In this document: in pieces, positions 1 to 64,000 of the stretch | Numbering within the stretch: position 1 is the first letter of the stretch | Layout of the letters: every line of letters starts with the position of its first letter | Assembly (NCBI GenBank): GCA_012861695.1 | Contig: JAAOOA010000002.1 | Coordinates: 19,134,303 to 19,198,302 of the forward strand | DNA: 64,000 bases | Direction: 5' to 3' | Source: Trematomus loennbergii | Taxonomy: Eukaryota > Chordata > Actinopteri > Perciformes > Nototheniidae | The notes under the pieces: model-generated | Seen by the model: the letters and a program-made list of their open reading frames with translations, nothing else | What the model was told of the DNA's origin: nothing | The model's database searches: none | Translations under genes and position numbers: made by a program

Positions 1-410
1 AACCGAACAATTGTGATCACGTATCCACAGTCATCCTTTAAATTAAAACACAAACATTGCTGTCTACTTGAAAATAAATAAATAAATATTTATTCTACAT
101 TTATTTTCCCCTGTCTTTCAATGGTGCAGACTCGCGAACGTGCGCTGTCAATTGCTTTGCACGTGAACGCGCCCCTGTCGCCCCTCCTCTTCCGCGTGCG
201 TCCCGGGGAGCTCCCACTTCCCTCCTTGGCTCGTGCTGCCTTTTAAAACAAACGGACACAGTATGCCATCCCCCAGTCGGCCAGAGGACGGGACACGGTG
301 AGGAGTTGCTGTGTTGCTTATTCTACCCCATATCCTGTAGTCACCCCCATTGTCCTTGTAGTTTAGTTGCCTTTGTATTAGTTCGTTTACACAGTTCTCC
401 AGTTTCAGTC
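1..410 (+). promoter_or_regulatory. glud1: glud1 upstream region and 5' leader
   Basis: This is the CpG-rich stretch before the glud1 start codon. A palindromic E-box CACGTG lies at 160-165, and an AT-rich TTTTAAAA lies at 241-248, which could be a weak TATA element. No splice signal is seen between here and the ATG at 411, so the 5' UTR is probably continuous with exon 1. The transcription start cannot be fixed from sequence alone. Confidence 0.55.
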
Positions 411-806
411 ATGTATCGGTGTTTCGGGGAGCTGCTGAGCCGCTCTGCGGGCAGTGCCCTGGCCTCGGGTGCGTTGACTCCGCTCTCCCGGTGTCCTCGT
501 CCCTGATGCGGGTCCGTCGTTACGCCGACGCGGCAGACAAGCCCGACGACCCCAACTTCTTCCGGATGGTCGAGGGATTCTTCGACCGCGGAGCCAGCAT
601 CGTCGAAGACAAGCTGGTGGAGGACCTGAGGACCAAGGAGACCCCCGAGCAGAAGAAGAAACGTGTTGCGGGTATCCTGCGCATCATCAAGCCATGCAAC
701 CACATCCTGAGCGTGAATTTCCCCATCAAGAGGGATAACGGAGAGTGGGAGGTGATTGAGGGGTACCGCGCCCAGCACAGCCAGCACAGGACTCCCTGCA
801 AAGGGG
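411..806 (+). CDS. glud1: glud1 exon 1 (targeting peptide and N-terminal domain start)
   Basis: The ATG at 411 opens an Arg/Ser/Ala-rich mitochondrial presequence ([16 protein letters not shown]). The mature N-terminus follows in another frame, with landmarks [16 protein letters not shown] and [18 protein letters not shown]. The frame changes from the ATG frame to the mature frame between about 465 and 476, as if one base were missing near the GGG at 467-469. Read literally, the ATG frame stops at 504-506. Because every later exon is intact, this is more likely an assembly error or a polymorphism than a dead gene. The donor GTAAGT begins at 807 and leaves phase 1. Confidence 0.93.
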
Positions 807-4356
<3,550 letters not shown>

Positions 4357-4663
4357 TAAAGTCTTAGCCTTACATAAAACGTCCTGCTGGTTATCCTTAA
4401 CCCTAACCTCCATATTCAAATGAATACTGTTTGTCCCACCAACTTATTGTCATTTGTCCAAATTACACTTTCTCCTACAAAATGAAGTTCCCATACAACT
4501 AAACTGCATTAGTGGCAGGAAATAGCCGTCATCTATTTAGCTTTCTCTTCCTACTGATTGCACATTAATACATTAGATTGAACATGGGTATCTAAATGTG
4601 TACGTGTTGTGCATAAGCATGTAAATGTTCCTGTTGTTTTTAAGCTGCGTCATTCTCTTCCAG

Positions 4664-4719
4664 ATGTGCCATTTGGGGGAGCCAAAGCTGGAGTCAAGAT
4701 CAACACCAAGAATTACTCT
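4664..4719 (+). CDS. glud1: glud1 exon 3 (active-site lysine)
   Basis: A 56-nt exon coding for VPFGGAKAGVKINTKNYS. It contains the Gly-Gly-Ala-Lys-Ala-Gly-Val signature, whose lysine is catalytic in the Glu/Leu/Phe/Val dehydrogenase family. It ends in phase 0, with donor GTAAGC. Confidence 0.96.
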
Positions 4720-6911
<2,192 letters not shown>

Positions 6912-7006
6912 GACCTGGCATCGATGTCCCTGCCCCAGACATGAGCACAGGAGAGAGGGAAATGTCCTGGATCGCCGACACATACGCCAACACCATTGCA
7001 CACACT
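6912..7006 (+). CDS. glud1: glud1 exon 5
   Basis: A 95-nt exon coding for [20 protein letters not shown] through NTIAHT, including the conserved PAPDM...EMSWI substrate-domain motif. It ends in phase 0, with donor GTGAGT. Confidence 0.96.
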
Positions 7007-7879
7007 GTGAGTTCTGTGAGGCAAACACAACCAATCTGTATACATGGCCGGTTTTCAGTAGGATTATTAAGAAGGCCAAATGAAAGGAAGGCATGAGTCA
7101 CGTATAAACCATGAGCAGTGGTTTCCTGCCTCTCCCTTCCCAGCCGACCGCTGAGACATTCCTCCTCTCTTAAAGCAGCTCTACAAACTGAGGCCTCTGT
7201 GTGTTTGTGTTATCAGCGAATCATTCTCGTATCGAAACCTGTCAAACAGGGCCTATTTGACTAAAGATGGAAAATATTTACCTACGTGTGTTCATGTTAA
7301 TCATCACTGTTGTAGGTTCAATCTGAATAGGCAACAATTATGAAAGCCAAATAATGGCTTGGACTTCAGCCATCTTGTAGTCTAGGAAATTGTAATGGTG
7401 ACTTCAGAGAGCTAAGGAAAGCCATCTGCAGTGTTTGGACAAGGGTTGAGTGATTTGTAGAACTCACAGGATTAGTCAATGAACGATAAGGTATTTGTTA
7501 AAGAATGTATTGTTTGGTGATATCCGTTATCCTGCTAAACATGATACCATCTTCTCCAGTGTGAGGATGTCTTGCTGTAGGGTAATTTCATGCAGTACAA
7601 CAATGGCTTTTATTGATTGATCTTCAAAAGTAGCATATTTTCAGTTGAATTAATGTTAGTGCTGGTTTTGCAGCTTCTATTGGTTATATAGTTGCTCTTT
7701 TAAGCCTCATTGGAGACATTAAGGCTTTACGAATAGTCAATGGTGTTTTCAGCCTATCACACTCTGCCATTTTACCGTATATGTGAGCTCTATGTAAGAG
7801 GAACCTACATTTATTCAACAATCTGCTGGTACATATTCTTCTTCAGTGTTTTTCACTATTATTTTCTGTGTGTGTGCAG
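7007..7879 (+). other. glud1: glud1 intron 5
   Basis: An 873-nt intron ending TGTGTGCAG. Nothing else is recognised in it. Confidence 0.8.
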
Positions 7880-8059
7880 GACATCAACGCCCACGCCTGC
7901 GTGACAGGAAAGCCCATCAGCCAGGGAGGAATCCACGGTCGTATCTCCGCCACTGGTCGTGGAGTTTTCCACGGCATTGAGAACTTCATGAACGAGGCGT
8001 CCTACATGAGCATGATAGGCCTGACACCTGGCGTCCAGGATAAGACCTTCGTCATCCAG
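7880..8059 (+). CDS. glud1: glud1 exon 6 (last exon unique to the full-length gene)
   Basis: A 180-nt exon coding for [20 protein letters not shown], through the [10 protein letters not shown] glycine-rich stretch, to KTFVIQ. The tandem copies begin inside the intron that follows, so exons 1-6 occur only once. It starts and ends in phase 0. A transcript could therefore in principle join exon 6 to any downstream exon 7 without changing frame. Confidence 0.96.
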
Positions 8060-10371
8060 GTAAACACGCATGCATGGTTTGATCATAGTAGACACATCTT
8101 ACTTGAGAGGAAAGATGAGACCCTCAATGTACTGCAGATATCTGCTTACAGGACTTATGTTCTCAAGTGAAATCGTGATGAGGGGTTTTAGAGCCTCAAT
8201 CAGAGCCATGCCATCTGTTATAGCTTGGCCCTGATCTCCTCACCAAGCAGACAGCAGTGAAGTATTTACGAAAAATGAGACACTGGGACCTATTATGAAA
8301 CTTTAAACATTGCAATCATGGAAAGAGTTAAGCTGTTCATCTTTAAGAAGGAAAGAGTGTCTGTTGCAGCAAAAATGAAAAGCACTATTCTCCTTTTCAG
8401 CAGTTTCACTTCTATTTACACATGGTCCTCACGTGTCATCACACACACAGTCACACTCAAACTTATACACACTTATGCCAACACAGACACGGGTCGAGAC
8501 TCTGCTTCTTTCCTCCAAAGTTTTCTATAATTACTGCTCTTTTACAACGAAAATGTAATCAGTTATTCTTAATTAACAAATCTTTATGTAGACAATTCAG
8601 ATGCATCCTCATAGGATTCAATATCCTTTACTAGCTCTACAGAGAATTTCAAGAGACTTGGAGAGAAACTAAGAAATGTATTGGAAGGGGATGACGTTTG
8701 TTGAGGGGGTAATCGTATGAGGGATGAGAAGGGCGTCATTGAGGAGGTGGTGACAGCAGCTGAACCATGACGTGGATGTTAAACAAAACTAATCTGCGTG
8801 TGTGGTTGAGGATTACATTGTGCTGGGATTAGATTTTTTTTTAGAGATTTGAGTGAGAGCGGGGAGATGGATCCCTAGTGTGGTATCAAGATCAAAACTG
8901 GGGATTATTTTATCACACTTCATTTGAAAAAGATCAGCTGTGAACTCTTTGTGTCCTTCAGTTCTGTTAAATCTGTGCCGGCAGTGTGATATAGCGATAC
9001 TGCATTCACTATTAGACTATAGAAATTGAGGAAACCACAGGCAGAGCTCGGCACTGCTGTACAGACTGTACTTTTCTATGTGCTTTCTTTTAAACCTCTA
9101 GTATTTTTCATTCTCAGTATGGATAGTTATATTAGTTTATATTAAGCATATAGTGCGTTCCTACTTTATAGCATGCAGACACAATAACTTCAGAGTACGA
9201 GACATGAGTCTACTGGACATCCTCAACTGCCCCAAAATGCAATGCAACCCTTGAGATAGCCTTATAGCAGACGGATAAAATAATTACCTGCTGAAATAAA
9301 ATAATTGTGAATGATGGCAAGTGAGATCAAGGTACAGCAGAGGACAAACGTGGGAACGCACATAAACTGTATAATGTACTGTAGAACACATATTAAATAG
9401 CACCAAAAAAAATGCATAAATAATAAAAATATTACATTAAAGGTGGGGTAGGTAAGTTTGAGAAACCGGCTCGAGATACACTTTTTGTTATATTACATGG
9501 AATGCTCTTAACATCCCGATAGCAATAAATATCTTAAGTGCTTTGACAAAAAATCCATAAAAAAATGTCATCTGTGGAAGCCGTAGTACTGTAAAAAGCA
9601 CGACCAATCATTTTAGCCGGCCCGGCTAAAATAACTGGATGGCCTACCTGCCTGTCAGCTTTCCATCGGGGCACAAACTTATCTCGTGCCCTCATTGGTC
9701 ATGTGCGCGTTCGTGTGTGTTGGAGGAGGGGCTCTGTAAGGAAGTGGCAGATTTTCTCCGGTGTGTATTTTCAAATTCTTGCGATCTCGAGCCGGTTTCT
9801 CAAACTTACCTACCCCACCTTTAAGTTGTGATTCATTATTTTTGCAGAGAGGACGTACTGCGTGAGTTTACCACAGTGTGAACAGTCTGCTAGTAATGGC
9901 TGGGTAATGTTAACCTAGTATGCAGATCATACTGATTGAGTATCTATTCTGCAGTATCTCTGCACTTAGATTTTAAACACAGCCCCAGATCATTGTGGGT
10001 TAGGGTTTTAAACCGTGATTTGACTGCGTTATGGCAATTGTGTGTTTACAAGAGCTTGGCATTAGCAATGATGTATCATGATCAAATAAATGTCATGTAT
10101 TTACAAACATATTGAACGTAAACAAGAAACGGAAGAATTTGCTCCAGACTGCGTCTATTCTGTCCATCTGTGCTTATTTGTTTATGTCTCAATTCCTCGC
10201 CCATATTTGCAGAAAATATTTTAATTAAACAAATTGTACCTGTGTGAGGCCTTACTTCAGTTAGATGATGATGTCATAACTACAGTTGGCCACATGGTGG
10301 CACCAGAGTGTTTTGTTGATCATAGCGATGTTGGACCATGATGTTATTCACCTGCTGTAACTTTTTCACAG
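8060..10371 (+). other. glud1: glud1 intron 6
   Basis: A 2.3-kb phase-0 intron. Its first 1.78 kb occurs once in the window. From about 9,845 onward it belongs to the tandemly repeated unit. It holds one MITE (9,441-9,820) and no gene. Confidence 0.85.
9441..9820. mobile_element. MITE with ~37-bp terminal inverted repeats and TTAA flanks
   Basis: The left end AGGTGGGGTAGGTAAGTTTG (continuing to about 9,477) is repeated as its reverse complement up to 9,820. TTAA abuts both ends (9,437-9,440 and 9,821-9,824), as expected for a piggyBac-type target duplication. The 380-nt body has no transposase, so this is a non-autonomous element. Confidence 0.85.
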
Positions 10372-10509
10372 GGCTTTGGTAATGTGGGTCTTCACTCCAT
10401 GAGGTACCTGCACAGGTTTGGGGCCAAGTGTGTGGGCATCGGTGAGATCGATGGAGCCATCTACAACACTGATGGCATCGACCCCAAAGCGCTGGAGGAA
10501 TACAAACTG
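10372..10509 (+). CDS. glud1: glud1 exon 7 (NAD-binding Rossmann start)
   Basis: A 138-nt exon coding for [20 protein letters not shown], then [20 protein letters not shown] and LEEYKL. GFGNVG is the dinucleotide-binding glycine motif, and the acidic residue of IGE ends the second strand. The acceptor is TTTTTCACAG. All three downstream copies of this exon are broken. Confidence 0.96.
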
Positions 10510-10721
10510 GTACCAGCACAACTGCCTTCCCCTCACTTCTGTCTGCTTTATCCTTCTTGTCATCTCCCCCCTGTTTTCTCTTACTTAAATAATCAAGTCA
10601 TTGTCTTTATCTGACTTATTTAATTCTTAACTTACATCTCAGTCAGAGGATTTTTTTTCTCCTGGAAATACACTTTTCCCAAACAGTCAAGTATTCACGT
10701 GTGTCTCTTTACTTTCTGTAG

Positions 10722-10859
10722 CAAAATGGCACCATTGTGGGCTTCCCAGGAGCCAAACCCTATGAAGGGAGCATTTTGGAAGCCGAATGCGACATCCTGA
10801 TCCCTGCCGCCGGAGAAAAGCAGCTCACGCGTAACAACGCCCGAAGGATCAAGGCCAAG
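10722..10859 (+). CDS. glud1: glud1 exon 8
   Basis: A 138-nt phase-0 exon coding for [20 protein letters not shown], then [20 protein letters not shown] and RRIKAK. It is part of the NAD-binding domain. Confidence 0.96.
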
Positions 10860-10980
10860 GTAAGCCCCACTTTTGATTTACCCAAGGTGCTTTGCTTAAA
10901 GTTGGTGTTTGACTCCACACGAGTAAGGACAGGGAACTTTGTTGCAGTCATGTAAGTGTGTGTATTTCATGTATTTTCAG

Positions 10981-11061
10981 ATCATTGCTGAAGGTGCCAA
11001 TGGTCCCACCACCCCAGATGCTGACAAGATCTTCCTGGAGAACAACGTCATGGTTATTCCT
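10981..11061 (+). CDS. glud1: glud1 exon 9
   Basis: An 81-nt phase-0 exon coding for [20 protein letters not shown] and NNVMVIP. The EGANGPTTP motif is characteristic of GDH. Confidence 0.96.
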
Positions 11062-11512
11062 GTAAGCGCACACACAATTAAAATAAAATGTGCTCAAACC
11101 ACACAAATCCAGCGCTGATGGAGCAGATGAACTGTCTTTGTGTTGTGTTGAACTCTTAATGAATTACACCTAGGATGTTTTTCCTTTTTCACTTTTTTAT
11201 CTGGATTATTTCTTAATCATTATTATTTCGTCATGAATATTTTGTGATACAGCACAAAATACACAATGAAATATTTTTATAAATATAATATATAAACCAT
11301 AAAGGGGAAATGTAAACAATAAGTAAGCTTTTATTTTGTAAGCAACAGATGTTTTCTAATAATTTCACAAAAGCATTTCATTTTCAGTTTATTACAGGTA
11401 ATCTTTCCTTCCCATATCTATATTTAAAATCAGTACAGGGTAAATGTTGTAATAATTCAACCCACAGGCAAGTGAGGACCAAACAGGCTAAAGACTTTGT
11501 TTCCTCCTGCAG
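11062..11512 (+). other. glud1: glud1 intron 9
   Basis: A 451-nt AT-rich intron. The 3' end of this intron, together with exon 10, is absent from copies 2 and 3. On the minus strand, an AATAAA near 11,328 corresponds to the candidate poly(A) signal of the antisense gene in the other copies. Confidence 0.75.
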
Positions 11513-11636
11513 GACATGTACCTGAATGCTGGCGGTGTGACAGTGTCTTATTTCGAGTGGCTGAAGAATCTCAACCATGTCAGCTATGGAAGACTGACCT
11601 TCAAATATGAGAGGGACTCCAACTACCACCTGCTCA
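11513..11636 (+). CDS. glud1: glud1 exon 10 (antenna start)
   Basis: A 124-nt exon coding for [20 protein letters not shown], then [20 protein letters not shown]. It carries the first helix of the antenna that transmits allosteric regulation in animal GDH. It ends in phase 1, with donor GTGAGT. It is deleted in copies 2 and 3 and intact in copy 4. Confidence 0.96.
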
Positions 11637-11769
11637 GTGAGTACAAGACTGCTCCTCACCTCCATGGCCTACAGCGTCATAACACTCAGAGGATGCATTA
11701 CCAATACACATCAAGCTTAGAAAACTGTTATAATGATCCATCTAAGCAATATTTTTCTGTTTTATTTTT

Positions 11770-12027
11770 TGAGTGGGTTGGGTTGAGTGGGCTCATTCTT
11801 CATCTCATTCTCAAACGTGCCATTTCTGCTGATAAGCCGTGTGACTTGGCCTCTCGTTTTATTTGTTGAAAATCTCGATCAAACTCCTACCTTAGTTGTT
11901 TGCCATCTACGACAACCTTTAACTTAGGATGTGTGCTAAACGAACAAGGTTAAATGTTTCCGATTTCTTTTTTTCAGTAAAGAGTGTCTTTATAATAATT
12001 TAAAGGGCAAGTAGATATATTCTTACT
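11770..12027 (-). pseudogene. Decayed antisense intronic gene in glud1 intron 10 (copy 1)
   Basis: On the minus strand, codons below 11,932 read HPKLKVVVDGKQLR, then a stop, then [13 protein letters not shown]. This aligns with the YPSVTVVVHGKDLRKRF...DFEEMKRQA core of the intact gene at 19,843-20,289. The N-terminal half and the middle exon are deleted. The leader exon and its GTAAG donor (exon end at 12,027) remain, as does the ISRE-like promoter. It cannot encode the protein but could still start an antisense transcript. Confidence 0.7.
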
Positions 12028-12136
12028 GGATCGTGTGGCTGGTTCAGGCGGTGTCGTGATGCTGCTCTGTTATTTCGGCGTAAGCTGGTGTCAGCTGATG
12101 TGATCTCTCTCCAAGAGTAACGATGTCTGGAGCAAC

Positions 12137-12196
12137 CTTTTTGTATACTCTCTCTTGATCACAAGCAGCCAATCATACAGTGGCTTTTTCACTTTC
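12137..12196 (-). promoter_or_regulatory. Antisense promoter, copy 1: ISRE-like, inverted CCAAT, altered TATA
   Basis: On the minus strand, GAAAGTGAAA (complement of 12,187-12,196) fits the interferon-stimulated response element core GAAANNGAAA. An inverted CCAAT box lies at 12,169-12,173. The TATA position reads TATACAAAAAG rather than TATAAAAAG, so it is probably weaker than in the other copies. It lies within glud1 intron 10, about 100 nt before exon 11. Confidence 0.6.
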
Positions 12197-12291
12197 ACTT
12201 GTGTAACTTGATGAACCCTGGTATTTGTTATCGACTCAGAAACAAAAGATATGTCTTTATTTTTCTAATGTTTCTCTTTGTTCCCTTCTAG

Positions 12292-12383
12292 TGTCTGTGC
12301 AGGAAAGTTTGGAGAGGAAGTTTGGCAAGCAGGGGGGGCCCATCCCTGTCGTACCTACTGCTGACTTCCAGGCCAGAGTTGCT
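12292..12383 (+). CDS. glud1: glud1 exon 11 (antenna and C-terminal domain)
   Basis: A 92-nt exon coding for the end of the Met codon, then [20 protein letters not shown] and [10 protein letters not shown]. It completes the antenna. The acceptor is CCCTTCTAG and the donor GTGAGT. This exon is present twice in copies 2 and 3 because of a transposon-linked rearrangement. Confidence 0.96.
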
Positions 12384-13180
12384 GTGAGTATCGTCTGCTA
12401 ACACACACTTTAAAAATATCTATAACAAACAAATGTGTTTTTTCTAATGTGTTGAAAACAATGCAGCTTTATAATACTTCATTAAAAATTGTATTAAAAA
12501 TATTTAGTCTTTAACAAATATTGTGCCTTCTGCGATATCAAGTATTGTGACAAAGTGTCTTGAACTTTTAGATGGTGACTGACGGATACATATTTGACCT
12601 TAACTGTATGACCAGTAGACTCCAATCAGCTTGAGTTATTCCTCTTAAACAAACCAGGAATGCACCAATCTAATATTTGACTTGAGTGCTATCGGCCTGT
12701 CGGCTGATCAAATGTGATTTGTCAACATTTATCTGTAACCAATTGCTAGACGACTCTGCCATGACTTCAGAGAGCAACTGGTGCTGATCATGTGTATGGT
12801 TTACAAATACAAATGAAAGTAAATTGGGCGCTGGGCATTGGTACAAACCCCTTCACCATGTCTACAGTACAGATTGTTGTTTAGTTGCTGTGAAATTAAT
12901 ACACATGTTGCGTCAAGCCTTTCCCTGTACTGTACCTATCCTATTACCTATACAGATTCTTAATGCACAAGTTACCAGAGCCAAGTTGGGACTAAATAAA
13001 TAAAATAAAAAATGTGTATTGAATTGACATGTAAAAACAAAAAGCATCTAGCAATCATGTAACCAAGGCTATTTCTTAATGAAAATAAACTGTTCTCTTA
13101 ATTGACTAAGTGATTGCATACAGTTTGTTTATTGAGTGTCCTCCTAGAGATTGACGCTAACATTCATCTTTCCCTTGCAG
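12384..13180 (+). other. glud1: glud1 intron 11
   Basis: A 797-nt intron with no gene seen. In copies 2 and 3, a large composite element with AAGGCCGGATTA ends is inserted near the equivalent of 12,645. Confidence 0.8.
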
Positions 13181-13243
13181 GGTGCCTCTGAGAAGGATAT
13201 TGTTCACTCTGGGTTGGCCTACACCATGGAGAGATCTGCCCGG
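13181..13243 (+). CDS. glud1: glud1 exon 12
   Basis: A 63-nt phase-0 exon coding for [20 protein letters not shown] and R. It is intact in copies 2 and 3 and carries one extra base in copy 4. Confidence 0.96.
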
Positions 13244-14662
13244 GTAAGTGATCGTACAGGAAGTAACACGTTCCTGCCTCTTTATAGTGCAGAGCCACTA
13301 TGTTATCTAGTATAATAAACGGATATGAAACACGCCACTTGCATTAGTGCAGTGGTTCATGTCCCTCATCTCACTGTAAACCAAATACATTTCCATCAAC
13401 TACAACAAAAACTGGGGAAATGTTTCACATACTTTCAAGAACATGACCTGCATGTTTCCTTTCACTTTTTTTGACCATGTAAATGAAATATTCAAAGTGA
13501 ACTTTGCCCTAAAACTTCACGTTTCACATACAAAAAGAATCCAGGCTTTCCCACTAAGCCTTTGACTGATTTCAAGACTTTCATGACTTTGCAAGGATAG
13601 CTCGGATACAGGAGTAAAGGATGCAAATAAACATCACGCAACCAACGAATAGACACAACAGCTCAAGTTTCGAGTGTTTATTGTAATAATAATTACAGAG
13701 AAACAGTCGTCCGGTTAGCAAGAACATAGCATGCAACCAACAAATCGACACAGCGACTCAATTTTCAATTTGTCATGCACACAAAAATTCCAGAAAGGCA
13801 GTAGTCGGTGTATAAAATATTAAATAAATACCTGTATCATTAATAAATGGTTTGATTTTGCGTCAGGAGGCTGTTAGATCCTTTGAGTCAGCGCCAACAG
13901 ACCTGTAGTAAACACTGTTGCTACTGCTGGCCACAGTAGCTAGGCAACTGTCAACGTTGACAAAACCTTAAAGTGGACCTATCATGCTATATTTGAATAA
14001 TATAGTGTAGGACCATACCTATATAAGGCATATTTATACTTTTTTTTTTCAAAATACCAAACAGATCATGCATTTTAGCCATGTCTCATTTTGCTCAATT
14101 TGACAATTTCTAGCTCTGTTTTAGCAAGGGCAGATTTCCAGCGCTTTCGAACAGCAATGGCCGTGGCTGTCTCCTCCTGATTGGTGGAGTTGGCCCAATA
14201 GCCGTAGCGCCACCGTCCTGACGTCAGGACAGTGTTCAAATCTGGATCAGTTTTTATCAGATCCGTTGCAGCCCCTTTTTTAGAGATTTGGGTATGGAGG
14301 AAAATAGAGAGGGTTGTGTTTTCTGACACTTGGTGAGTTCCCTGGAACACCGGGGACACATATTCATGTATAAAAGACGTACAAAAGTGCATTTTGCATG
14401 ATAGGTCCCCTTTAAATTAACTTTTTAATTGGTTAATCAATCTTTTTCAAAGTTTTTCCATAAATCAAAGTTTCACCTTAGTTTTGAAATTATTAAAAAG
14501 AATATAAAATGTGCAAGGTGACTTCCTAGTTCTGACGGTGTTTAATTAAAGGAACGGTATTCCGTTCTGGTAATTACCGTCAGCAAGAAGAAGGTGACCA
14601 GTCCCCCTGAGGTTGTTGCTGTTAGCCATCATAATAACACCTGTCCTCCTCTGCCTTTCTAG
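13244..14662 (+). other. glud1: glud1 intron 12
   Basis: A 1.4-kb intron with one MITE (13,972-14,411) and no gene. It lacks about 250 nt that is present in copies 2 and 3 upstream of the TTTTTCCATAAATCAA word. Confidence 0.8.
13972..14411. mobile_element. TTAA-flanked MITE present only in copy 1
   Basis: A 440-nt element whose left end AGTGGACCTATCATGC mirrors the right end GCATGATAGGTCCCCT, with one mismatch. TTAA lies on both sides (13,968-13,971 and 14,412-14,415). Copies 2 and 3 have a single TTAA at the same place (near 33,603 and 46,377), so the empty sites confirm a 4-bp target duplication of piggyBac type. No transposase is encoded. Confidence 0.9.
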
Positions 14663-14782
14663 CAAATCATGCGTACAGCAAGCAAGCACAACCTGGGTCT
14701 GGACATCAGGACGGCCGCCTACGTCAACGCCATCGAGAAGGTCTTCAAAGTCTACAACGAGGCAGGGCTTACCTTCACATAA
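14663..14782 (+). CDS. glud1: glud1 exon 13 (C-terminus and stop)
   Basis: A 120-nt exon coding for [20 protein letters not shown], then [19 protein letters not shown] and TAA. The acceptor is CTTTCTAG. The C-terminal YNEAGLTFT is diagnostic of animal GDH. Confidence 0.97.
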
Positions 14783-15670
14783 ATGGCCAATTCCGACCCT
14801 CAATTCCTCTCCCTGCCCTTACCTCCTGCTATTGATCGCCTTCTTCCACCCTCTAAACAGCCTTCAGAACATATCACTGTTTACCGCTGCTTTTTGGCTC
14901 TTCTACACACACGCGGACACACACACCACGAGACACTAGCCTGCTATATACCTTGTGATCTTTGTGCTGCCATTATACTGTATCTGCATCTCTGTTTAAA
15001 CATTGCCCTGTTCTGTTTTTTTTTCTGAGTTTATATTAAGAAAAATCAGAGAGAGAGAGAAAGTGAAATGCTGATCCTCCTTCTGCCCTCATATATAAAC
15101 GTTCATGATATTGTTGTATGGCAGCCATGTTCAGAGCGCCCATTTTGTGATCGCTGAGTGTAGGTGTGACCCTCAGATGACAGCACTACAGATGCTTTAT
15201 TTCAGAGAGTTCGGCCCCTTAAAGTTAATTTCAATTATAAGGGATAAACATTTAACTTAATATGAATAAAATAAAAATAATAAGTGTATTACTCTAGGTT
15301 TGTTGTCTCACTCTTCAGGTGTAAAGATTAGTAGTCAAGTTGCCAAGATTAAGATTCCCAACAAGATTTTTTGTTATTTCATAGTTGGTGTTTTTACTGT
15401 TCGAGATTTGACCGATGCTCATCTCCCCTTTTTTCCTGTTCTCCCGTCGCTTTGTCTCATATTAAAAGCCGCTTCTTCCCGACTCCTCCGCTAGCCTAGA
15501 CAGGGGAGCAGGGAGGGCGAGGGGTTGCTGTGAGCGCCCATCCCCTGGTTGAATTCTCCTCAGTTGTAGCTGTCCAGGTCCTTGACAATGAAATTATTTT
15601 GGAGGAAATGACTTTATATTTTTGTTTTATTCATTTTTTTGGAAACCAATAAAATGTTCAGACAAAGACA
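14783..15670 (+). other. glud1: glud1 3' untranslated region
   Basis: About 890 nt of 3' UTR from the stop to just after the AATAAA. It is closely repeated in copies 2 and 3 and truncated in copy 4. No microRNA-site claim is made. Confidence 0.85.
15648..15653 (+). terminator. glud1: glud1 polyadenylation signal AATAAA (copy 1)
   Basis: A canonical AATAAA followed by a GT-rich stretch (ATTGTGTTGCATC) about 20 nt downstream. It is preserved in copies 2 and 4 and reduced to CATAAA in copy 3. Confidence 0.8.
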
Positions 15671-16378
15671 TTGTGTTGCATCAATTTATTTCCCATACTA
15701 TACTGCCATAAGCCGGGTGGATTGGAGAAGGCATTACAGGGGTGTGTGACTGAAAAGATCCTGCAAAAAGAAAAAACAACATAGTAACACCATCATTGAT
15801 GTAGTCATGTGATCGTGCAGTCATGTTTCGCAGAGAGGACTTACTGCGTGAGTTTACCACAGTGTGAGCAGTCTGCTAGTAATGGCTGGTAATGCTAACC
15901 TAGTATGCAGAACATACTGATTGAGTCTCTATTCTGCAGTATGTTTAGACTTAGATTTTAAACACAGCCTTAGATCATTGTGGGTGAGGGTTTAAAACAG
16001 TGATTTGACTGCGTTATGGCAATTGTGTGTTTACTTTTTTTTTTAGAAACTCTATTTTAAATTATTAGGGCAGTACATTATATACAAGTTACATCAATAA
16101 TACACACATCACACTAAGTATAAATATATAAATAACATAAGGAGAGCACGTTTTACTTATGAGGCTCAGTTAGTCACAGACTCAAGATGCCCCATGGCAG
16201 AGTCTGGGATTTGTCCAGGATCTTTTTTCTCCTTAGTTCAGTAAGTATCTGTTTCACTATGGTGTTACTGCCGATTACTGTCTGGTTCAGTATCATTTTA
16301 CACCTTGTTTTCCACATTTTCATACATGCGATACAAATTATCATCTGAAAAAGTTCCCTCTGCTTTATGCCCATCCCC

Positions 16379-16915
16379 TCATCTAGAATACAAAACATAA
16401 TTGAGGCATATCTTACATTGAATACTAACCGCCCTCAGTTTAAAAACAGCTGTACTACACCTATCTATATCTTCCGTTACTGTATTAAAATCTCCACCTA
16501 ATATAATTTTATAACCCACTGTTAAAATTTCTCTAAGTTTTCTAAATATTTGTAACTTATTTGTTGCGTCAGGGCCAGTATAAATATTAATAAGTCGATA
16601 TTTTTCATTTTTATAAAAACAATCCACCATAAGCAGCCTTCCTGGAATTATGTCCCTTCTTCTAATAATAGTAATGTCCCTTTCCTTGAAGAAAATGCCA
16701 ACTCCATCAGCTCTGCTATCTCCTATGGAGATAATACATTCTCCTTTGTGCCACATTTTACATACATCGTCAACATTCCCGGTGGTATTCAGTCTAAGTT
16801 CCTGCGTAAAGAGGAAATCATAGTTAGTGTCCAATAAATATTTCATTTTCCTCTCTCGAAAGTTCTTAGACTGAATACCACGTACATTCCAAGTAGCGAC
16901 GTTTATGAAGCTCAT
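16379..16915 (-). pseudogene. LINE endonuclease fragment (EEP fold)
   Basis: A 178-residue frame with EEP endonuclease motifs: TWNVRGI near the start, QELRLN (probable catalytic Glu) and GGDFNTV (Asp/Asn pair). It stops before the C-terminal SDH motif, and no reverse transcriptase follows. It can nick DNA only if the missing C-terminus is not needed, which is unlikely, so I call it a remnant. Confidence 0.75.
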
Positions 16916-17232
16916 GTTGGTTTTATATTGTCTCTAAATTAGCCCGTTTTTCTATTTCGTTCAAGTTTCTGCTTGCAGGTCTCTTTTTTTTAGAGACCTC
17001 AAACGGGGCTTCCCTCTGAGCCTCACTCGGGGGGTCTGGATAATCCGGAGTCGGTGAAAAAGACCCCGAGTGACTCTCAGGGGCGAGTAGAGGGGCATGT
17101 TGACTCGCTGACCAGCTGTAAGGCTGTCAGGGCTAGAGTCAGATCCTGGGCTTTCGCTCACACTCTCATAGTATTTATCATCTTCAATCTCACTGTCAGA
17201 GCTGTACTCACTCTCTACATCACTGTCAATGG

Positions 17233-17940
17233 TTAGTTTGCCTTCACCTGACATGGGTGGAGAGTCGTCTTCAGGAGATGAAGGCTGTTGATCATCAGGG
17301 AGAGGGACATCCTTGCTGGCAGGACGACGATCAGGCTGCTGCTGGGCTGAAGGACGAGGACCAGGACCAGGCTGCTGCTGGGCTGAAGGACCGGGACCGG
17401 GACCGGGCTGGTGGGCTGAAGGACGAGGACCAGGACCAGGCTGCTGGCTGAAGGACCGGGACCGGGACCGGGCTGCTGGGCTGAAGTACGAGGACCAGGA
17501 CCAGGCTGCTGCTGGGCTGAAGGACCAGGACCGGGACCGGGCTGCTGGGCTGAAGGACGAGGACCAGGCTGCTGCTGGGTTGCAGGTCTAGGACCGGGAC
17601 CGGGCTGCTGGGCTGAAGGACCGGGACCGGCTGCTGCTGGGCTGCAGGTCGAGGACCGGGTCCGGGCTGGGCTGAAGGACCAGGACCGGGCTGCTGCTGG
17701 GCTGCAGGGCGGGGCTGATGCTGGGTGACTGAAGGAGGACCAGGCTGCTGGGGTAACTGAAGGAGGGCCAGGCTGCTTTTGGGCTGCAGGACGAGGCTGC
17801 TGCTGGGTTTTTGCCTTGTTTACAAAAGAAGATGGGCAGTTGAAGAAGTTGTGTCCAATCTTTCCACACAGGTTGCAGAGACTGTCTGAATTGCAATCTT
17901 TAGCCTTGTGGCCCAGTTCATTGCATCTCCAACATTTCAC
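17233..17940 (-). CDS. LINE ORF1-like protein with two CCHC zinc knuckles
   Basis: A 235-residue frame. Its N-terminus has two CX2CX4HX4C knuckles (CWRCNELGHKAKDC and CNLCGKIGHNFFNC), followed by a long Pro/Gly/Gln-rich tandem repeat (GPGPSAQQ-type). Zinc-knuckle ORF1 proteins bind element RNA in L1/Tx1-type LINEs. The repeat tract varies in length between copies 2 and 3, and its frame is probably not conserved. Confidence 0.65.
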   Translation of the reverse strand: MKCWRCNELGHKAKDCNSDSLCNLCGKIGHNFFNCPSSFVNKAKTQQQPRPAAQKQPGPPSVTPAAWSSFSHPASAPPCSPAAARSWSFSPARTRSSTCSPAAAGPGPSAQQPGPGPRPATQQQPGPRPSAQQPGPGPGPSAQQQPGPGPRTSAQQPGPGPGPSASSLVLVLVLQPTSPVPVPVLQPSSSLVLVLVLQPSSSLIVVLPARMSLSLMINSLHLLKTTLHPCQVKAN

Positions 17941-17979
17941 TGTGGTGCATTTTCTGACCTGATGGTCAGCTGAGTTGCC

Positions 17980-18373
17980 AAGAGCTTGGCATTAGCAATG
18001 ATGTATCATGTATTTTAAACATTTTGAATGTAAACAGGAAACGGAACAATTTGCTCCACCCGGCATCCATCTGTCCATTTGTGCTTATTCTTGTATGTCT
18101 CAATTTCTCAACAATGTTACAGAAAATATTTTAATTAAAAAATGGTACCTGTGTGAGGCCTTACTTTAGTTAGATGATGTCATAACTGCAGTTGGCCACA
18201 TGGTGGCACCAGAGTGTTTTGTTGCATGTCACCGAACCATATCAGTTCATGGTTGGTTGAAAAGTGGTATAACAATTATAAATGTTACTATTGGTGATAT
18301 TCAATGAGTAAAAAGTGATGATCATGGTGATGTTGGACCATGATGTTATTAACCTGCTGTAACTTTTTCACAG
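17980..18373 (+). other. Copy 2 intron 6 remainder
   Basis: This matches the 3' part of glud1 intron 6, up to the exon 7 acceptor. No gene is seen. Confidence 0.75.
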
Positions 18374-18834
18374 GGCTTTGGTAATGTGCGTCTTTACTCC
18401 ATGAGGTACCTGCAGGGGCCCGGACCAGAAGGGGGGCCCCAGAAAAGGTCGATTAAATAGGTCCACAGCAACGACAACATGAAACCCCGTTTAATTTACT
18501 ACAATGATATGTCGGGAAACCCCCATGCGTAACGCGCCGCCAAAAGCTGCTTCATTTCAGTTTTGTATTCTCCGCTCCTGCGGGGGGGGATGGGGATGGG
18601 ATGGGGTTGTGCTGGATGTGCTGGATGTGCTGGATGTGCTGGATGTGCTGGATGTGCTGGATGTGTTGGATGTGTTGGGGGTATGTCTCTTCTGCCTGGG
18701 GCCCCCAGAGTGTCTTGCAGTGCCACTGGGTACCTGCACAGGTTGGGGCCAAGTGTGTGGGCATCGGTGAGATTGATGGAGCCATCTACAACGCTGATGG
18801 CATCGACCCCAAAGCGCTGGAGGAATACAAACTG
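18374..18834 (+). pseudogene. glud1: Copy 2 glud1 exon 7, split by an insertion
   Basis: The exon starts after TTTTTCACAG and runs to GTACCTGCA. It resumes at 18,730 after about 315 nt of foreign sequence and ends at the usual donor. It also has G-to-C (GTGGGT to GTGCGT) and C-to-T changes, and one base is lost in CAGGTTTGGGG. It cannot encode the Rossmann segment. Confidence 0.85.
18415..18729. mobile_element. Insertion in exon 7 carrying a 9-bp minisatellite
   Basis: About 315 nt flanked by a direct repeat of GGTACCTGCA (a target-site duplication of about 8-10 bp, which suggests an hAT-type element). The ends are GGGGCC-rich. Inside, at about 18,609-18,675, GGATGTGCT is repeated about eight times. 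The same insertion with fewer repeats is in copy 3, and a truncated form is in copy 4. No transposase is encoded. Confidence 0.75.
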
Positions 18835-19038
18835 GTACCAGCACAACTGCCTTCCCCTCACTTCTGTCTGCTTTATCCTTCTTGTCATCTTCCCCCTCTG
18901 TTTTCTCTTACTTAAATAATCAAGTCATTGTCTTTATCTGACTTATTTAATCAGTCAGATGATTTTCTTCTCCTGGAAATACACTTTTTTCCCAACATTT
19001 TGTCATATATTCAGGTGTGTGTCTCTTTACTTCTGCAG

Positions 19039-19166
19039 CAAAATGGCACCATTTTCCCAGGAGCCAAACCCTAGGGAGCATTTTGGAAGCCGAATGCCAC
19101 ATCCTGATCCCTGCCGCCGGAGAAAAGCAGCTCACGCGTAACAACGCCCGAAGGATCAAGGCCAAG
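19039..19166 (+). pseudogene. glud1: Copy 2 glud1 exon 8 (nonsense)
   Basis: The exon has an in-frame 6-nt loss (GTGGGC) and then a 4-nt loss that turns AAACCCTATGAA into AAACCCTAG, a stop. The splice sites remain. Confidence 0.88.
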
Positions 19167-19293
19167 GTAACCCCTCGCTTTTGATTTACCCAAGGTGCTT
19201 TGCTTAAAGTTGGCGTTTGACTCCACACGAGTAAGGACAGGGAGACTTTGTTGCAGTCATGTAAAGTGTGTGTTGTATTTCATGTCTTTTCAG

Positions 19294-19374
19294 ATCATTG
19301 CTGAAGGTGCCAATGGTCCCACCACCCCAGATGCTGACAAGATCTTCCTGGAGAACAACGTCATGGTTATTCCT
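19294..19374 (+). pseudogene. glud1: Copy 2 glud1 exon 9 (sequence intact)
   Basis: The full 81 nt is identical in coding content to exon 9 of the functional gene, with good splice sites. It is listed as a pseudogene only because its neighbours are broken. Confidence 0.85.
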
Positions 19375-19684
19375 GTAAGCGCACACACAATTAAAATAAA
19401 AATGTGCTCAAACTGTTGGCTCAAACCACACAAATCCAGCGCTGATGGAGCAGATGAACTGTCTTTTTTTGTTGTTGAATTCTTAATGAATTGCACTTAG
19501 GATGTTTTTCCTTTTTCACCTTTTAATCTGGATTATTACTTAGTCATTATTATAGTCATTATTATTTGGTCATGAATATTTTGTGATACAGCAACAAATA
19601 CACTATGTTAGATTTTTATAATATATAAACCATAAAGGGGAAATGTAAACAATAAGCAAGAGTCATGTCAACAATAAACAAGCT

Positions 19685-19690
19685 TTTATT
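19685..19690 (-). terminator. Candidate poly(A) signal of antisense gene 2a
   Basis: AATAAA on the minus strand, about 155 nt beyond the stop codon at 19,843-19,845. The same word is kept in copy 3. This is inferred from position only. Confidence 0.45.
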
Positions 19691-19842
19691 GTGTAAGCAA
19701 CAGATTTTTCTAATAATTTCACAAAAGCATTTCATTTTCAGTTTATTATAGGGTACAAGACTGCTCCTCACCTCCTCCATGGCCTGCAGCGTCATAACAC
19801 TCAGAGGATACATTACCAATACACATAAAGCTTAGAAATCAG

Positions 19843-20289
19843 TTATTTATAATGATCCATCTTATTTTTTGTTTCATCTTTTTGAGTGGGTTGGGTTACC
19901 TCCTCCTCAGGCTCATTTTCTAATACCAAATGTTCCATTGCTGCTTGTAAGTCGACCTGCAGGGCCTGTCGTTTCATTTCTTCAAAATCTTCCAGAAACC
20001 TCTTCCTCAGGTCTTTGCCATGTACCACAACTGTTACACTAGGATATAAAGTTATGGTTCCGCCATTCTTGATAGGTGACTTGAGTCTGATTTGATTGTC
20101 TGTTGTAACTTCATTCAATTCTGGGTACTTTTCCTTCATTGCAGCCAGCCATTCTCTTACACGTGTGCTATAGAAAGTAATGCCAAATGGTACATAATTG
20201 CTGTCATGTTGATAGACAGTGTCTTTATTGCCATGCAGCGTCTTTTCTATGTTCTTGTCTTTTTCGAAATCTCGAGGAACGGTAGCCAT
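19843..20289 (-). CDS. Unknown 148-residue antisense intronic gene (copy 2a, intact)
   Basis: I do not recognise this protein. A splice acceptor (TTTCTTTGTTTTAATTTAG) abuts the ATG at 20,289, so this is a 3' exon of a spliced minus-strand gene. It starts MATVPRDFEKDKNIEKTLHG. A central conserved block follows (REWLAAMKEKYPELNE; IRLKSPIKNGGTITLYP; TVVVHGKDLRKRF; DFEEMKRQAL), and the C-terminus is acidic. There is no signal peptide or membrane segment, so it is probably soluble. The alternating-hydrophobic TITLYPSVTVVVHG looks like a beta hairpin. Homologous bodies occur at 11.8, 26.2, 39.5 and 53.8 kb, always downstream of the same ISRE-like promoter. A minus-strand AATAAA lies at 19,685-19,690. 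Confidence 0.7.
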   Translation of the reverse strand: MATVPRDFEKDKNIEKTLHGNKDTVYQHDSNYVPFGITFYSTRVREWLAAMKEKYPELNEVTTDNQIRLKSPIKNGGTITLYPSVTVVVHGKDLRKRFLEDFEEMKRQALQVDLQAAMEHLVLENEPEEEVTQPTQKDETKNKMDHYK

Positions 20290-20393
20290 CTAAATTAAAA
20301 CAAAGAAAGAACCATTATTATTATTGGCAAACTACCATACTACTGATAAATGGTACAGCCTATACAGCACTCAGACTTGCTGTGTTATTGTAC

Positions 20394-20544
20394 CTTGTAT
20401 TTCTCTTGGTGTTGTGATGCTCTGGACTTCTCAGCAGGATGGAGATACTCAGGTTCTACAGCTGCTTCCTGAAGCCACAACACAAACCTCAGAACAGGAG
20501 TTTTGTCACAACCTATCCATAATATATCAAGTCTACCTCCCCTG
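20394..20544 (-). other. Candidate middle exon of antisense gene 2a
   Basis: On the minus strand, an acceptor ATTACAG and a donor AAATACAAG|GTACAA bracket about 150 nt. The stretch reads open (WIGCDKTPVLRFVLWLQEAA, then EYLHPAEKSRASQHQEKYK) in the phase that joins the downstream ATG exon. It is kept in copies 2b and 3 and absent from copies 1 and 4. The leader exon has no ATG, so this may be 5' UTR or an alternative coding exon. Confidence 0.45.
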
Positions 20545-20924
20545 CTGTAATTTGACCTGTACGCAAATCTTTTAACGCAACAAAGGTTCAAGTTTAAACT
20601 CTTCATACTTTATTGGGGATACAACTTCTAGCCCCTTGCCCCAAATGTATGGAACACGCAGCTAAATTGTAAAGCCGTCTGTATATGAAAGTTGCTTTTA
20701 AAAAGTATTTTCATTCAAGTTGTTTCAGTTCATGCTGTGGTTGCTAAAACAAGCTTTTAAAAAATACTATCATTTATGTACATGTCTCTTAGCTATTACA
20801 TCACTGGCAAGGCTTCTAATGTATTTTTTTGCAAGATAAATTAGTTTTAAATATAAGTGTAACAAATCTAAATAGCAATGATGTCAACAGTAATTTAGTA
20901 GTAATTTAGTAGATATATTCTTAC

Positions 20925-21012
20925 TGGATCGGTGCTGGTTCAGGCGGGTGTCGTGATGTTGCTCTGTTATTTCGGCGTAAGCTGGTGTCAGCTGATGTGA
21001 TCTCTCTCCAAG
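20925..21012 (-). other. Leader exon of antisense gene 2a
   Basis: This non-coding first exon is inferred from the TATA position and from the donor CCA|GTAAGA (exon end at 20,925). It has no ATG. The same exon and donor occur in all five promoter copies. The start is estimated at 25-30 nt after the TATA box. Confidence 0.55.
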
Positions 21013-21035
21013 AGTAACGACGTCTGGGGCAACCT

Positions 21036-21093
21036 CTTTTTATACTCTCTCTTGATCACAAGCAGCCAATCATACAGTGGCTTTTTCACTTTC
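21036..21093 (-). promoter_or_regulatory. Antisense promoter 2a: ISRE-like, CCAAT, TATA
   Basis: Minus-strand order: GAAAGTGAAA (21,093-21,084), an inverted CCAAT box (21,070-21,066) and TATAAAAAG (21,044-21,036). GAAANNGAAA bound by STAT/IRF factors close to a TATA box is the classic layout of interferon-stimulated gene promoters in fish and mammals. Function here is inference. Confidence 0.65.
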
Positions 21094-21119
21094 ACTTTTG
21101 TAACTTTGAATTGAACCAT

Positions 21120-21271
21120 CAGGGTGTCTTTAACAAATATTGTGCCTTCTGCGATATCAAGTATTGTGACAAAGTGTCTTGAACTTTTAGATGGTGACTG
21201 ACGGATACATATTTGACCTTAACTGTATGACCAGTAGACTCCAATCGGCTTGAGTTATTCCTCTTATTGTC
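21120..21271 (+). pseudogene. glud1: Copy 2a: intron 10/11 fusion, exon 11 deleted
   Basis: The word CATCAGGGTGT, normally upstream of exon 11, runs directly into TCTTTAACAAATATTGTGCC from intron 11. Exon 11 and its flanks are therefore deleted at this position. Confidence 0.75.
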
Positions 21272-22169
21272 AAGGCCGGATTAGTACCTCCAGGGGCCCC
21301 TGGGCACTGAGAGCTCCGGGCCCCTCAGCACGTACCAATACGTAACAACACGCCTACCCAACATGACCAATATTTTTAATTTTCATTCAATCTGGCATGT
21401 CAATTCCACACTTGTCAAAAGCAGGGACGCAGCTACATAGTTCAACCAAAGTAGGTCTAGCCTTTTGCCCTTTCAGTCAAAACACAAGACAAGGATACAA
21501 TGGATATGATCTCAAGACAGTGTATGGCTCAAGAAGACCTAGGTAATATCACTCAAAACAGCAGCACCCCCAACACCTCATATATCTTGCAAAATGAAGC
21601 ACTGCACCCAAAACTACATAAACACTTACCAAAACCAAACGTTTGCACCAAATGGCACACACTTCATTTATAGTACAAGACACTTTGTCCAACCGACTAC
21701 ACACCATCGTTCTCAATCTAAAGCACACTCATCTTTTATGGCGTTCTGTATGTAGAGAATTCTGCATATAAAGATTGTTCAAGTTTACAGAAATATGTGC
21801 AGAAACACAAATATACTGTTGTTATACTTTTATCTTTCTCCAAAACAAATTGGTGCTTCATTCATGCACAACACATAGTTACAGTTGTGTAAACACAAAT
21901 GATGCCTCTGTCAAATACAGTAAGTGGAAAGGAACACTTTGATGACAAAGAAATACAAAAATATTTTACAAAAAACAGAGGAAAGAAAATACTCAGCTTT
22001 TTACCACCTAGCTGGGTCTGACCTCAGCGCCTCCACCTGCAGAAGAAGCATGCAGCTATAGGCCTGACGGGCATACAGCTCCAACCGATATTCTGCAAAT
22101 AACTCTTCAACTGACTTCAGTTCATCCTCCCTCTCACTCCTATCCTCCCTCTACTTCTTGCTGATATCA
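21272..22169. mobile_element. Left part of composite element with AAGGCCGGATTA end (copy 2a)
   Basis: Starts with the terminal word AAGGCCGGATTA (21,272-21,283) and a GGGGCCCCTGGG-rich stretch. About 700 nt follows that resembles the non-coding part of the Tc1-like element at 23,546 (compare the word ACTACATAAACA). The matching right end is absent here because the Tc1-like and antisense-gene sequences cut in. No coding gene is seen. Confidence 0.6.
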
Positions 22170-23545
22170 ATATATATTTTAAATTATTTTATTCTACTAA
22201 ATTCATACAAAAAAAAGGTATAATTCATACACACAAAGATGAACAAAATTAGTAGAAGCGGGAGGGCTGAAGCATAGCTTATGGGGAAGTAGCCCTCCCT
22301 GAATCATCCTAATATAACATTGGCATTATTGCGTCAAAAACGTATAGAAATTAAGGAGTAAAAAGAAAACTAAGAAAAATAAATAAAAAAAGTTAGGACA
22401 AGAAAAAAATAAACGCATATATATATATATATATATAAGAAACTAGATATAGGGTCATTTTCTGCACATGTCAATAGCAGTTTCAACTAATTTTGAAAAT
22501 ACTATATATAAATATATACATATGTACACATGTACTTGGCAAATGAATAATGAAATAATAATAATAATATATATCATATAAACATTATGAACACTTATTT
22601 TCAAGTGACTTTTTTTTATGTTCACACATACACAAAATATACACTATATGTTCAAGTGTATAAGTACACAAATGCACTCATATACACCAATACAAATATT
22701 GCAAGGCAATTTCCAGGGCTGAAATAATAATTCAACCCCATAACGATGAAAAGAAATAAGAAGGAATGTAGACCTATTAAATAAATAAACAAACTGAGAA
22801 GGTATTATTTCAAAAAAAAAAAAGGATTCTAAATATTTGTTAGCTGGAGTAATCTGCAAATATAATTTAGCTTTGAATTGTTGATGACAAGTGATACTTG
22901 AAAGGTCTGGGTGAAGTCCATTCCACGTTCTAACTCCGTTTATGGATAAGCTGTGTGATTTGATGGTTGTTCTACAGGCTTGCTACACAACCAGTTAGGA
23001 TGCCTAGTTGGGTATTTCCTGACTGTGGTTTGGAACTGCTTTTTAATGTTATTAGACATTTTGTTATGGAAAATGTTGTGCATAATCAGTACTGCTTTAA
23101 GCTTTACTATGTCAAAACATTTTAATAGATTTCGTTTTTTAAATATAGGAGTTGTGTGTTCATATTTACCAACACCACAGACTATTCGTAATACTTTTTT
23201 TTTGGGATGTTATTATTTTTTGTAGATTTGTTGAGTACGTGTTACCCCATATTTCGGAGCAGTAGTAAAGGTAAGGGAGAAATAGACTGTTATAAAGAGT
23301 TCTGAGTATTTTTTCGAGAATGTTCTTAGTATGATACAAAATACCTATTGTTTTTGACAGTTTAGTTTGTACATATTGATATGGTGCTTCCAGTTGAGTT
23401 TTTCGTCAACAAGCAGTCCTAAAAATGTACATGCACCAACTTTTTCTATCTCAGTATTGCAAATCCGTATAGCAGTCATTTCTACTCTCAGACTTTGTAT
23501 TGAATAACATATCATTTGTTTTGGCCACATTAAGGGATCATTTAT
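22170..23545 (-). mobile_element. LINE 3' fragment, minus strand (copy 2a)
   Basis: Minus-strand frames include FLGLLVDEKLNWKHHIN and, in the 2b copy, LYNSLFLPYLYYCSEIWGNT, typical of the post-catalytic region of CR1-type reverse transcriptases. The 3' end at low coordinates is AT-rich. It is 5' truncated and frameshifted, hence inactive. Other copies are at 28,430 and 41,880. Confidence 0.65.
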
Positions 23546-24336
23546 TACACTTTTTCTCGATTGCTAAAACACTTTTTTTTTTTAATTGCTCAGTTTCTCA
23601 GAACACTAAACACAATTCACAAAACCACACACCCAAAGTGCAAAACACCTCATTTCTGCTAAGTGAAGAACTGCACTCAAAACTACATAAACATTTACCA
23701 AATGCAAACTTTAGCACCAAATATAACACACTTCATTCATAATACTAGATTGTTTGACCACCCAACTACACACTGCTGAACATACTCTAAAGCACTTTCC
23801 TCTTGTATGGGCTATGCTCTGTACATAGAGGTTCCTGCAGAGGAAGATTGCTTGAGTATACAGAAATACAGTAAATGAAGAAATGCAAATGAGTTGTTGA
23901 ATGAAATCACATTTTATTCAAAACTAACATTGTGCAACATGCATCTCAGCACATAGTACTATGCTTCGGATCTCTCTAAGTGTGATGCATTGTTTGCCAA
24001 AACCCAGTTTGTAACTGCTGTTCCTGTGCCTCATTGAAAACCCTTAGCCTTCCACCTGCACCTCTTTGTTTCTCAGTCCTCCAGATAAACAACAAAGATC
24101 TAGTGGTTGGTCAGTGTCTGTGTTGCATCAAAGTAAGTCTACCACAGTCCATTGTGCAGGATTTGTGTACAGTTATAGTATGCAACATGCCAACAATTCA
24201 ATGAAAGCAATGAAGTAAATACGTTTCACACAACAGATATAAGCACTGATATATCATGAAGTATGCAACTAACCTGTTTTCAAGTCTAAGCGTCCGGATT
24301 ACAGAGGCGACAGTACATCGGCTTAGATTAGGCTGA

Positions 24337-24615
24337 ACCCTCTGTCCAGCCTCTGAACCCTCTGTCCAGCCTCTGAACCCTCTGTCCAGCCTCTGCACCC
24401 TCTGTCCAGCCTCTGAACCCTCTGTCCAGCCTCTGAACCCTCTGTCCAGCCTCTGCACCCTCTGTCCAGCCTCTGCACCCTCTGTCCAGCCTCTGAACCC
24501 TCTGTCCAGCCTCTGAACCCTCTGTCCAGCCTCTGAACCCTCTGTCCAGCCTCTGCACCCTCTGTCCAGCCTCTGAACCCTCTGTCCAGCCTCTGCACCC
24601 TCTGTCCAGCCTCTC
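24337..24615. repeat. 20-bp minisatellite inside transposase sequence
   Basis: About 14 tandem units of AACCCTCTGTCCAGCCTCTG, with A/C variation at the unit start. On the minus strand the unit reads AGQRVQ/RLDRGFRG/WTEG in rotating frames. Because 20 is not a multiple of 3, three units make one 20-residue repeat and all three frames stay open. It arose by expansion at the AGQRVQ segment of the transposase. Confidence 0.85.
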
Positions 24616-24689
24616 TCATCGCACACCATGGTTGATAATATTTCATTTCATTAGAGAGTATTCTTCTTTGTCCACGTCCTCTCCCTCCA

Positions 24690-25830
24690 GCTCTACCTCT
24701 ACCTCTCATTCTTCCTCTTCTCACTCTCACCCCACCTCTTCCTCCTCCTCTCACTCTCACCCACCTCTTCCTCCTCCTCTCACTCTCAGCCACCTCTTCC
24801 TCCTCCGCTCACTCTCACCCACCTCTTCCTCCTCCTCTCACTCTCACCCCACCTCTTCTCCTCCTCTCACTCTCACCCACCTCTTCCTCCTCCTCTCACT
24901 CTCAGCCACCTCTTCCTCCTCTCTCACTCTCACCCACCTCTTCCTCCTCCTCTCACTCTCACCCCACCTCTTCCTCCTCCTCTCACTCTCACCCCACCTC
25001 TTCCTCCTCCTCTCACTCTCACCCACCTCTTCCTCCTCCTCTCACTCTCAGCCACCTCTTCCTCCCCTCCCTCACTCTCACCCACCTCTTCCTCCTCCTC
25101 TCACTCTCAGCCCCACCTCTTCCTCCTCCTCTCACTCTCACCCCACCTCTTCCTCCTCTTCTCACTCTCAGCCCACCTCTTCCTCCTCCTCTCACTCTCA
25201 CCCCACCTCTTCCTCCTCCTCTCACTCTCACCCCACCTCTTCCTCTCATCTCACCCCACCTCTTCCTCCTCCTCTCACTCTCACCCCACCTCTTCCTCCT
25301 CTTCTCACTCTCAGCCCACCTCTTCCTCTTCCTCTCACTCCACCCCACCTCTTCCTCTCACTCTCACCCCACCTATTCCTCCTCCTCTCACTCTCACCCC
25401 ACCTCTTCCTCCTCCTCTCACTCTCACCCCACCTCTTCCTCCTCTTCTCACTCTCACCCCACCTCTTCCTCTCCTCTCACTCTCACCCCACCTCTTCCTC
25501 CACTCTCACCCCACCTCTTCCTCCTCCTCTCACTCTCACCCCACCTCTTCCTCCTCCTCTCACTCTCACCCCACCTCTTCCTCTCTTCTCACTCTCACCC
25601 CACCTCTTCCTCCTCCTCTCACTCTCACCCCACCTCTTCCTCTCACTCTCAGCCCACCTCTTCCTCCTCTTCTCACTCTCAGCCCACCTCTTCCTCTTCC
25701 TCTCACTCTCACCCCACCTCTTCCTCCTCTTCTCACTCTCAGCCCACCTCTTCCTCTTCCTCTCACTCTCACCCCACCTCTTCCTCCTCCTCTCACTCTC
25801 ACCCCACCTCTTCCTCTTCCTCTTTCTCCC
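24690..25830. repeat. ~30-bp C/T-rich minisatellite inside transposase sequence
   Basis: About 1.1 kb of imperfect units of CTCACTCTCACCCCACCTCT plus CTTCCTCCTC, some shortened. On the minus strand they read [12 protein letters not shown] three-unit version of the same array is still seen in the plus-strand relative at 42,765-42,845, which shows the ancestral state. Confidence 0.85.
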
Positions 25831-25849
25831 TCTTGCTCTCCTCTTCCTC

Positions 25850-26012
25850 TCCCTTCCCTCTTCCTCTTCCTCTTCCTCTTCCTCTTCCTCTTCCTCTTGC
25901 TCTCCTCTCGCTCTCGCTCTCGCTCTCGCTCTCGCTCTCGCTCTCGCTCTCGCTCTTGCTCTTCCTCTTCCTCTTCCTCTCGCTTTTCCTCTCGCTCTCG
26001 CTCTCGCTCTGT
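25850..26012. repeat. CTCTTC/CTCTCG simple-sequence tract
   Basis: A hexanucleotide tract joining the transposase minisatellite to the 3' part of antisense gene 2b. On the minus strand it reads ERERER and KRKRKR. Confidence 0.85.
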
Positions 26013-26346
26013 CAGGGCCTTTCGTTTAATTTCTTCAAAATCTCCATAAAACCTGTCCATTAGCTCTGTGCCTTTTACCAGAACTGTTCCACCAGGATAT
26101 ACAGTTATGGTACCGCCGTTCTTGATAGGTGACTTGAGTCTGATTGACTGGCTTGGGTAACTTCCTCGAAATGTGGGTACTGTAACTTCATTGCAGCCAG
26201 CCATCCACTTGCATGTGTCCTATAGAAAACAAGGTCCCCTATTTGACCATTTTCTTTGTATCTTTAAAGAGAGTGTCTTTATTATCTAGCAGCATATTGC
26301 GTCTGCGCTTTGGGCCGTCTGGTAAATCTTGAGCATTGGAAGCCAT
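25995..26346 (-). pseudogene. Antisense intronic gene, copy 2b (frameshifted, tail fused to repeats)
   Basis: The ATG at 26,346 follows the same acceptor (TTTTCATTTAG). The N-terminus MASNAQDLPDGPKRRRN is unlike that of 2a, then NKDTLF is shared. The first frame stops at 26,239-26,241. A second shift is needed before the conserved IRLKSPIKNGGTITVYP, VLVKGTELMDRF and DFEEIKRKAL block. After KRKALT the frame runs into ERER/KRKR and transposase-like RGGG repeats, giving an open frame to 25,566. It may be a pseudogene, or intact with assembly errors. Confidence 0.65.
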
Positions 26347-26448
26347 CTAAATGAAAACAAAGTGAAGAACCATTATTATTGGCAAACTACCATACTACTG
26401 ATAAATGGTACATCCTATACAGCACTCAGACTTGCTGTGTTATTGTAC

Positions 26449-26599
26449 CTTGTATTTCTCTTGGTGTTGTGATGCTCTGGACTTCTCAGCAGGATGGAGA
26501 TACTCAGGTTCTACAGCTGCTTCCTGAAGCCACAACACAAACCTCAGAACAGGAGTTTTGTCACAACCTATCCATAATATATCAAGTCTACCTCCCCTG
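26449..26599 (-). other. Candidate middle exon of antisense gene 2b
   Basis: Nearly identical to 20,394-20,544, with the same acceptor and donor words. Confidence 0.4.
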
Positions 26600-27030
26600 C
26601 TGTAATTTGTAATTATTGGGGATACAACTTCTAGCCTCTTGCCCCAAATGTATGGAACACGCAGCTAAATTGTAAAGCCGTCTGTATATAAAAGGTGCTT
26701 TGAAAAAGTATTTTCATTCAAGTTGTTTCAGTTCATGCTGTGGTTGCTAAAACAAGCTTTTAAAAAATACTATCCTTTTATGTCTCTTAGCTATTACATC
26801 ACTGGCAAGGCTTCTAATGTATATTTTAATGCAAGATAATTAGTTTTAAATATAAGTGTAACAAATCAAATAGCAATGATGTCAACAGTAATTTAGTAGT
26901 AATTTAGTAGATATATTCTTACTGGATCGGTGCTGGTTCAGGCGGTGTCGTGATGTTGCTCTGTTATTTCGGCGTAAGCTGGTGTCAGCTGATGTGATCT
27001 CTCTCCAAGAGTAACGACGTCTGGGGCAAC

Positions 27031-27089
27031 CTTTTTTATACTCTCTCTTGATCACAAGCAGCCAATCATACAGTGGCTTTTTCACTTTC
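27031..27089 (-). promoter_or_regulatory. Antisense promoter 2b: ISRE-like, CCAAT, TATA
   Basis: GAAAGTGAAA (27,089-27,080), an inverted CCAAT box near 27,062 and TATAAAAAAG (27,040-27,031) lie in the same order and spacing as in 2a. The leader-exon donor is at 26,922-26,921. Confidence 0.62.
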
Positions 27090-27165
27090 ACTTTTGTAAC
27101 TTGATGAACTGAACCATCAGGGTGTGTCAACCCTGGTAATCTTTAATCGATTCAGTCTGTTATCG

Positions 27166-27255
27166 TGTCTAAGCAGGAACGTTTGGAGAGGAAGTTTGGC
27201 AAGCAGGGGGGCCCATCCTGTCGTACCTACTGCTGACTTCCAGGCCAGAGCTGCT
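27166..27255 (+). pseudogene. glud1: Copy 2 glud1 exon 11, first duplicate
   Basis: Homologous to exon 11, but the start reads TGTCTAAGCAGGAACG, there is no CTTCTAG acceptor, and bases are missing in the GGGGGG and CATCCCTG stretches. It cannot be read in frame. The GTGAGT donor is kept. Confidence 0.82.
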
Positions 27256-28429
27256 GTGAGTATCGTCTGCTAACACACACTTTAAAAATATATCTATAAC
27301 AAACAAATGTGTTTTTTTTCTAATATGTTGAAAACAATGCAGCTTTATAATACTTCATTAAAAATTGTATTTAAAATATTGAGTCTTTAACAAATATTGT
27401 GCCTTCTGCGATATCAAGTATTGTGACAAAGTGTCTTGAACTTTTAGATGGTGACTGACTGATACATATTTGACCTTAACTGTATGACCAGTAGACTCCA
27501 ATCGGCTTGAGTTATTCCTCTTATTGTCAAGGCCGGATTAGTACCTCCAGGGGCCCCTGGGCACTGAGAGCTCCGGGCCCCTCAACCCACGTACCAACAC
27601 GTAACAACACGCCTACCCAACATGACCAATATTTTACATTTTCATTCAATCTGGCATGTCAATCGCACACTTGTCAAAAGCAGGGACGCAGCTACATAGT
27701 TCAACCAAAGTAGGTCTAGCCTTTTGCCCTTTCAGTCACAAAACTCACAAGACAAGGATACAATGGATATGATCTCAAGACAGTGTATGGCTCAAGAAGA
27801 CCTAGGTAATATCACTCAAAACAGCAGCACCCCCAACACCTCATATATCTTGCAAAATGAAGCACTGCACCCAAAACTACATAAACACTTACCAAAACCA
27901 AACGTTTGCACCAAATGGCACACACTTCATTTATAGTACAAGACACTTTGTCCAACCGACTACACACCATCGTTCTCAATCTAAAGCACACTCATCTTTT
28001 ATGGCATTCTGTATGTAGAGAATTCTGCATATAAAGATTGTTCAAGTTTACAGAAATATGTGCAGAAACACAAATATACTGTTGTTATACTTTTATCTTT
28101 CTCCAAAACAAATTGGTGCTTCATTCATGCACAACACATAGTTACAGTTGTGTAAACACAAATGATGCCTCTGTCAAATACAGTAAGTGGAAAGGAACAC
28201 TTTGATGACAAAGAAATACAAAAAATATTTGTACAAAAAACAGAGGAAAGAAAATACTCAGCTTTTTACCACCTAGCTGGGTCTGACCTCAGCGCCTCCA
28301 CCTGCAGAAGAAGCATGCAGCTATAGGCCTGACGGTCATACAGCTCCAACCGATATTCTGCAAATAACTCTTCAACTGACTTCAGTTCATCCTCCCTCTC
28401 ACTCCTATCCTCCCTCTACCTCTTGCTGA

Positions 28430-29730
28430 TATCAATATATATTTTAAAATTATTTTTATTCTACTAAATTCATACAAAAAAAGAAGTATAATTCATACAC
28501 ACAAAGATGAACACAATTAGTAGAAGCGGGAGGGCTGAAGCATAGCTTATGGGGAAGTAGCCCTCCCGTGAATCATCCTAATATAACATTGGCATTATTG
28601 CGTCAAAAATGTATAGAAATTAAGGAGTAAAAGAAATAAAGAAAAATAAAGAAAAAAAAAAAAGTTAGGACAAGAAAAAAATAAACGCATATATATATTT
28701 ATATGTAATATATATATATAAGAAAAACTAGATATAGGGTCATTACCATTTTGAAAATGAAAATACTATATTTAAATATATACATATGTACACATGTACT
28801 TGGCAAATGAATAATGCTAATAATATAATAATAATATATGCATATAACATTATGAACACTTCTTTTCAAGTGACTTTTTTACATTCATATGTTCACACAT
28901 ACACAAAATATACACCATATGTTCAAGTGTATAAGTACACAAATGCACTCACATACACCAATACAAATATTGCAAGGCAATTTCAGGGCTGAAATAATAA
29001 TTCAACCCCATAACGATGAAAAGAAATAGAAGGAATGTAGACCTATTAAATAAATAAACAAACTGAGAAGGTATTATTTCAACAACAAAAAAAGGATTCT
29101 AAATATTTGTTAGCTGGAGTAATCTGCAAATATAATTTTAGCTTTGAATTGTTGATGACAAGTGATACTTGAAAGGTCTGGGTGAAGTCCATTCCACGTT
29201 CTAACTCCGTTTATGGATAAGCTGTGTGATTTGATGGTTGTTCTACAGGCTTGCTACACAACCAGTTAGGATGCCTAGTTGGGTTATTTCCTGACTGTGG
29301 TTTGGAACTGCTTTTTAATGTTATTAGACATTTTGTTATGGAAAATGTTGGCATAATCAGTACTGCTTTAAGCTTTACTATGTTAACACATTTAATAGAT
29401 TTAGTTTTTTAAATATAGGAGTTGTGTGTTCATATTTACCAACACCACAGACTATTCGTAATACTTTTTTTGGGATGTTATTATTTTTGTAGATTTGTTG
29501 AGTACGTGTTTCCCCATATTTCGGAGCAGTAGTAAAGGTAAGGGAGAAATAGACTGTTATAAAGAGTTCTGAGTATTTTGTCCTCGAGAATGTTCTTAGT
29601 ATGATAAAAATACCTATTGTTTTGACAGTTTAGTTTGTACATAATTGATATGGTGCTTCCAGTTGATTTTTTCGTCAAGCAGTCCTAAAAATGTACATGC
29701 ACCAACTTTTTCTATCTCAGTATTGCAAAT
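28430..29730 (-). mobile_element. LINE 3' fragment, minus strand (copy 2b)
   Basis: Matches 22,170-23,480 with small indels, and contains LYNSLFLPYLYYCSEIWGNT on the minus strand. It is cut at 29,730 by the sequence that precedes the plus-strand LINE. Confidence 0.65.
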
Positions 29731-29789
29731 GTATTGGTTCATGTGTGTAGCATTTTTAATGGCAATGTTTTGAAAAATGGCAAACAAGT

Positions 29790-29791
<2 letters not shown>

Positions 29792-29836
<45 letters not shown>
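29792..29836. repeat. (GA)n microsatellite at 5' side of LINE
   Basis: About 22 GA dinucleotides directly upstream of the 5'-truncated LINE at 29,850. Confidence 0.9.
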
Positions 29837-29838
<2 letters not shown>

Positions 29839-29849
29839 GATTCAATTTG

Positions 29850-31427
29850 ATCCTGATTGTAGGTTACTTTCCTGACAGCTGGAATCGTGGTCTCATAACA
29901 CCCATTTTAAAAACGGCGATAAATCTGACCCTAATAATTACAGAGGCATTTGTGTGAACAGTAACCTGGGGAAGGTCTTTTGTAGTATTATAAATTCCCG
30001 GCTTATAGACTTCCTTACGAAACACAATGTCCTGAGCAAAAGCCAAATTGGATTCTTACCAAATCACCGCACATCAGACCACATTTACACCCTACACACC
30101 CTAATTGACAAATATGTTAATCAAAATAAAAGCAAAATATTTGCCTGTTTCATTGATTTCCAAAAAGCATTTGACTCGATTTGGCATGTTGGTCTATTCA
30201 ACAAACTACTTCAAAGCGGTATAGGGGGTAAAACATATGACCTAATAAAATCTATGTACACAAACAACATGTGCAGCATCAAGATCGGACACAAAAGAAC
30301 AACCTTCATTTCTCAAGAACGGGGAGTAAGACAAGGATGCTGTTTATCACCGGCCCTGTTCAACATCTACATTAACGAACTGGCCACTATCTTAGAACAG
30401 TCCACAGCACCTGGGCTCACACTTCACAACAGAGATCAATTCCTGCTGTATGCAGATGATTTCATCCTGTTAAGCCCGACAAAAGAAGGACTTCAACAGA
30501 GTTTAAATATACTCGAAGGTTACTGTCAGACCTGGGCCATGGCAATTAACATAAAAAGACAAAAACAATGATATTTCAAAAAAGATCCAGATGTCAGGCA
30601 AACAATATTGACTTCACAATTGGGACACAGACAATAGAAAATTGCTCAGAATATAATTATTTAGGCCTGAAAATAAGTCCCACTGGAAGCTTTAATCAAG
30701 CTGTCAAGGAACTGAGAGAGAAAGCACGCAGGGCGTTTTATGCAATAAAAAGACAAATTCACATTCAAATTCCAATTTTAATTTGGCTTAAATGACTTCA
30801 ATCAGTAATACAACCCATCCTACTCTATGGAAGCGAAGTGTGGGGCCCACAAACAAACCAAACATTTGACAAATGGGAAAATCATCCAATAGAAAATGCT
30901 CACAATGAGTTTTGCAAACGCATCCTCCAGGTTCACAGGAGAACAACTAACAACGCCTGCAGAGCGGAATTAGGCACCTTCCCATTATTAATAAAAATCC
31001 AGAAACGATCAATTAAATATTGGCTACATCTAAAAGAAAGTGACCCCCACTCCTACCACCACAAAGCCCTGCAGCATCAAGAGATGAACAAGGGAAAGAG
31101 TCCCCTCTCTCAGCTCTAAGAGAGCTGCATTGTTGCAGGACAGTTTGTCTCTGCCTGCCACAGTCTGAGGGAACCGGAATGAGCAGATACACCAGGTCTC
31201 ACATCTTATGTATGTATGTATATCATATCTATTTTACATTAATGTATTGTGAATGAAATGAATCTGTATTCCTTGTAAAAAAAACAACAACAAAAAACAT
31301 GTTCTTAGCAGTTTGTTTATAACTGTTCATTTGTTAATTTGTATGTATTTTTGTATATATGTTACAACTACACAGAGCTTTGGCAATACTGTATGTAAAT
31401 ATGGTCATGCTAATAAAGCTATTGAAT

Positions 31428-31430
<3 letters not shown>
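29850..31430 (+). mobile_element. Non-LTR retrotransposon (reverse transcriptase to 3' end), flanked by (GA)n
   Basis: Frames at 29,954-30,571, 30,568-30,795 and 30,838-31,119 give one reverse transcriptase broken by a shift near 30,568 and a TGA near 30,793. Motifs: FIDFQKAFDSI, GVRQGCCLSPALFNIYIN, YADDFILLSP, then YLGLKISPTG and ILLYGSEVWGP. No endonuclease is present (5' truncation). The family is in the broad I/CR1 group and is not assigned further. Its 3' end runs straight into (GA)n. Confidence 0.8.

Positions 31431-31481
<51 letters not shown>
31430..31481. repeat. (GA)n microsatellite at 3' side of LINE
   Basis: About 25 GA units directly after ...GCTATTGAATTA. Confidence 0.9.
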
Positions 31482-31486
<5 letters not shown>

Positions 31487-31916
31487 ACTGTTCCTTGTGG
31501 TTGCTGGCCTAATTCGTCACTTTTAGCTTTTTGAAAAGCTATTTATTGTTGGGAAATGTTTTAAAGCAGCCGCCACTCTCTCTTCCTTTTCTGTCTTTCT
31601 TTTCGCTGCCCCGCTGGGCGTTTGGAGACCTACAGTACACAGACGGTTTAGAAAAATATTATTAATTTGACCCTGGAGAGAAGCCAAGTTATTTATTGTG
31701 GCGGAGAGTGAGTTTCATTTAAAACAACGTATGATGAGTTGTGCCAAAAAAATATATATATACATTTTTTTTTTTTTCTCTTGTCACTGAGGGCCCTCTC
31801 TTGCTCAAGGGCCCCTGGGCATGTGCGCACTGCCCAGTGTGCCCATATGGTTAATCCGGCCTTGACCATCAGGGTGTGTGAACCATGTTATTTTTTATCG
31901 ATTCAGTCTGTTATCT

Positions 31917-32008
31917 TGTCTGTGCAATAAAGTTTGGAGAGGAAGTTTGGCAAGCAGGGTGGGCCCATCCCTGTCGTACCTACTGCTGACTTCCAGGCCA
32001 GAGTTGCT
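31917..32008 (+). pseudogene. glud1: Copy 2 glud1 exon 11, second duplicate (nonsense)
   Basis: CAGGAAAGT has become CAATAAAGT, giving a TAA stop in the exon 11 frame, and the CTTCTAG acceptor is lost. The rest, including the GTGAGT donor, matches exon 11. Confidence 0.85.
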
Positions 32009-32824
32009 GTGAGTATCATCTGCTAACACACACTTTAAAAATATATCTATAACAAACAAATGTGTTTTTTTTTCTAATGTGTTGAAAACAATGAAGCTTT
32101 ATAATACTTCATTAAAAATTGTATTTAAAATATTGAGTCTTTAACAAATAGTGTGCCTTCTGCGATATCAAGTATTGTGACAAAGTGTCTTGAACTTTTA
32201 GACGGTGACTGACGGATACATATTTGACCTTAACTGTATGACCAGTAGACTCCAATCGGCTTGAGTTATTCCTCTTATTGTCATGATACAACCAGGAATG
32301 CACAATCTAATATTTGACTTGACTGCTATCGGCCTGTCGGCTGATAAAATGTGATTTGTCAACATTTATCTGTAACCAATTGCTAGAGACGACTCTGCCA
32401 TGACTTCAGAGAGCAACTGGTGCTGATCATGTGTATGGTTTACAAATAAAAATGAAAGTAAATTGAGCGCTGGGCATTGGTACAAACCCCTTCACCATGT
32501 CTACAGTACAGATTGTTGTTTAGTTGCTGTGAAATTAATACACATGTTGCGTCAAGCCTTTCCCTGTACTGTACTATCTCCTATTACCTACACAGATTCT
32601 TAATGCCCATCACAAGTTACCAGAGCCAAGTTGGGACCAAACAAATAAATAAAAAATGTGTATTGAATTGACATGTAAAAACAAAAAGCATCTAGCAATC
32701 ATGTAACCAAGGCTATTTCTTAATGAAAATAAACTGTTCTCTTAATTGACTAAGTGATTGCATACAGTTTGTTTATTGAGTGTCCTCCTAGAGATTGACG
32801 CTAACATTCATCTTTCCCTTGCAG

Positions 32825-32887
32825 GGTGCCTCTGAGAAGGATATTGTTCACTCTGGGTTGGCCTACACCATGGAGAGATCTGCCCGG
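32825..32887 (+). pseudogene. glud1: Copy 2 glud1 exon 12 (sequence intact)
   Basis: All 63 nt and both splice sites match the functional exon 12. By itself it could be spliced. Confidence 0.85.
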
Positions 32888-34089
32888 GTAAGTGATCGTA
32901 CAGGAAGTACAGCCTCTTTATAGTGCAGAGCCACTATGTTATCTAGTATAATAAACAGATATGAAACACGCCACTTGCATTAGTGCAGTGGGTCATGTCC
33001 TTCATCTCACTGTAAACCAAATACATTTCCATCAACTACAACAAATACTGGGGAAATGTTTCACATACTTTCAAGAACATGACCTGCATGTTTCCTTTCA
33101 CTTTTCTTTACCATGCAAATGAAATATACAAGGTGAACTTTGCCCTAAAACTTACACGTTTCACATACAAAAAGAACCAGGCTTTCCACTAAGCCTTTGA
33201 CTAATTTCAAGACTTTCATGACTTTGCAAGAATAGCTCGGATACAGGAGTAAAGGATGCAAATAAACATCACGCAACCAACGAATAGACACAACAGCTCA
33301 AGTTTAAGTTGTTTATTGTAATAATAATTACAGAGAAACAGTCGTCCGGTTAGCAAGAAGATATCATGCAACCAAAAATCGACACAACGACTCAAGTTTC
33401 AATTTGTCATGCACACAAAAATTCCAGAAAGGCAGTAGTCAGTGTATAAAATATTAAATAAATACCTGTATCATTAATAAATGGTTTGATTTTGCGTCAG
33501 GAGGCTGTTAGATCCTTTGAGTCAGCGCCAACAGACCTGTAGTAAACACTGTTGCTACTGCTGGCCACAGTAGCTAGGCAACTGTCAACGTTGACAAAAC
33601 CTTAAATTAACTTTTTAATTGGTTAATCAATCCTTTTCTACATCTGTTTCCAGATCATGTTGAATGATTAAGTACTTTGCTAGGAATTATTCTTATATAA
33701 AGCTGGGCTAATAGACATTTAATAAACACAAAAATGGCGTTTCGAATCCTGACTTTGATTATTTATAAATGTACGAGTATTTCATGTGGTCAAAGTTGTA
33801 CTGCTAGATACATGACCAGAGTTTTTTCGACCAGATTTAAAGACTTTAGACCAATGAGAACAATGTACAAAAACTCCAAGTTTTTCCATAAATCAAGGTT
33901 TCACCTTAGTTTTGAAATTATTAAAAAGAATATAAAATGTGCAAGGTGACTTCCTAGTTCTGACGGTGTTTAATTAAAGGAACGGTTTTCCGTGCTGGTA
34001 ATTACCGTCAGCAAGAAGAAGGTGACCAGTCCCCCTGAGGTTGTTGCTGATAGCCATCATAAAACACATGTCCTCCTCTGCCTTTCTAG

Positions 34090-34209
34090 CAAATCATGCG
34101 TACAGCAAGCAAGCACAACCTGGGTCTGGACATCAGGACGGCCGCCTACGTCAACGCCATCGAGAAGGTCTTCAAAGTCTACAACGAGGCAGGGCTTACC
34201 TTCACATAA
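34090..34209 (+). pseudogene. glud1: Copy 2 glud1 exon 13 (sequence intact)
   Basis: All 120 nt, the acceptor and the TAA match functional exon 13. With exon 12 and the 3' UTR it forms a complete alternative gene end. Confidence 0.85.
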
Positions 34210-35108
34210 ATGGCCAATTCCGACCCTCAATTCCTCTCCCTGCCCTTACCCTCCTGCTATTGATCGCCCTCTCCTGCCTTCTTCCACCCTCTAAACAGCC
34301 TTCAGAACATATCACTGTTTACCGCTGCTTTTTGGCTCTTCTACACACACGGGACACACACACCACGACACGGGCTAGCCTGCTATATACCTTGTGATCT
34401 TTGTGCTGCCATTATACTGTATCTGCATCTCTGTTTAAACATTGCCCTGTTCTGTTTTTTTTTCTGAGTTTATATTAAGAAAAATCAGAGAGAGAGAGAA
34501 AGTGAAATGCTGATCCTCCTTCTGCCCTCATATATAAACGTTCATGATATTGTTGTATGGCAGCCATGTTCAGAGCGCCCATTTTGTGATCGCTGAGTGT
34601 AGGTGTGACCCTCAGATGACAGCACTACAGATGCTTTATTTCAGAGAGTTCGGCCCCTTAAAGTTAATTTCAATTATAAGGGATAAACATTTAACTTAAT
34701 ATGAATAAATAAAAATAATAAGTGTATTACTCTAGGTTTGTTGTCTCACTCTTCAGGTGTAAAGATTAGTAGTCAAGTTACCAAGATTAAGATTCCCAAC
34801 AAGATTTTTTGTTATTTCATAGTTGGTGTTTTTACTGTTCGAGATTTGACCGATGCTCATCTCCCCTTTTTTCCTGTTCTCCCGTCGCTTTGTCTCATAT
34901 TAAAAGCCGCTTCTTCCCGACTCCTCCGCTAGCCTGGACAGGGGAGCAGGGAGGGCGAGGGGTTGCTGTGAGCGCCCATCCCCTGGTTGAATTCTCCTCA
35001 GTTGTAGCTGTCCAGGTCCTTGACAATGAAATTATTTTGGAGGAAATGACTTTATATTTTTGTTTTATTCATTTTTTTGGAAACCAATAAAATGTTCAGA
35101 CAAAGACA
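34210..35108 (+). other. Copy 2 3' UTR with AATAAA at 35,086-35,091
   Basis: Closely matches the glud1 3' UTR, including the polyadenylation signal. No other gene is seen. Confidence 0.8.
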
Positions 35109-35474
35109 TTGTGTTGCATCAATTTATTTCCCATACTATACTGCCATAAGCCGGGTGGATTGGAGAAGGCATTACAGGGGTGTGTGACTGAAAAGATCCT
35201 GCAAAAAGAAAAAACAACATAGTAACACCATCATTGATGTAGTCATGTGATCGGTGCAGTCATGTTTCGCAGAGAGGACTTACTGCGTGAGTTTACCACA
35301 GTGTGAGCAGTCTGCTAGTAATGGCTGAGTAATGCTAACCTAGTATGCAGAACATACTGATTGAGTCTCTATTCTGCAGTATGTTTAGACTTAGATTTTA
35401 AACACAGCCTTAGATCATTGTGGGTGAGGGTTTAAAACAGTGATTTGACTGCGTTATGGCAATTGTGTGTTTAC

Positions 35475-37493
35475 TTTTTTTTTAGAAACTCTATTTTAAA
35501 TTATTAGGGCAGTACATATATACAAGTTACATCAATAATACACACATCACACTAAGTATAAATATATAAATAACATAAGGAGAGCACGTTTTACTTATGA
35601 GGCTCAGTTAGGTCACAGACTCAAGATGCCCCATGGCAGAGTCTGGATTTGTCCAGGATCTTTTTTCTCCTTAGTTCAGTAAGTATCTGTTTCACTATGG
35701 TGTTACTGCCGATTACTGTCTGGTTCAGTATCATTTTACACCTTGTTTTCCACATTTCATACATGCGATACAAATTATCATCTGAAAAAGTTCCCTCTGC
35801 TTTATGCCCATCCCCTCATCTAGAATACAAAACATAATGAGGCATATCTTACATTGAATACTAACCGCCCTCAGTTTAAAAACAGCTGTACTACACCTAT
35901 CTATATCTTCCGTTACTGTATTAAAATCTCCACCTAATATAATTTTATAACCCACTGTTAAATTTCTCTAAGTTTTCTAAATATTTGTAACTTATTTGTT
36001 GCGTCAGGGCCAGTATAAATATTAATAAGTCGATATTTTCATTTTTTATAAAAACAATCCACCATAAGCAGCCTTCCTGGAATTATGTCCCTTCTTCTAA
36101 TAATAGTAATGTCCCTTTTCTTGAAGAAAATGCCAACTCCATCAGCTCTGCTATCTCCTATGGAGATAATACATTCTCCTTTGTGCCACATTTTACATAC
36201 ATCGTCAACATCCCGGTGGTATTCAGTCTAAGTTCCTGCGTAAAGAGGAAATCATAGTTAGTGTCCAATAAATATTTCATTTTCCTCTCTCGAAAGTTCT
36301 TAGACTGTATACCACGTACATTCCAAGTAGCGACGTTTATGAAGCTCATGTTGGTTTTATATTGTCTCTAAATTAGCCCGTTTTTCTATTTCGTTCAAGT
36401 TTCTGCTTGCAGGTCTCTTTTTTTTAGAGACCTCAAACGGGGCTTCCCTCTGAGCCTCACTCGGGGGGTCTGGATAATCCGGAGTCGGTGAAAAAGACCC
36501 CGAGTGACTCTCAGGGGGCGAGTAGAGGGGCATGTTGACTCGCTGACCAGCTGTAAGGCTGTCAGGGCTAGAGTCAGATCCTGGGCTTTTCGCTCACACT
36601 CTCATAGTATTTATCATCTTCAATCTCACTGTCAGAGCTGTACTCACTCTCTATCACTGTCAATGGTTAGTTTGCCTTCACCTGACATGGGTGGAGAGTC
36701 GTCTTCAGGAGATGAAGGCTGTTGATCATCAGGAGAGGACATCCTTGCTGGGACACGATCAGGCTGCTGCTGGCTGAAGGACGACCAGGATCAGGCTGCT
36801 GCTGGGCTGAAGGGGGCTTGGGCTGAAGGACGAGGACCAGGACCAGGCTGCTGCTGGGCTGAAGGACCGGGACCGGGACCGGGCTGCTGGGCTGAAGTAC
36901 GAGGACCAGGACCAGGCTGCTGCTGGCTGAAGGACCAGGACCGGGACCGGGCTGCTGGGCTGAAGGACGAGGACCAGGTGCTGCTGGGTTGAAGGTCTAG
37001 GACGGACCGGGCGCTGGCTGCTGGGCTGAAGGACCAGGACCGGGACCGGGCTGCTGGGCTGAAGGACGAGGACCAGGCTGCTGCTGGGCTGCAGGTCGAG
37101 GGCCGGGACCGGGTTGCTGGGCTGAAGGACCGGGACCGGGCTGCTGCTGGCTGCAGGTCGAGGACCGGGTCCGGGCTGCTGGGCTGAAGGACCAGGACCG
37201 GGCTGCTGCTGGGCTGCAGGGCGGGGCTGATGCTGGGTGACTGAAGGAGGACCAGGCTGCTGCTGGGTAACTGAAGGAGGGCCAGGCTGCTTTTGGGCTG
37301 CAGGACGAGGCTGCTGCTGGGTTTTTGCCTTGTTTACATAAGAAGATGGGCAGTTGAAGAAGTTGTGTCCAATCTTTCCACACAGGTTGCAGAGACTGTC
37401 TGAATTGCAATCTTTAGCCTTGTGGCCCAGTTCATTGCATCTCCAACATTTCACTGTGGTGCATTTTCTGACCTGATGGTCAGCTGAGTTGCC
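35475..37493 (-). mobile_element. Internally deleted Tx1/L1-like LINE (copy 3)
   Basis: The same insertion site, deletion and orientation as 16,035-17,979. The zinc-knuckle ORF1 is at 36,759-37,454. The endonuclease is broken by single-base changes into frames 36,158-36,349 and 35,731-35,955. It was duplicated along with the unit rather than inserted independently. Confidence 0.8.
36759..37454 (-). pseudogene. LINE ORF1-like zinc-knuckle protein (copy 3)
   Basis: The same two knuckles (CWRCNELGHKAKDC and CNLCGKIGHNFFNC) followed by a Pro/Gly/Gln repeat tract with several frame changes relative to copy 2. Confidence 0.6.
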
Positions 37494-37886
37494 AAGAGCT
37501 TGGCATTAGCAATGATGTATCATGTATTTTAAACATTTTGAATGTAAACAGGAAACGGAACTATTTGCTCCACCCGGCATCCATCTGTCCCTTTGTGCTT
37601 ATTCTTGTATGTCTCAATTTCTCAACAATGTTTACAGAAAATATTTTAATTAAAAAATGGTACCTGTGTGAGGCCTTACTTTAGTTAGATGATGTCATAA
37701 CTGCAGTTGGCCACATGGTGCACCAGAGTGTTTTGTTGCATGTCACCGCACCATATCAGTTCATGGTTGGTTGAAAAGTGGTATAACAATTATAAATGTT
37801 ACTATTGGTGATATTCAATGAGTAAAAGTGATGATCATGGTGATGTTGGACCATGATGTTATTAACCTGCTGTAACTTTTTCACAG
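37494..37886 (+). other. Copy 3 intron 6 remainder
   Basis: Matches glud1 intron 6 up to the exon 7 acceptor. No gene is seen. Confidence 0.75.
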
Positions 37887-38365
37887 GGCTTTGGTAATGT
37901 GCGTCTTCACTCCATGAGGTACCTGCAGGGGCCCCGAACCAGAAGGGGGGCCCCAGAAAGGTCGATTAAATAGGTCCACAGCAACGACAACATGAAACCC
38001 CGTTTAATTTACTACAATGATATGTCGGGAAACCCCCCATGCGTAGCGCGCCGCCAAAAGCTGCTTCATTTCAGTTTTGTATTCTCCGCTCCTGCGGGGG
38101 GGATGGGGATGGGGGATGGGGGATGGGGGATGGGGGATGGGATGGGTTGTGCTGGATGTGCTGGATGTGCTGGATGTGCTGGATGTGCTGGATGTGTTGG
38201 ATGTGTTGGGGGTATGTCTCTTCTGCCTGGGGCCCCCAGAGTGTCTTGCAGTGCCACTGGGTACCTGCACAGGTTTGGGGCCAAGTGTGTGGGCATCGGT
38301 GAGATTGATGGAGCCATCTACAACGCTGATGGCATCGACCCAAAGCGCTGGAGTAATACAAACTG
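37887..38365 (+). pseudogene. glud1: Copy 3 glud1 exon 7, split by insertion
   Basis: The same insertion as copy 2 (about 37,928-38,261), with GGATGTGCT repeats and a run of GGGGATG units. In addition, GAGGAA has become GAGTAA (stop) and one C is lost in GACCCCAAA. Confidence 0.85.
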
Positions 38366-38569
38366 GTACCAGCACAACTGCCTTCCCCTCACTTCTGTCT
38401 GCTTTCTCCTTCTTGTCATCTTCCCCCTCTATTTTCTCTTACTTAAATAATCAAGTCATTGTCTTTATCTGACTTATTTAATCAGTCAGATGATTTTCTT
38501 CTCCTGGAAATACACTTTTTTCCAACATTTTGTCATATATTCAGGTGTGTGTCTCTTTACTTTCTGCAG

Positions 38570-38700
38570 CAAATGGCACCATTTTCCCAGGAGCCAAACC
38601 CTATGAAGGGAGCATTTTGGAAGCCGAATGCCACATCCTGATCCCTGCCACCGGAGAAAAGCAGCTCACGTGTAACAACGCCCGAAGGATCAAGGCCAAG
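38570..38700 (+). pseudogene. glud1: Copy 3 glud1 exon 8
   Basis: One A is lost in CAAAATGGC. The 6-nt GTGGGC loss is shared with copy 2, while the TATGAAGG lost from copy 2 is present. It is frameshifted. Confidence 0.85.
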
Positions 38701-38826
38701 GTAACCCTCACTTTTGATTTACCCAAGGTGCTTTGCTTAAAGTTGGTGTTTGACTCCACACGAGTAAGGACAGGGAGACTTTGTTGCAGTCATGTAGAGT
38801 GTGTGTTGTATTTCATGTCTTTTCAG

Positions 38827-38907
38827 ATCATTGCTGAAGGTGCCAATGGTCCCACCACCCCAGATGCTGACAAGATCTTCCTGGAGAACAACGTCATGGT
38901 TATTCCT
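38827..38907 (+). pseudogene. glud1: Copy 3 glud1 exon 9 (sequence intact)
   Basis: All 81 nt and both splice sites match functional exon 9. Intron 9 then runs directly into post-exon-10 sequence (ACAAGACTGC near 39,260), so exon 10 is deleted as in copy 2. Confidence 0.85.
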
Positions 38908-39344
38908 GTAAGCGCACACACAATTAAAATAAAATGTGCTCAAACCACACAATCCAGCGCTGATGGAGCAGATGAACTGTCTTTTTTTGTTGTTGAATTC
39001 TTAATGAATTACACCTAGGATGTTTTTCCTTTTTCACCTTTTAATCTGGATTATTACTTAGTCATTATTATTTGGTCATGAATATTTTGTGATACAGCAA
39101 CAAATACACTATGTTAGATTTTTATAATATATAAACCATAAAGGGGAAATGTAAACAATAAGCAAGAGTCATGTCAACAATAAACAAGCTTTTATTGTGT
39201 AAGCAACAGATTTTTCTAATAATTTCACAAAAGCATTTCATTTTCAGTTTATTATAGGGTACAAGACTGCTCCTCACCTCCTCCATGGCCTGCAGCGTCA
39301 TAACACTCAGAGGATACATTACCAATACACATAAAGCTTAGAAA

Positions 39345-39793
39345 TCAGTTATTTATAATGATCCATCTTATTTTTTGTTTCATATTTTTGAGTGGTTGGG
39401 TTACCTCCTCCTCAGGCTCATTTTCTAATACCAAATGTTCCATTGCTGCTTGTAAGTCGTCCTGCAGGGCCTGTCGTTTCATTTCTTCAAAATCTTCCAG
39501 AAACCTCTTCCTCAGGTCTTTTCCATGTACCACAACTGTTACACTAGGATATAAAGTTATGGTTCCGCCATTCTTGATAGGTGACTTGAGTCTGATTTGA
39601 TTGTCTGTTGTAACTTCATTCAATTCTGGGTACTTTTCCTTCATTGCAGCCAGCCATTCTCTTACACGTGTGCTATAGAAAGTAATGCCAAATGGTACAT
39701 CATTTCTGTCATGTTGATAGGCAGTGTCTTTATTGCCATGCAGCGTCTTTTCTATGTTCTTGTCTTTTTCGAAATCTCGAGAACGGTAGCCAT
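39345..39793 (-). pseudogene. Antisense intronic gene, copy 3 (one-base lesions)
   Basis: Nearly identical to 19,843-20,289. One G is missing just after ATGGCTACCGTT, and one more near the C-terminus. The conserved block from RDFEKDKNIEKTLHG through DFEEMKRQALQ is open. Most of the internal differences I noticed from 2a are replacements (TVYQ/TAYQ, SNY/RND, QVD/QDD). It could be functional if the two deletions are assembly errors. Confidence 0.65.
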
Positions 39794-39895
39794 CTAAATT
39801 AAACAAGAAAGAACCATTATTATTATTGGCAAACCACCATACTACTGATAAATGGTACAGCCTATACAGCACTCAGACTTGCTGTGTTATTGTAC

Positions 39896-40053
39896 CTTGT
39901 ATTTCTCTTGGTGTTGTGATGCTCTGGACTTCTCAGCAGGATGGAGATACTCAGGTTCTACAGCTGCTTCCTGAAGCCACAACACAAACCTCAGAACAGG
40001 AGTTTTGTCACAACCTATCCATAATCCATAATATATCAAGTCTACCTCCCCTG
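39896..40053 (-). other. Candidate middle exon of antisense gene, copy 3
   Basis: Like 20,394-20,544 but with a 7-bp CATAATC-type duplication, which would shift its frame if coding. This favours a 5' UTR role. Confidence 0.4.
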
Positions 40054-40491
40054 CTGTAATTTGTAATTATTGGGGATACAACTTCTAGCCCCTTGCCCCA
40101 AATGTATGGAACACGCAGCTAAATTGTAAGCCGTCTGTATATAAAAGGTGCTTTTAAAAAGTATTTTCATTCAAGTTGTTTCAGTTCATGCTGTGGTTGC
40201 TAAAACAAGCTTTTAAAAAATACTATCATTTATGTACATGTCTCTTAGCTATTACATCACTGGCAAGGCTTCTAATGTATTTTTTAATGCAAGATAAATT
40301 AGTTTTAAATATAAGTGTAACAAATCTAAATAGCAATGATGTCAACAAGTAATTTAGTAGTAATTTAGTAGATATATTCTTACTGGATCGGTGCTGGTTC
40401 AGGCGGTGTCGTGATGTTGCTCTGTTATTTCGGCGTAAACTGGTGTCAGCTGATGTGATCTCTCTCCAAGAGTAACGACGTCTGGGGCAAC

Positions 40492-40551
40492 CTTTTTTTA
40501 TACTCTCTCTTGATCACAAGCAGCCAATCATACAGTGGCTTTTTCACTTTC
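40492..40551 (-). promoter_or_regulatory. Antisense promoter, copy 3: ISRE-like, CCAAT, TATA
   Basis: GAAAGTGAAA (40,551-40,542), an inverted CCAAT box near 40,524 and TATAAAAAAAG (40,503-40,493). The leader-exon donor GTAAGA begins at 40,383. Confidence 0.62.
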
Positions 40552-40630
40552 ACTTGTGTAACTTGATGAACTAGATGAACCATCAGGGTGTGTCAACCCT
40601 GGTATCTTTAATCGATTCAGTCTGTTATCG

Positions 40631-40722
40631 TGTCTAAGCAGGAACGTTTGGAGAGGAAGTTTGGCAAGTAGGGGGGGCCCATCCCTGTCGTACCTACTGC
40701 TGACTTCCAGACCAGAGCTGCT
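40631..40722 (+). pseudogene. glud1: Copy 3 glud1 exon 11, first duplicate (nonsense)
   Basis: TGTCTAAGCAGGAACG start as in copy 2b. GGCAAGCAG has become GGCAAGTAG, a stop. The donor is kept. Confidence 0.85.
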
Positions 40723-41879
40723 GTGAGTATCGTCTGCTAACACACACTTTAAAAATATATCTATAACAAACAAATGTTTTTTTTCTAATATGTTGAAAAC
40801 AATGCAGCTTTATAATACTTCATTAAAATTGTATTTAAAATATTGAGTCTTTAACAAATATTGTGCCTTCTGCGATATCAAGTATTGTGACAAAGTGTCT
40901 TGAACTTTTAGATGGTGACTGACTGATACATATTTGACCTTAACTGTATGACCAGTAGACTCCAATCGGCTTGAGTTATTCCTCTTATTGTCAAGGCCGG
41001 ATTAGTACCTCCAGGGGCCCCTGGGCACTGAGAGCTCCGGCCCCTCAACCCACGTACCAACACGTAACAACACGCCTACCCAACATGACCAATATTTTTA
41101 ATTTTCATTCAATCTGGCATGTCAATTCCACACTTGTCAAAAGCAGGGACGCAGCTACATAGTTCAACCAAAGTAGGTCTAGCCTTTTGCCCTTTCAGTC
41201 ACAACTCACAAGACAAGGATACAATGGATATGATCTCAAGACAGTGTATGGCTCAAGAAGACCTAGGTAATATCACTCAAAACAGCAGCACCCCCAACAC
41301 CTCATATATCTTGCAAAATGAAGCACTGCACCCAAAACTACATAAACACTTACCAAAACCAAACTTTTGCACCAAATGGCACACACTTCATTTATAGTAC
41401 AAGACACTTTGTCCAACCGACTACACACCATCGTTCTCAATCTAAAGCACACTCATCTTTTATGGCGTTCTGTATGTAGAGAATTCTGCATATAAAGATT
41501 GTTCAAGTTTACAGAAATATGTGCAGAAACACAAATATACTGTTGTTATACTTTTATCTTTCTCCAAACAAATTGGTGCTTCATTCATGCACAACACATA
41601 GTTACAGTTGTGTAAACACAAATGATGCCTCTGTCAAATACAGTAAGTGGAAAGGAACACTTTGATGACAAAGAAATACAAACATATTTGTACAAAAAAC
41701 AGAGGAAAGAAAATACTCAGCTTTTTACCACCTAGCTGGGTCTGACCTCAGCGCCTCCACCTGCAGAAGAAGCATGCAGCTATAGGCCTGACGGGCATAC
41801 AGCTCCAACCGATATTCTACAAATAACTCTTCAACTGACTTCAGTTCATCCTCCCTCTCACTCCTATCCTCCCTCTACT

Positions 41880-42320
41880 TCTTGCTGATATCAATATATA
41901 TTTTAAAATTATTTTATTCTACTAAATTCATACAAAAAAAAGAAGTATAATTCATACACACAAAGATGAACAAAATTAGTAGAAGCGGGAGGGCTGAAGC
42001 ATAGTTTATGGGGAAGTAGCCCTCCCGTGAATCATCCTAATATAACATTGGCATTATTGCGTCAAAAACGTATAGAAATTAAGGAGTACAAAGAAATAAA
42101 GAAAACTAAGAAAAAAAAAAAGAAAAGTTAGGACAAGAAAAAAATAAATGCATATGCGTACAGTGTATATATAGAAATACAAGAAAAACTAGATATAGGG
42201 TCATTTTCTGCACATGTCAATAGCAGTTTCAACTACCATTTTTGAAAATAAAAATACTATATATAAATATATACATATGTACACATGTACTTGGCAAATA
42301 AAAAATGATAATAATAATAA
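41880..42320 (-). mobile_element. LINE 3' end, minus strand (copy 3, truncated)
   Basis: Matches the low-coordinate end of 22,170-23,545 and is cut at TA|CAGTTTTTCTCG, where the Tc1-like element begins. Confidence 0.6.
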
Positions 42321-44455
42321 TACAGTTTTTCTCGATTGCTAACACACTAAAATTATACATAACGCACAATTATTTTAACTGACACTCAAAGAGCAAAACA
42401 TCAGCTCAAATCTCTAAAAACTCTAAACACGTTTTCAGCTTTTCACACAATTTGCAAATCAACATGACACTTTTTGCAAACCACTGCACACGTTTCTCCA
42501 CGTTAGACACAGGAATCTGACATAAAGTCACGTGTTAGCAGGTTTAAAACACTGATATTCAAAATGCCTCACACATGGACCAATGATCAAGAAACACTTT
42601 CCACCTGACCAAGCACCTGATTGCATAATTGTTGTCTCATCAATCAGGATGTCAGCACTATAAAAGACCACAGGTGAGTACTTTGTTACAGCAACAATGG
42701 AAGCCAACATGGACAACACTGACATGGAAGCAAGAGCAAGAGGAAGAGGAAGAGGAAGAGCTGGGCTGAGAGTGAGAGGAGGAGGAAGAGGTGGGGTGAG
42801 AGTGAGAAGAGGAGGAAGAGGTGGGGTGAGAGTGAGAGGAGGAGTTTTAAACACTCCACCATCATTCCTGTCCCCAAAAAGACAATCATCACCTGCCCCA
42901 ACGACTACCGCCCAGTAGCACTCACCTCCACATAATGAAGTGCTTTGAGCGGTTAGTCAAATTATTCATCACCTCCTCCCTCCCTGAATCTCTGGACCCC
43001 CTGCAGTTTGCCTACAGAGCAAACAGGTCCACAGACGACGCCATAGCCCTCACCCTCCACACTGCCCTCTCACACCTGGACCCGAAGAACAGGAACACAT
43101 ATGTGAGAATGCTGTTCATTGACTACAGTTCAGCATTCAATACCATTGTGCCCTCCAAGCTGGCCATCAAGCTCAGAGACCTCGGGCTCAACAGCGCCCT
43201 CTGTGACTGGATCCTGAACTTCCTGACGGGCAGACCCCAGGCAGTGCGGGTGGGAAATCACATCCTCCACCCTGATTCTCAACACCGGTGCCCCTCAAGG
43301 CTGCGTGCTCAGCCCTCTCCTCTACTCCCTGTTCACCCACGACTGCGTGGCCACACACAGCTCCAACACCATCGTGAAGTTTGCTGATGACACGACCGTC
43401 ATCGGCCAGATCACAGACGATGACGAGACGGCGTACAGAGAGGAGGTCGAAAACCTGACATCTTGGTGCCAGGATAACAACCTCCATCTCAACATCAGCA
43501 AAACAAAGGAGCTGATTGTGGATACAGGAAGCAGCAGGGAGAGGGACACGCCCCCATCGCCATCAATGGGACTACGGTGGAGAGAGTCAAAAGCTTCAGG
43601 TTCCTTGGGGTCCACATCACTGAGGACCTGACATGGTCTCTTCACACCACCACCATCACCAAGAAAGCTCGACAGCGGCTCTTCTTCCTCCGCAGGTTGA
43701 GGAGGTTCAAAATGGATTCCAGGATACTCTGCAACTTCTACAGGTGCACGATAGAGAGTATCCTCACTGGCAGCATGACGGCCTGGTACGGCAGCTGCAC
43801 CGACCTCGATCGTAAGGCTTTACAGAGGGTGGTGAAAACTGCACAGCACATCACCAGGACGGAGCTGCCATCCATGGAGGACCTTTACTCCCAGCGGCTC
43901 AGGAAGAAATCACTACGGATTATCAAAGACCCCCATCACCCCAGCCACAAACTGTTCTTTCTGTTGCCGTCTGGCAGACGTTACCGCAGCATCCTGGCAA
44001 GGACAAGAAGATTCGGAGACAGTTTCTTCCCGCGGGCAGTGAGACTGTTAAAAAATTGAACTGTTGAAACAACATCAAACATTCATCTGCTACTCAGTAG
44101 TATGTATCTAATACCTAATATATATATATATATCATTCCAATAACTTGTATATAGACTCGTACTGCACTATTCCACATCATAACTTTATTTCATTTTTAT
44201 AACTATTATTATTTTTGTATTGCTCATGCTCTTATTGTTATTATGTTATTATGTTGCATTGTTGGAGAAGCCTGTGACATAAGATTTTCAACTGCATAAT
44301 TACTCTGTAGCTATGTCAGATTGACAATAAAGAACCTTGAACCTTGAACCTTGAAGGAGGAAGAGGTGGGGTGAGAGTGAGAGGAGGAAGAATGAGAGGT
44401 AGAGGTAGAGCTGGAGGGAGAGGACGTGGACAAAGAAGAATACTCTCTAATGAAA
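42321..44455 (+). mobile_element. Tc1-like element, 5' part, interrupted by a LINE
   Basis: Starts TACAGTTTTTCTCGATTGCT, the inverse of the end seen at 23,546. Non-coding 5' sequence leads to an ATG at 42,697, whose product begins [20 protein letters not shown] and enters [11 protein letters not shown] repeats. The sequence resumes after the LINE at 44,356 and reaches GRGQRRTLSNEM-like codons, then ends. No DDE domain is present. Confidence 0.65.
42845..44355 (+). mobile_element. CR1/L2-type LINE (reverse transcriptase to 3' end)
   Basis: Frames 42,935-43,387, 43,305-43,631 and 43,577-44,059 form one reverse transcriptase with two shifts. Motifs: [41 protein letters not shown] and FADDTTV. 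Next come the FLGVHITEDLTWS region and a C-terminus ending RRFGDSFFPRAVRLLKN. The 3' end is a short repeat of ACCTTGA after AATAAAG, a hallmark of L2-type ends. It is inserted in the RGGG minisatellite. Confidence 0.85.
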
Positions 44456-44689
44456 TGAAAACATTTAAACATTAACATTGTTTCATTTAAAACAACGTAT
44501 GAGGAGTGAGGTTGTGCCAAAAAAAAATATATAACATATATATTTTTTTTTCTCTTGTCACTGAGGGCCCTCTCTTGCTCAAGGGCCCCTGGGCATGTGC
44601 GCACTGCCCAGTGTGCCCATATGGTTAATCCGGCCTTGACCATCAGGGTGTGTCAACCCTGGTATTTTTATCGATTCAGTCTGTTATCT

Positions 44690-44781
44690 TGTCTGTGCAA
44701 TAAAGTTTGGAGAGGAAGTTTGGCAAGCAGGGGGGGCCCATCCCTGTCGTACCTACTGCTGACTTCCAGGCCAGAGTTGCT
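44690..44781 (+). pseudogene. glud1: Copy 3 glud1 exon 11, second duplicate (nonsense)
   Basis: The same CAATAAAG stop and lost acceptor as 31,917-32,008. The remainder matches exon 11. Confidence 0.85.
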
Positions 44782-45579
44782 GTGAGTATCATCTGCTAAC
44801 ACACACTTTAAAAATATATCTATACAAACAAATGTGTTTTTATTCTAATATGTTGAAAACAATGCAGCTTTATAATACTTCATTAAAGATTGTATTTAAA
44901 ATATTGAGTCTTTAACAAATATTGTGCCTTCTGCGATATCAAGTATTGTGACAAAGTGTCTTGAACTTTTAGATGGTGACTGACGGATACATATTTGACC
45001 TTAACTGTATGACCAGTAGACTCCAATCGGCTTGAGTTATTCCTCTTAAACAAACCAGGAATGCACAAATCTAACATTTTACTTGAGTGCTATCGGCCTG
45101 TCGGCTGATCAAATGTGATTTGTCAACATTTATCTGTAACCAATTGCTAGAGACGACTCTGCCATGACTTCAGAGAGCAACTGGTGCTGATCATGTGTAT
45201 GGTTTACAATACAAATGAAAGTAAATTGGGCGCTGGGCATTGGTACAAACCCCTTCACCATGTCTACAGTACAGATTGTTGTTTAGTTGCTGTGAAATTA
45301 ATACACATGTTGCGTCAAGCCTTTCCCTGTACTGTACCTATCTCCTATTACCTACACAGATTCTTAATGCCCATCACAAGTTACCAGAGCCAAGTTGGGA
45401 CCAAAGAAATAAAACATTTTTTAGTATTTTGAATTGACATGTAAAAACAAAAAGCATACATTTATCATGATACAATCATGCAACCAAGGCTATTTCTTAA
45501 TGAAAATAAAATGTTGCATACAGTTTGTTTATCGATGTCCTCCTAGAGATTGACGCTAACATTCATCTTTCCCTTGCAG

Positions 45580-45642
45580 GGTGCCTCTGAGAAGGATATT
45601 GTTCACTCTGGGTTGGCCTACACCATGGAGAGATCTGCCCGG
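45580..45642 (+). pseudogene. glud1: Copy 3 glud1 exon 12 (sequence intact)
   Basis: All 63 nt and both splice sites are preserved. Confidence 0.85.
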
Positions 45643-46860
45643 GTAAGTGATCGTACAGGAAGTACAACGCGTTCCTGCCTCTTTATAGTGCAGAGCCACT
45701 ATGTTATCTAGTATAATAAACGGATATGAAACACGCCACTTGCATTAGTGCAGTGGTTCATGTCCTTCATCTCACTGTAAACCAAATACATTTCCATCAA
45801 CTACAACAAAACTGGGGAAATGTTTCACATACTTTCAAGAACATGACCTGCATGTTTCCTTTCACTTTTCTTTTACCATGCAAATGAAATATACAAATAT
45901 AAGGTGAACTTTGCCCTAAAACTACACGTTTCACATACAAAAAGACACCAGGCTTTCCCACTAAGCCTTTGACTAATTTCAAGACTTTCATGACTTTGCA
46001 AGAATAGCTCGGATACAAGAGTAAAGGATGCAAATAAACATCACGCAACCAACGAATAGACACAACAGCTCAAGTTTACAGTTGTTTATTGTAATAATAA
46101 TTACAGAGAAACAGTTGCCCGGTTAGCAAGAAGATATCATGCAACCAACAAATCGACACAACAACTCAAGTTTCAAGTTGTCATGCACACAAAAATTCCA
46201 GAAAAGCAGTAGTCAGTGTATAAAATATTCAATAAATACCTGTATCATTAATAAATGGTTTGATTTTGCGTCAGGAGGCTGTTAGATCCTTTGAGTCAGC
46301 GCCAACAGACCTGTAGTAAACACTGTTGCTACTGCTGGCCACAGTAGCTAGGCAACTGTCAACATTGACAAAACCTTAAATTAACTTTTTAATTGGTTAT
46401 CAATCTTTTTCTCACATCTGTTTCCAGATCATGTGAATGATAAAGTACTTTGCTAGGAATTATTCTTATATAAAGCTGGGCTAATAGACATTTCATAAAC
46501 ACAAAAATCGCGTTTCGAATCCTGACTTTGATTATTTATAAATGTACAAGTATTTCATGTGGTCAAAGTTGTACTGCTAGATACATGACCAGAGATTTTT
46601 CCACCAGATTTAAAGACTTTAGACCAATGAGAACAATGTACAAAAACTCCAAGTTTTTCCATAAATCAAGGTTTCACCTTAGTTTTGAAATTATTAAAGT
46701 AATATAAAATGTGCAAGGTGACTTCCTAGTTCTGACGGTGTTTAATTAACGGAACGGTTTTCCGTGCTGGTAATTACCGTCAGCAAGAAGAAGGTGACCA
46801 GTCCCCCTGAGGTTGTTGCTGATAGCCATCATAATAACATGTCCTCCTCTGCCTTTCTAG

Positions 46861-46979
46861 CAAATCATGCGTACAGCAAGCAAGCACAACCTGGGTCTGG
46901 ACATCAGGACGGCCGCCTACGTCAACGCCATCGAGAAGGTCTTCAAGTCTACAACGAGGCAGGGCTTACCTTCACATAA
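46861..46979 (+). pseudogene. glud1: Copy 3 glud1 exon 13 (one-base deletion)
   Basis: TTCAAAGTC has become TTCAAGTC, which shifts the last codons. The normal TAA is out of frame. Confidence 0.85.
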
Positions 46980-47868
46980 ATGGCCAATTCCGACCCTCAA
47001 TCCTCTCCCTGCCCTTACCCTCCTGCTATTGATCGCCCTCTCCTGCCTTCTTCCACCTCTAAATAGCCTTCAGAACATATCACTGTTTACCGCTGCTTTC
47101 TGGCTCTTCTACACACACGTGGACATGCACACCACGAGACACGGGCTAGCCTGCTATATACCTTGTCATCTTTGTGCTGCCATTATACTGTATCTGCATC
47201 TCTGTTTAAACATTGCCCTGTTCTGTTTTTTTTCTGAGTTTATATTAAGAAAAATCAGAGAGAGAGAGAAAGTAAAATGCTGATCCTCCTTCTGCCCTCA
47301 TATATAAACGTTCATGATATTGTTGTATGGCAGCCATGTTCAGAGCGCCCATTTTGTGATCGCTGAGTGTAGGTGTGACCCTCAGATGACAGCACTACAG
47401 ATGCTTATTTCAGAGAGTTCGGCCCCTTAAAGTTAATTTCAATTATAAGGGATAAACATTTAACTTAATATGAATAAAATAAAAATAATAAGTGTATTAC
47501 TCTAGGTTTGTTGTCTCACTCTTCAGGTGTAAAGATTAGTAGTCAAGTTGCCAAGATTAAGATTCCCAACAAGATTTTTTGTTATTTCATAGTTGGTGTT
47601 TTTACTGTTCGAGATTTGACGATGCTCATCTCCCCTTTTTTCCTGTTCTCCCGTCGCTTTGTCTCATATTAAAAGCCGCTTCTTCCCGACTTCTCCGCTA
47701 GCCTAGACAGGGGAGCAGGGAGGGCGAGGTGTTGCTGTGAGCGCCCATCCCTGGTTGAATTCTCCTCAGTTGTAGCTGTCCAGGTCCTTGACAATGAAAT
47801 TATTTTGGAGGAAATGACTTTATATTTTGTTTTATTCATTTTTTTGGAAACCATAAAATGTTCAGACA
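46980..47868 (+). other. Copy 3 3' UTR, poly(A) signal degraded
   Basis: Closely matches the glud1 3' UTR, but the signal reads CATAAA because one A is missing. Confidence 0.75.
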
Positions 47869-48423
47869 AAGACATTGTGTTGCATTGATTTATTTCCCAT
47901 ACTATACTGCCATAAGCCGGTGGATTGGAGAAGGCATTACAGGGGTGTGTGACTGAAAAGATCCTGCAAAAAGAAAAAACAACATAGTAACACCATCATT
48001 GATGTAGTCATGTGATCGGTGCAGTCATGTTTCGCAGAGAGGACGTACTGCGTGAGTTTACCACAGTGTGAACAGTCTGCTAGTAATGGCTGGGTAATGT
48101 TAACATAGTATGCAGAACATACTGATTGAGTCTCTATTCTGCAGTATGTTTAGACTTAGATTTTAAACACAGCCTTAGATCATTGTGGGTGAGGGTTTAA
48201 AACAGTGATTTGACTGCGTTATGGCAATTGTGTGTTTACAAGAGCTTGGCATTAGCAATGATGTATCATGTATTTTAAACATTTGAATGTAAACAGGAAA
48301 CGGAACAATTTGCTCCACCCGGCATCTATCTGTCCCTTTGTGCTTATTCTTGTATGTCTCAATTTCTCACCAATGTTACAGAAAATATTTAATAAAAAAA
48401 TGGTACCTGTGTGAGGCCTTACT

Positions 48424-48799
48424 TGTTACGGTTTTGTATTTATGTTTCATTTTCCACCTTTGTTTTGAAATGTTTTCCTCCTTGTGTCTTCTCTGTTCCT
48501 TCTTCTGTGTTTGCCTTCCTGTCGTTAGTTTCCCTGGTGTGTCTGATTGTCTGATTGTGTTCACCTGTTGCCCTTGTGTTTCTGCCTCCCTTACCTCAGC
48601 TGTGTCTGTCTTGTGATTACCCCTCCCTATTTAGTCTTGTCTCTTCCTTTGTTCCCCTGTCGGTTCATTGTTGGTTTTTCCTGTCTCTCCCTCCATGTTG
48701 GTCACGATCAGCTTTGTAAATAAAGCTCATTTTTGTTTCTAGACCTGTTACCTCTTTTGTTCTGCATTTGGGTCCTACCTTTTTCCACGCTACCTAACA
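48424..48799 (+). repeat. 5' LTR of the non-autonomous element
   Basis: 376 nt, from TGTTACGGTTTTG to CTAACA, with AATAAA near 48,719. It differs from the 3' LTR by several small indels. Confidence 0.88.
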
Positions 48800-49394
48800 G
48801 AATGAACCGACCAGCTTTGGACTCAGCAGACTCGGATCGTTTTCTCTACAGGCAGAATGTCTTGGTACTCTCTGGAGTACATTTTTTATACTTGGAATGG
48901 CGCCTCTTCTAGACGTGGTAGAGAGGCTGCGTTGAAGGAGGCACGTCAGGAGGTTGCTCGCCAGCCCTGGCTTAGGAGCATGTTGCCTGAGTGGCTACAA
49001 CTTTTCACAGTAGTCCTGAGGACTTGTCCGAAGCCTCTAACCCTTTCCTGGGGTATGGACCAGGCCTTGGGAGGCCCACAGATCCTCCAAAGAATCTCTA
49101 GGAGACGCAAGACCAATATTCCAGCCCGTGCTCCAGTGGTTCCAGCTCCAGATCTGGCCCAGCAGCCATTGTTCCGGCCCAGTTCCGGCCAGCAGCCATG
49201 GTTCCGGCTCCAGTTTCAGCTCCAGTACTGGCTCCCTGGCCGACGCCAGGCCTCCGTGTTTTGTCAGTGGTTCGGCCCACTCCAGCCCCTCGTGTCCTGT
49301 CGGTGGTCCGGCCGACTCCAGCACCTCGTCTCCTGTTGGCTCTCGGGCCGACGCCAGCCCCCTGTCCTGTTGGCTCTATGGCCGACGCCTACCC

Positions 49395-50810
49395 ATGTCC
49401 TGTACCGTTGGAGGTCCCGCCGACTACTCTTCTGCCGGGGGTCCTGCCAATCCTATGTCCTGTGCCGTTGGAGGTCCCGCCGACTACTCTTCTGCCGGGG
49501 GTCTTGCCAACCCTATGTCCTGTCCGTTGGGGGTCCCGCCGACTACTCTTCTGCCGGGGGTCTGCCAACCTATGTCCTGTGCCGTTGGAGGTCCCGCCGA
49601 CTACTCTTCTGCCGGGGTCTTGCCAATCCTATGTCCTGTCCCGTTGGGGGTCCCGCCGACTACTCTTCTGCCGGGGGTCTGCCAACCCTATGTCCTGTGC
49701 TGTTGGAGGTCCCGCCGACTACTCCCTGCCGGGGGTCTTGCCAACTCCATGTCCTGTCCCATTGGGGGTCCCGCCGACTACTCTTCTGCCGGGGGTCTTG
49801 CCAATCCTATGTCCTGTGCCGTTGGAGGTCCCGCCGACTACTCTTCTGCCGGGGGTCTTGCCAACCTATGTCCTGTCCCGTTGGGGGTCCCGCCGACTAC
49901 TCTTCTGCCGGGGGTCCTGCCAGCCCTATGTCCTGTGCCGTTGGAGGTCCCGCCGACTACTCTTCTGCCGGGGGTCTGCCAACCCTATGTCCTGTCCGTT
50001 GGAGGTCCCGCCGACTACTCTTCTGCCGGCGTCCTTGCCAATCCTATGTCCTGTCCCGTTGGGGTCCCGCCGACTACTCTTCTGCCGGGGGTCTTCCAAC
50101 CCTATGTCCTGTGCTGTTGGAGGTCCCGCCGACTACTCCCCTGCCGGGGGTCTTGCCAACTCCATGTCCTGTCCCATTGGGGGTCCCGCCGACTACTCTT
50201 CTGCCGGGGGTCTTGCCAATCCTATGTCCTGTCCGTTGGGGGTCCCGCCGACTACTCTTCTGCCGGGGGTCCTGCCAACCCTATGTCCTGTGCTGTTGGA
50301 GGTCCTGCCGACTACTCTTCTGCCGGGGGTCTTGCCAATCCATGTCCTGTCCCGTTGGGGTCCCGCCGACTACTCTCCTGCCGGGGGTCTTGCCAACTCC
50401 ATGTCCTGTCCCATTGGGGGTCCCGCCGACTACTCTTCTGCCGGGGGTCTTGCCAACCTATGTCCTGTGCCGTTGGGGTTCGCTGAGTCCTGCCACTACG
50501 TCCAGTATCGTGGGGTCCTGCCAACCCCATGTCCTGTCCCGTTGGGGGTCCCGCCGACTACTGCTCCGCCGGGTTTCCTGCCAACACCAGATCCTGTCCT
50601 GTTGGGGGTCCCGCCGACACCTGCTCCGCCGATTTCCTGCTACACCATATCCTGTCCTGTTGGGGGTCCCGCCGACACCTGTCCCGCCGGGGGTCCTGCC
50701 AGCTCCATGTTCTGTTCTGTTGGGGTCCGCCGACACCGTTCCACCGGGGGTCCTGCCAACTCTGTGTCCTGTTCCGTTGGGGTCCAGTCGACACCAGCCC
50801 TTGCTCCATC
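49395..50810. repeat. 60-bp tandem array
   Basis: About 23 units of 58-61 nt containing GTCCCGCCGACTACTCTTCT and GCCGGGGGTC. Units are most uniform from 49,400 to 50,460 and degenerate toward the 3' side. Confidence 0.88.
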
Positions 50811-50899
50811 CGGGGTTCCATTGACACCAGTCCATGTCATGTCCAGGATCCCGTCTACGCCGTTCCGTCGGCTCCGGTTCCTGTCCGGCCGACAACGGG

Positions 50900-51155
50900 T
50901 CCTGCCCGGCCTCCGGAGCTGTCCCGTCAGCGCCTTCCTGCCTGTCCTCCGGAGTGTCCGTCAGCACCTTCCTGCCCGGCCTCCGGAGCTGTCCCGTCAG
51001 CGCCTTCCTGCCCGTCCTCCGGAGCTGTCCCGTCATGGCCTTCCTGCCCGTCCTCCGGAGCTGTCCCGTCAGCGCCTTCCTGCCCGTCCTCCGGAGCTGT
51101 CCCGTCAGCGCCTTCCTGCCCGTCCTCCGGAGCTGTCCCGTCGCCGCCTTCTTGT
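50900..51155. repeat. 36-bp tandem array
   Basis: About seven units with core CCTCCGGAGCTGTCCCGTCA. Since 36 is a multiple of 3, each unit encodes a fixed 12-residue repeat in any one frame. Looser, related GAGCCCGGCCTCCTGA units follow to about 51,400. Confidence 0.85.
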
Positions 51156-51592
51156 TCGCCCTCGAGCCCGGCCCCCTGAGTGCCGCGGTCTTTGCCTTCG
51201 AGCCCGGCCTCCTGAGTTCCCCAGCTGCGGTCTTCGCCCTCCAGCCCGGCCCCCTGACTCTTCCAGGCGCTGCCTTCGCCCGCGAGCCCGGCCTCCTGAC
51301 TCTTCAGCCACTGCCTTCGCTCTCATGCCCGGGCCCCTGAGTTCGCCCGCTGTGGCCTTCGCCCGCTGTGGCCTTCGCCCGCTGTGGCCTTCGCCCCTTT
51401 TTGGACTCTGCTTGCCCCCGGGCCGTCCACCGGGGACCCCTTCCGGGCCGTCCTCCGGACCCCTCCACCCACCCTTTTGGTCCTGGTTGTGCGTCCCTCC
51501 TCCGGGCCCCTCCGCCCACCCTTCTAGAGGTTTTGGACTTTTTGGGGTTTTCTTGGGACGTCTGGAATCCGTCCCTTGAGGGGGGGGGGTTC

Positions 51593-52004
51593 TGTTACGG
51601 TTTTGTATTTATGTTTCATTTTCCACCTTTTGTTTTGAAATGTTTTCTCCTTGTGTCTTCTCTGTTCCTTCTTCCTGTGTTTGCCTTCCTGTCGTTAGTT
51701 TCCTGGTGTGTCTGATTGTGTTCACCTGTTCCCTTGTGTTTCTGCCTCCCTTACCTCAGCGGTGTCTTGTCTTGTGATTACCCCTCCCTGTATTTAGTCT
51801 TGTCTCTTCCTTTGTTCCCTGTCGGTTCATTGTTGGTTTTTCCTGTCTCTCCCTCCATGTTGGTCATGGTCAGTTTTTGTACAACCTATTTGTTTCTTGC
51901 CATGTTTTGTTCAGCTTTTAAAATAAAGCTCGCTTTTTGTTTCGAGACCTTTTACCTTTTTTGATAGTCTGCATTTGGGTCCTACCCTTCCACGCATCCT
52001 AACA
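51593..52004 (+). repeat. 3' LTR of the non-autonomous element
   Basis: 412 nt with the same ends. It is about 36 nt longer than the 5' LTR, mainly around the segment near the AATAAA. Confidence 0.88.
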
Positions 52005-52239
52005 TTACTTTAGTTAGATGATGTCATAACTACAGTTGGCCACATGGTGGCACCAGAGTGTTTTGTTGCATGTCACCGCACCATATCAGTTCATGGTTGG
52101 TTGAAAGTGGTATAACAATTATAAATGTTACTATTGGTGATATTCAATGAGTAAAAAGTGATGAGGGGGGGTTGAGCTGGATGTGTTGGGGTATGTCTCT
52201 TCTGCCTGGGGCCCCCAGAGTGTCTTGCAGCGCCACTGG

Positions 52240-52344
52240 GTACCTGCAAAGGTTTGGGGCCAGTGTGTGAGCATCGGTGAGATTGATGGAGCCATCTACA
52301 ACGCTGATGGCATCGACCCCAAAGCACTGGAGGAATACAAACTG
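52240..52344 (+). pseudogene. glud1: Copy 4 glud1 exon 7 remnant
   Basis: Only the part after the second GTACCTGC remains, preceded by the end of the insertion (from about 52,165). The acceptor and the GFGNVG codons are deleted. It has C-to-A and one-base-loss changes. Confidence 0.82.
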
Positions 52345-52570
52345 GTACCAGCACAACTGCCTTCCCCTCACTTCTGTCTGCTTTATCCTTCTTGTCATCT
52401 CCCCCCTCTGTTTCTCTTACTAAAATAATCAAGTCATTGTCTTATCTGACTTATTTAATTCTTACCTTACATCTCAGTCAGAGGATTTTTTCTCCTGGAA
52501 ATACACTTTTTTCCCAACATTTTTCCCAAACAGTCAAATATTCACGTGTGTGTCTCTTTACTTTCTGCAG

Positions 52571-52701
52571 CAAAATGGCACCATTGTGGGCTTCCCAGGA
52601 GCCAAACCCTATGAAGGGAGCATTTTGGAAGCTGAATGCCACATCCTGATCCCTGCCGCCGGAGAAAAGCAGCTCACAACGCCCGAAGGATCAAGGCCAA
52701 G
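52571..52701 (+). pseudogene. glud1: Copy 4 glud1 exon 8 (7-nt deletion)
   Basis: Like the functional exon, including GTGGGC, but GCGTAAC is lost in CAGCTCACGCGTAACAAC, which shifts the frame. Confidence 0.85.
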
Positions 52702-52826
52702 GTAAACCCTCACTTTGATTTACCCAAGGTGCTTTGCTTAAATTGGCGTTTGACTCCACACGAGTAAGGACAGGGAGACTTTGTTGCAGTCATGTAAAGT
52801 GTGTGTTGTATTTCATGTATTTTTAG

Positions 52827-52904
52827 ATCATTGCTGAAGGTGCCAATGGTCCCACCACCCAGATGCTGACAAGATCTTCCTGGAGACAACGTCATGGTTA
52901 TTCT
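52827..52904 (+). pseudogene. glud1: Copy 4 glud1 exon 9 (three one-base losses)
   Basis: 78 nt instead of 81, with losses in ACCCCAG, GAGAACAAC and ATTCCTG. Three separate single-base losses in a short exon are also what poor consensus accuracy would give. Confidence 0.85.
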
Positions 52905-53325
52905 GTAAGCGCACACACACAATTCAAATAAAATGTGCTCATACCACACAAATCCAGCGCTGATGGTGCAGATGAACTGTATTAATCTGGATTATGACTT
53001 AGTCTCTATTATAGTCATTATTATTTGGTCATGAATATTTTGTGATACAGCAAAAAATACACTGTTAGATTTTTACAATATATAAACCATAAAGGAGAAA
53101 TATAAACAATAAGCAAGAGTCATGTCAACAATAAACAAGCTTTTATTTTGTAAGCAACAGATGTTTCTAATATTTTCACAAAAGCATTTCATTTTCAGTT
53201 TATTACAGAGTAATCATTTCCTTCCCATATCTATATTTAAAATCAGTACAGGGTAAATGTTGTAATAATTCAACCCCACAGGCAAGTGAGGACCAAACAG
53301 GCTAAAGACTTTGTTCCTCCTGCAG

Positions 53326-53449
53326 GACATGTACCTGAATGCTGGCGGTGTGACAGTGTCTTATTTCGAGTGGCTGAAGAATCTCAACCATGTCAGCTAT
53401 GGAAGACTGACCTTCAAATATGAGAGGGACTCCAACTACCACCTGCTCA
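53326..53449 (+). pseudogene. glud1: Copy 4 glud1 exon 10 (sequence intact)
   Basis: All 124 nt and both splice sites match functional exon 10. It is the only other surviving copy of this exon. Confidence 0.85.
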
Positions 53450-53674
53450 GTGAGTACAAGACTGCTCCTCACCTCCTCCATGGCCTGCAGCGTCATAACA
53501 CTCAGAGGATACATTACCAATACACATCAAGCTTAGAAAACTGTTATAATGGTCCATCTAAGCAATATTTTTCTGTTTTCTTTTGAGTGGGTTGGGTTGA
53601 CAGGGCTCATTCTTCGGGTGCTATTCTTAAACGTGCCATTTCTGCTGATAAGTTGTGTGACTTGGCCAGTTCTT

Positions 53675-54009
53675 TTATGCTGGAAAAGCTCCATCAAACC
53701 TCTCCTTTATTTCGCCTTCTACTACAACTGTTAATGTAGGATATACAGATATTGTACCGTGTCTATCTAACTTGAGTCTGATTTCAGTGTCGTCTGTTTC
53801 TGGCTGGAGTTCTGGGTACTTTTGCATAATTGCGGTCAGCCAGTCCCCACGTTTGCTAAAGCAAATATGGTTACATATATCACCATTTCTTTTTCGATCA
53901 ATATAGAGAGTGTCTGATGTTCACGCAGCGTCCTTTCTCTGATCGTTTTCCTTTTTCCAGCACTCGCTCCTTCAGGATATACGAAATCTCGAGCTGCACC
54001 GGCAGCCAT
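53675..54009 (-). pseudogene. Antisense intronic gene, copy 4 (divergent, one frameshift)
   Basis: The ATG at 54,009 follows the conserved TTTGAATTTAG acceptor. The start is MAAGAARDFVYPEGASAGKR. After an apparent one-base loss near 53,918 the frame reads DTLYIDRKRNGDICNHICF, then DWLTAIMQKYPELQPETDD and TISVYPTLTVVVEG, ending DGAFPA and TAA. The fold-level pattern matches 2a (WLAAMKEKYPELNE; TITLYPSVTVVVHG), but most residues differ. It is shorter at the C-terminus, at about 111 residues. Confidence 0.65.
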
Positions 54010-54189
54010 CTAAATTCAAACAAAGAAAGACCATTATTATTGCAAATTACCGTACTACTGATAAATGGTACAGCCTATATAGCACTTTAAATTGTAAAGC
54101 CGTGAAAGATGCTTTAAAAAGTATTTTCATTCAAGTTGTTTCAGTTCATGCTGTCGTTGCTAAAGCAAGTTTTTAAATATACTATTCTT

Positions 54190-54656
54190 AGAGTCCACAA
54201 CCTTCATTATTTGTTTTTAAAGCACTAAATGGGCTGGCTCCGGCCTATATAGCTGAACTCCTCCAGCGCTACACCCCAGCCAGAGCTTTAAGGTTTGCTT
54301 ACCAGCTGCTGCTGGTAGTGCCCAAGACCAGGCTTAAAACCAGAGGGCACCGAGCCTTCGCAGCAGCTGGCCCTAGGCTCTGGAACACTCTGCCCCTCCA
54401 TGTGAGGTCGGCCCAGACCCTAGAGTTTTTTAAATCACTAAAGACTCACTTCTCTCTCTCTGGCTTTCTAGTTAGAGCGGAGCACGACTCCTGACTTTTC
54501 CTTGTGTTTTTTTTTTTTTTTTTTACATATCTGTTGTAATTATTGTCTTTTATTGTGATTGTAGTAATGTTTTATTACATGTACAGCACTTTGGCTCGAC
54601 CAAAAATCGCTTTTAAATGTGCTTTATAAATAAAACTTGATTTGATGACACGCCTT
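54190..54656 (+). mobile_element. CR1/L2-type LINE 3' fragment
   Basis: A 5'-truncated C-terminal piece encoding FKALNGLAPAYIAELLQRYT, then PRLWNTLPLHVRSAQTLEFF and a TGA at 54,492-54,494. The 3' end is AATAAAACTTGATTTGA. It is inserted in the intron of antisense gene 4. Confidence 0.8.
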
Positions 54657-54919
54657 GTCTTTATGTACAGGTTTCTGGGCTTTAACATCACTGGCAAGGC
54701 TTCTACTGTATTTTCAAATGCAAGATAAATTGGTTCTAATTATAAGTGTAAAAAATCAAAATAGCAATTATGTCAACAATAATTTAAAGGACAAGTAGAT
54801 ATATTCTTACTGGATCGGTGCTGGTTCAGGCGGTGTCGGTGATGCTGCTCTGTTATTTCGGCGTAAACTGGTGTCAGCTGATGTGATCTCTCTCCAAGAC
54901 TAACGATGTCTGTAGCAAC

Positions 54920-54975
54920 CTTTTTTTATACTCTCTCTTGATCACAAGCAGCCAATCATACAGTGCTTTTTCACT
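54920..54975 (-). promoter_or_regulatory. Antisense promoter, copy 4: ISRE half-site only
   Basis: TATAAAAAAAG (about 54,930-54,920) and an inverted CCAAT box are kept, but the ISRE-like box has lost six bases and reads AAGTGAAAAAGC, leaving one GAAA. The leader-exon donor GTAAGA begins at 54,810. Confidence 0.6.
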
Positions 54976-55091
54976 TGTGTAACTTGATGAACTAGATGAA
55001 CCATCAGGGTGTGTCAACCCTGGTATTTGTTATCGACTCAGAAACAAAAGATATGGCTTTATTTTTCTAATGTCTCTTTGTTCCCTTCTAG

Positions 55092-55182
55092 TGTCTGTGC
55101 AGGAAAGTTTGAAGAGGAATTTTGGCAAGCAGGGGGGCCCATCCCTGTCGTACCTACTGCTGACTTCCAGGCCAGAGTTGCT
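55092..55182 (+). pseudogene. glud1: Copy 4 glud1 exon 11 (one-base deletion)
   Basis: The acceptor CTTCTAG and the donor are kept, and the exon is single here, as in copy 1. One G is lost in the G-run, and GAGGAAGTTT has become GAGGAATTTT. Confidence 0.85.
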
Positions 55183-56002
55183 GTGAGTATCATCTGCTAA
55201 CACACACTTTAAAAAGATATCTATAACAAACAAATGTGTTTTTTTTCTAATATGTTGAAAACAATGCAGCTTTATAATACTTCATTAAAAATTGTATTTA
55301 AAATATTTAGTCTTTAACAAATATTGTGCCTTCTGCGATATCAAGTATTGTGACAAAGTGTCTTGAACTTTAGATGGTGACTGATGGATACATATTTGAC
55401 CTTAACTGTATGACCAGTAGACTCCAATCGGCTTGAGTTATTCCTCTTATTGTCATGATACAACCAGGAATGCACCGATCTAATATTTTACATATCGGCC
55501 TATCTGCTGATAAAATGTAATTTGCCGACATTTATCTGTAACCAATTGCTAGAGACGACTCTGCCATGACTTCAGAGAGCAACTGGTGCTGATCATGTGT
55601 ATGGTTTACAAATAAAAATGAAAGTAAATTGGGCGCTGGGCGTTGGTACAAACCCCTTCACCATGTCTACAGTACAGATTGTTGTTTAGTTGCTGTGAAA
55701 TTAATACACATGTTGCGTCAAGCCTTTACTTGTACTGTACCTATCTCCTATTACCTATACAGATTCTTAATGCCCATCACAAGTTACCAGAGCCAAGTTG
55801 GGACTAAATAAATAAAATAAAAAATGTGTATTGAATTGACATGTAAAAACAAAAAGCATCAATTTATCAATGGTACAATCATGTAACCAAGGCTATTTCT
55901 TAATGAAAATAAACTGTTCTCCTAATTGACAAAGTGATTGCATATAGTTTGTTTATTGATGTCCTCCTAGAGATTGACGCTACATTCCTCTTTCCCTTGC
56001 AG

Positions 56003-56066
56003 GGTGCCTTCTGAGAAGGATATTGTTCACTCTGGGTTGGCCTACACCATGGAGAGATCTGCCCGG
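56003..56066 (+). pseudogene. glud1: Copy 4 glud1 exon 12 (one-base insertion)
   Basis: GGTGCCTCT reads GGTGCCTTCT, shifting the frame. The splice sites are kept. Shortly after the donor the sequence jumps into the 3' UTR (CTGTTCTCCCGTCGC), so exon 13 is deleted. Confidence 0.85.
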
Positions 56067-56100
56067 GTAAGTGATCATACAGGAAGTAACACGTTCCTGC

Positions 56101-56383
56101 CTTTTTTTCCTGTTCTCCCGTCGCTTTGTCTCCATATAAAAGCCGCTTCTTCCCGATTCCTCCGCTAGCATAGACAGGGAGCAGGGAGGGCGAGGTGTTG
56201 CTGTGAGCGCCCATCCCCTGGTTGAATTCTCCTCAGTTGTAGCTGTCCAGGTCCTTGACAATGAAATTATTTTGGAGGAAATGACTTTATATTTTTGTTT
56301 TATTCATTTTTTGGAAACTAATAAAATGTTCAGACAAAGACGTGTTGCATCAATTTATTTCCCATACTATACTGCCATAAGCC
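56101..56383 (+). other. Copy 4 3' UTR remnant with AATAAA at 56,330-56,335
   Basis: The distal third of the glud1 3' UTR and its polyadenylation signal. The tandem homology ends here. Confidence 0.8.
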
Positions 56384-57130
56384 TTGCCTTGCCTCGCCCC
56401 GCCTCGCCTCGCCTCGCCTTGGACATCATCATAGTATAACATGTCCCAAAATATGAAATAAATCATAGTATATGTCCAACAAAGTCATAGTATAGTATTT
56501 TAATTATATTATGAAAGAAGTCATAGTATAGTTTGATTGAAATTATCTTATATGTCAAAATATAGTATAGTTTGATGAATATAAGTCATATTTTATCATA
56601 TTTTATCATGTCATAGTATATTATGTCGAAAAAGGACATTGTACAGTATGTAGAAAATATGAAAAGTCATAATGTAGACCGCTGACAATTTCTTTGTATA
56701 GTATGTCGAAAATTATCATTGTTTTGAATTCACTTCTAGCCAGACGTTGACTTGGTGATTTGCTTTAATGGAGCTTTTGCATGGTGGAGGTGGCTTTATT
56801 GTCATAGTAGCAATGACAATTAGAGACAAGGAAACACAGGACAGGGCAGGTAAGAGAGTACACAGAGTTAATAATAATACAAATATATAATATAACATTT
56901 TAGTAATGGTATGAATACAAATAACGACATAATTAGGAAACTGTTAACATAATATACAGATGTCAATTATTAATATGTTAAATAAGCAAAATATGATAGA
57001 TATGATAAATATTTATAACTTAAAAATGTTGAAAGTAATATTGCGTTGTCCCATTTATTCTAATATGGTGCAGACCTAATTTTTACATTAGCAGGATGGA
57101 AGTAAAAGTAGTGCTCTCTTTATTTAAAGT
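56384..57130. repeat. CCTTG/CCTCG tract and degenerate TCATAGTATA repeats
   Basis: A pentameric GCCTT/GCCTC tract (56,384-56,420) is followed by about 300 nt in which (T)CATAGTATA and TATGTCGAAAA words recur irregularly, then AT-rich DNA. No gene is seen. Confidence 0.65.
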
Positions 57131-57413
57131 GCAATAAAATATTTCACCTTCATCAATGAATAATACAACCCAGTCTCACGGCATTTCGTGTTATAGGCTG
57201 GAGCCACACGGGAACGGTAACGCAAACGAACCGAATTCGATATCAAAAAAGTCTTCCGTCCACATGCAATAGGCACCAGAAACGTGTCCTTCCACACGAG
57301 ACCGCTCGACCGCTGGAGACGCTGTAGTTGTCTAGACCGACAATTTTTTGGAGCTGGAAGTGAACCGCATTCCGGAGCTATGACGCGGCGCCGCTGCGGT
57401 GTGAACAGGAAAA

Positions 57414-57464
57414 ACCGGCGCTTTTCCAGCTCCAGCTCTGAGCCGGAGCTGGAAAAGCGCCGGT
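57414..57464. repeat. Perfect-stem hairpin, MITE-like
   Basis: CCGGCGCTTTTCCAGCTCC (from 57,415) is repeated as its reverse complement ending at 57,463, with one mismatch in about 21 bp and a loop of only about 7 nt. The flanking GGTGTGAA words suggest the end of a fold-back or hAT-type MITE covering roughly 57,180-57,475. Confidence 0.7.
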
Positions 57465-57480
57465 GTGAAAGGAGCATTAT

Positions 57481-57770
57481 TATTTTGCCTTTTTATTTTC
57501 AGGGTAATCCTGGGTGGGGATTTAGTCCCTGTTGGGGGCAGGCGTTTCAGGGTTTCGGCCGCTGATGTTTGCCTTTTTTAAAGTCGCCTCGAGCCCGGCA
57601 CGCTCCAGAAGATAGGTAGGCAAGTTTGTGGTAGGCAGGATCTGGGGAAGGTTGTTATTTGGAAGACTAGAGTCAATGTTTGTGTAGCATCAGATATATT
57701 TGCCTGTTGTTGAGTGAGGTGATTTAATTGTAGCTGGTGAGTAGTTGCAAATTAGTTTGTGTGTTTTAGT
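57481..57770 (+). other. Leader of the outer LTR element
   Basis: Non-coding sequence before the outer gag start at 57,771. Its 5' LTR cannot be delimited within the window. Confidence 0.4.
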
Positions 57771-57900
57771 ATGGCCTCCCTTGTGTGGAGTGAGTCCTCT
57801 CATACTGGTTCTAAATTAGATGCCAGGTTGAAAGTGAGGTTAGCTCATCTACAGTGGGAGAAGGAGGAGCGTGAGCGAGAGTTTCAGCTCAGGAGGGAGC

Positions 57901-58607
57901 TGTGAGGATCTGCAGTACTTCCTCCTTCTTTTCCCTTCTATGTTTGTCTGTCTTCCTGGCTGGGCGTGGCTGACCTACATTCTGATTCCCGCCAACTCAC
58001 CTCCACTGCTGTTGTTCATCTCACTGATTGCCACTACTCACCTGCACCTGCTTAAAACCCTGGTTCCCATCCTCAGACTTCGCCAGTTCTTCGTTTATTC
58101 TTCAGTGGTAAACTATCGTCCAGGCCTACTAGCAGTAATTCTAGTAAACCTTTTGATACTCCTAGTGAAAGGTTATTCCTTTCTAACCCTGCATCTTTCC
58201 TGTTCCAGATCTACACACACCTGCTTGCCACGTCCAGCCTCCGACTCCTCGTCTGAGTTCCTCCGTGCTTCCACGCACACCAGCTCATCCTGACTACATT
58301 CGCCAGCTCTGGATTCCCGGCTCTCCTCGTCGGTGTTTCCTCCGTGCTTCCACGCACACCAGCTCATCCTGTCTACATTCGCCAGCTCTGGATCTCCGGC
58401 TCTCCACGCCGGTGCTCCCTCCGTGCATCTCCGCACCTCCGTCTCCCCCTGAGCTATCCAGCTCCACGTCTGTCTTCTCTGAGCTCCTCTCTACACCTTG
58501 CCTGTGCCGTGGTCAAATAAAGACTATTGTTTGACACTTCACCACTGTTCCGTCTAGTGTTTGCGTAGCGGGTTCTCATCTCCAGTCACTTCTCGGGAAG
58601 CGTAACA
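57901..58607 (+). repeat. 5' LTR of the inner Gypsy element
   Basis: 707 nt, with AATAAAG near 58,517. It is closely similar to the 3' LTR, with a few one-base differences, which suggests recent insertion. Confidence 0.9.
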
Positions 58608-58623
58608 GAAGAACTGGCCAACA

Positions 58624-59629
58624 ATGAACCCCGCAGGCACTGGAGCGGATCCCGCCACAGTCCATCATGCCCTGTCTAGTCAGGGTTCCCTTCTGGGTCA
58701 ACACGACCAGCTCATTCGGGCGTTAGTCGAGAGCAATCAATCCATGGCTCATCATGTCTCTGAGTTAGCTTGCCAGATCTCAGCTCTAACTACCTCGGCT
58801 GCAGTTTCTCTTGCCACTCCCAATCCAGCTTTTTCTCCTACTCCACGCCAGGATTTCCCCATCACCGACCCTGAGCCATTCCACGGTGAGGTGGAGAAAT
58901 GCAGAGGATTTCTTTTCCAATGTAACAAGGTTTTCGCCAGCGTCCTGTTTCGTTTGCAGCTGATGTTACCCGGATTAATTATGTTCTGAGTTTGCTCCGT
59001 GGCAAGGCTTTAACCTGGGCAGAGGCTTTGAGCTCTTCAGTGGACTATGACAATCTGCGTTTTGAATGCTTCTCTGAGCGTTTTTCTGCTGTCTTTGATC
59101 ATCCCAATTATTCTGGCTCCGCCGAGAATCAGCTGCTCGGTTTACAACAGGGAAACCGGAGTGTGGCCGAATATTCCATCGAGTTTCACACACTCGCTGC
59201 AGAGGCTCGATGGGACGAGGCGGCTCTCAAGGCGGTGTTTTTGAGAGGATTAAAGGATCAGCTCCGGGATGAATTAGCGCACGAGACGTTCCAGCGGATC
59301 TCCAAGATCTGATTTCCTTGGTGTCCCGCCTGGACTGTCGTTTGCGGGAGCGCAGAGCTGAGCGGACACAGCGGAATCCACCTGTCTCACACAGTAAGCC
59401 CAGTTTTTCCACCTACCCTGTTCCCTCTGTGTTTAAGTCTCCCTCCGTTTTCTCGCCGCCCAGCGGGCGCACCTCTTCTCACGAGGAGGCTATGCAACTG
59501 GGTCGCGCTAGACTATCTCCGGAGGAGCGTCAACGTCGGGCGTGTGCTGGCCAATGCATGTATTGTGGCAACGCTGGGCATGTCATTGCCAACTGTCCTG
59601 TACGCCCAAACGTGGGAGCTCGTCAGTGA
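58624..59629 (+). pseudogene. Inner element gag (frameshifted) with CCHC knuckle
   Basis: Three consecutive frames (58,624-58,989, 58,992-59,312 and 59,318-59,629) make one gag. The N-terminus is MNPAGTGADPATVHHALSSQ, then PITDPEPFHGEVEKCRGF and a capsid-like central part. A CX2CX4HX4C knuckle CMYCGNAGHVIANC lies near the end. Two frame changes prevent a single product as written. Confidence 0.8.
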
Positions 59630-60000
59630 GATTGGGGGTCCTGACGAGTCCACAGCCATCTCTCTACCCCTTCTTTGTGCCGTTTTCTAATACCCGCCAA
59701 GATTGTGTTAATACTATGACTTTGCCTATCCAAGCTCTCATTGATTCTGGTGCTGAGGATAGTTTTTTGGACCGTGAGCTAGCTGAACAGCTGGGACTCT
59801 GCCTGGAGCCGTTAGATGAACCTCTAACAGCCTATGCACTTAATGGACAAATAATCTCCTCTGTAACAGCACAGTCAGCCCCTTTGACATTGATCACCTC
59901 CGGCAACCACAGAGAGCTCATCCAGTTAAAGGTAATCTCTGCACCTTCCACACCTCTGGTATTGGGTTATCCGTGGCTTCGCACCCACAACCCACATTGA
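59630..60000 (+). pseudogene. Inner element protease domain
   Basis: The frame around 59,730-60,000 reads ALIDSGAEDSFLDRELAEQL, the aspartic protease core (D-S-G-A), then [13 protein letters not shown] before a stop. The reverse transcriptase that normally follows is absent. Confidence 0.8.
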
Positions 60001-60064
60001 TTGGGTCAAGGGAAAGATCATTGAATGGGATCAGCACTGTCTCGCTAACTGTCTGTTATCTGCC

Positions 60065-61466
60065 GTGCCTCCTGTCTCTGTCTCCCCAAACTCTGCTGTT
60101 TCAATCCTGCCCAAGAGTTGTGTTGTAGGCGCCCTCTCTTGGGAGATTAATAACACCATCCAGGAGGCTTTGAGAGAGCAACCAGATCCTGGTAACGGTC
60201 CTCCGAACCGCCAGTTCGTTCCCGATGCTGCTCGCTCCAAGGTTCTACAGTGGGTCCACAGTTCCCGGTTCTCCATTCATCCCGGAGTAAACCGCACACG
60301 CTCTTTTCTTAAGAGACACTTCTGGTGGCCAACTGTCAACAAGGACACTCAGGAGTTTGTTTCTTCCTGTCCCACGTGTGCTAGGAGTAAGTCCTCCCAC
60401 CAAACACCTGCAGGATTGCTCCAGCCTCTACCCATTCCTAGTCGTCCCTGGTCACATATCGCCTTGGACTTTGTTACCGGCCTGCCTCCCTCCCAGGGTA
60501 ACACCACAATTCTCACCATTGTGGATAGGTTCTCTAAGTCTGCCCACTTTGTAGCTCTTCCTAAGCTCCCTTCAGCCCTGGAGACCTCCCAACTCCTCTC
60601 TGTACACGTTTTCCGGCTACATGGAATTCCTTCAGACATAGTTTCTGACCGCGGTCCTCAATTCACCTCTCAAGTGTGGAAGGAGTTCTGTCAATCCCTG
60701 GGAGCTTCTGTCAGTTTAACATCCGGATATCATCCCCAGTCAAAGGGTCAGACTGAGCGAACCAACCAGGACCTGGAGTCAGCCCTCCGCTGCATCGTTG
60801 ACCGTAACCCCTCTACCTGGAGCTCCCATCTTCCCTGGGTTGAGTACTCTCATAATTCCCTAACCTGTTCTGCTACTGGGCTCTCCCCGTTTGAGGCCTC
60901 TTTAGGGTACCAGCAGCCCCTGTTCCCTGAAGAGGAGAGAGAATTAGCAGTTCCCTCGGTCCAGCAGCATGTTCGTCGTTGTCAGAAGATCTGGAGAGAC
61001 ACTCGCTCTGCTCTGCTCTCTCCTGACTTCAGCTCGGAACCAACAGTCGGCCAACCGCCACAGACAAGCTGCCCCTCCTTACGTCCCAGGTCAGTCTGTC
61101 TGGTTATCTTCCAGGAACATTCCTCTCCTCACAGAATCGAAGAAGTTATCTCCACGCTTTATTGGTCCCTTCTCCATTCAAAGGATTATTAACCCCTCTG
61201 CAGTCCGGCTGAAGCTTCCCAGAACATTGAGAATCCATCCTACTTTTCATGTCTCCCAGATTAAGCCTGTTCACACCAGTGACCTGAGCCCTCCAACCGT
61301 TCCCCCTCCTCCCCCCGAATCATTGATGACCATCCTGCCTACACAATGCACCGTCTCATGGACGTCAGGCGCCAGGGCAGGGGCTTACAGTATCTGGTGG
61401 ACTGGGAGGGTTACGGCCTCGAGGAGCGATGCTGGGTCCCTCGCTCCCGAGTCCTGGACCCTGTAA
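60065..61466 (+). pseudogene. Inner element integrase and chromodomain
   Basis: The frame 60,065-61,192 carries the HHCC-like region ([25 protein letters not shown]) and the DDE core ([22 protein letters not shown]; the QTERTNQ segment with the final Glu). After shifts, 60,969-61,466 gives the C-terminal SVWLSSRNI segment and [13 protein letters not shown]. The frame from 61,346 carries a chromodomain, [19 protein letters not shown], which targets insertion to modified chromatin in chromoviruses. Confidence 0.85.
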
Positions 61467-61543
61467 TGATAAGGGCCTTTCACAGGGCTCATCCAGACAA
61501 GCCTGGTGGTCGCCAGGAGGCTCCCGTTGAGGGGGGGGGGTAC

Positions 61544-62253
61544 TGTGAGGATCTGCAGTACTTCCTCCTTCTTTTCCCCTTCTATGTTTGTCTGTCTTCC
61601 TGGCTGGGCGTGGCTGACCTACATTCTGATTCCCGCCAACTCACCTCCACTGCTGTTGTTCATCTCACTGATTGCCACTACTCACCTGCACCTGCTTAAA
61701 ACCCTGGTTCCCATCCTCAGACTTCGCCAGTTCTTCGTTTATTCTTCAGTGGTAAACTATCATCCAGGCCTACTAGCAGTAATTCTAGTAAACCTTTTTG
61801 ATACTCCTAGTGAAAGGTTATTCCTTTCTAACCCTGCATCTTTCCTGTTCCAGATCTACACACACCTGCTTGCCACGTCCAGCCTCCGACTCCTCGTCTG
61901 AGTTCCCTCCGTGCTTCCACGCACACCAGCTCATCCTGACTACATTCGCCAGCTCTGGATTCCCGGCTCTCCTCGTCGGTGTTTCCTCCGTGCTTCCACG
62001 CACACCAGCTCATCCTGTCTACATTCGCCAGCTCTGGATCTCCGGCTCTCCACGCCGGTGCTCCCTCCGTGCATCTCCGCACCTCCGTCTCCCCTGAGCT
62101 ATCCAGCTCCACGTCTGTCTTCTCTGAGCTCCTCTCTACACCTTGCCTGTGCCGTGGTCAAATAAAGACTATTGTTTGACACTTCACCACTGTTTCCGTC
62201 TAGTGTTTGCGTAGCGGGTTCTCTTCTCCAGTCACTTCTCGGGAAGCGTAACA
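61544..62253 (+). repeat. 3' LTR of the inner Gypsy element
   Basis: 710 nt, preceded by a G-run polypurine tract at 61,531-61,540. Confidence 0.9.
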
Positions 62254-63276
62254 GGAGCTGGAGATCAGAAAGTTGGATGCAGACACAGCTTTCAGGATGC
62301 GTCAGCTAGAGCTGCAGACAGGTTCAGTGGGATCCTCTTCGGGTACACAACCATTGTCAGGTTCTGATGCTCCTTTTGATGTTGGTAACAACATTCAGCT
62401 GGTTCCAGTATTTCGTGAGTCTGAAGTTGAGTTGCATTGCTGCTGCTTTGCAATGGCCGAAAGATGTGTGAGCCATACTGTTACAGTGCAAGTTAGTTGG
62501 TAAGGCTCAGATGGTTTGCTCTTCTCTTCCTGTTGAAGATAGTATTGTGTACGAAAAAGTTAAATGCGCTATTCTCAAAGTGTATGAGCTTGTGCCTGAG
62601 GCTTATAGACAGGTTTTCGTGGCCTAAAGAAAACACCTGGCCAAACTTTTGTTGACTTGACAATGGAGAAGAGCAAGCTATTCAACGGATGGCGTAAGCC
62701 GTAAGGCATCAAAGGCTGACGACTTAACTTCAGTTTGTGATCTCATAGTGCTGGAGGAGTTTAAAAACGGTGTCCCAGAACATACTGTTGTTCATTTAAA
62801 TGAACGAAAAATAACCTCCTTGCAGCAGGCTGCCACTATGGCGGATGAGCTTGTGTTAATGCACAGTGGTGTTTTGGCTCAGAGCAATCCCCACCATGTT
62901 TCTTTCCGGAAAGCTCATAACAGGCGTGCCACATTCTCATTCTGTTTCTCTTCCAGGACCCAAGAAAAGAGATTGTGTTTCTTTTGTCTTGACCCTGGTC
63001 ATCTAGTGGCAGAGTGTGTAGCTCGGAAGAAGCAGGTGGCAGCTTCCAAGCGGTCTATGGAAAAACCAAAAGGCCGGCACCCAGTTGCAATGCGAGTGGT
63101 GAGTTGCAGTTAAGTTCTGCGTCCGTCTGTGACAGTGCTGTGGGTGTGGAGTGGACCTGGCTCAGAGCGATGTGGATCTGTGTTCAGTGAGTGATGTGTG
63201 TATTCCATGTGATGTATGTGTTGCTCTGGTGTTGGCTGCTTGTGAGCAGTATAACGTGTGTTTTATGGGGGGGGGG

Positions 63277-64000
63277 TGTTATGTGCCGCAGTTGGTGCTT
63301 GTGTGTGCTTTTGTGTGTGTGACTCTCTCGCTCCCTGATTGTCTCCAGGTGCAGCCTCTCCCCCAGGTGCTCCCAATCCCTAATCAGGGCCTCCTTAAAG
63401 GACCTGAGGAAGCCTGCAGTGGTCTCTCTCCGTCTCCTCTGGCTGCATGTGTGCAGCATGTCTCTGGTGTTTCTCAATCGCGAGTAAAGCTGCTTCAGAG
63501 CCACTATTTCAAGCATACTACGTCATGGAGTGCTGCCAAAGTACTGTTCCAATCTCCAGCATACTTGGAAATCTACCGAGCCCGGCGTACTCCGTTTGGA
63601 GAAATATCAAGGCTGCACATGAGTAGACTCCGCGGTCTTAAAATCCCCACAATGCTTTGCGCACGGACCAATTTCCCCAAATCTGTGGCGGAAGATGTAA
63701 GGCGGGGCCTCTCATATGACGCACACCTGCACACTTGCTAGCGTGTTCCACTCTTCGTTTTCCGAATGCCAGGAAGTATTCTTGACTCGCTTCTGAAGCA
63801 AGATGCTCGGCAGACATTTGCTACCAAGCAAGCGTACTCGCGATTGAGAAACACCCGGTGTCTCTGTGTGAGGCCTGTATATTTGTGAATTATTAGATGT
63901 GCTCCAGTTTATCTTTGTGTATTGTTTCATTTAGTCACTTTCTTTTAACAGAAAGTTGTTCTTAGTTATTTAAGTTTGTTTTGCAAATTGGCTGGTGAGC
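63277..64000 (+). repeat. 3' LTR of the outer element (runs off the window)
   Basis: A G-run (63,267-63,276) precedes TGTTATGTGCCGC, a typical polypurine tract/LTR junction. The right end lies beyond 64,000. It is interrupted by a MITE at 63,466-63,855. Confidence 0.6.
63466..63855. mobile_element. MITE with 21-bp inverted repeats inside an LTR
   Basis: GGTGTTTCTCAATCGCGAGT(A) at 63,466-63,486 is the exact reverse complement of 63,835-63,855. TGTCTCT occurs just outside both ends (63,459-63,465 and 63,859-63,865), so a 7-8 bp target duplication of hAT type is likely. The body is about 390 nt and has no transposase. Confidence 0.8.

Follow-up and report, generated by a model that had tools for sequence, protein, structure and literature searches.

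The 64,000-nucleotide stretch of Trematomus loennbergii DNA analyzed here (the window) raises the question of whether an intron of the metabolic gene glud1 harbors, on its minus strand, a protein-coding gene that is switched on by interferon and has been copied along with its host. Our preferred reading, which we hold with moderate confidence, is that glud1 intron 10 carries an antisense protein-coding family, present in five copies together with pieces of glud1, that would be induced by interferon through an ISRE, probably encodes a small antiviral effector, and has a coding exon likely to have evolved under diversifying selection.

A repeated antisense cassette at glud1 intron 10

The exons of the host gene were located by tblastn, with a GLUD1 sequence as the query. 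All 13 exons of a complete glud1 were recovered in order on the plus strand (500..14782, the protein match starting at 500 and the stop codon lying at 14782), including exon 10 (11510-11635), exon 11 (12295-12383), and exon 13 (14663-14782). Farther along the window, beyond this complete gene, lies an array of partial glud1 copies. Exon matches across the array are 92-100% identical, some of them being partial exons, and outside the complete gene tblastn found nothing in the window that matches exons 1-6. Several of the partial copies contain frameshifts or stops and hence look broken.

An alignment of all five copies placed five minus-strand cassettes at a homologous position, the present or former intron 10 of glud1, which upholds the claim of an earlier note on this DNA that the same cassette occurs there five times in antisense orientation. 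The label intron 10 was also right, as exons 10 and 11 of the 13-exon gene flank the cassette; the intron runs from the end of exon 10 at 11635 to the start of exon 11 at 12295, and cassette 1 (11650..12215) occupies most of it. Exons 10 and 11 both flank copies 1 and 5, the only copies beside which exon 10 is retained. Copy 4 is neighbored by exons 9 and 11, copy 2 by exon 9, and copy 3 by exon 11; exon 11, found beside copies 1, 3, 4, and 5, was not found beside copy 2. A tblastn search of the window gave no clear sixth cassette.

Read along the minus strand, cassette 2 opens with the ISRE GAAAGTGAAA (21084..21093, from an exact 10-mer count), followed by an inverted CCAAT box, ATTGG (21066..21070, read from the sequence), and a TATA box, TATAAAAAG (21036..21044, read from the sequence and recovered by an ISRE-TATA pair search). 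A predicted untranslated leader exon of ~90 nt (20925..21014), the start of which was set ~30 nt from the TATA box, ends before GTAAGA. An optional internal untranslated exon is predicted between CTTCAG and GTACAA (20394..20468, read from the sequence); it is identical in copies 3 and 4, and agrees with an alternative junction (20394 to 20289) suggested in the earlier note. The coding exon (19843..20289, minus strand) contains the only intact ORF of the family, 148 amino acids long, and its ATG at 20289 abuts the acceptor TTTAG. A possible poly(A) signal, AATAAA, was read at 19742..19747 on the same strand, with a second at 19685-19690. The loss of exon 10 beside copies 2 and 4 (19740-19753 and 39246-39259, respectively) leaves an AATAAA close behind the antisense ORF.

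These elements recur across the family much as had been claimed. GAAAGTGAAA is exact in four of the five cassettes and shortened by 7 bases in copy 5, and the inverted CCAAT box, a TATA-like box (TATACAAAA in copy 1), and the GTAAGA donor after the leader are found in all five. Like an interferon-stimulated gene (ISG), the cassette has the ISRE GAAANNGAAA in its proximal promoter, exact in four of five copies, with the TATA-like box ~40 bases downstream. Overall, the window has 6 occurrences of GAAAGTGAAA, where shuffles would lead one to expect 0.46; for GAAANNGAAA followed 20-45 bases on by TATAWA the count is 7, with 0.10 expected. Both counts are inflated, as the copies descend by duplication from one ancestor and are not independent. 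Four of the six GAAAGTGAAA occurrences belong to cassettes, on the minus strand (12187, 21084, 27080, and 40542); the other two, on the plus strand (15059 and 34498), belong to a stretch that lies downstream of exon 13 of glud1 and is itself duplicated. Cassettes 2, 3, and 4 account for three of the seven GAAANNGAAA-TATAWA pairs, the other four being two duplicated pairs elsewhere.

The duplicated stretch carries GAAAGTGAAA and then TATATAAA on the strand opposite to the cassettes (15059-15099 and 34498-34538). Its first copy is found ~280 bases past the stop codon of glud1, and the ISRE-TATA pairs at 15059 and 34498 adjoin a GA-rich stretch.

The statement that the cassettes encode a small protein stood only in part. 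The acceptor abutting the ATG (TTTAG followed directly by ATGGCT) is present in copies 2-5 and absent from decayed copy 1, but the reading frame is uninterrupted in copy 2 alone. Cassette 1 (minus strand, like all others; ISRE 12187-12196) retains the end of its leader at 12027 with the GTAAGA donor, but its coding exon is reduced to the C-terminal part (about 11943-11827), which contains a stop. In cassette 3 (25990..27118; ISRE 27080-27089; ATG 26346), the reading frame is broken; the end of the coding exon enters a long minisatellite of ~30-base units (25566-26204 and 24841-25997), in which the frame continues as an Arg/Glu-rich tail. In cassette 4 (39246..40580; ISRE 40542-40551; ATG 39793), one missing base shifts the frame just after the ATG; its product is otherwise nearly the cassette 2 protein over 129 codons. 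As one-base indels are scattered over copy 4 in the five-copy alignment, an assembly error may be involved. Cassette 5 (53450..55010; shortened ISRE near 54970; ATG 54009) has a broken frame and ~0.5 kb of other DNA inside its intron.

A minus-strand, ISRE-type coding gene in intron 10, copied with glud1 as had been proposed, fits the tests that we ran, but the intact ORF does not lie within a working glud1: the complete gene holds decayed copy 1, and the glud1 copy around copy 2 is truncated. The antisense transcript might instead act on glud1 as a regulatory RNA and not through a protein, since a copy 1 transcript that continued as far as the next AATAAA would run across exon 10. However, exon 10 is gone beside copies 2 and 4, and the replacement excess described below is unexpected for an untranslated RNA. 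We regard a purely regulatory role as very unlikely, and favor a protein-coding gene.

Divergence and probable selection in the coding exon

We compared the cassettes part by part. Copies 2 and 3 differ at 0/69 sites from the ISRE to the TATA box, at 1/111 sites in the leader, and at 18/574 sites across the whole intron (10/224 at two sampled ends), versus 88/334 sites in the coding exon (Fisher p = 2e-12 against the sampled intron). The coding part of these copies is therefore ~8-fold more divergent than the adjoining intron. For copies 2 and 5, two intron ends were sampled, much of the copy 5 intron being other DNA and not comparable; differences amounted to 3/63 from the ISRE to the TATA box, 7/111 in the leader, 27/225 at the sampled intron ends, 149/433 in the coding exon (p = 2e-10 against the sampled intron), and 3/90 in the 3' UTR. 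In 40-base steps, identity in the pairwise alignment of copies 2 and 3 never goes below 93% along the intron, but the first coding step has only 65%, i.e. the drop lies at the ATG; the corresponding alignment of copies 2 and 5 is noisier and has no clean step. With the glud1 exon matches of the array at 92-100% identity, it is the nested gene's coding exon that stands apart.

dN/dS was estimated by Nei-Gojobori counting on codon blocks set by hand, with unalignable stretches omitted (103 of 148 codons for copies 2-3, 73 for 2-5, 57 for 3-5, 37 for 2-1, 27 for 5-1, and 129 for 2-4). For copies 2-3, dN (0.331) exceeds both dS (0.117) and the flanking neutral rate, as diversifying selection predicts (dN/dS = 2.83; codon bootstrap for dN ≤ dS, 0.001; Fisher p = 0.005; neutral simulations reaching the ratio, 0.001); the core part of the same pair gave a Fisher value of 0.047 and a bootstrap value of 0.014. 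The ratio for copies 2-5 is 1.75 (bootstrap 0.026; Fisher p = 0.21; neutral simulation 0.022), and the other pairs gave 1.92 (3-5), 2.07 (2-1), 0.73 (5-1), and 0.52 (2-4). dN/dS is hence above 1 in four of the six pairs, with significance computed for two pairs. The simulated ratio, the level expected for non-coding or merely decaying sequence, was 0.85. At least before the copies decayed, the ORF was therefore probably translated and amino-acid replacements in it were favored. Judged from these codon comparisons, the excess amino-acid change supports past translation and selection of the nested gene, and a coding exon that diverges ~8 times more than its intron is what an arms race between the gene and viruses would lead one to expect.

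A different history of the copies might, however, underlie the same profile. The coding exons might be old, distinct alleles or paralogues, with recent gene conversion having homogenized only the promoter, leader, and intron. The position of the identity drop at the ATG is consistent with this history, and the coding dS of copies 2-3, set against about 3-4% divergence in the intron, points to some extra age and would allow for conversion of the flanking parts. Yet purifying selection on old alleles would give dN < dS, and dN is 2.8 times dS (bootstrap 0.001); as dN exceeds dS, such alleles would still need diversifying selection, only earlier. We consider this history a serious possibility, albeit on the doubtful side.

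The broken or frameshifted state of copies 1, 3, 4, and 5 would also suit non-functional remnants of a dead family that were copied passively, one frame being open by chance or through recent death. But in dead copies the rate of divergence should match that of the intron, and changes should be neither ~8 times faster nor mainly at replacement sites; moreover, a second intact relative of the ORF exists (P0001, see below). A family that was dead throughout is thus unlikely in our judgment. Decay of the copies looks later than their divergence.

The encoded protein and its possible origins

Searching the 148-residue protein against other proteins, as the earlier note had proposed, returned one relative and nothing else from a library of 5.8 billion proteins that includes fish; the search reaches relatives that share short exact words. 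This relative, P0001, is a near-identical ORF (97% identical over 95% of the query) from a 2312-base ENA contig. The cassette protein has no Pfam match above the cut-off, and the best PDB match by sequence has an E-value of only 0.12. One piece of copy 5 gave a sub-threshold Pfam match to PUS7L_N (E = 0.034), which we took as chance.

Many ORFs of the window look like parts of LINE and LTR elements, so the cassette ORF might have come from a mobile element and the promoter might be the element's own. A transposon ORF would be expected to have many related ORFs in such a library, and the earlier note had named a match to one as a case that would overturn its proposal; the results gave that case no support, as the cassette protein has 1 match by shared short words versus 17 for a LINE ORF from this window searched against the same library, and no Pfam transposon domain. 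Moreover, all five copies occupy the homologous place in glud1, with no clear sixth in the window. A mobile-element origin therefore seems highly improbable to us. Viral relatives were not found either: with the single protein as query, four stretches of viral contigs fitted a pattern and none was confirmed, the promoter 34-mer had no exact matches among viral sequences, and phage records held none.

Structure prediction gave a faint lead to the fold. The best Foldseek row for the predicted core was RNase H3 (3vn5), with a probability of 0.99 but an E-value of 0.08. Alignment to RNase H3 N-domains by hhalign gave E = 7e-4, and 0/200 column shuffles reached its score, the comparison having been chosen after the fold list was seen. 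The order predicted for the cassette protein, beta-alpha-beta-beta-beta-beta-alpha, may correspond to that of the TBP-like domain of bacterial RNase H3, and a GTITxYPSxTVVVxG hairpin looks alike in both, a weak, fold-level match; unlike in RNase H3, an RNase H domain would not fit in 148 residues. The predicted core thus weakly resembles TBP-like domains. The best row from a viral fold library had an E-value of 0.0096, and other Foldseek/VIA rows beside RNase H3 and TBP were Flpp3, spermine synthase, KA1, METTL16, and RnlA.

A putative interferon-inducible effector

Taken from the DNA as it stands, the cassette likely represents a small protein gene of no recognized family that would be switched on by interferon. 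Interferon or viral RNA signaling would activate IRF or ISGF3, which would bind GAAAGTGAAA ~40 bases upstream of the TATA box. The minus strand would then be transcribed and the short predicted leader spliced to the single coding exon, yielding a protein of ~148 residues. The alpha-beta sandwich predicted for its core is akin to the TBP-like N-domain of RNase H3, and the protein might thus recognize nucleic acid or a protein of viral origin. Tandem duplication of the 3' half of glud1 would have copied the nested gene; the coding exons diverged while the promoter, leader, and intron stayed alike, selection being the presumed cause, and most copies later decayed. We find the coding exon more interesting than the promoter, and a nested virus-inducible gene a good working model.

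Known interferon-responsive genes offer partial parallels. In the promoter of salmon LIA (non-classical MHC class I), GAAAGTGAAA was the ISRE targeted by mutation, and loss of either of two ISREs by mutation abolished the type I interferon response (PMC11695323). LIA shares this ISRE 10-mer with the cassette and has it <150 bases from the start codon; it differs in having two ISREs plus a GAS-like element, and in encoding an unrelated protein (PMC11695323). The salmon gig1-like genes, as described in PMC12247413, are fish-specific, interferon-stimulated, antiviral genes (PTHR38706) that respond to infection. They lie in tandem and have a 98-136 bp exon followed by a large exon with the whole ORF, and upon poly(I:C) treatment two of three copies had open chromatin and H3K27ac at exon 1 (PMC12247413). 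The cassette matches this layout, the only respect in which the two were compared: it has a short first exon (~90 nt, predicted), a whole ORF on exon 2, and tandem copies, on predicted splice signals here versus gene models in salmon. By contrast, the salmon proteins have 222-240 amino acids versus 148 here, and glud1 has 0 occurrences in the main text of PMC12247413. Among the literature matches listed for nested antisense interferon-stimulated genes, glud1 tandem duplication, Gig1, introns versus coding exons, and GAAAGTGAAA, the present arrangement is not described.

The finTRIM (fish novel TRIM) genes encode large multidomain TRIM proteins, and are not known to be nested antisense.

If expression were confirmed, the cassettes would represent a lineage-restricted antiviral family, with only one 97% relative elsewhere (by a word-based search of a library with fish proteins). 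A fixed promoter-leader-intron set against a changing coding exon within one array would then offer a compact natural experiment on the birth, copying, and loss of immune genes, and the antisense place in an intron of a metabolic gene would allow the effect of host transcription on a nested, induced gene to be tested. More tentatively, and with rather low confidence, we envisage the glud1 intron as an effector slot, in which an interferon-inducible promoter-leader-intron kept alike by gene conversion is coupled to a hypervariable coding exon, duplication of glud1 fragments breeding new antiviral proteins of an undescribed family under one switch.

Other repeats and mobile elements lie among and beyond these copies. 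Between the glud1 pieces, protein matches to a LINE endonuclease occur among 16379-16915 (minus strand), 29954-30571 (plus strand), and 42935-44059 (plus strand), stretches that we assume also include reverse-transcriptase fragments. A minisatellite of ~59-base units at 49405-50725 lies within long plus-strand open frames. The stretch 57892-62257, which we take to be a Gypsy-like LTR element, is likely young, given 98.5% identity between its two ends (57892-58611 and 61535-62257).
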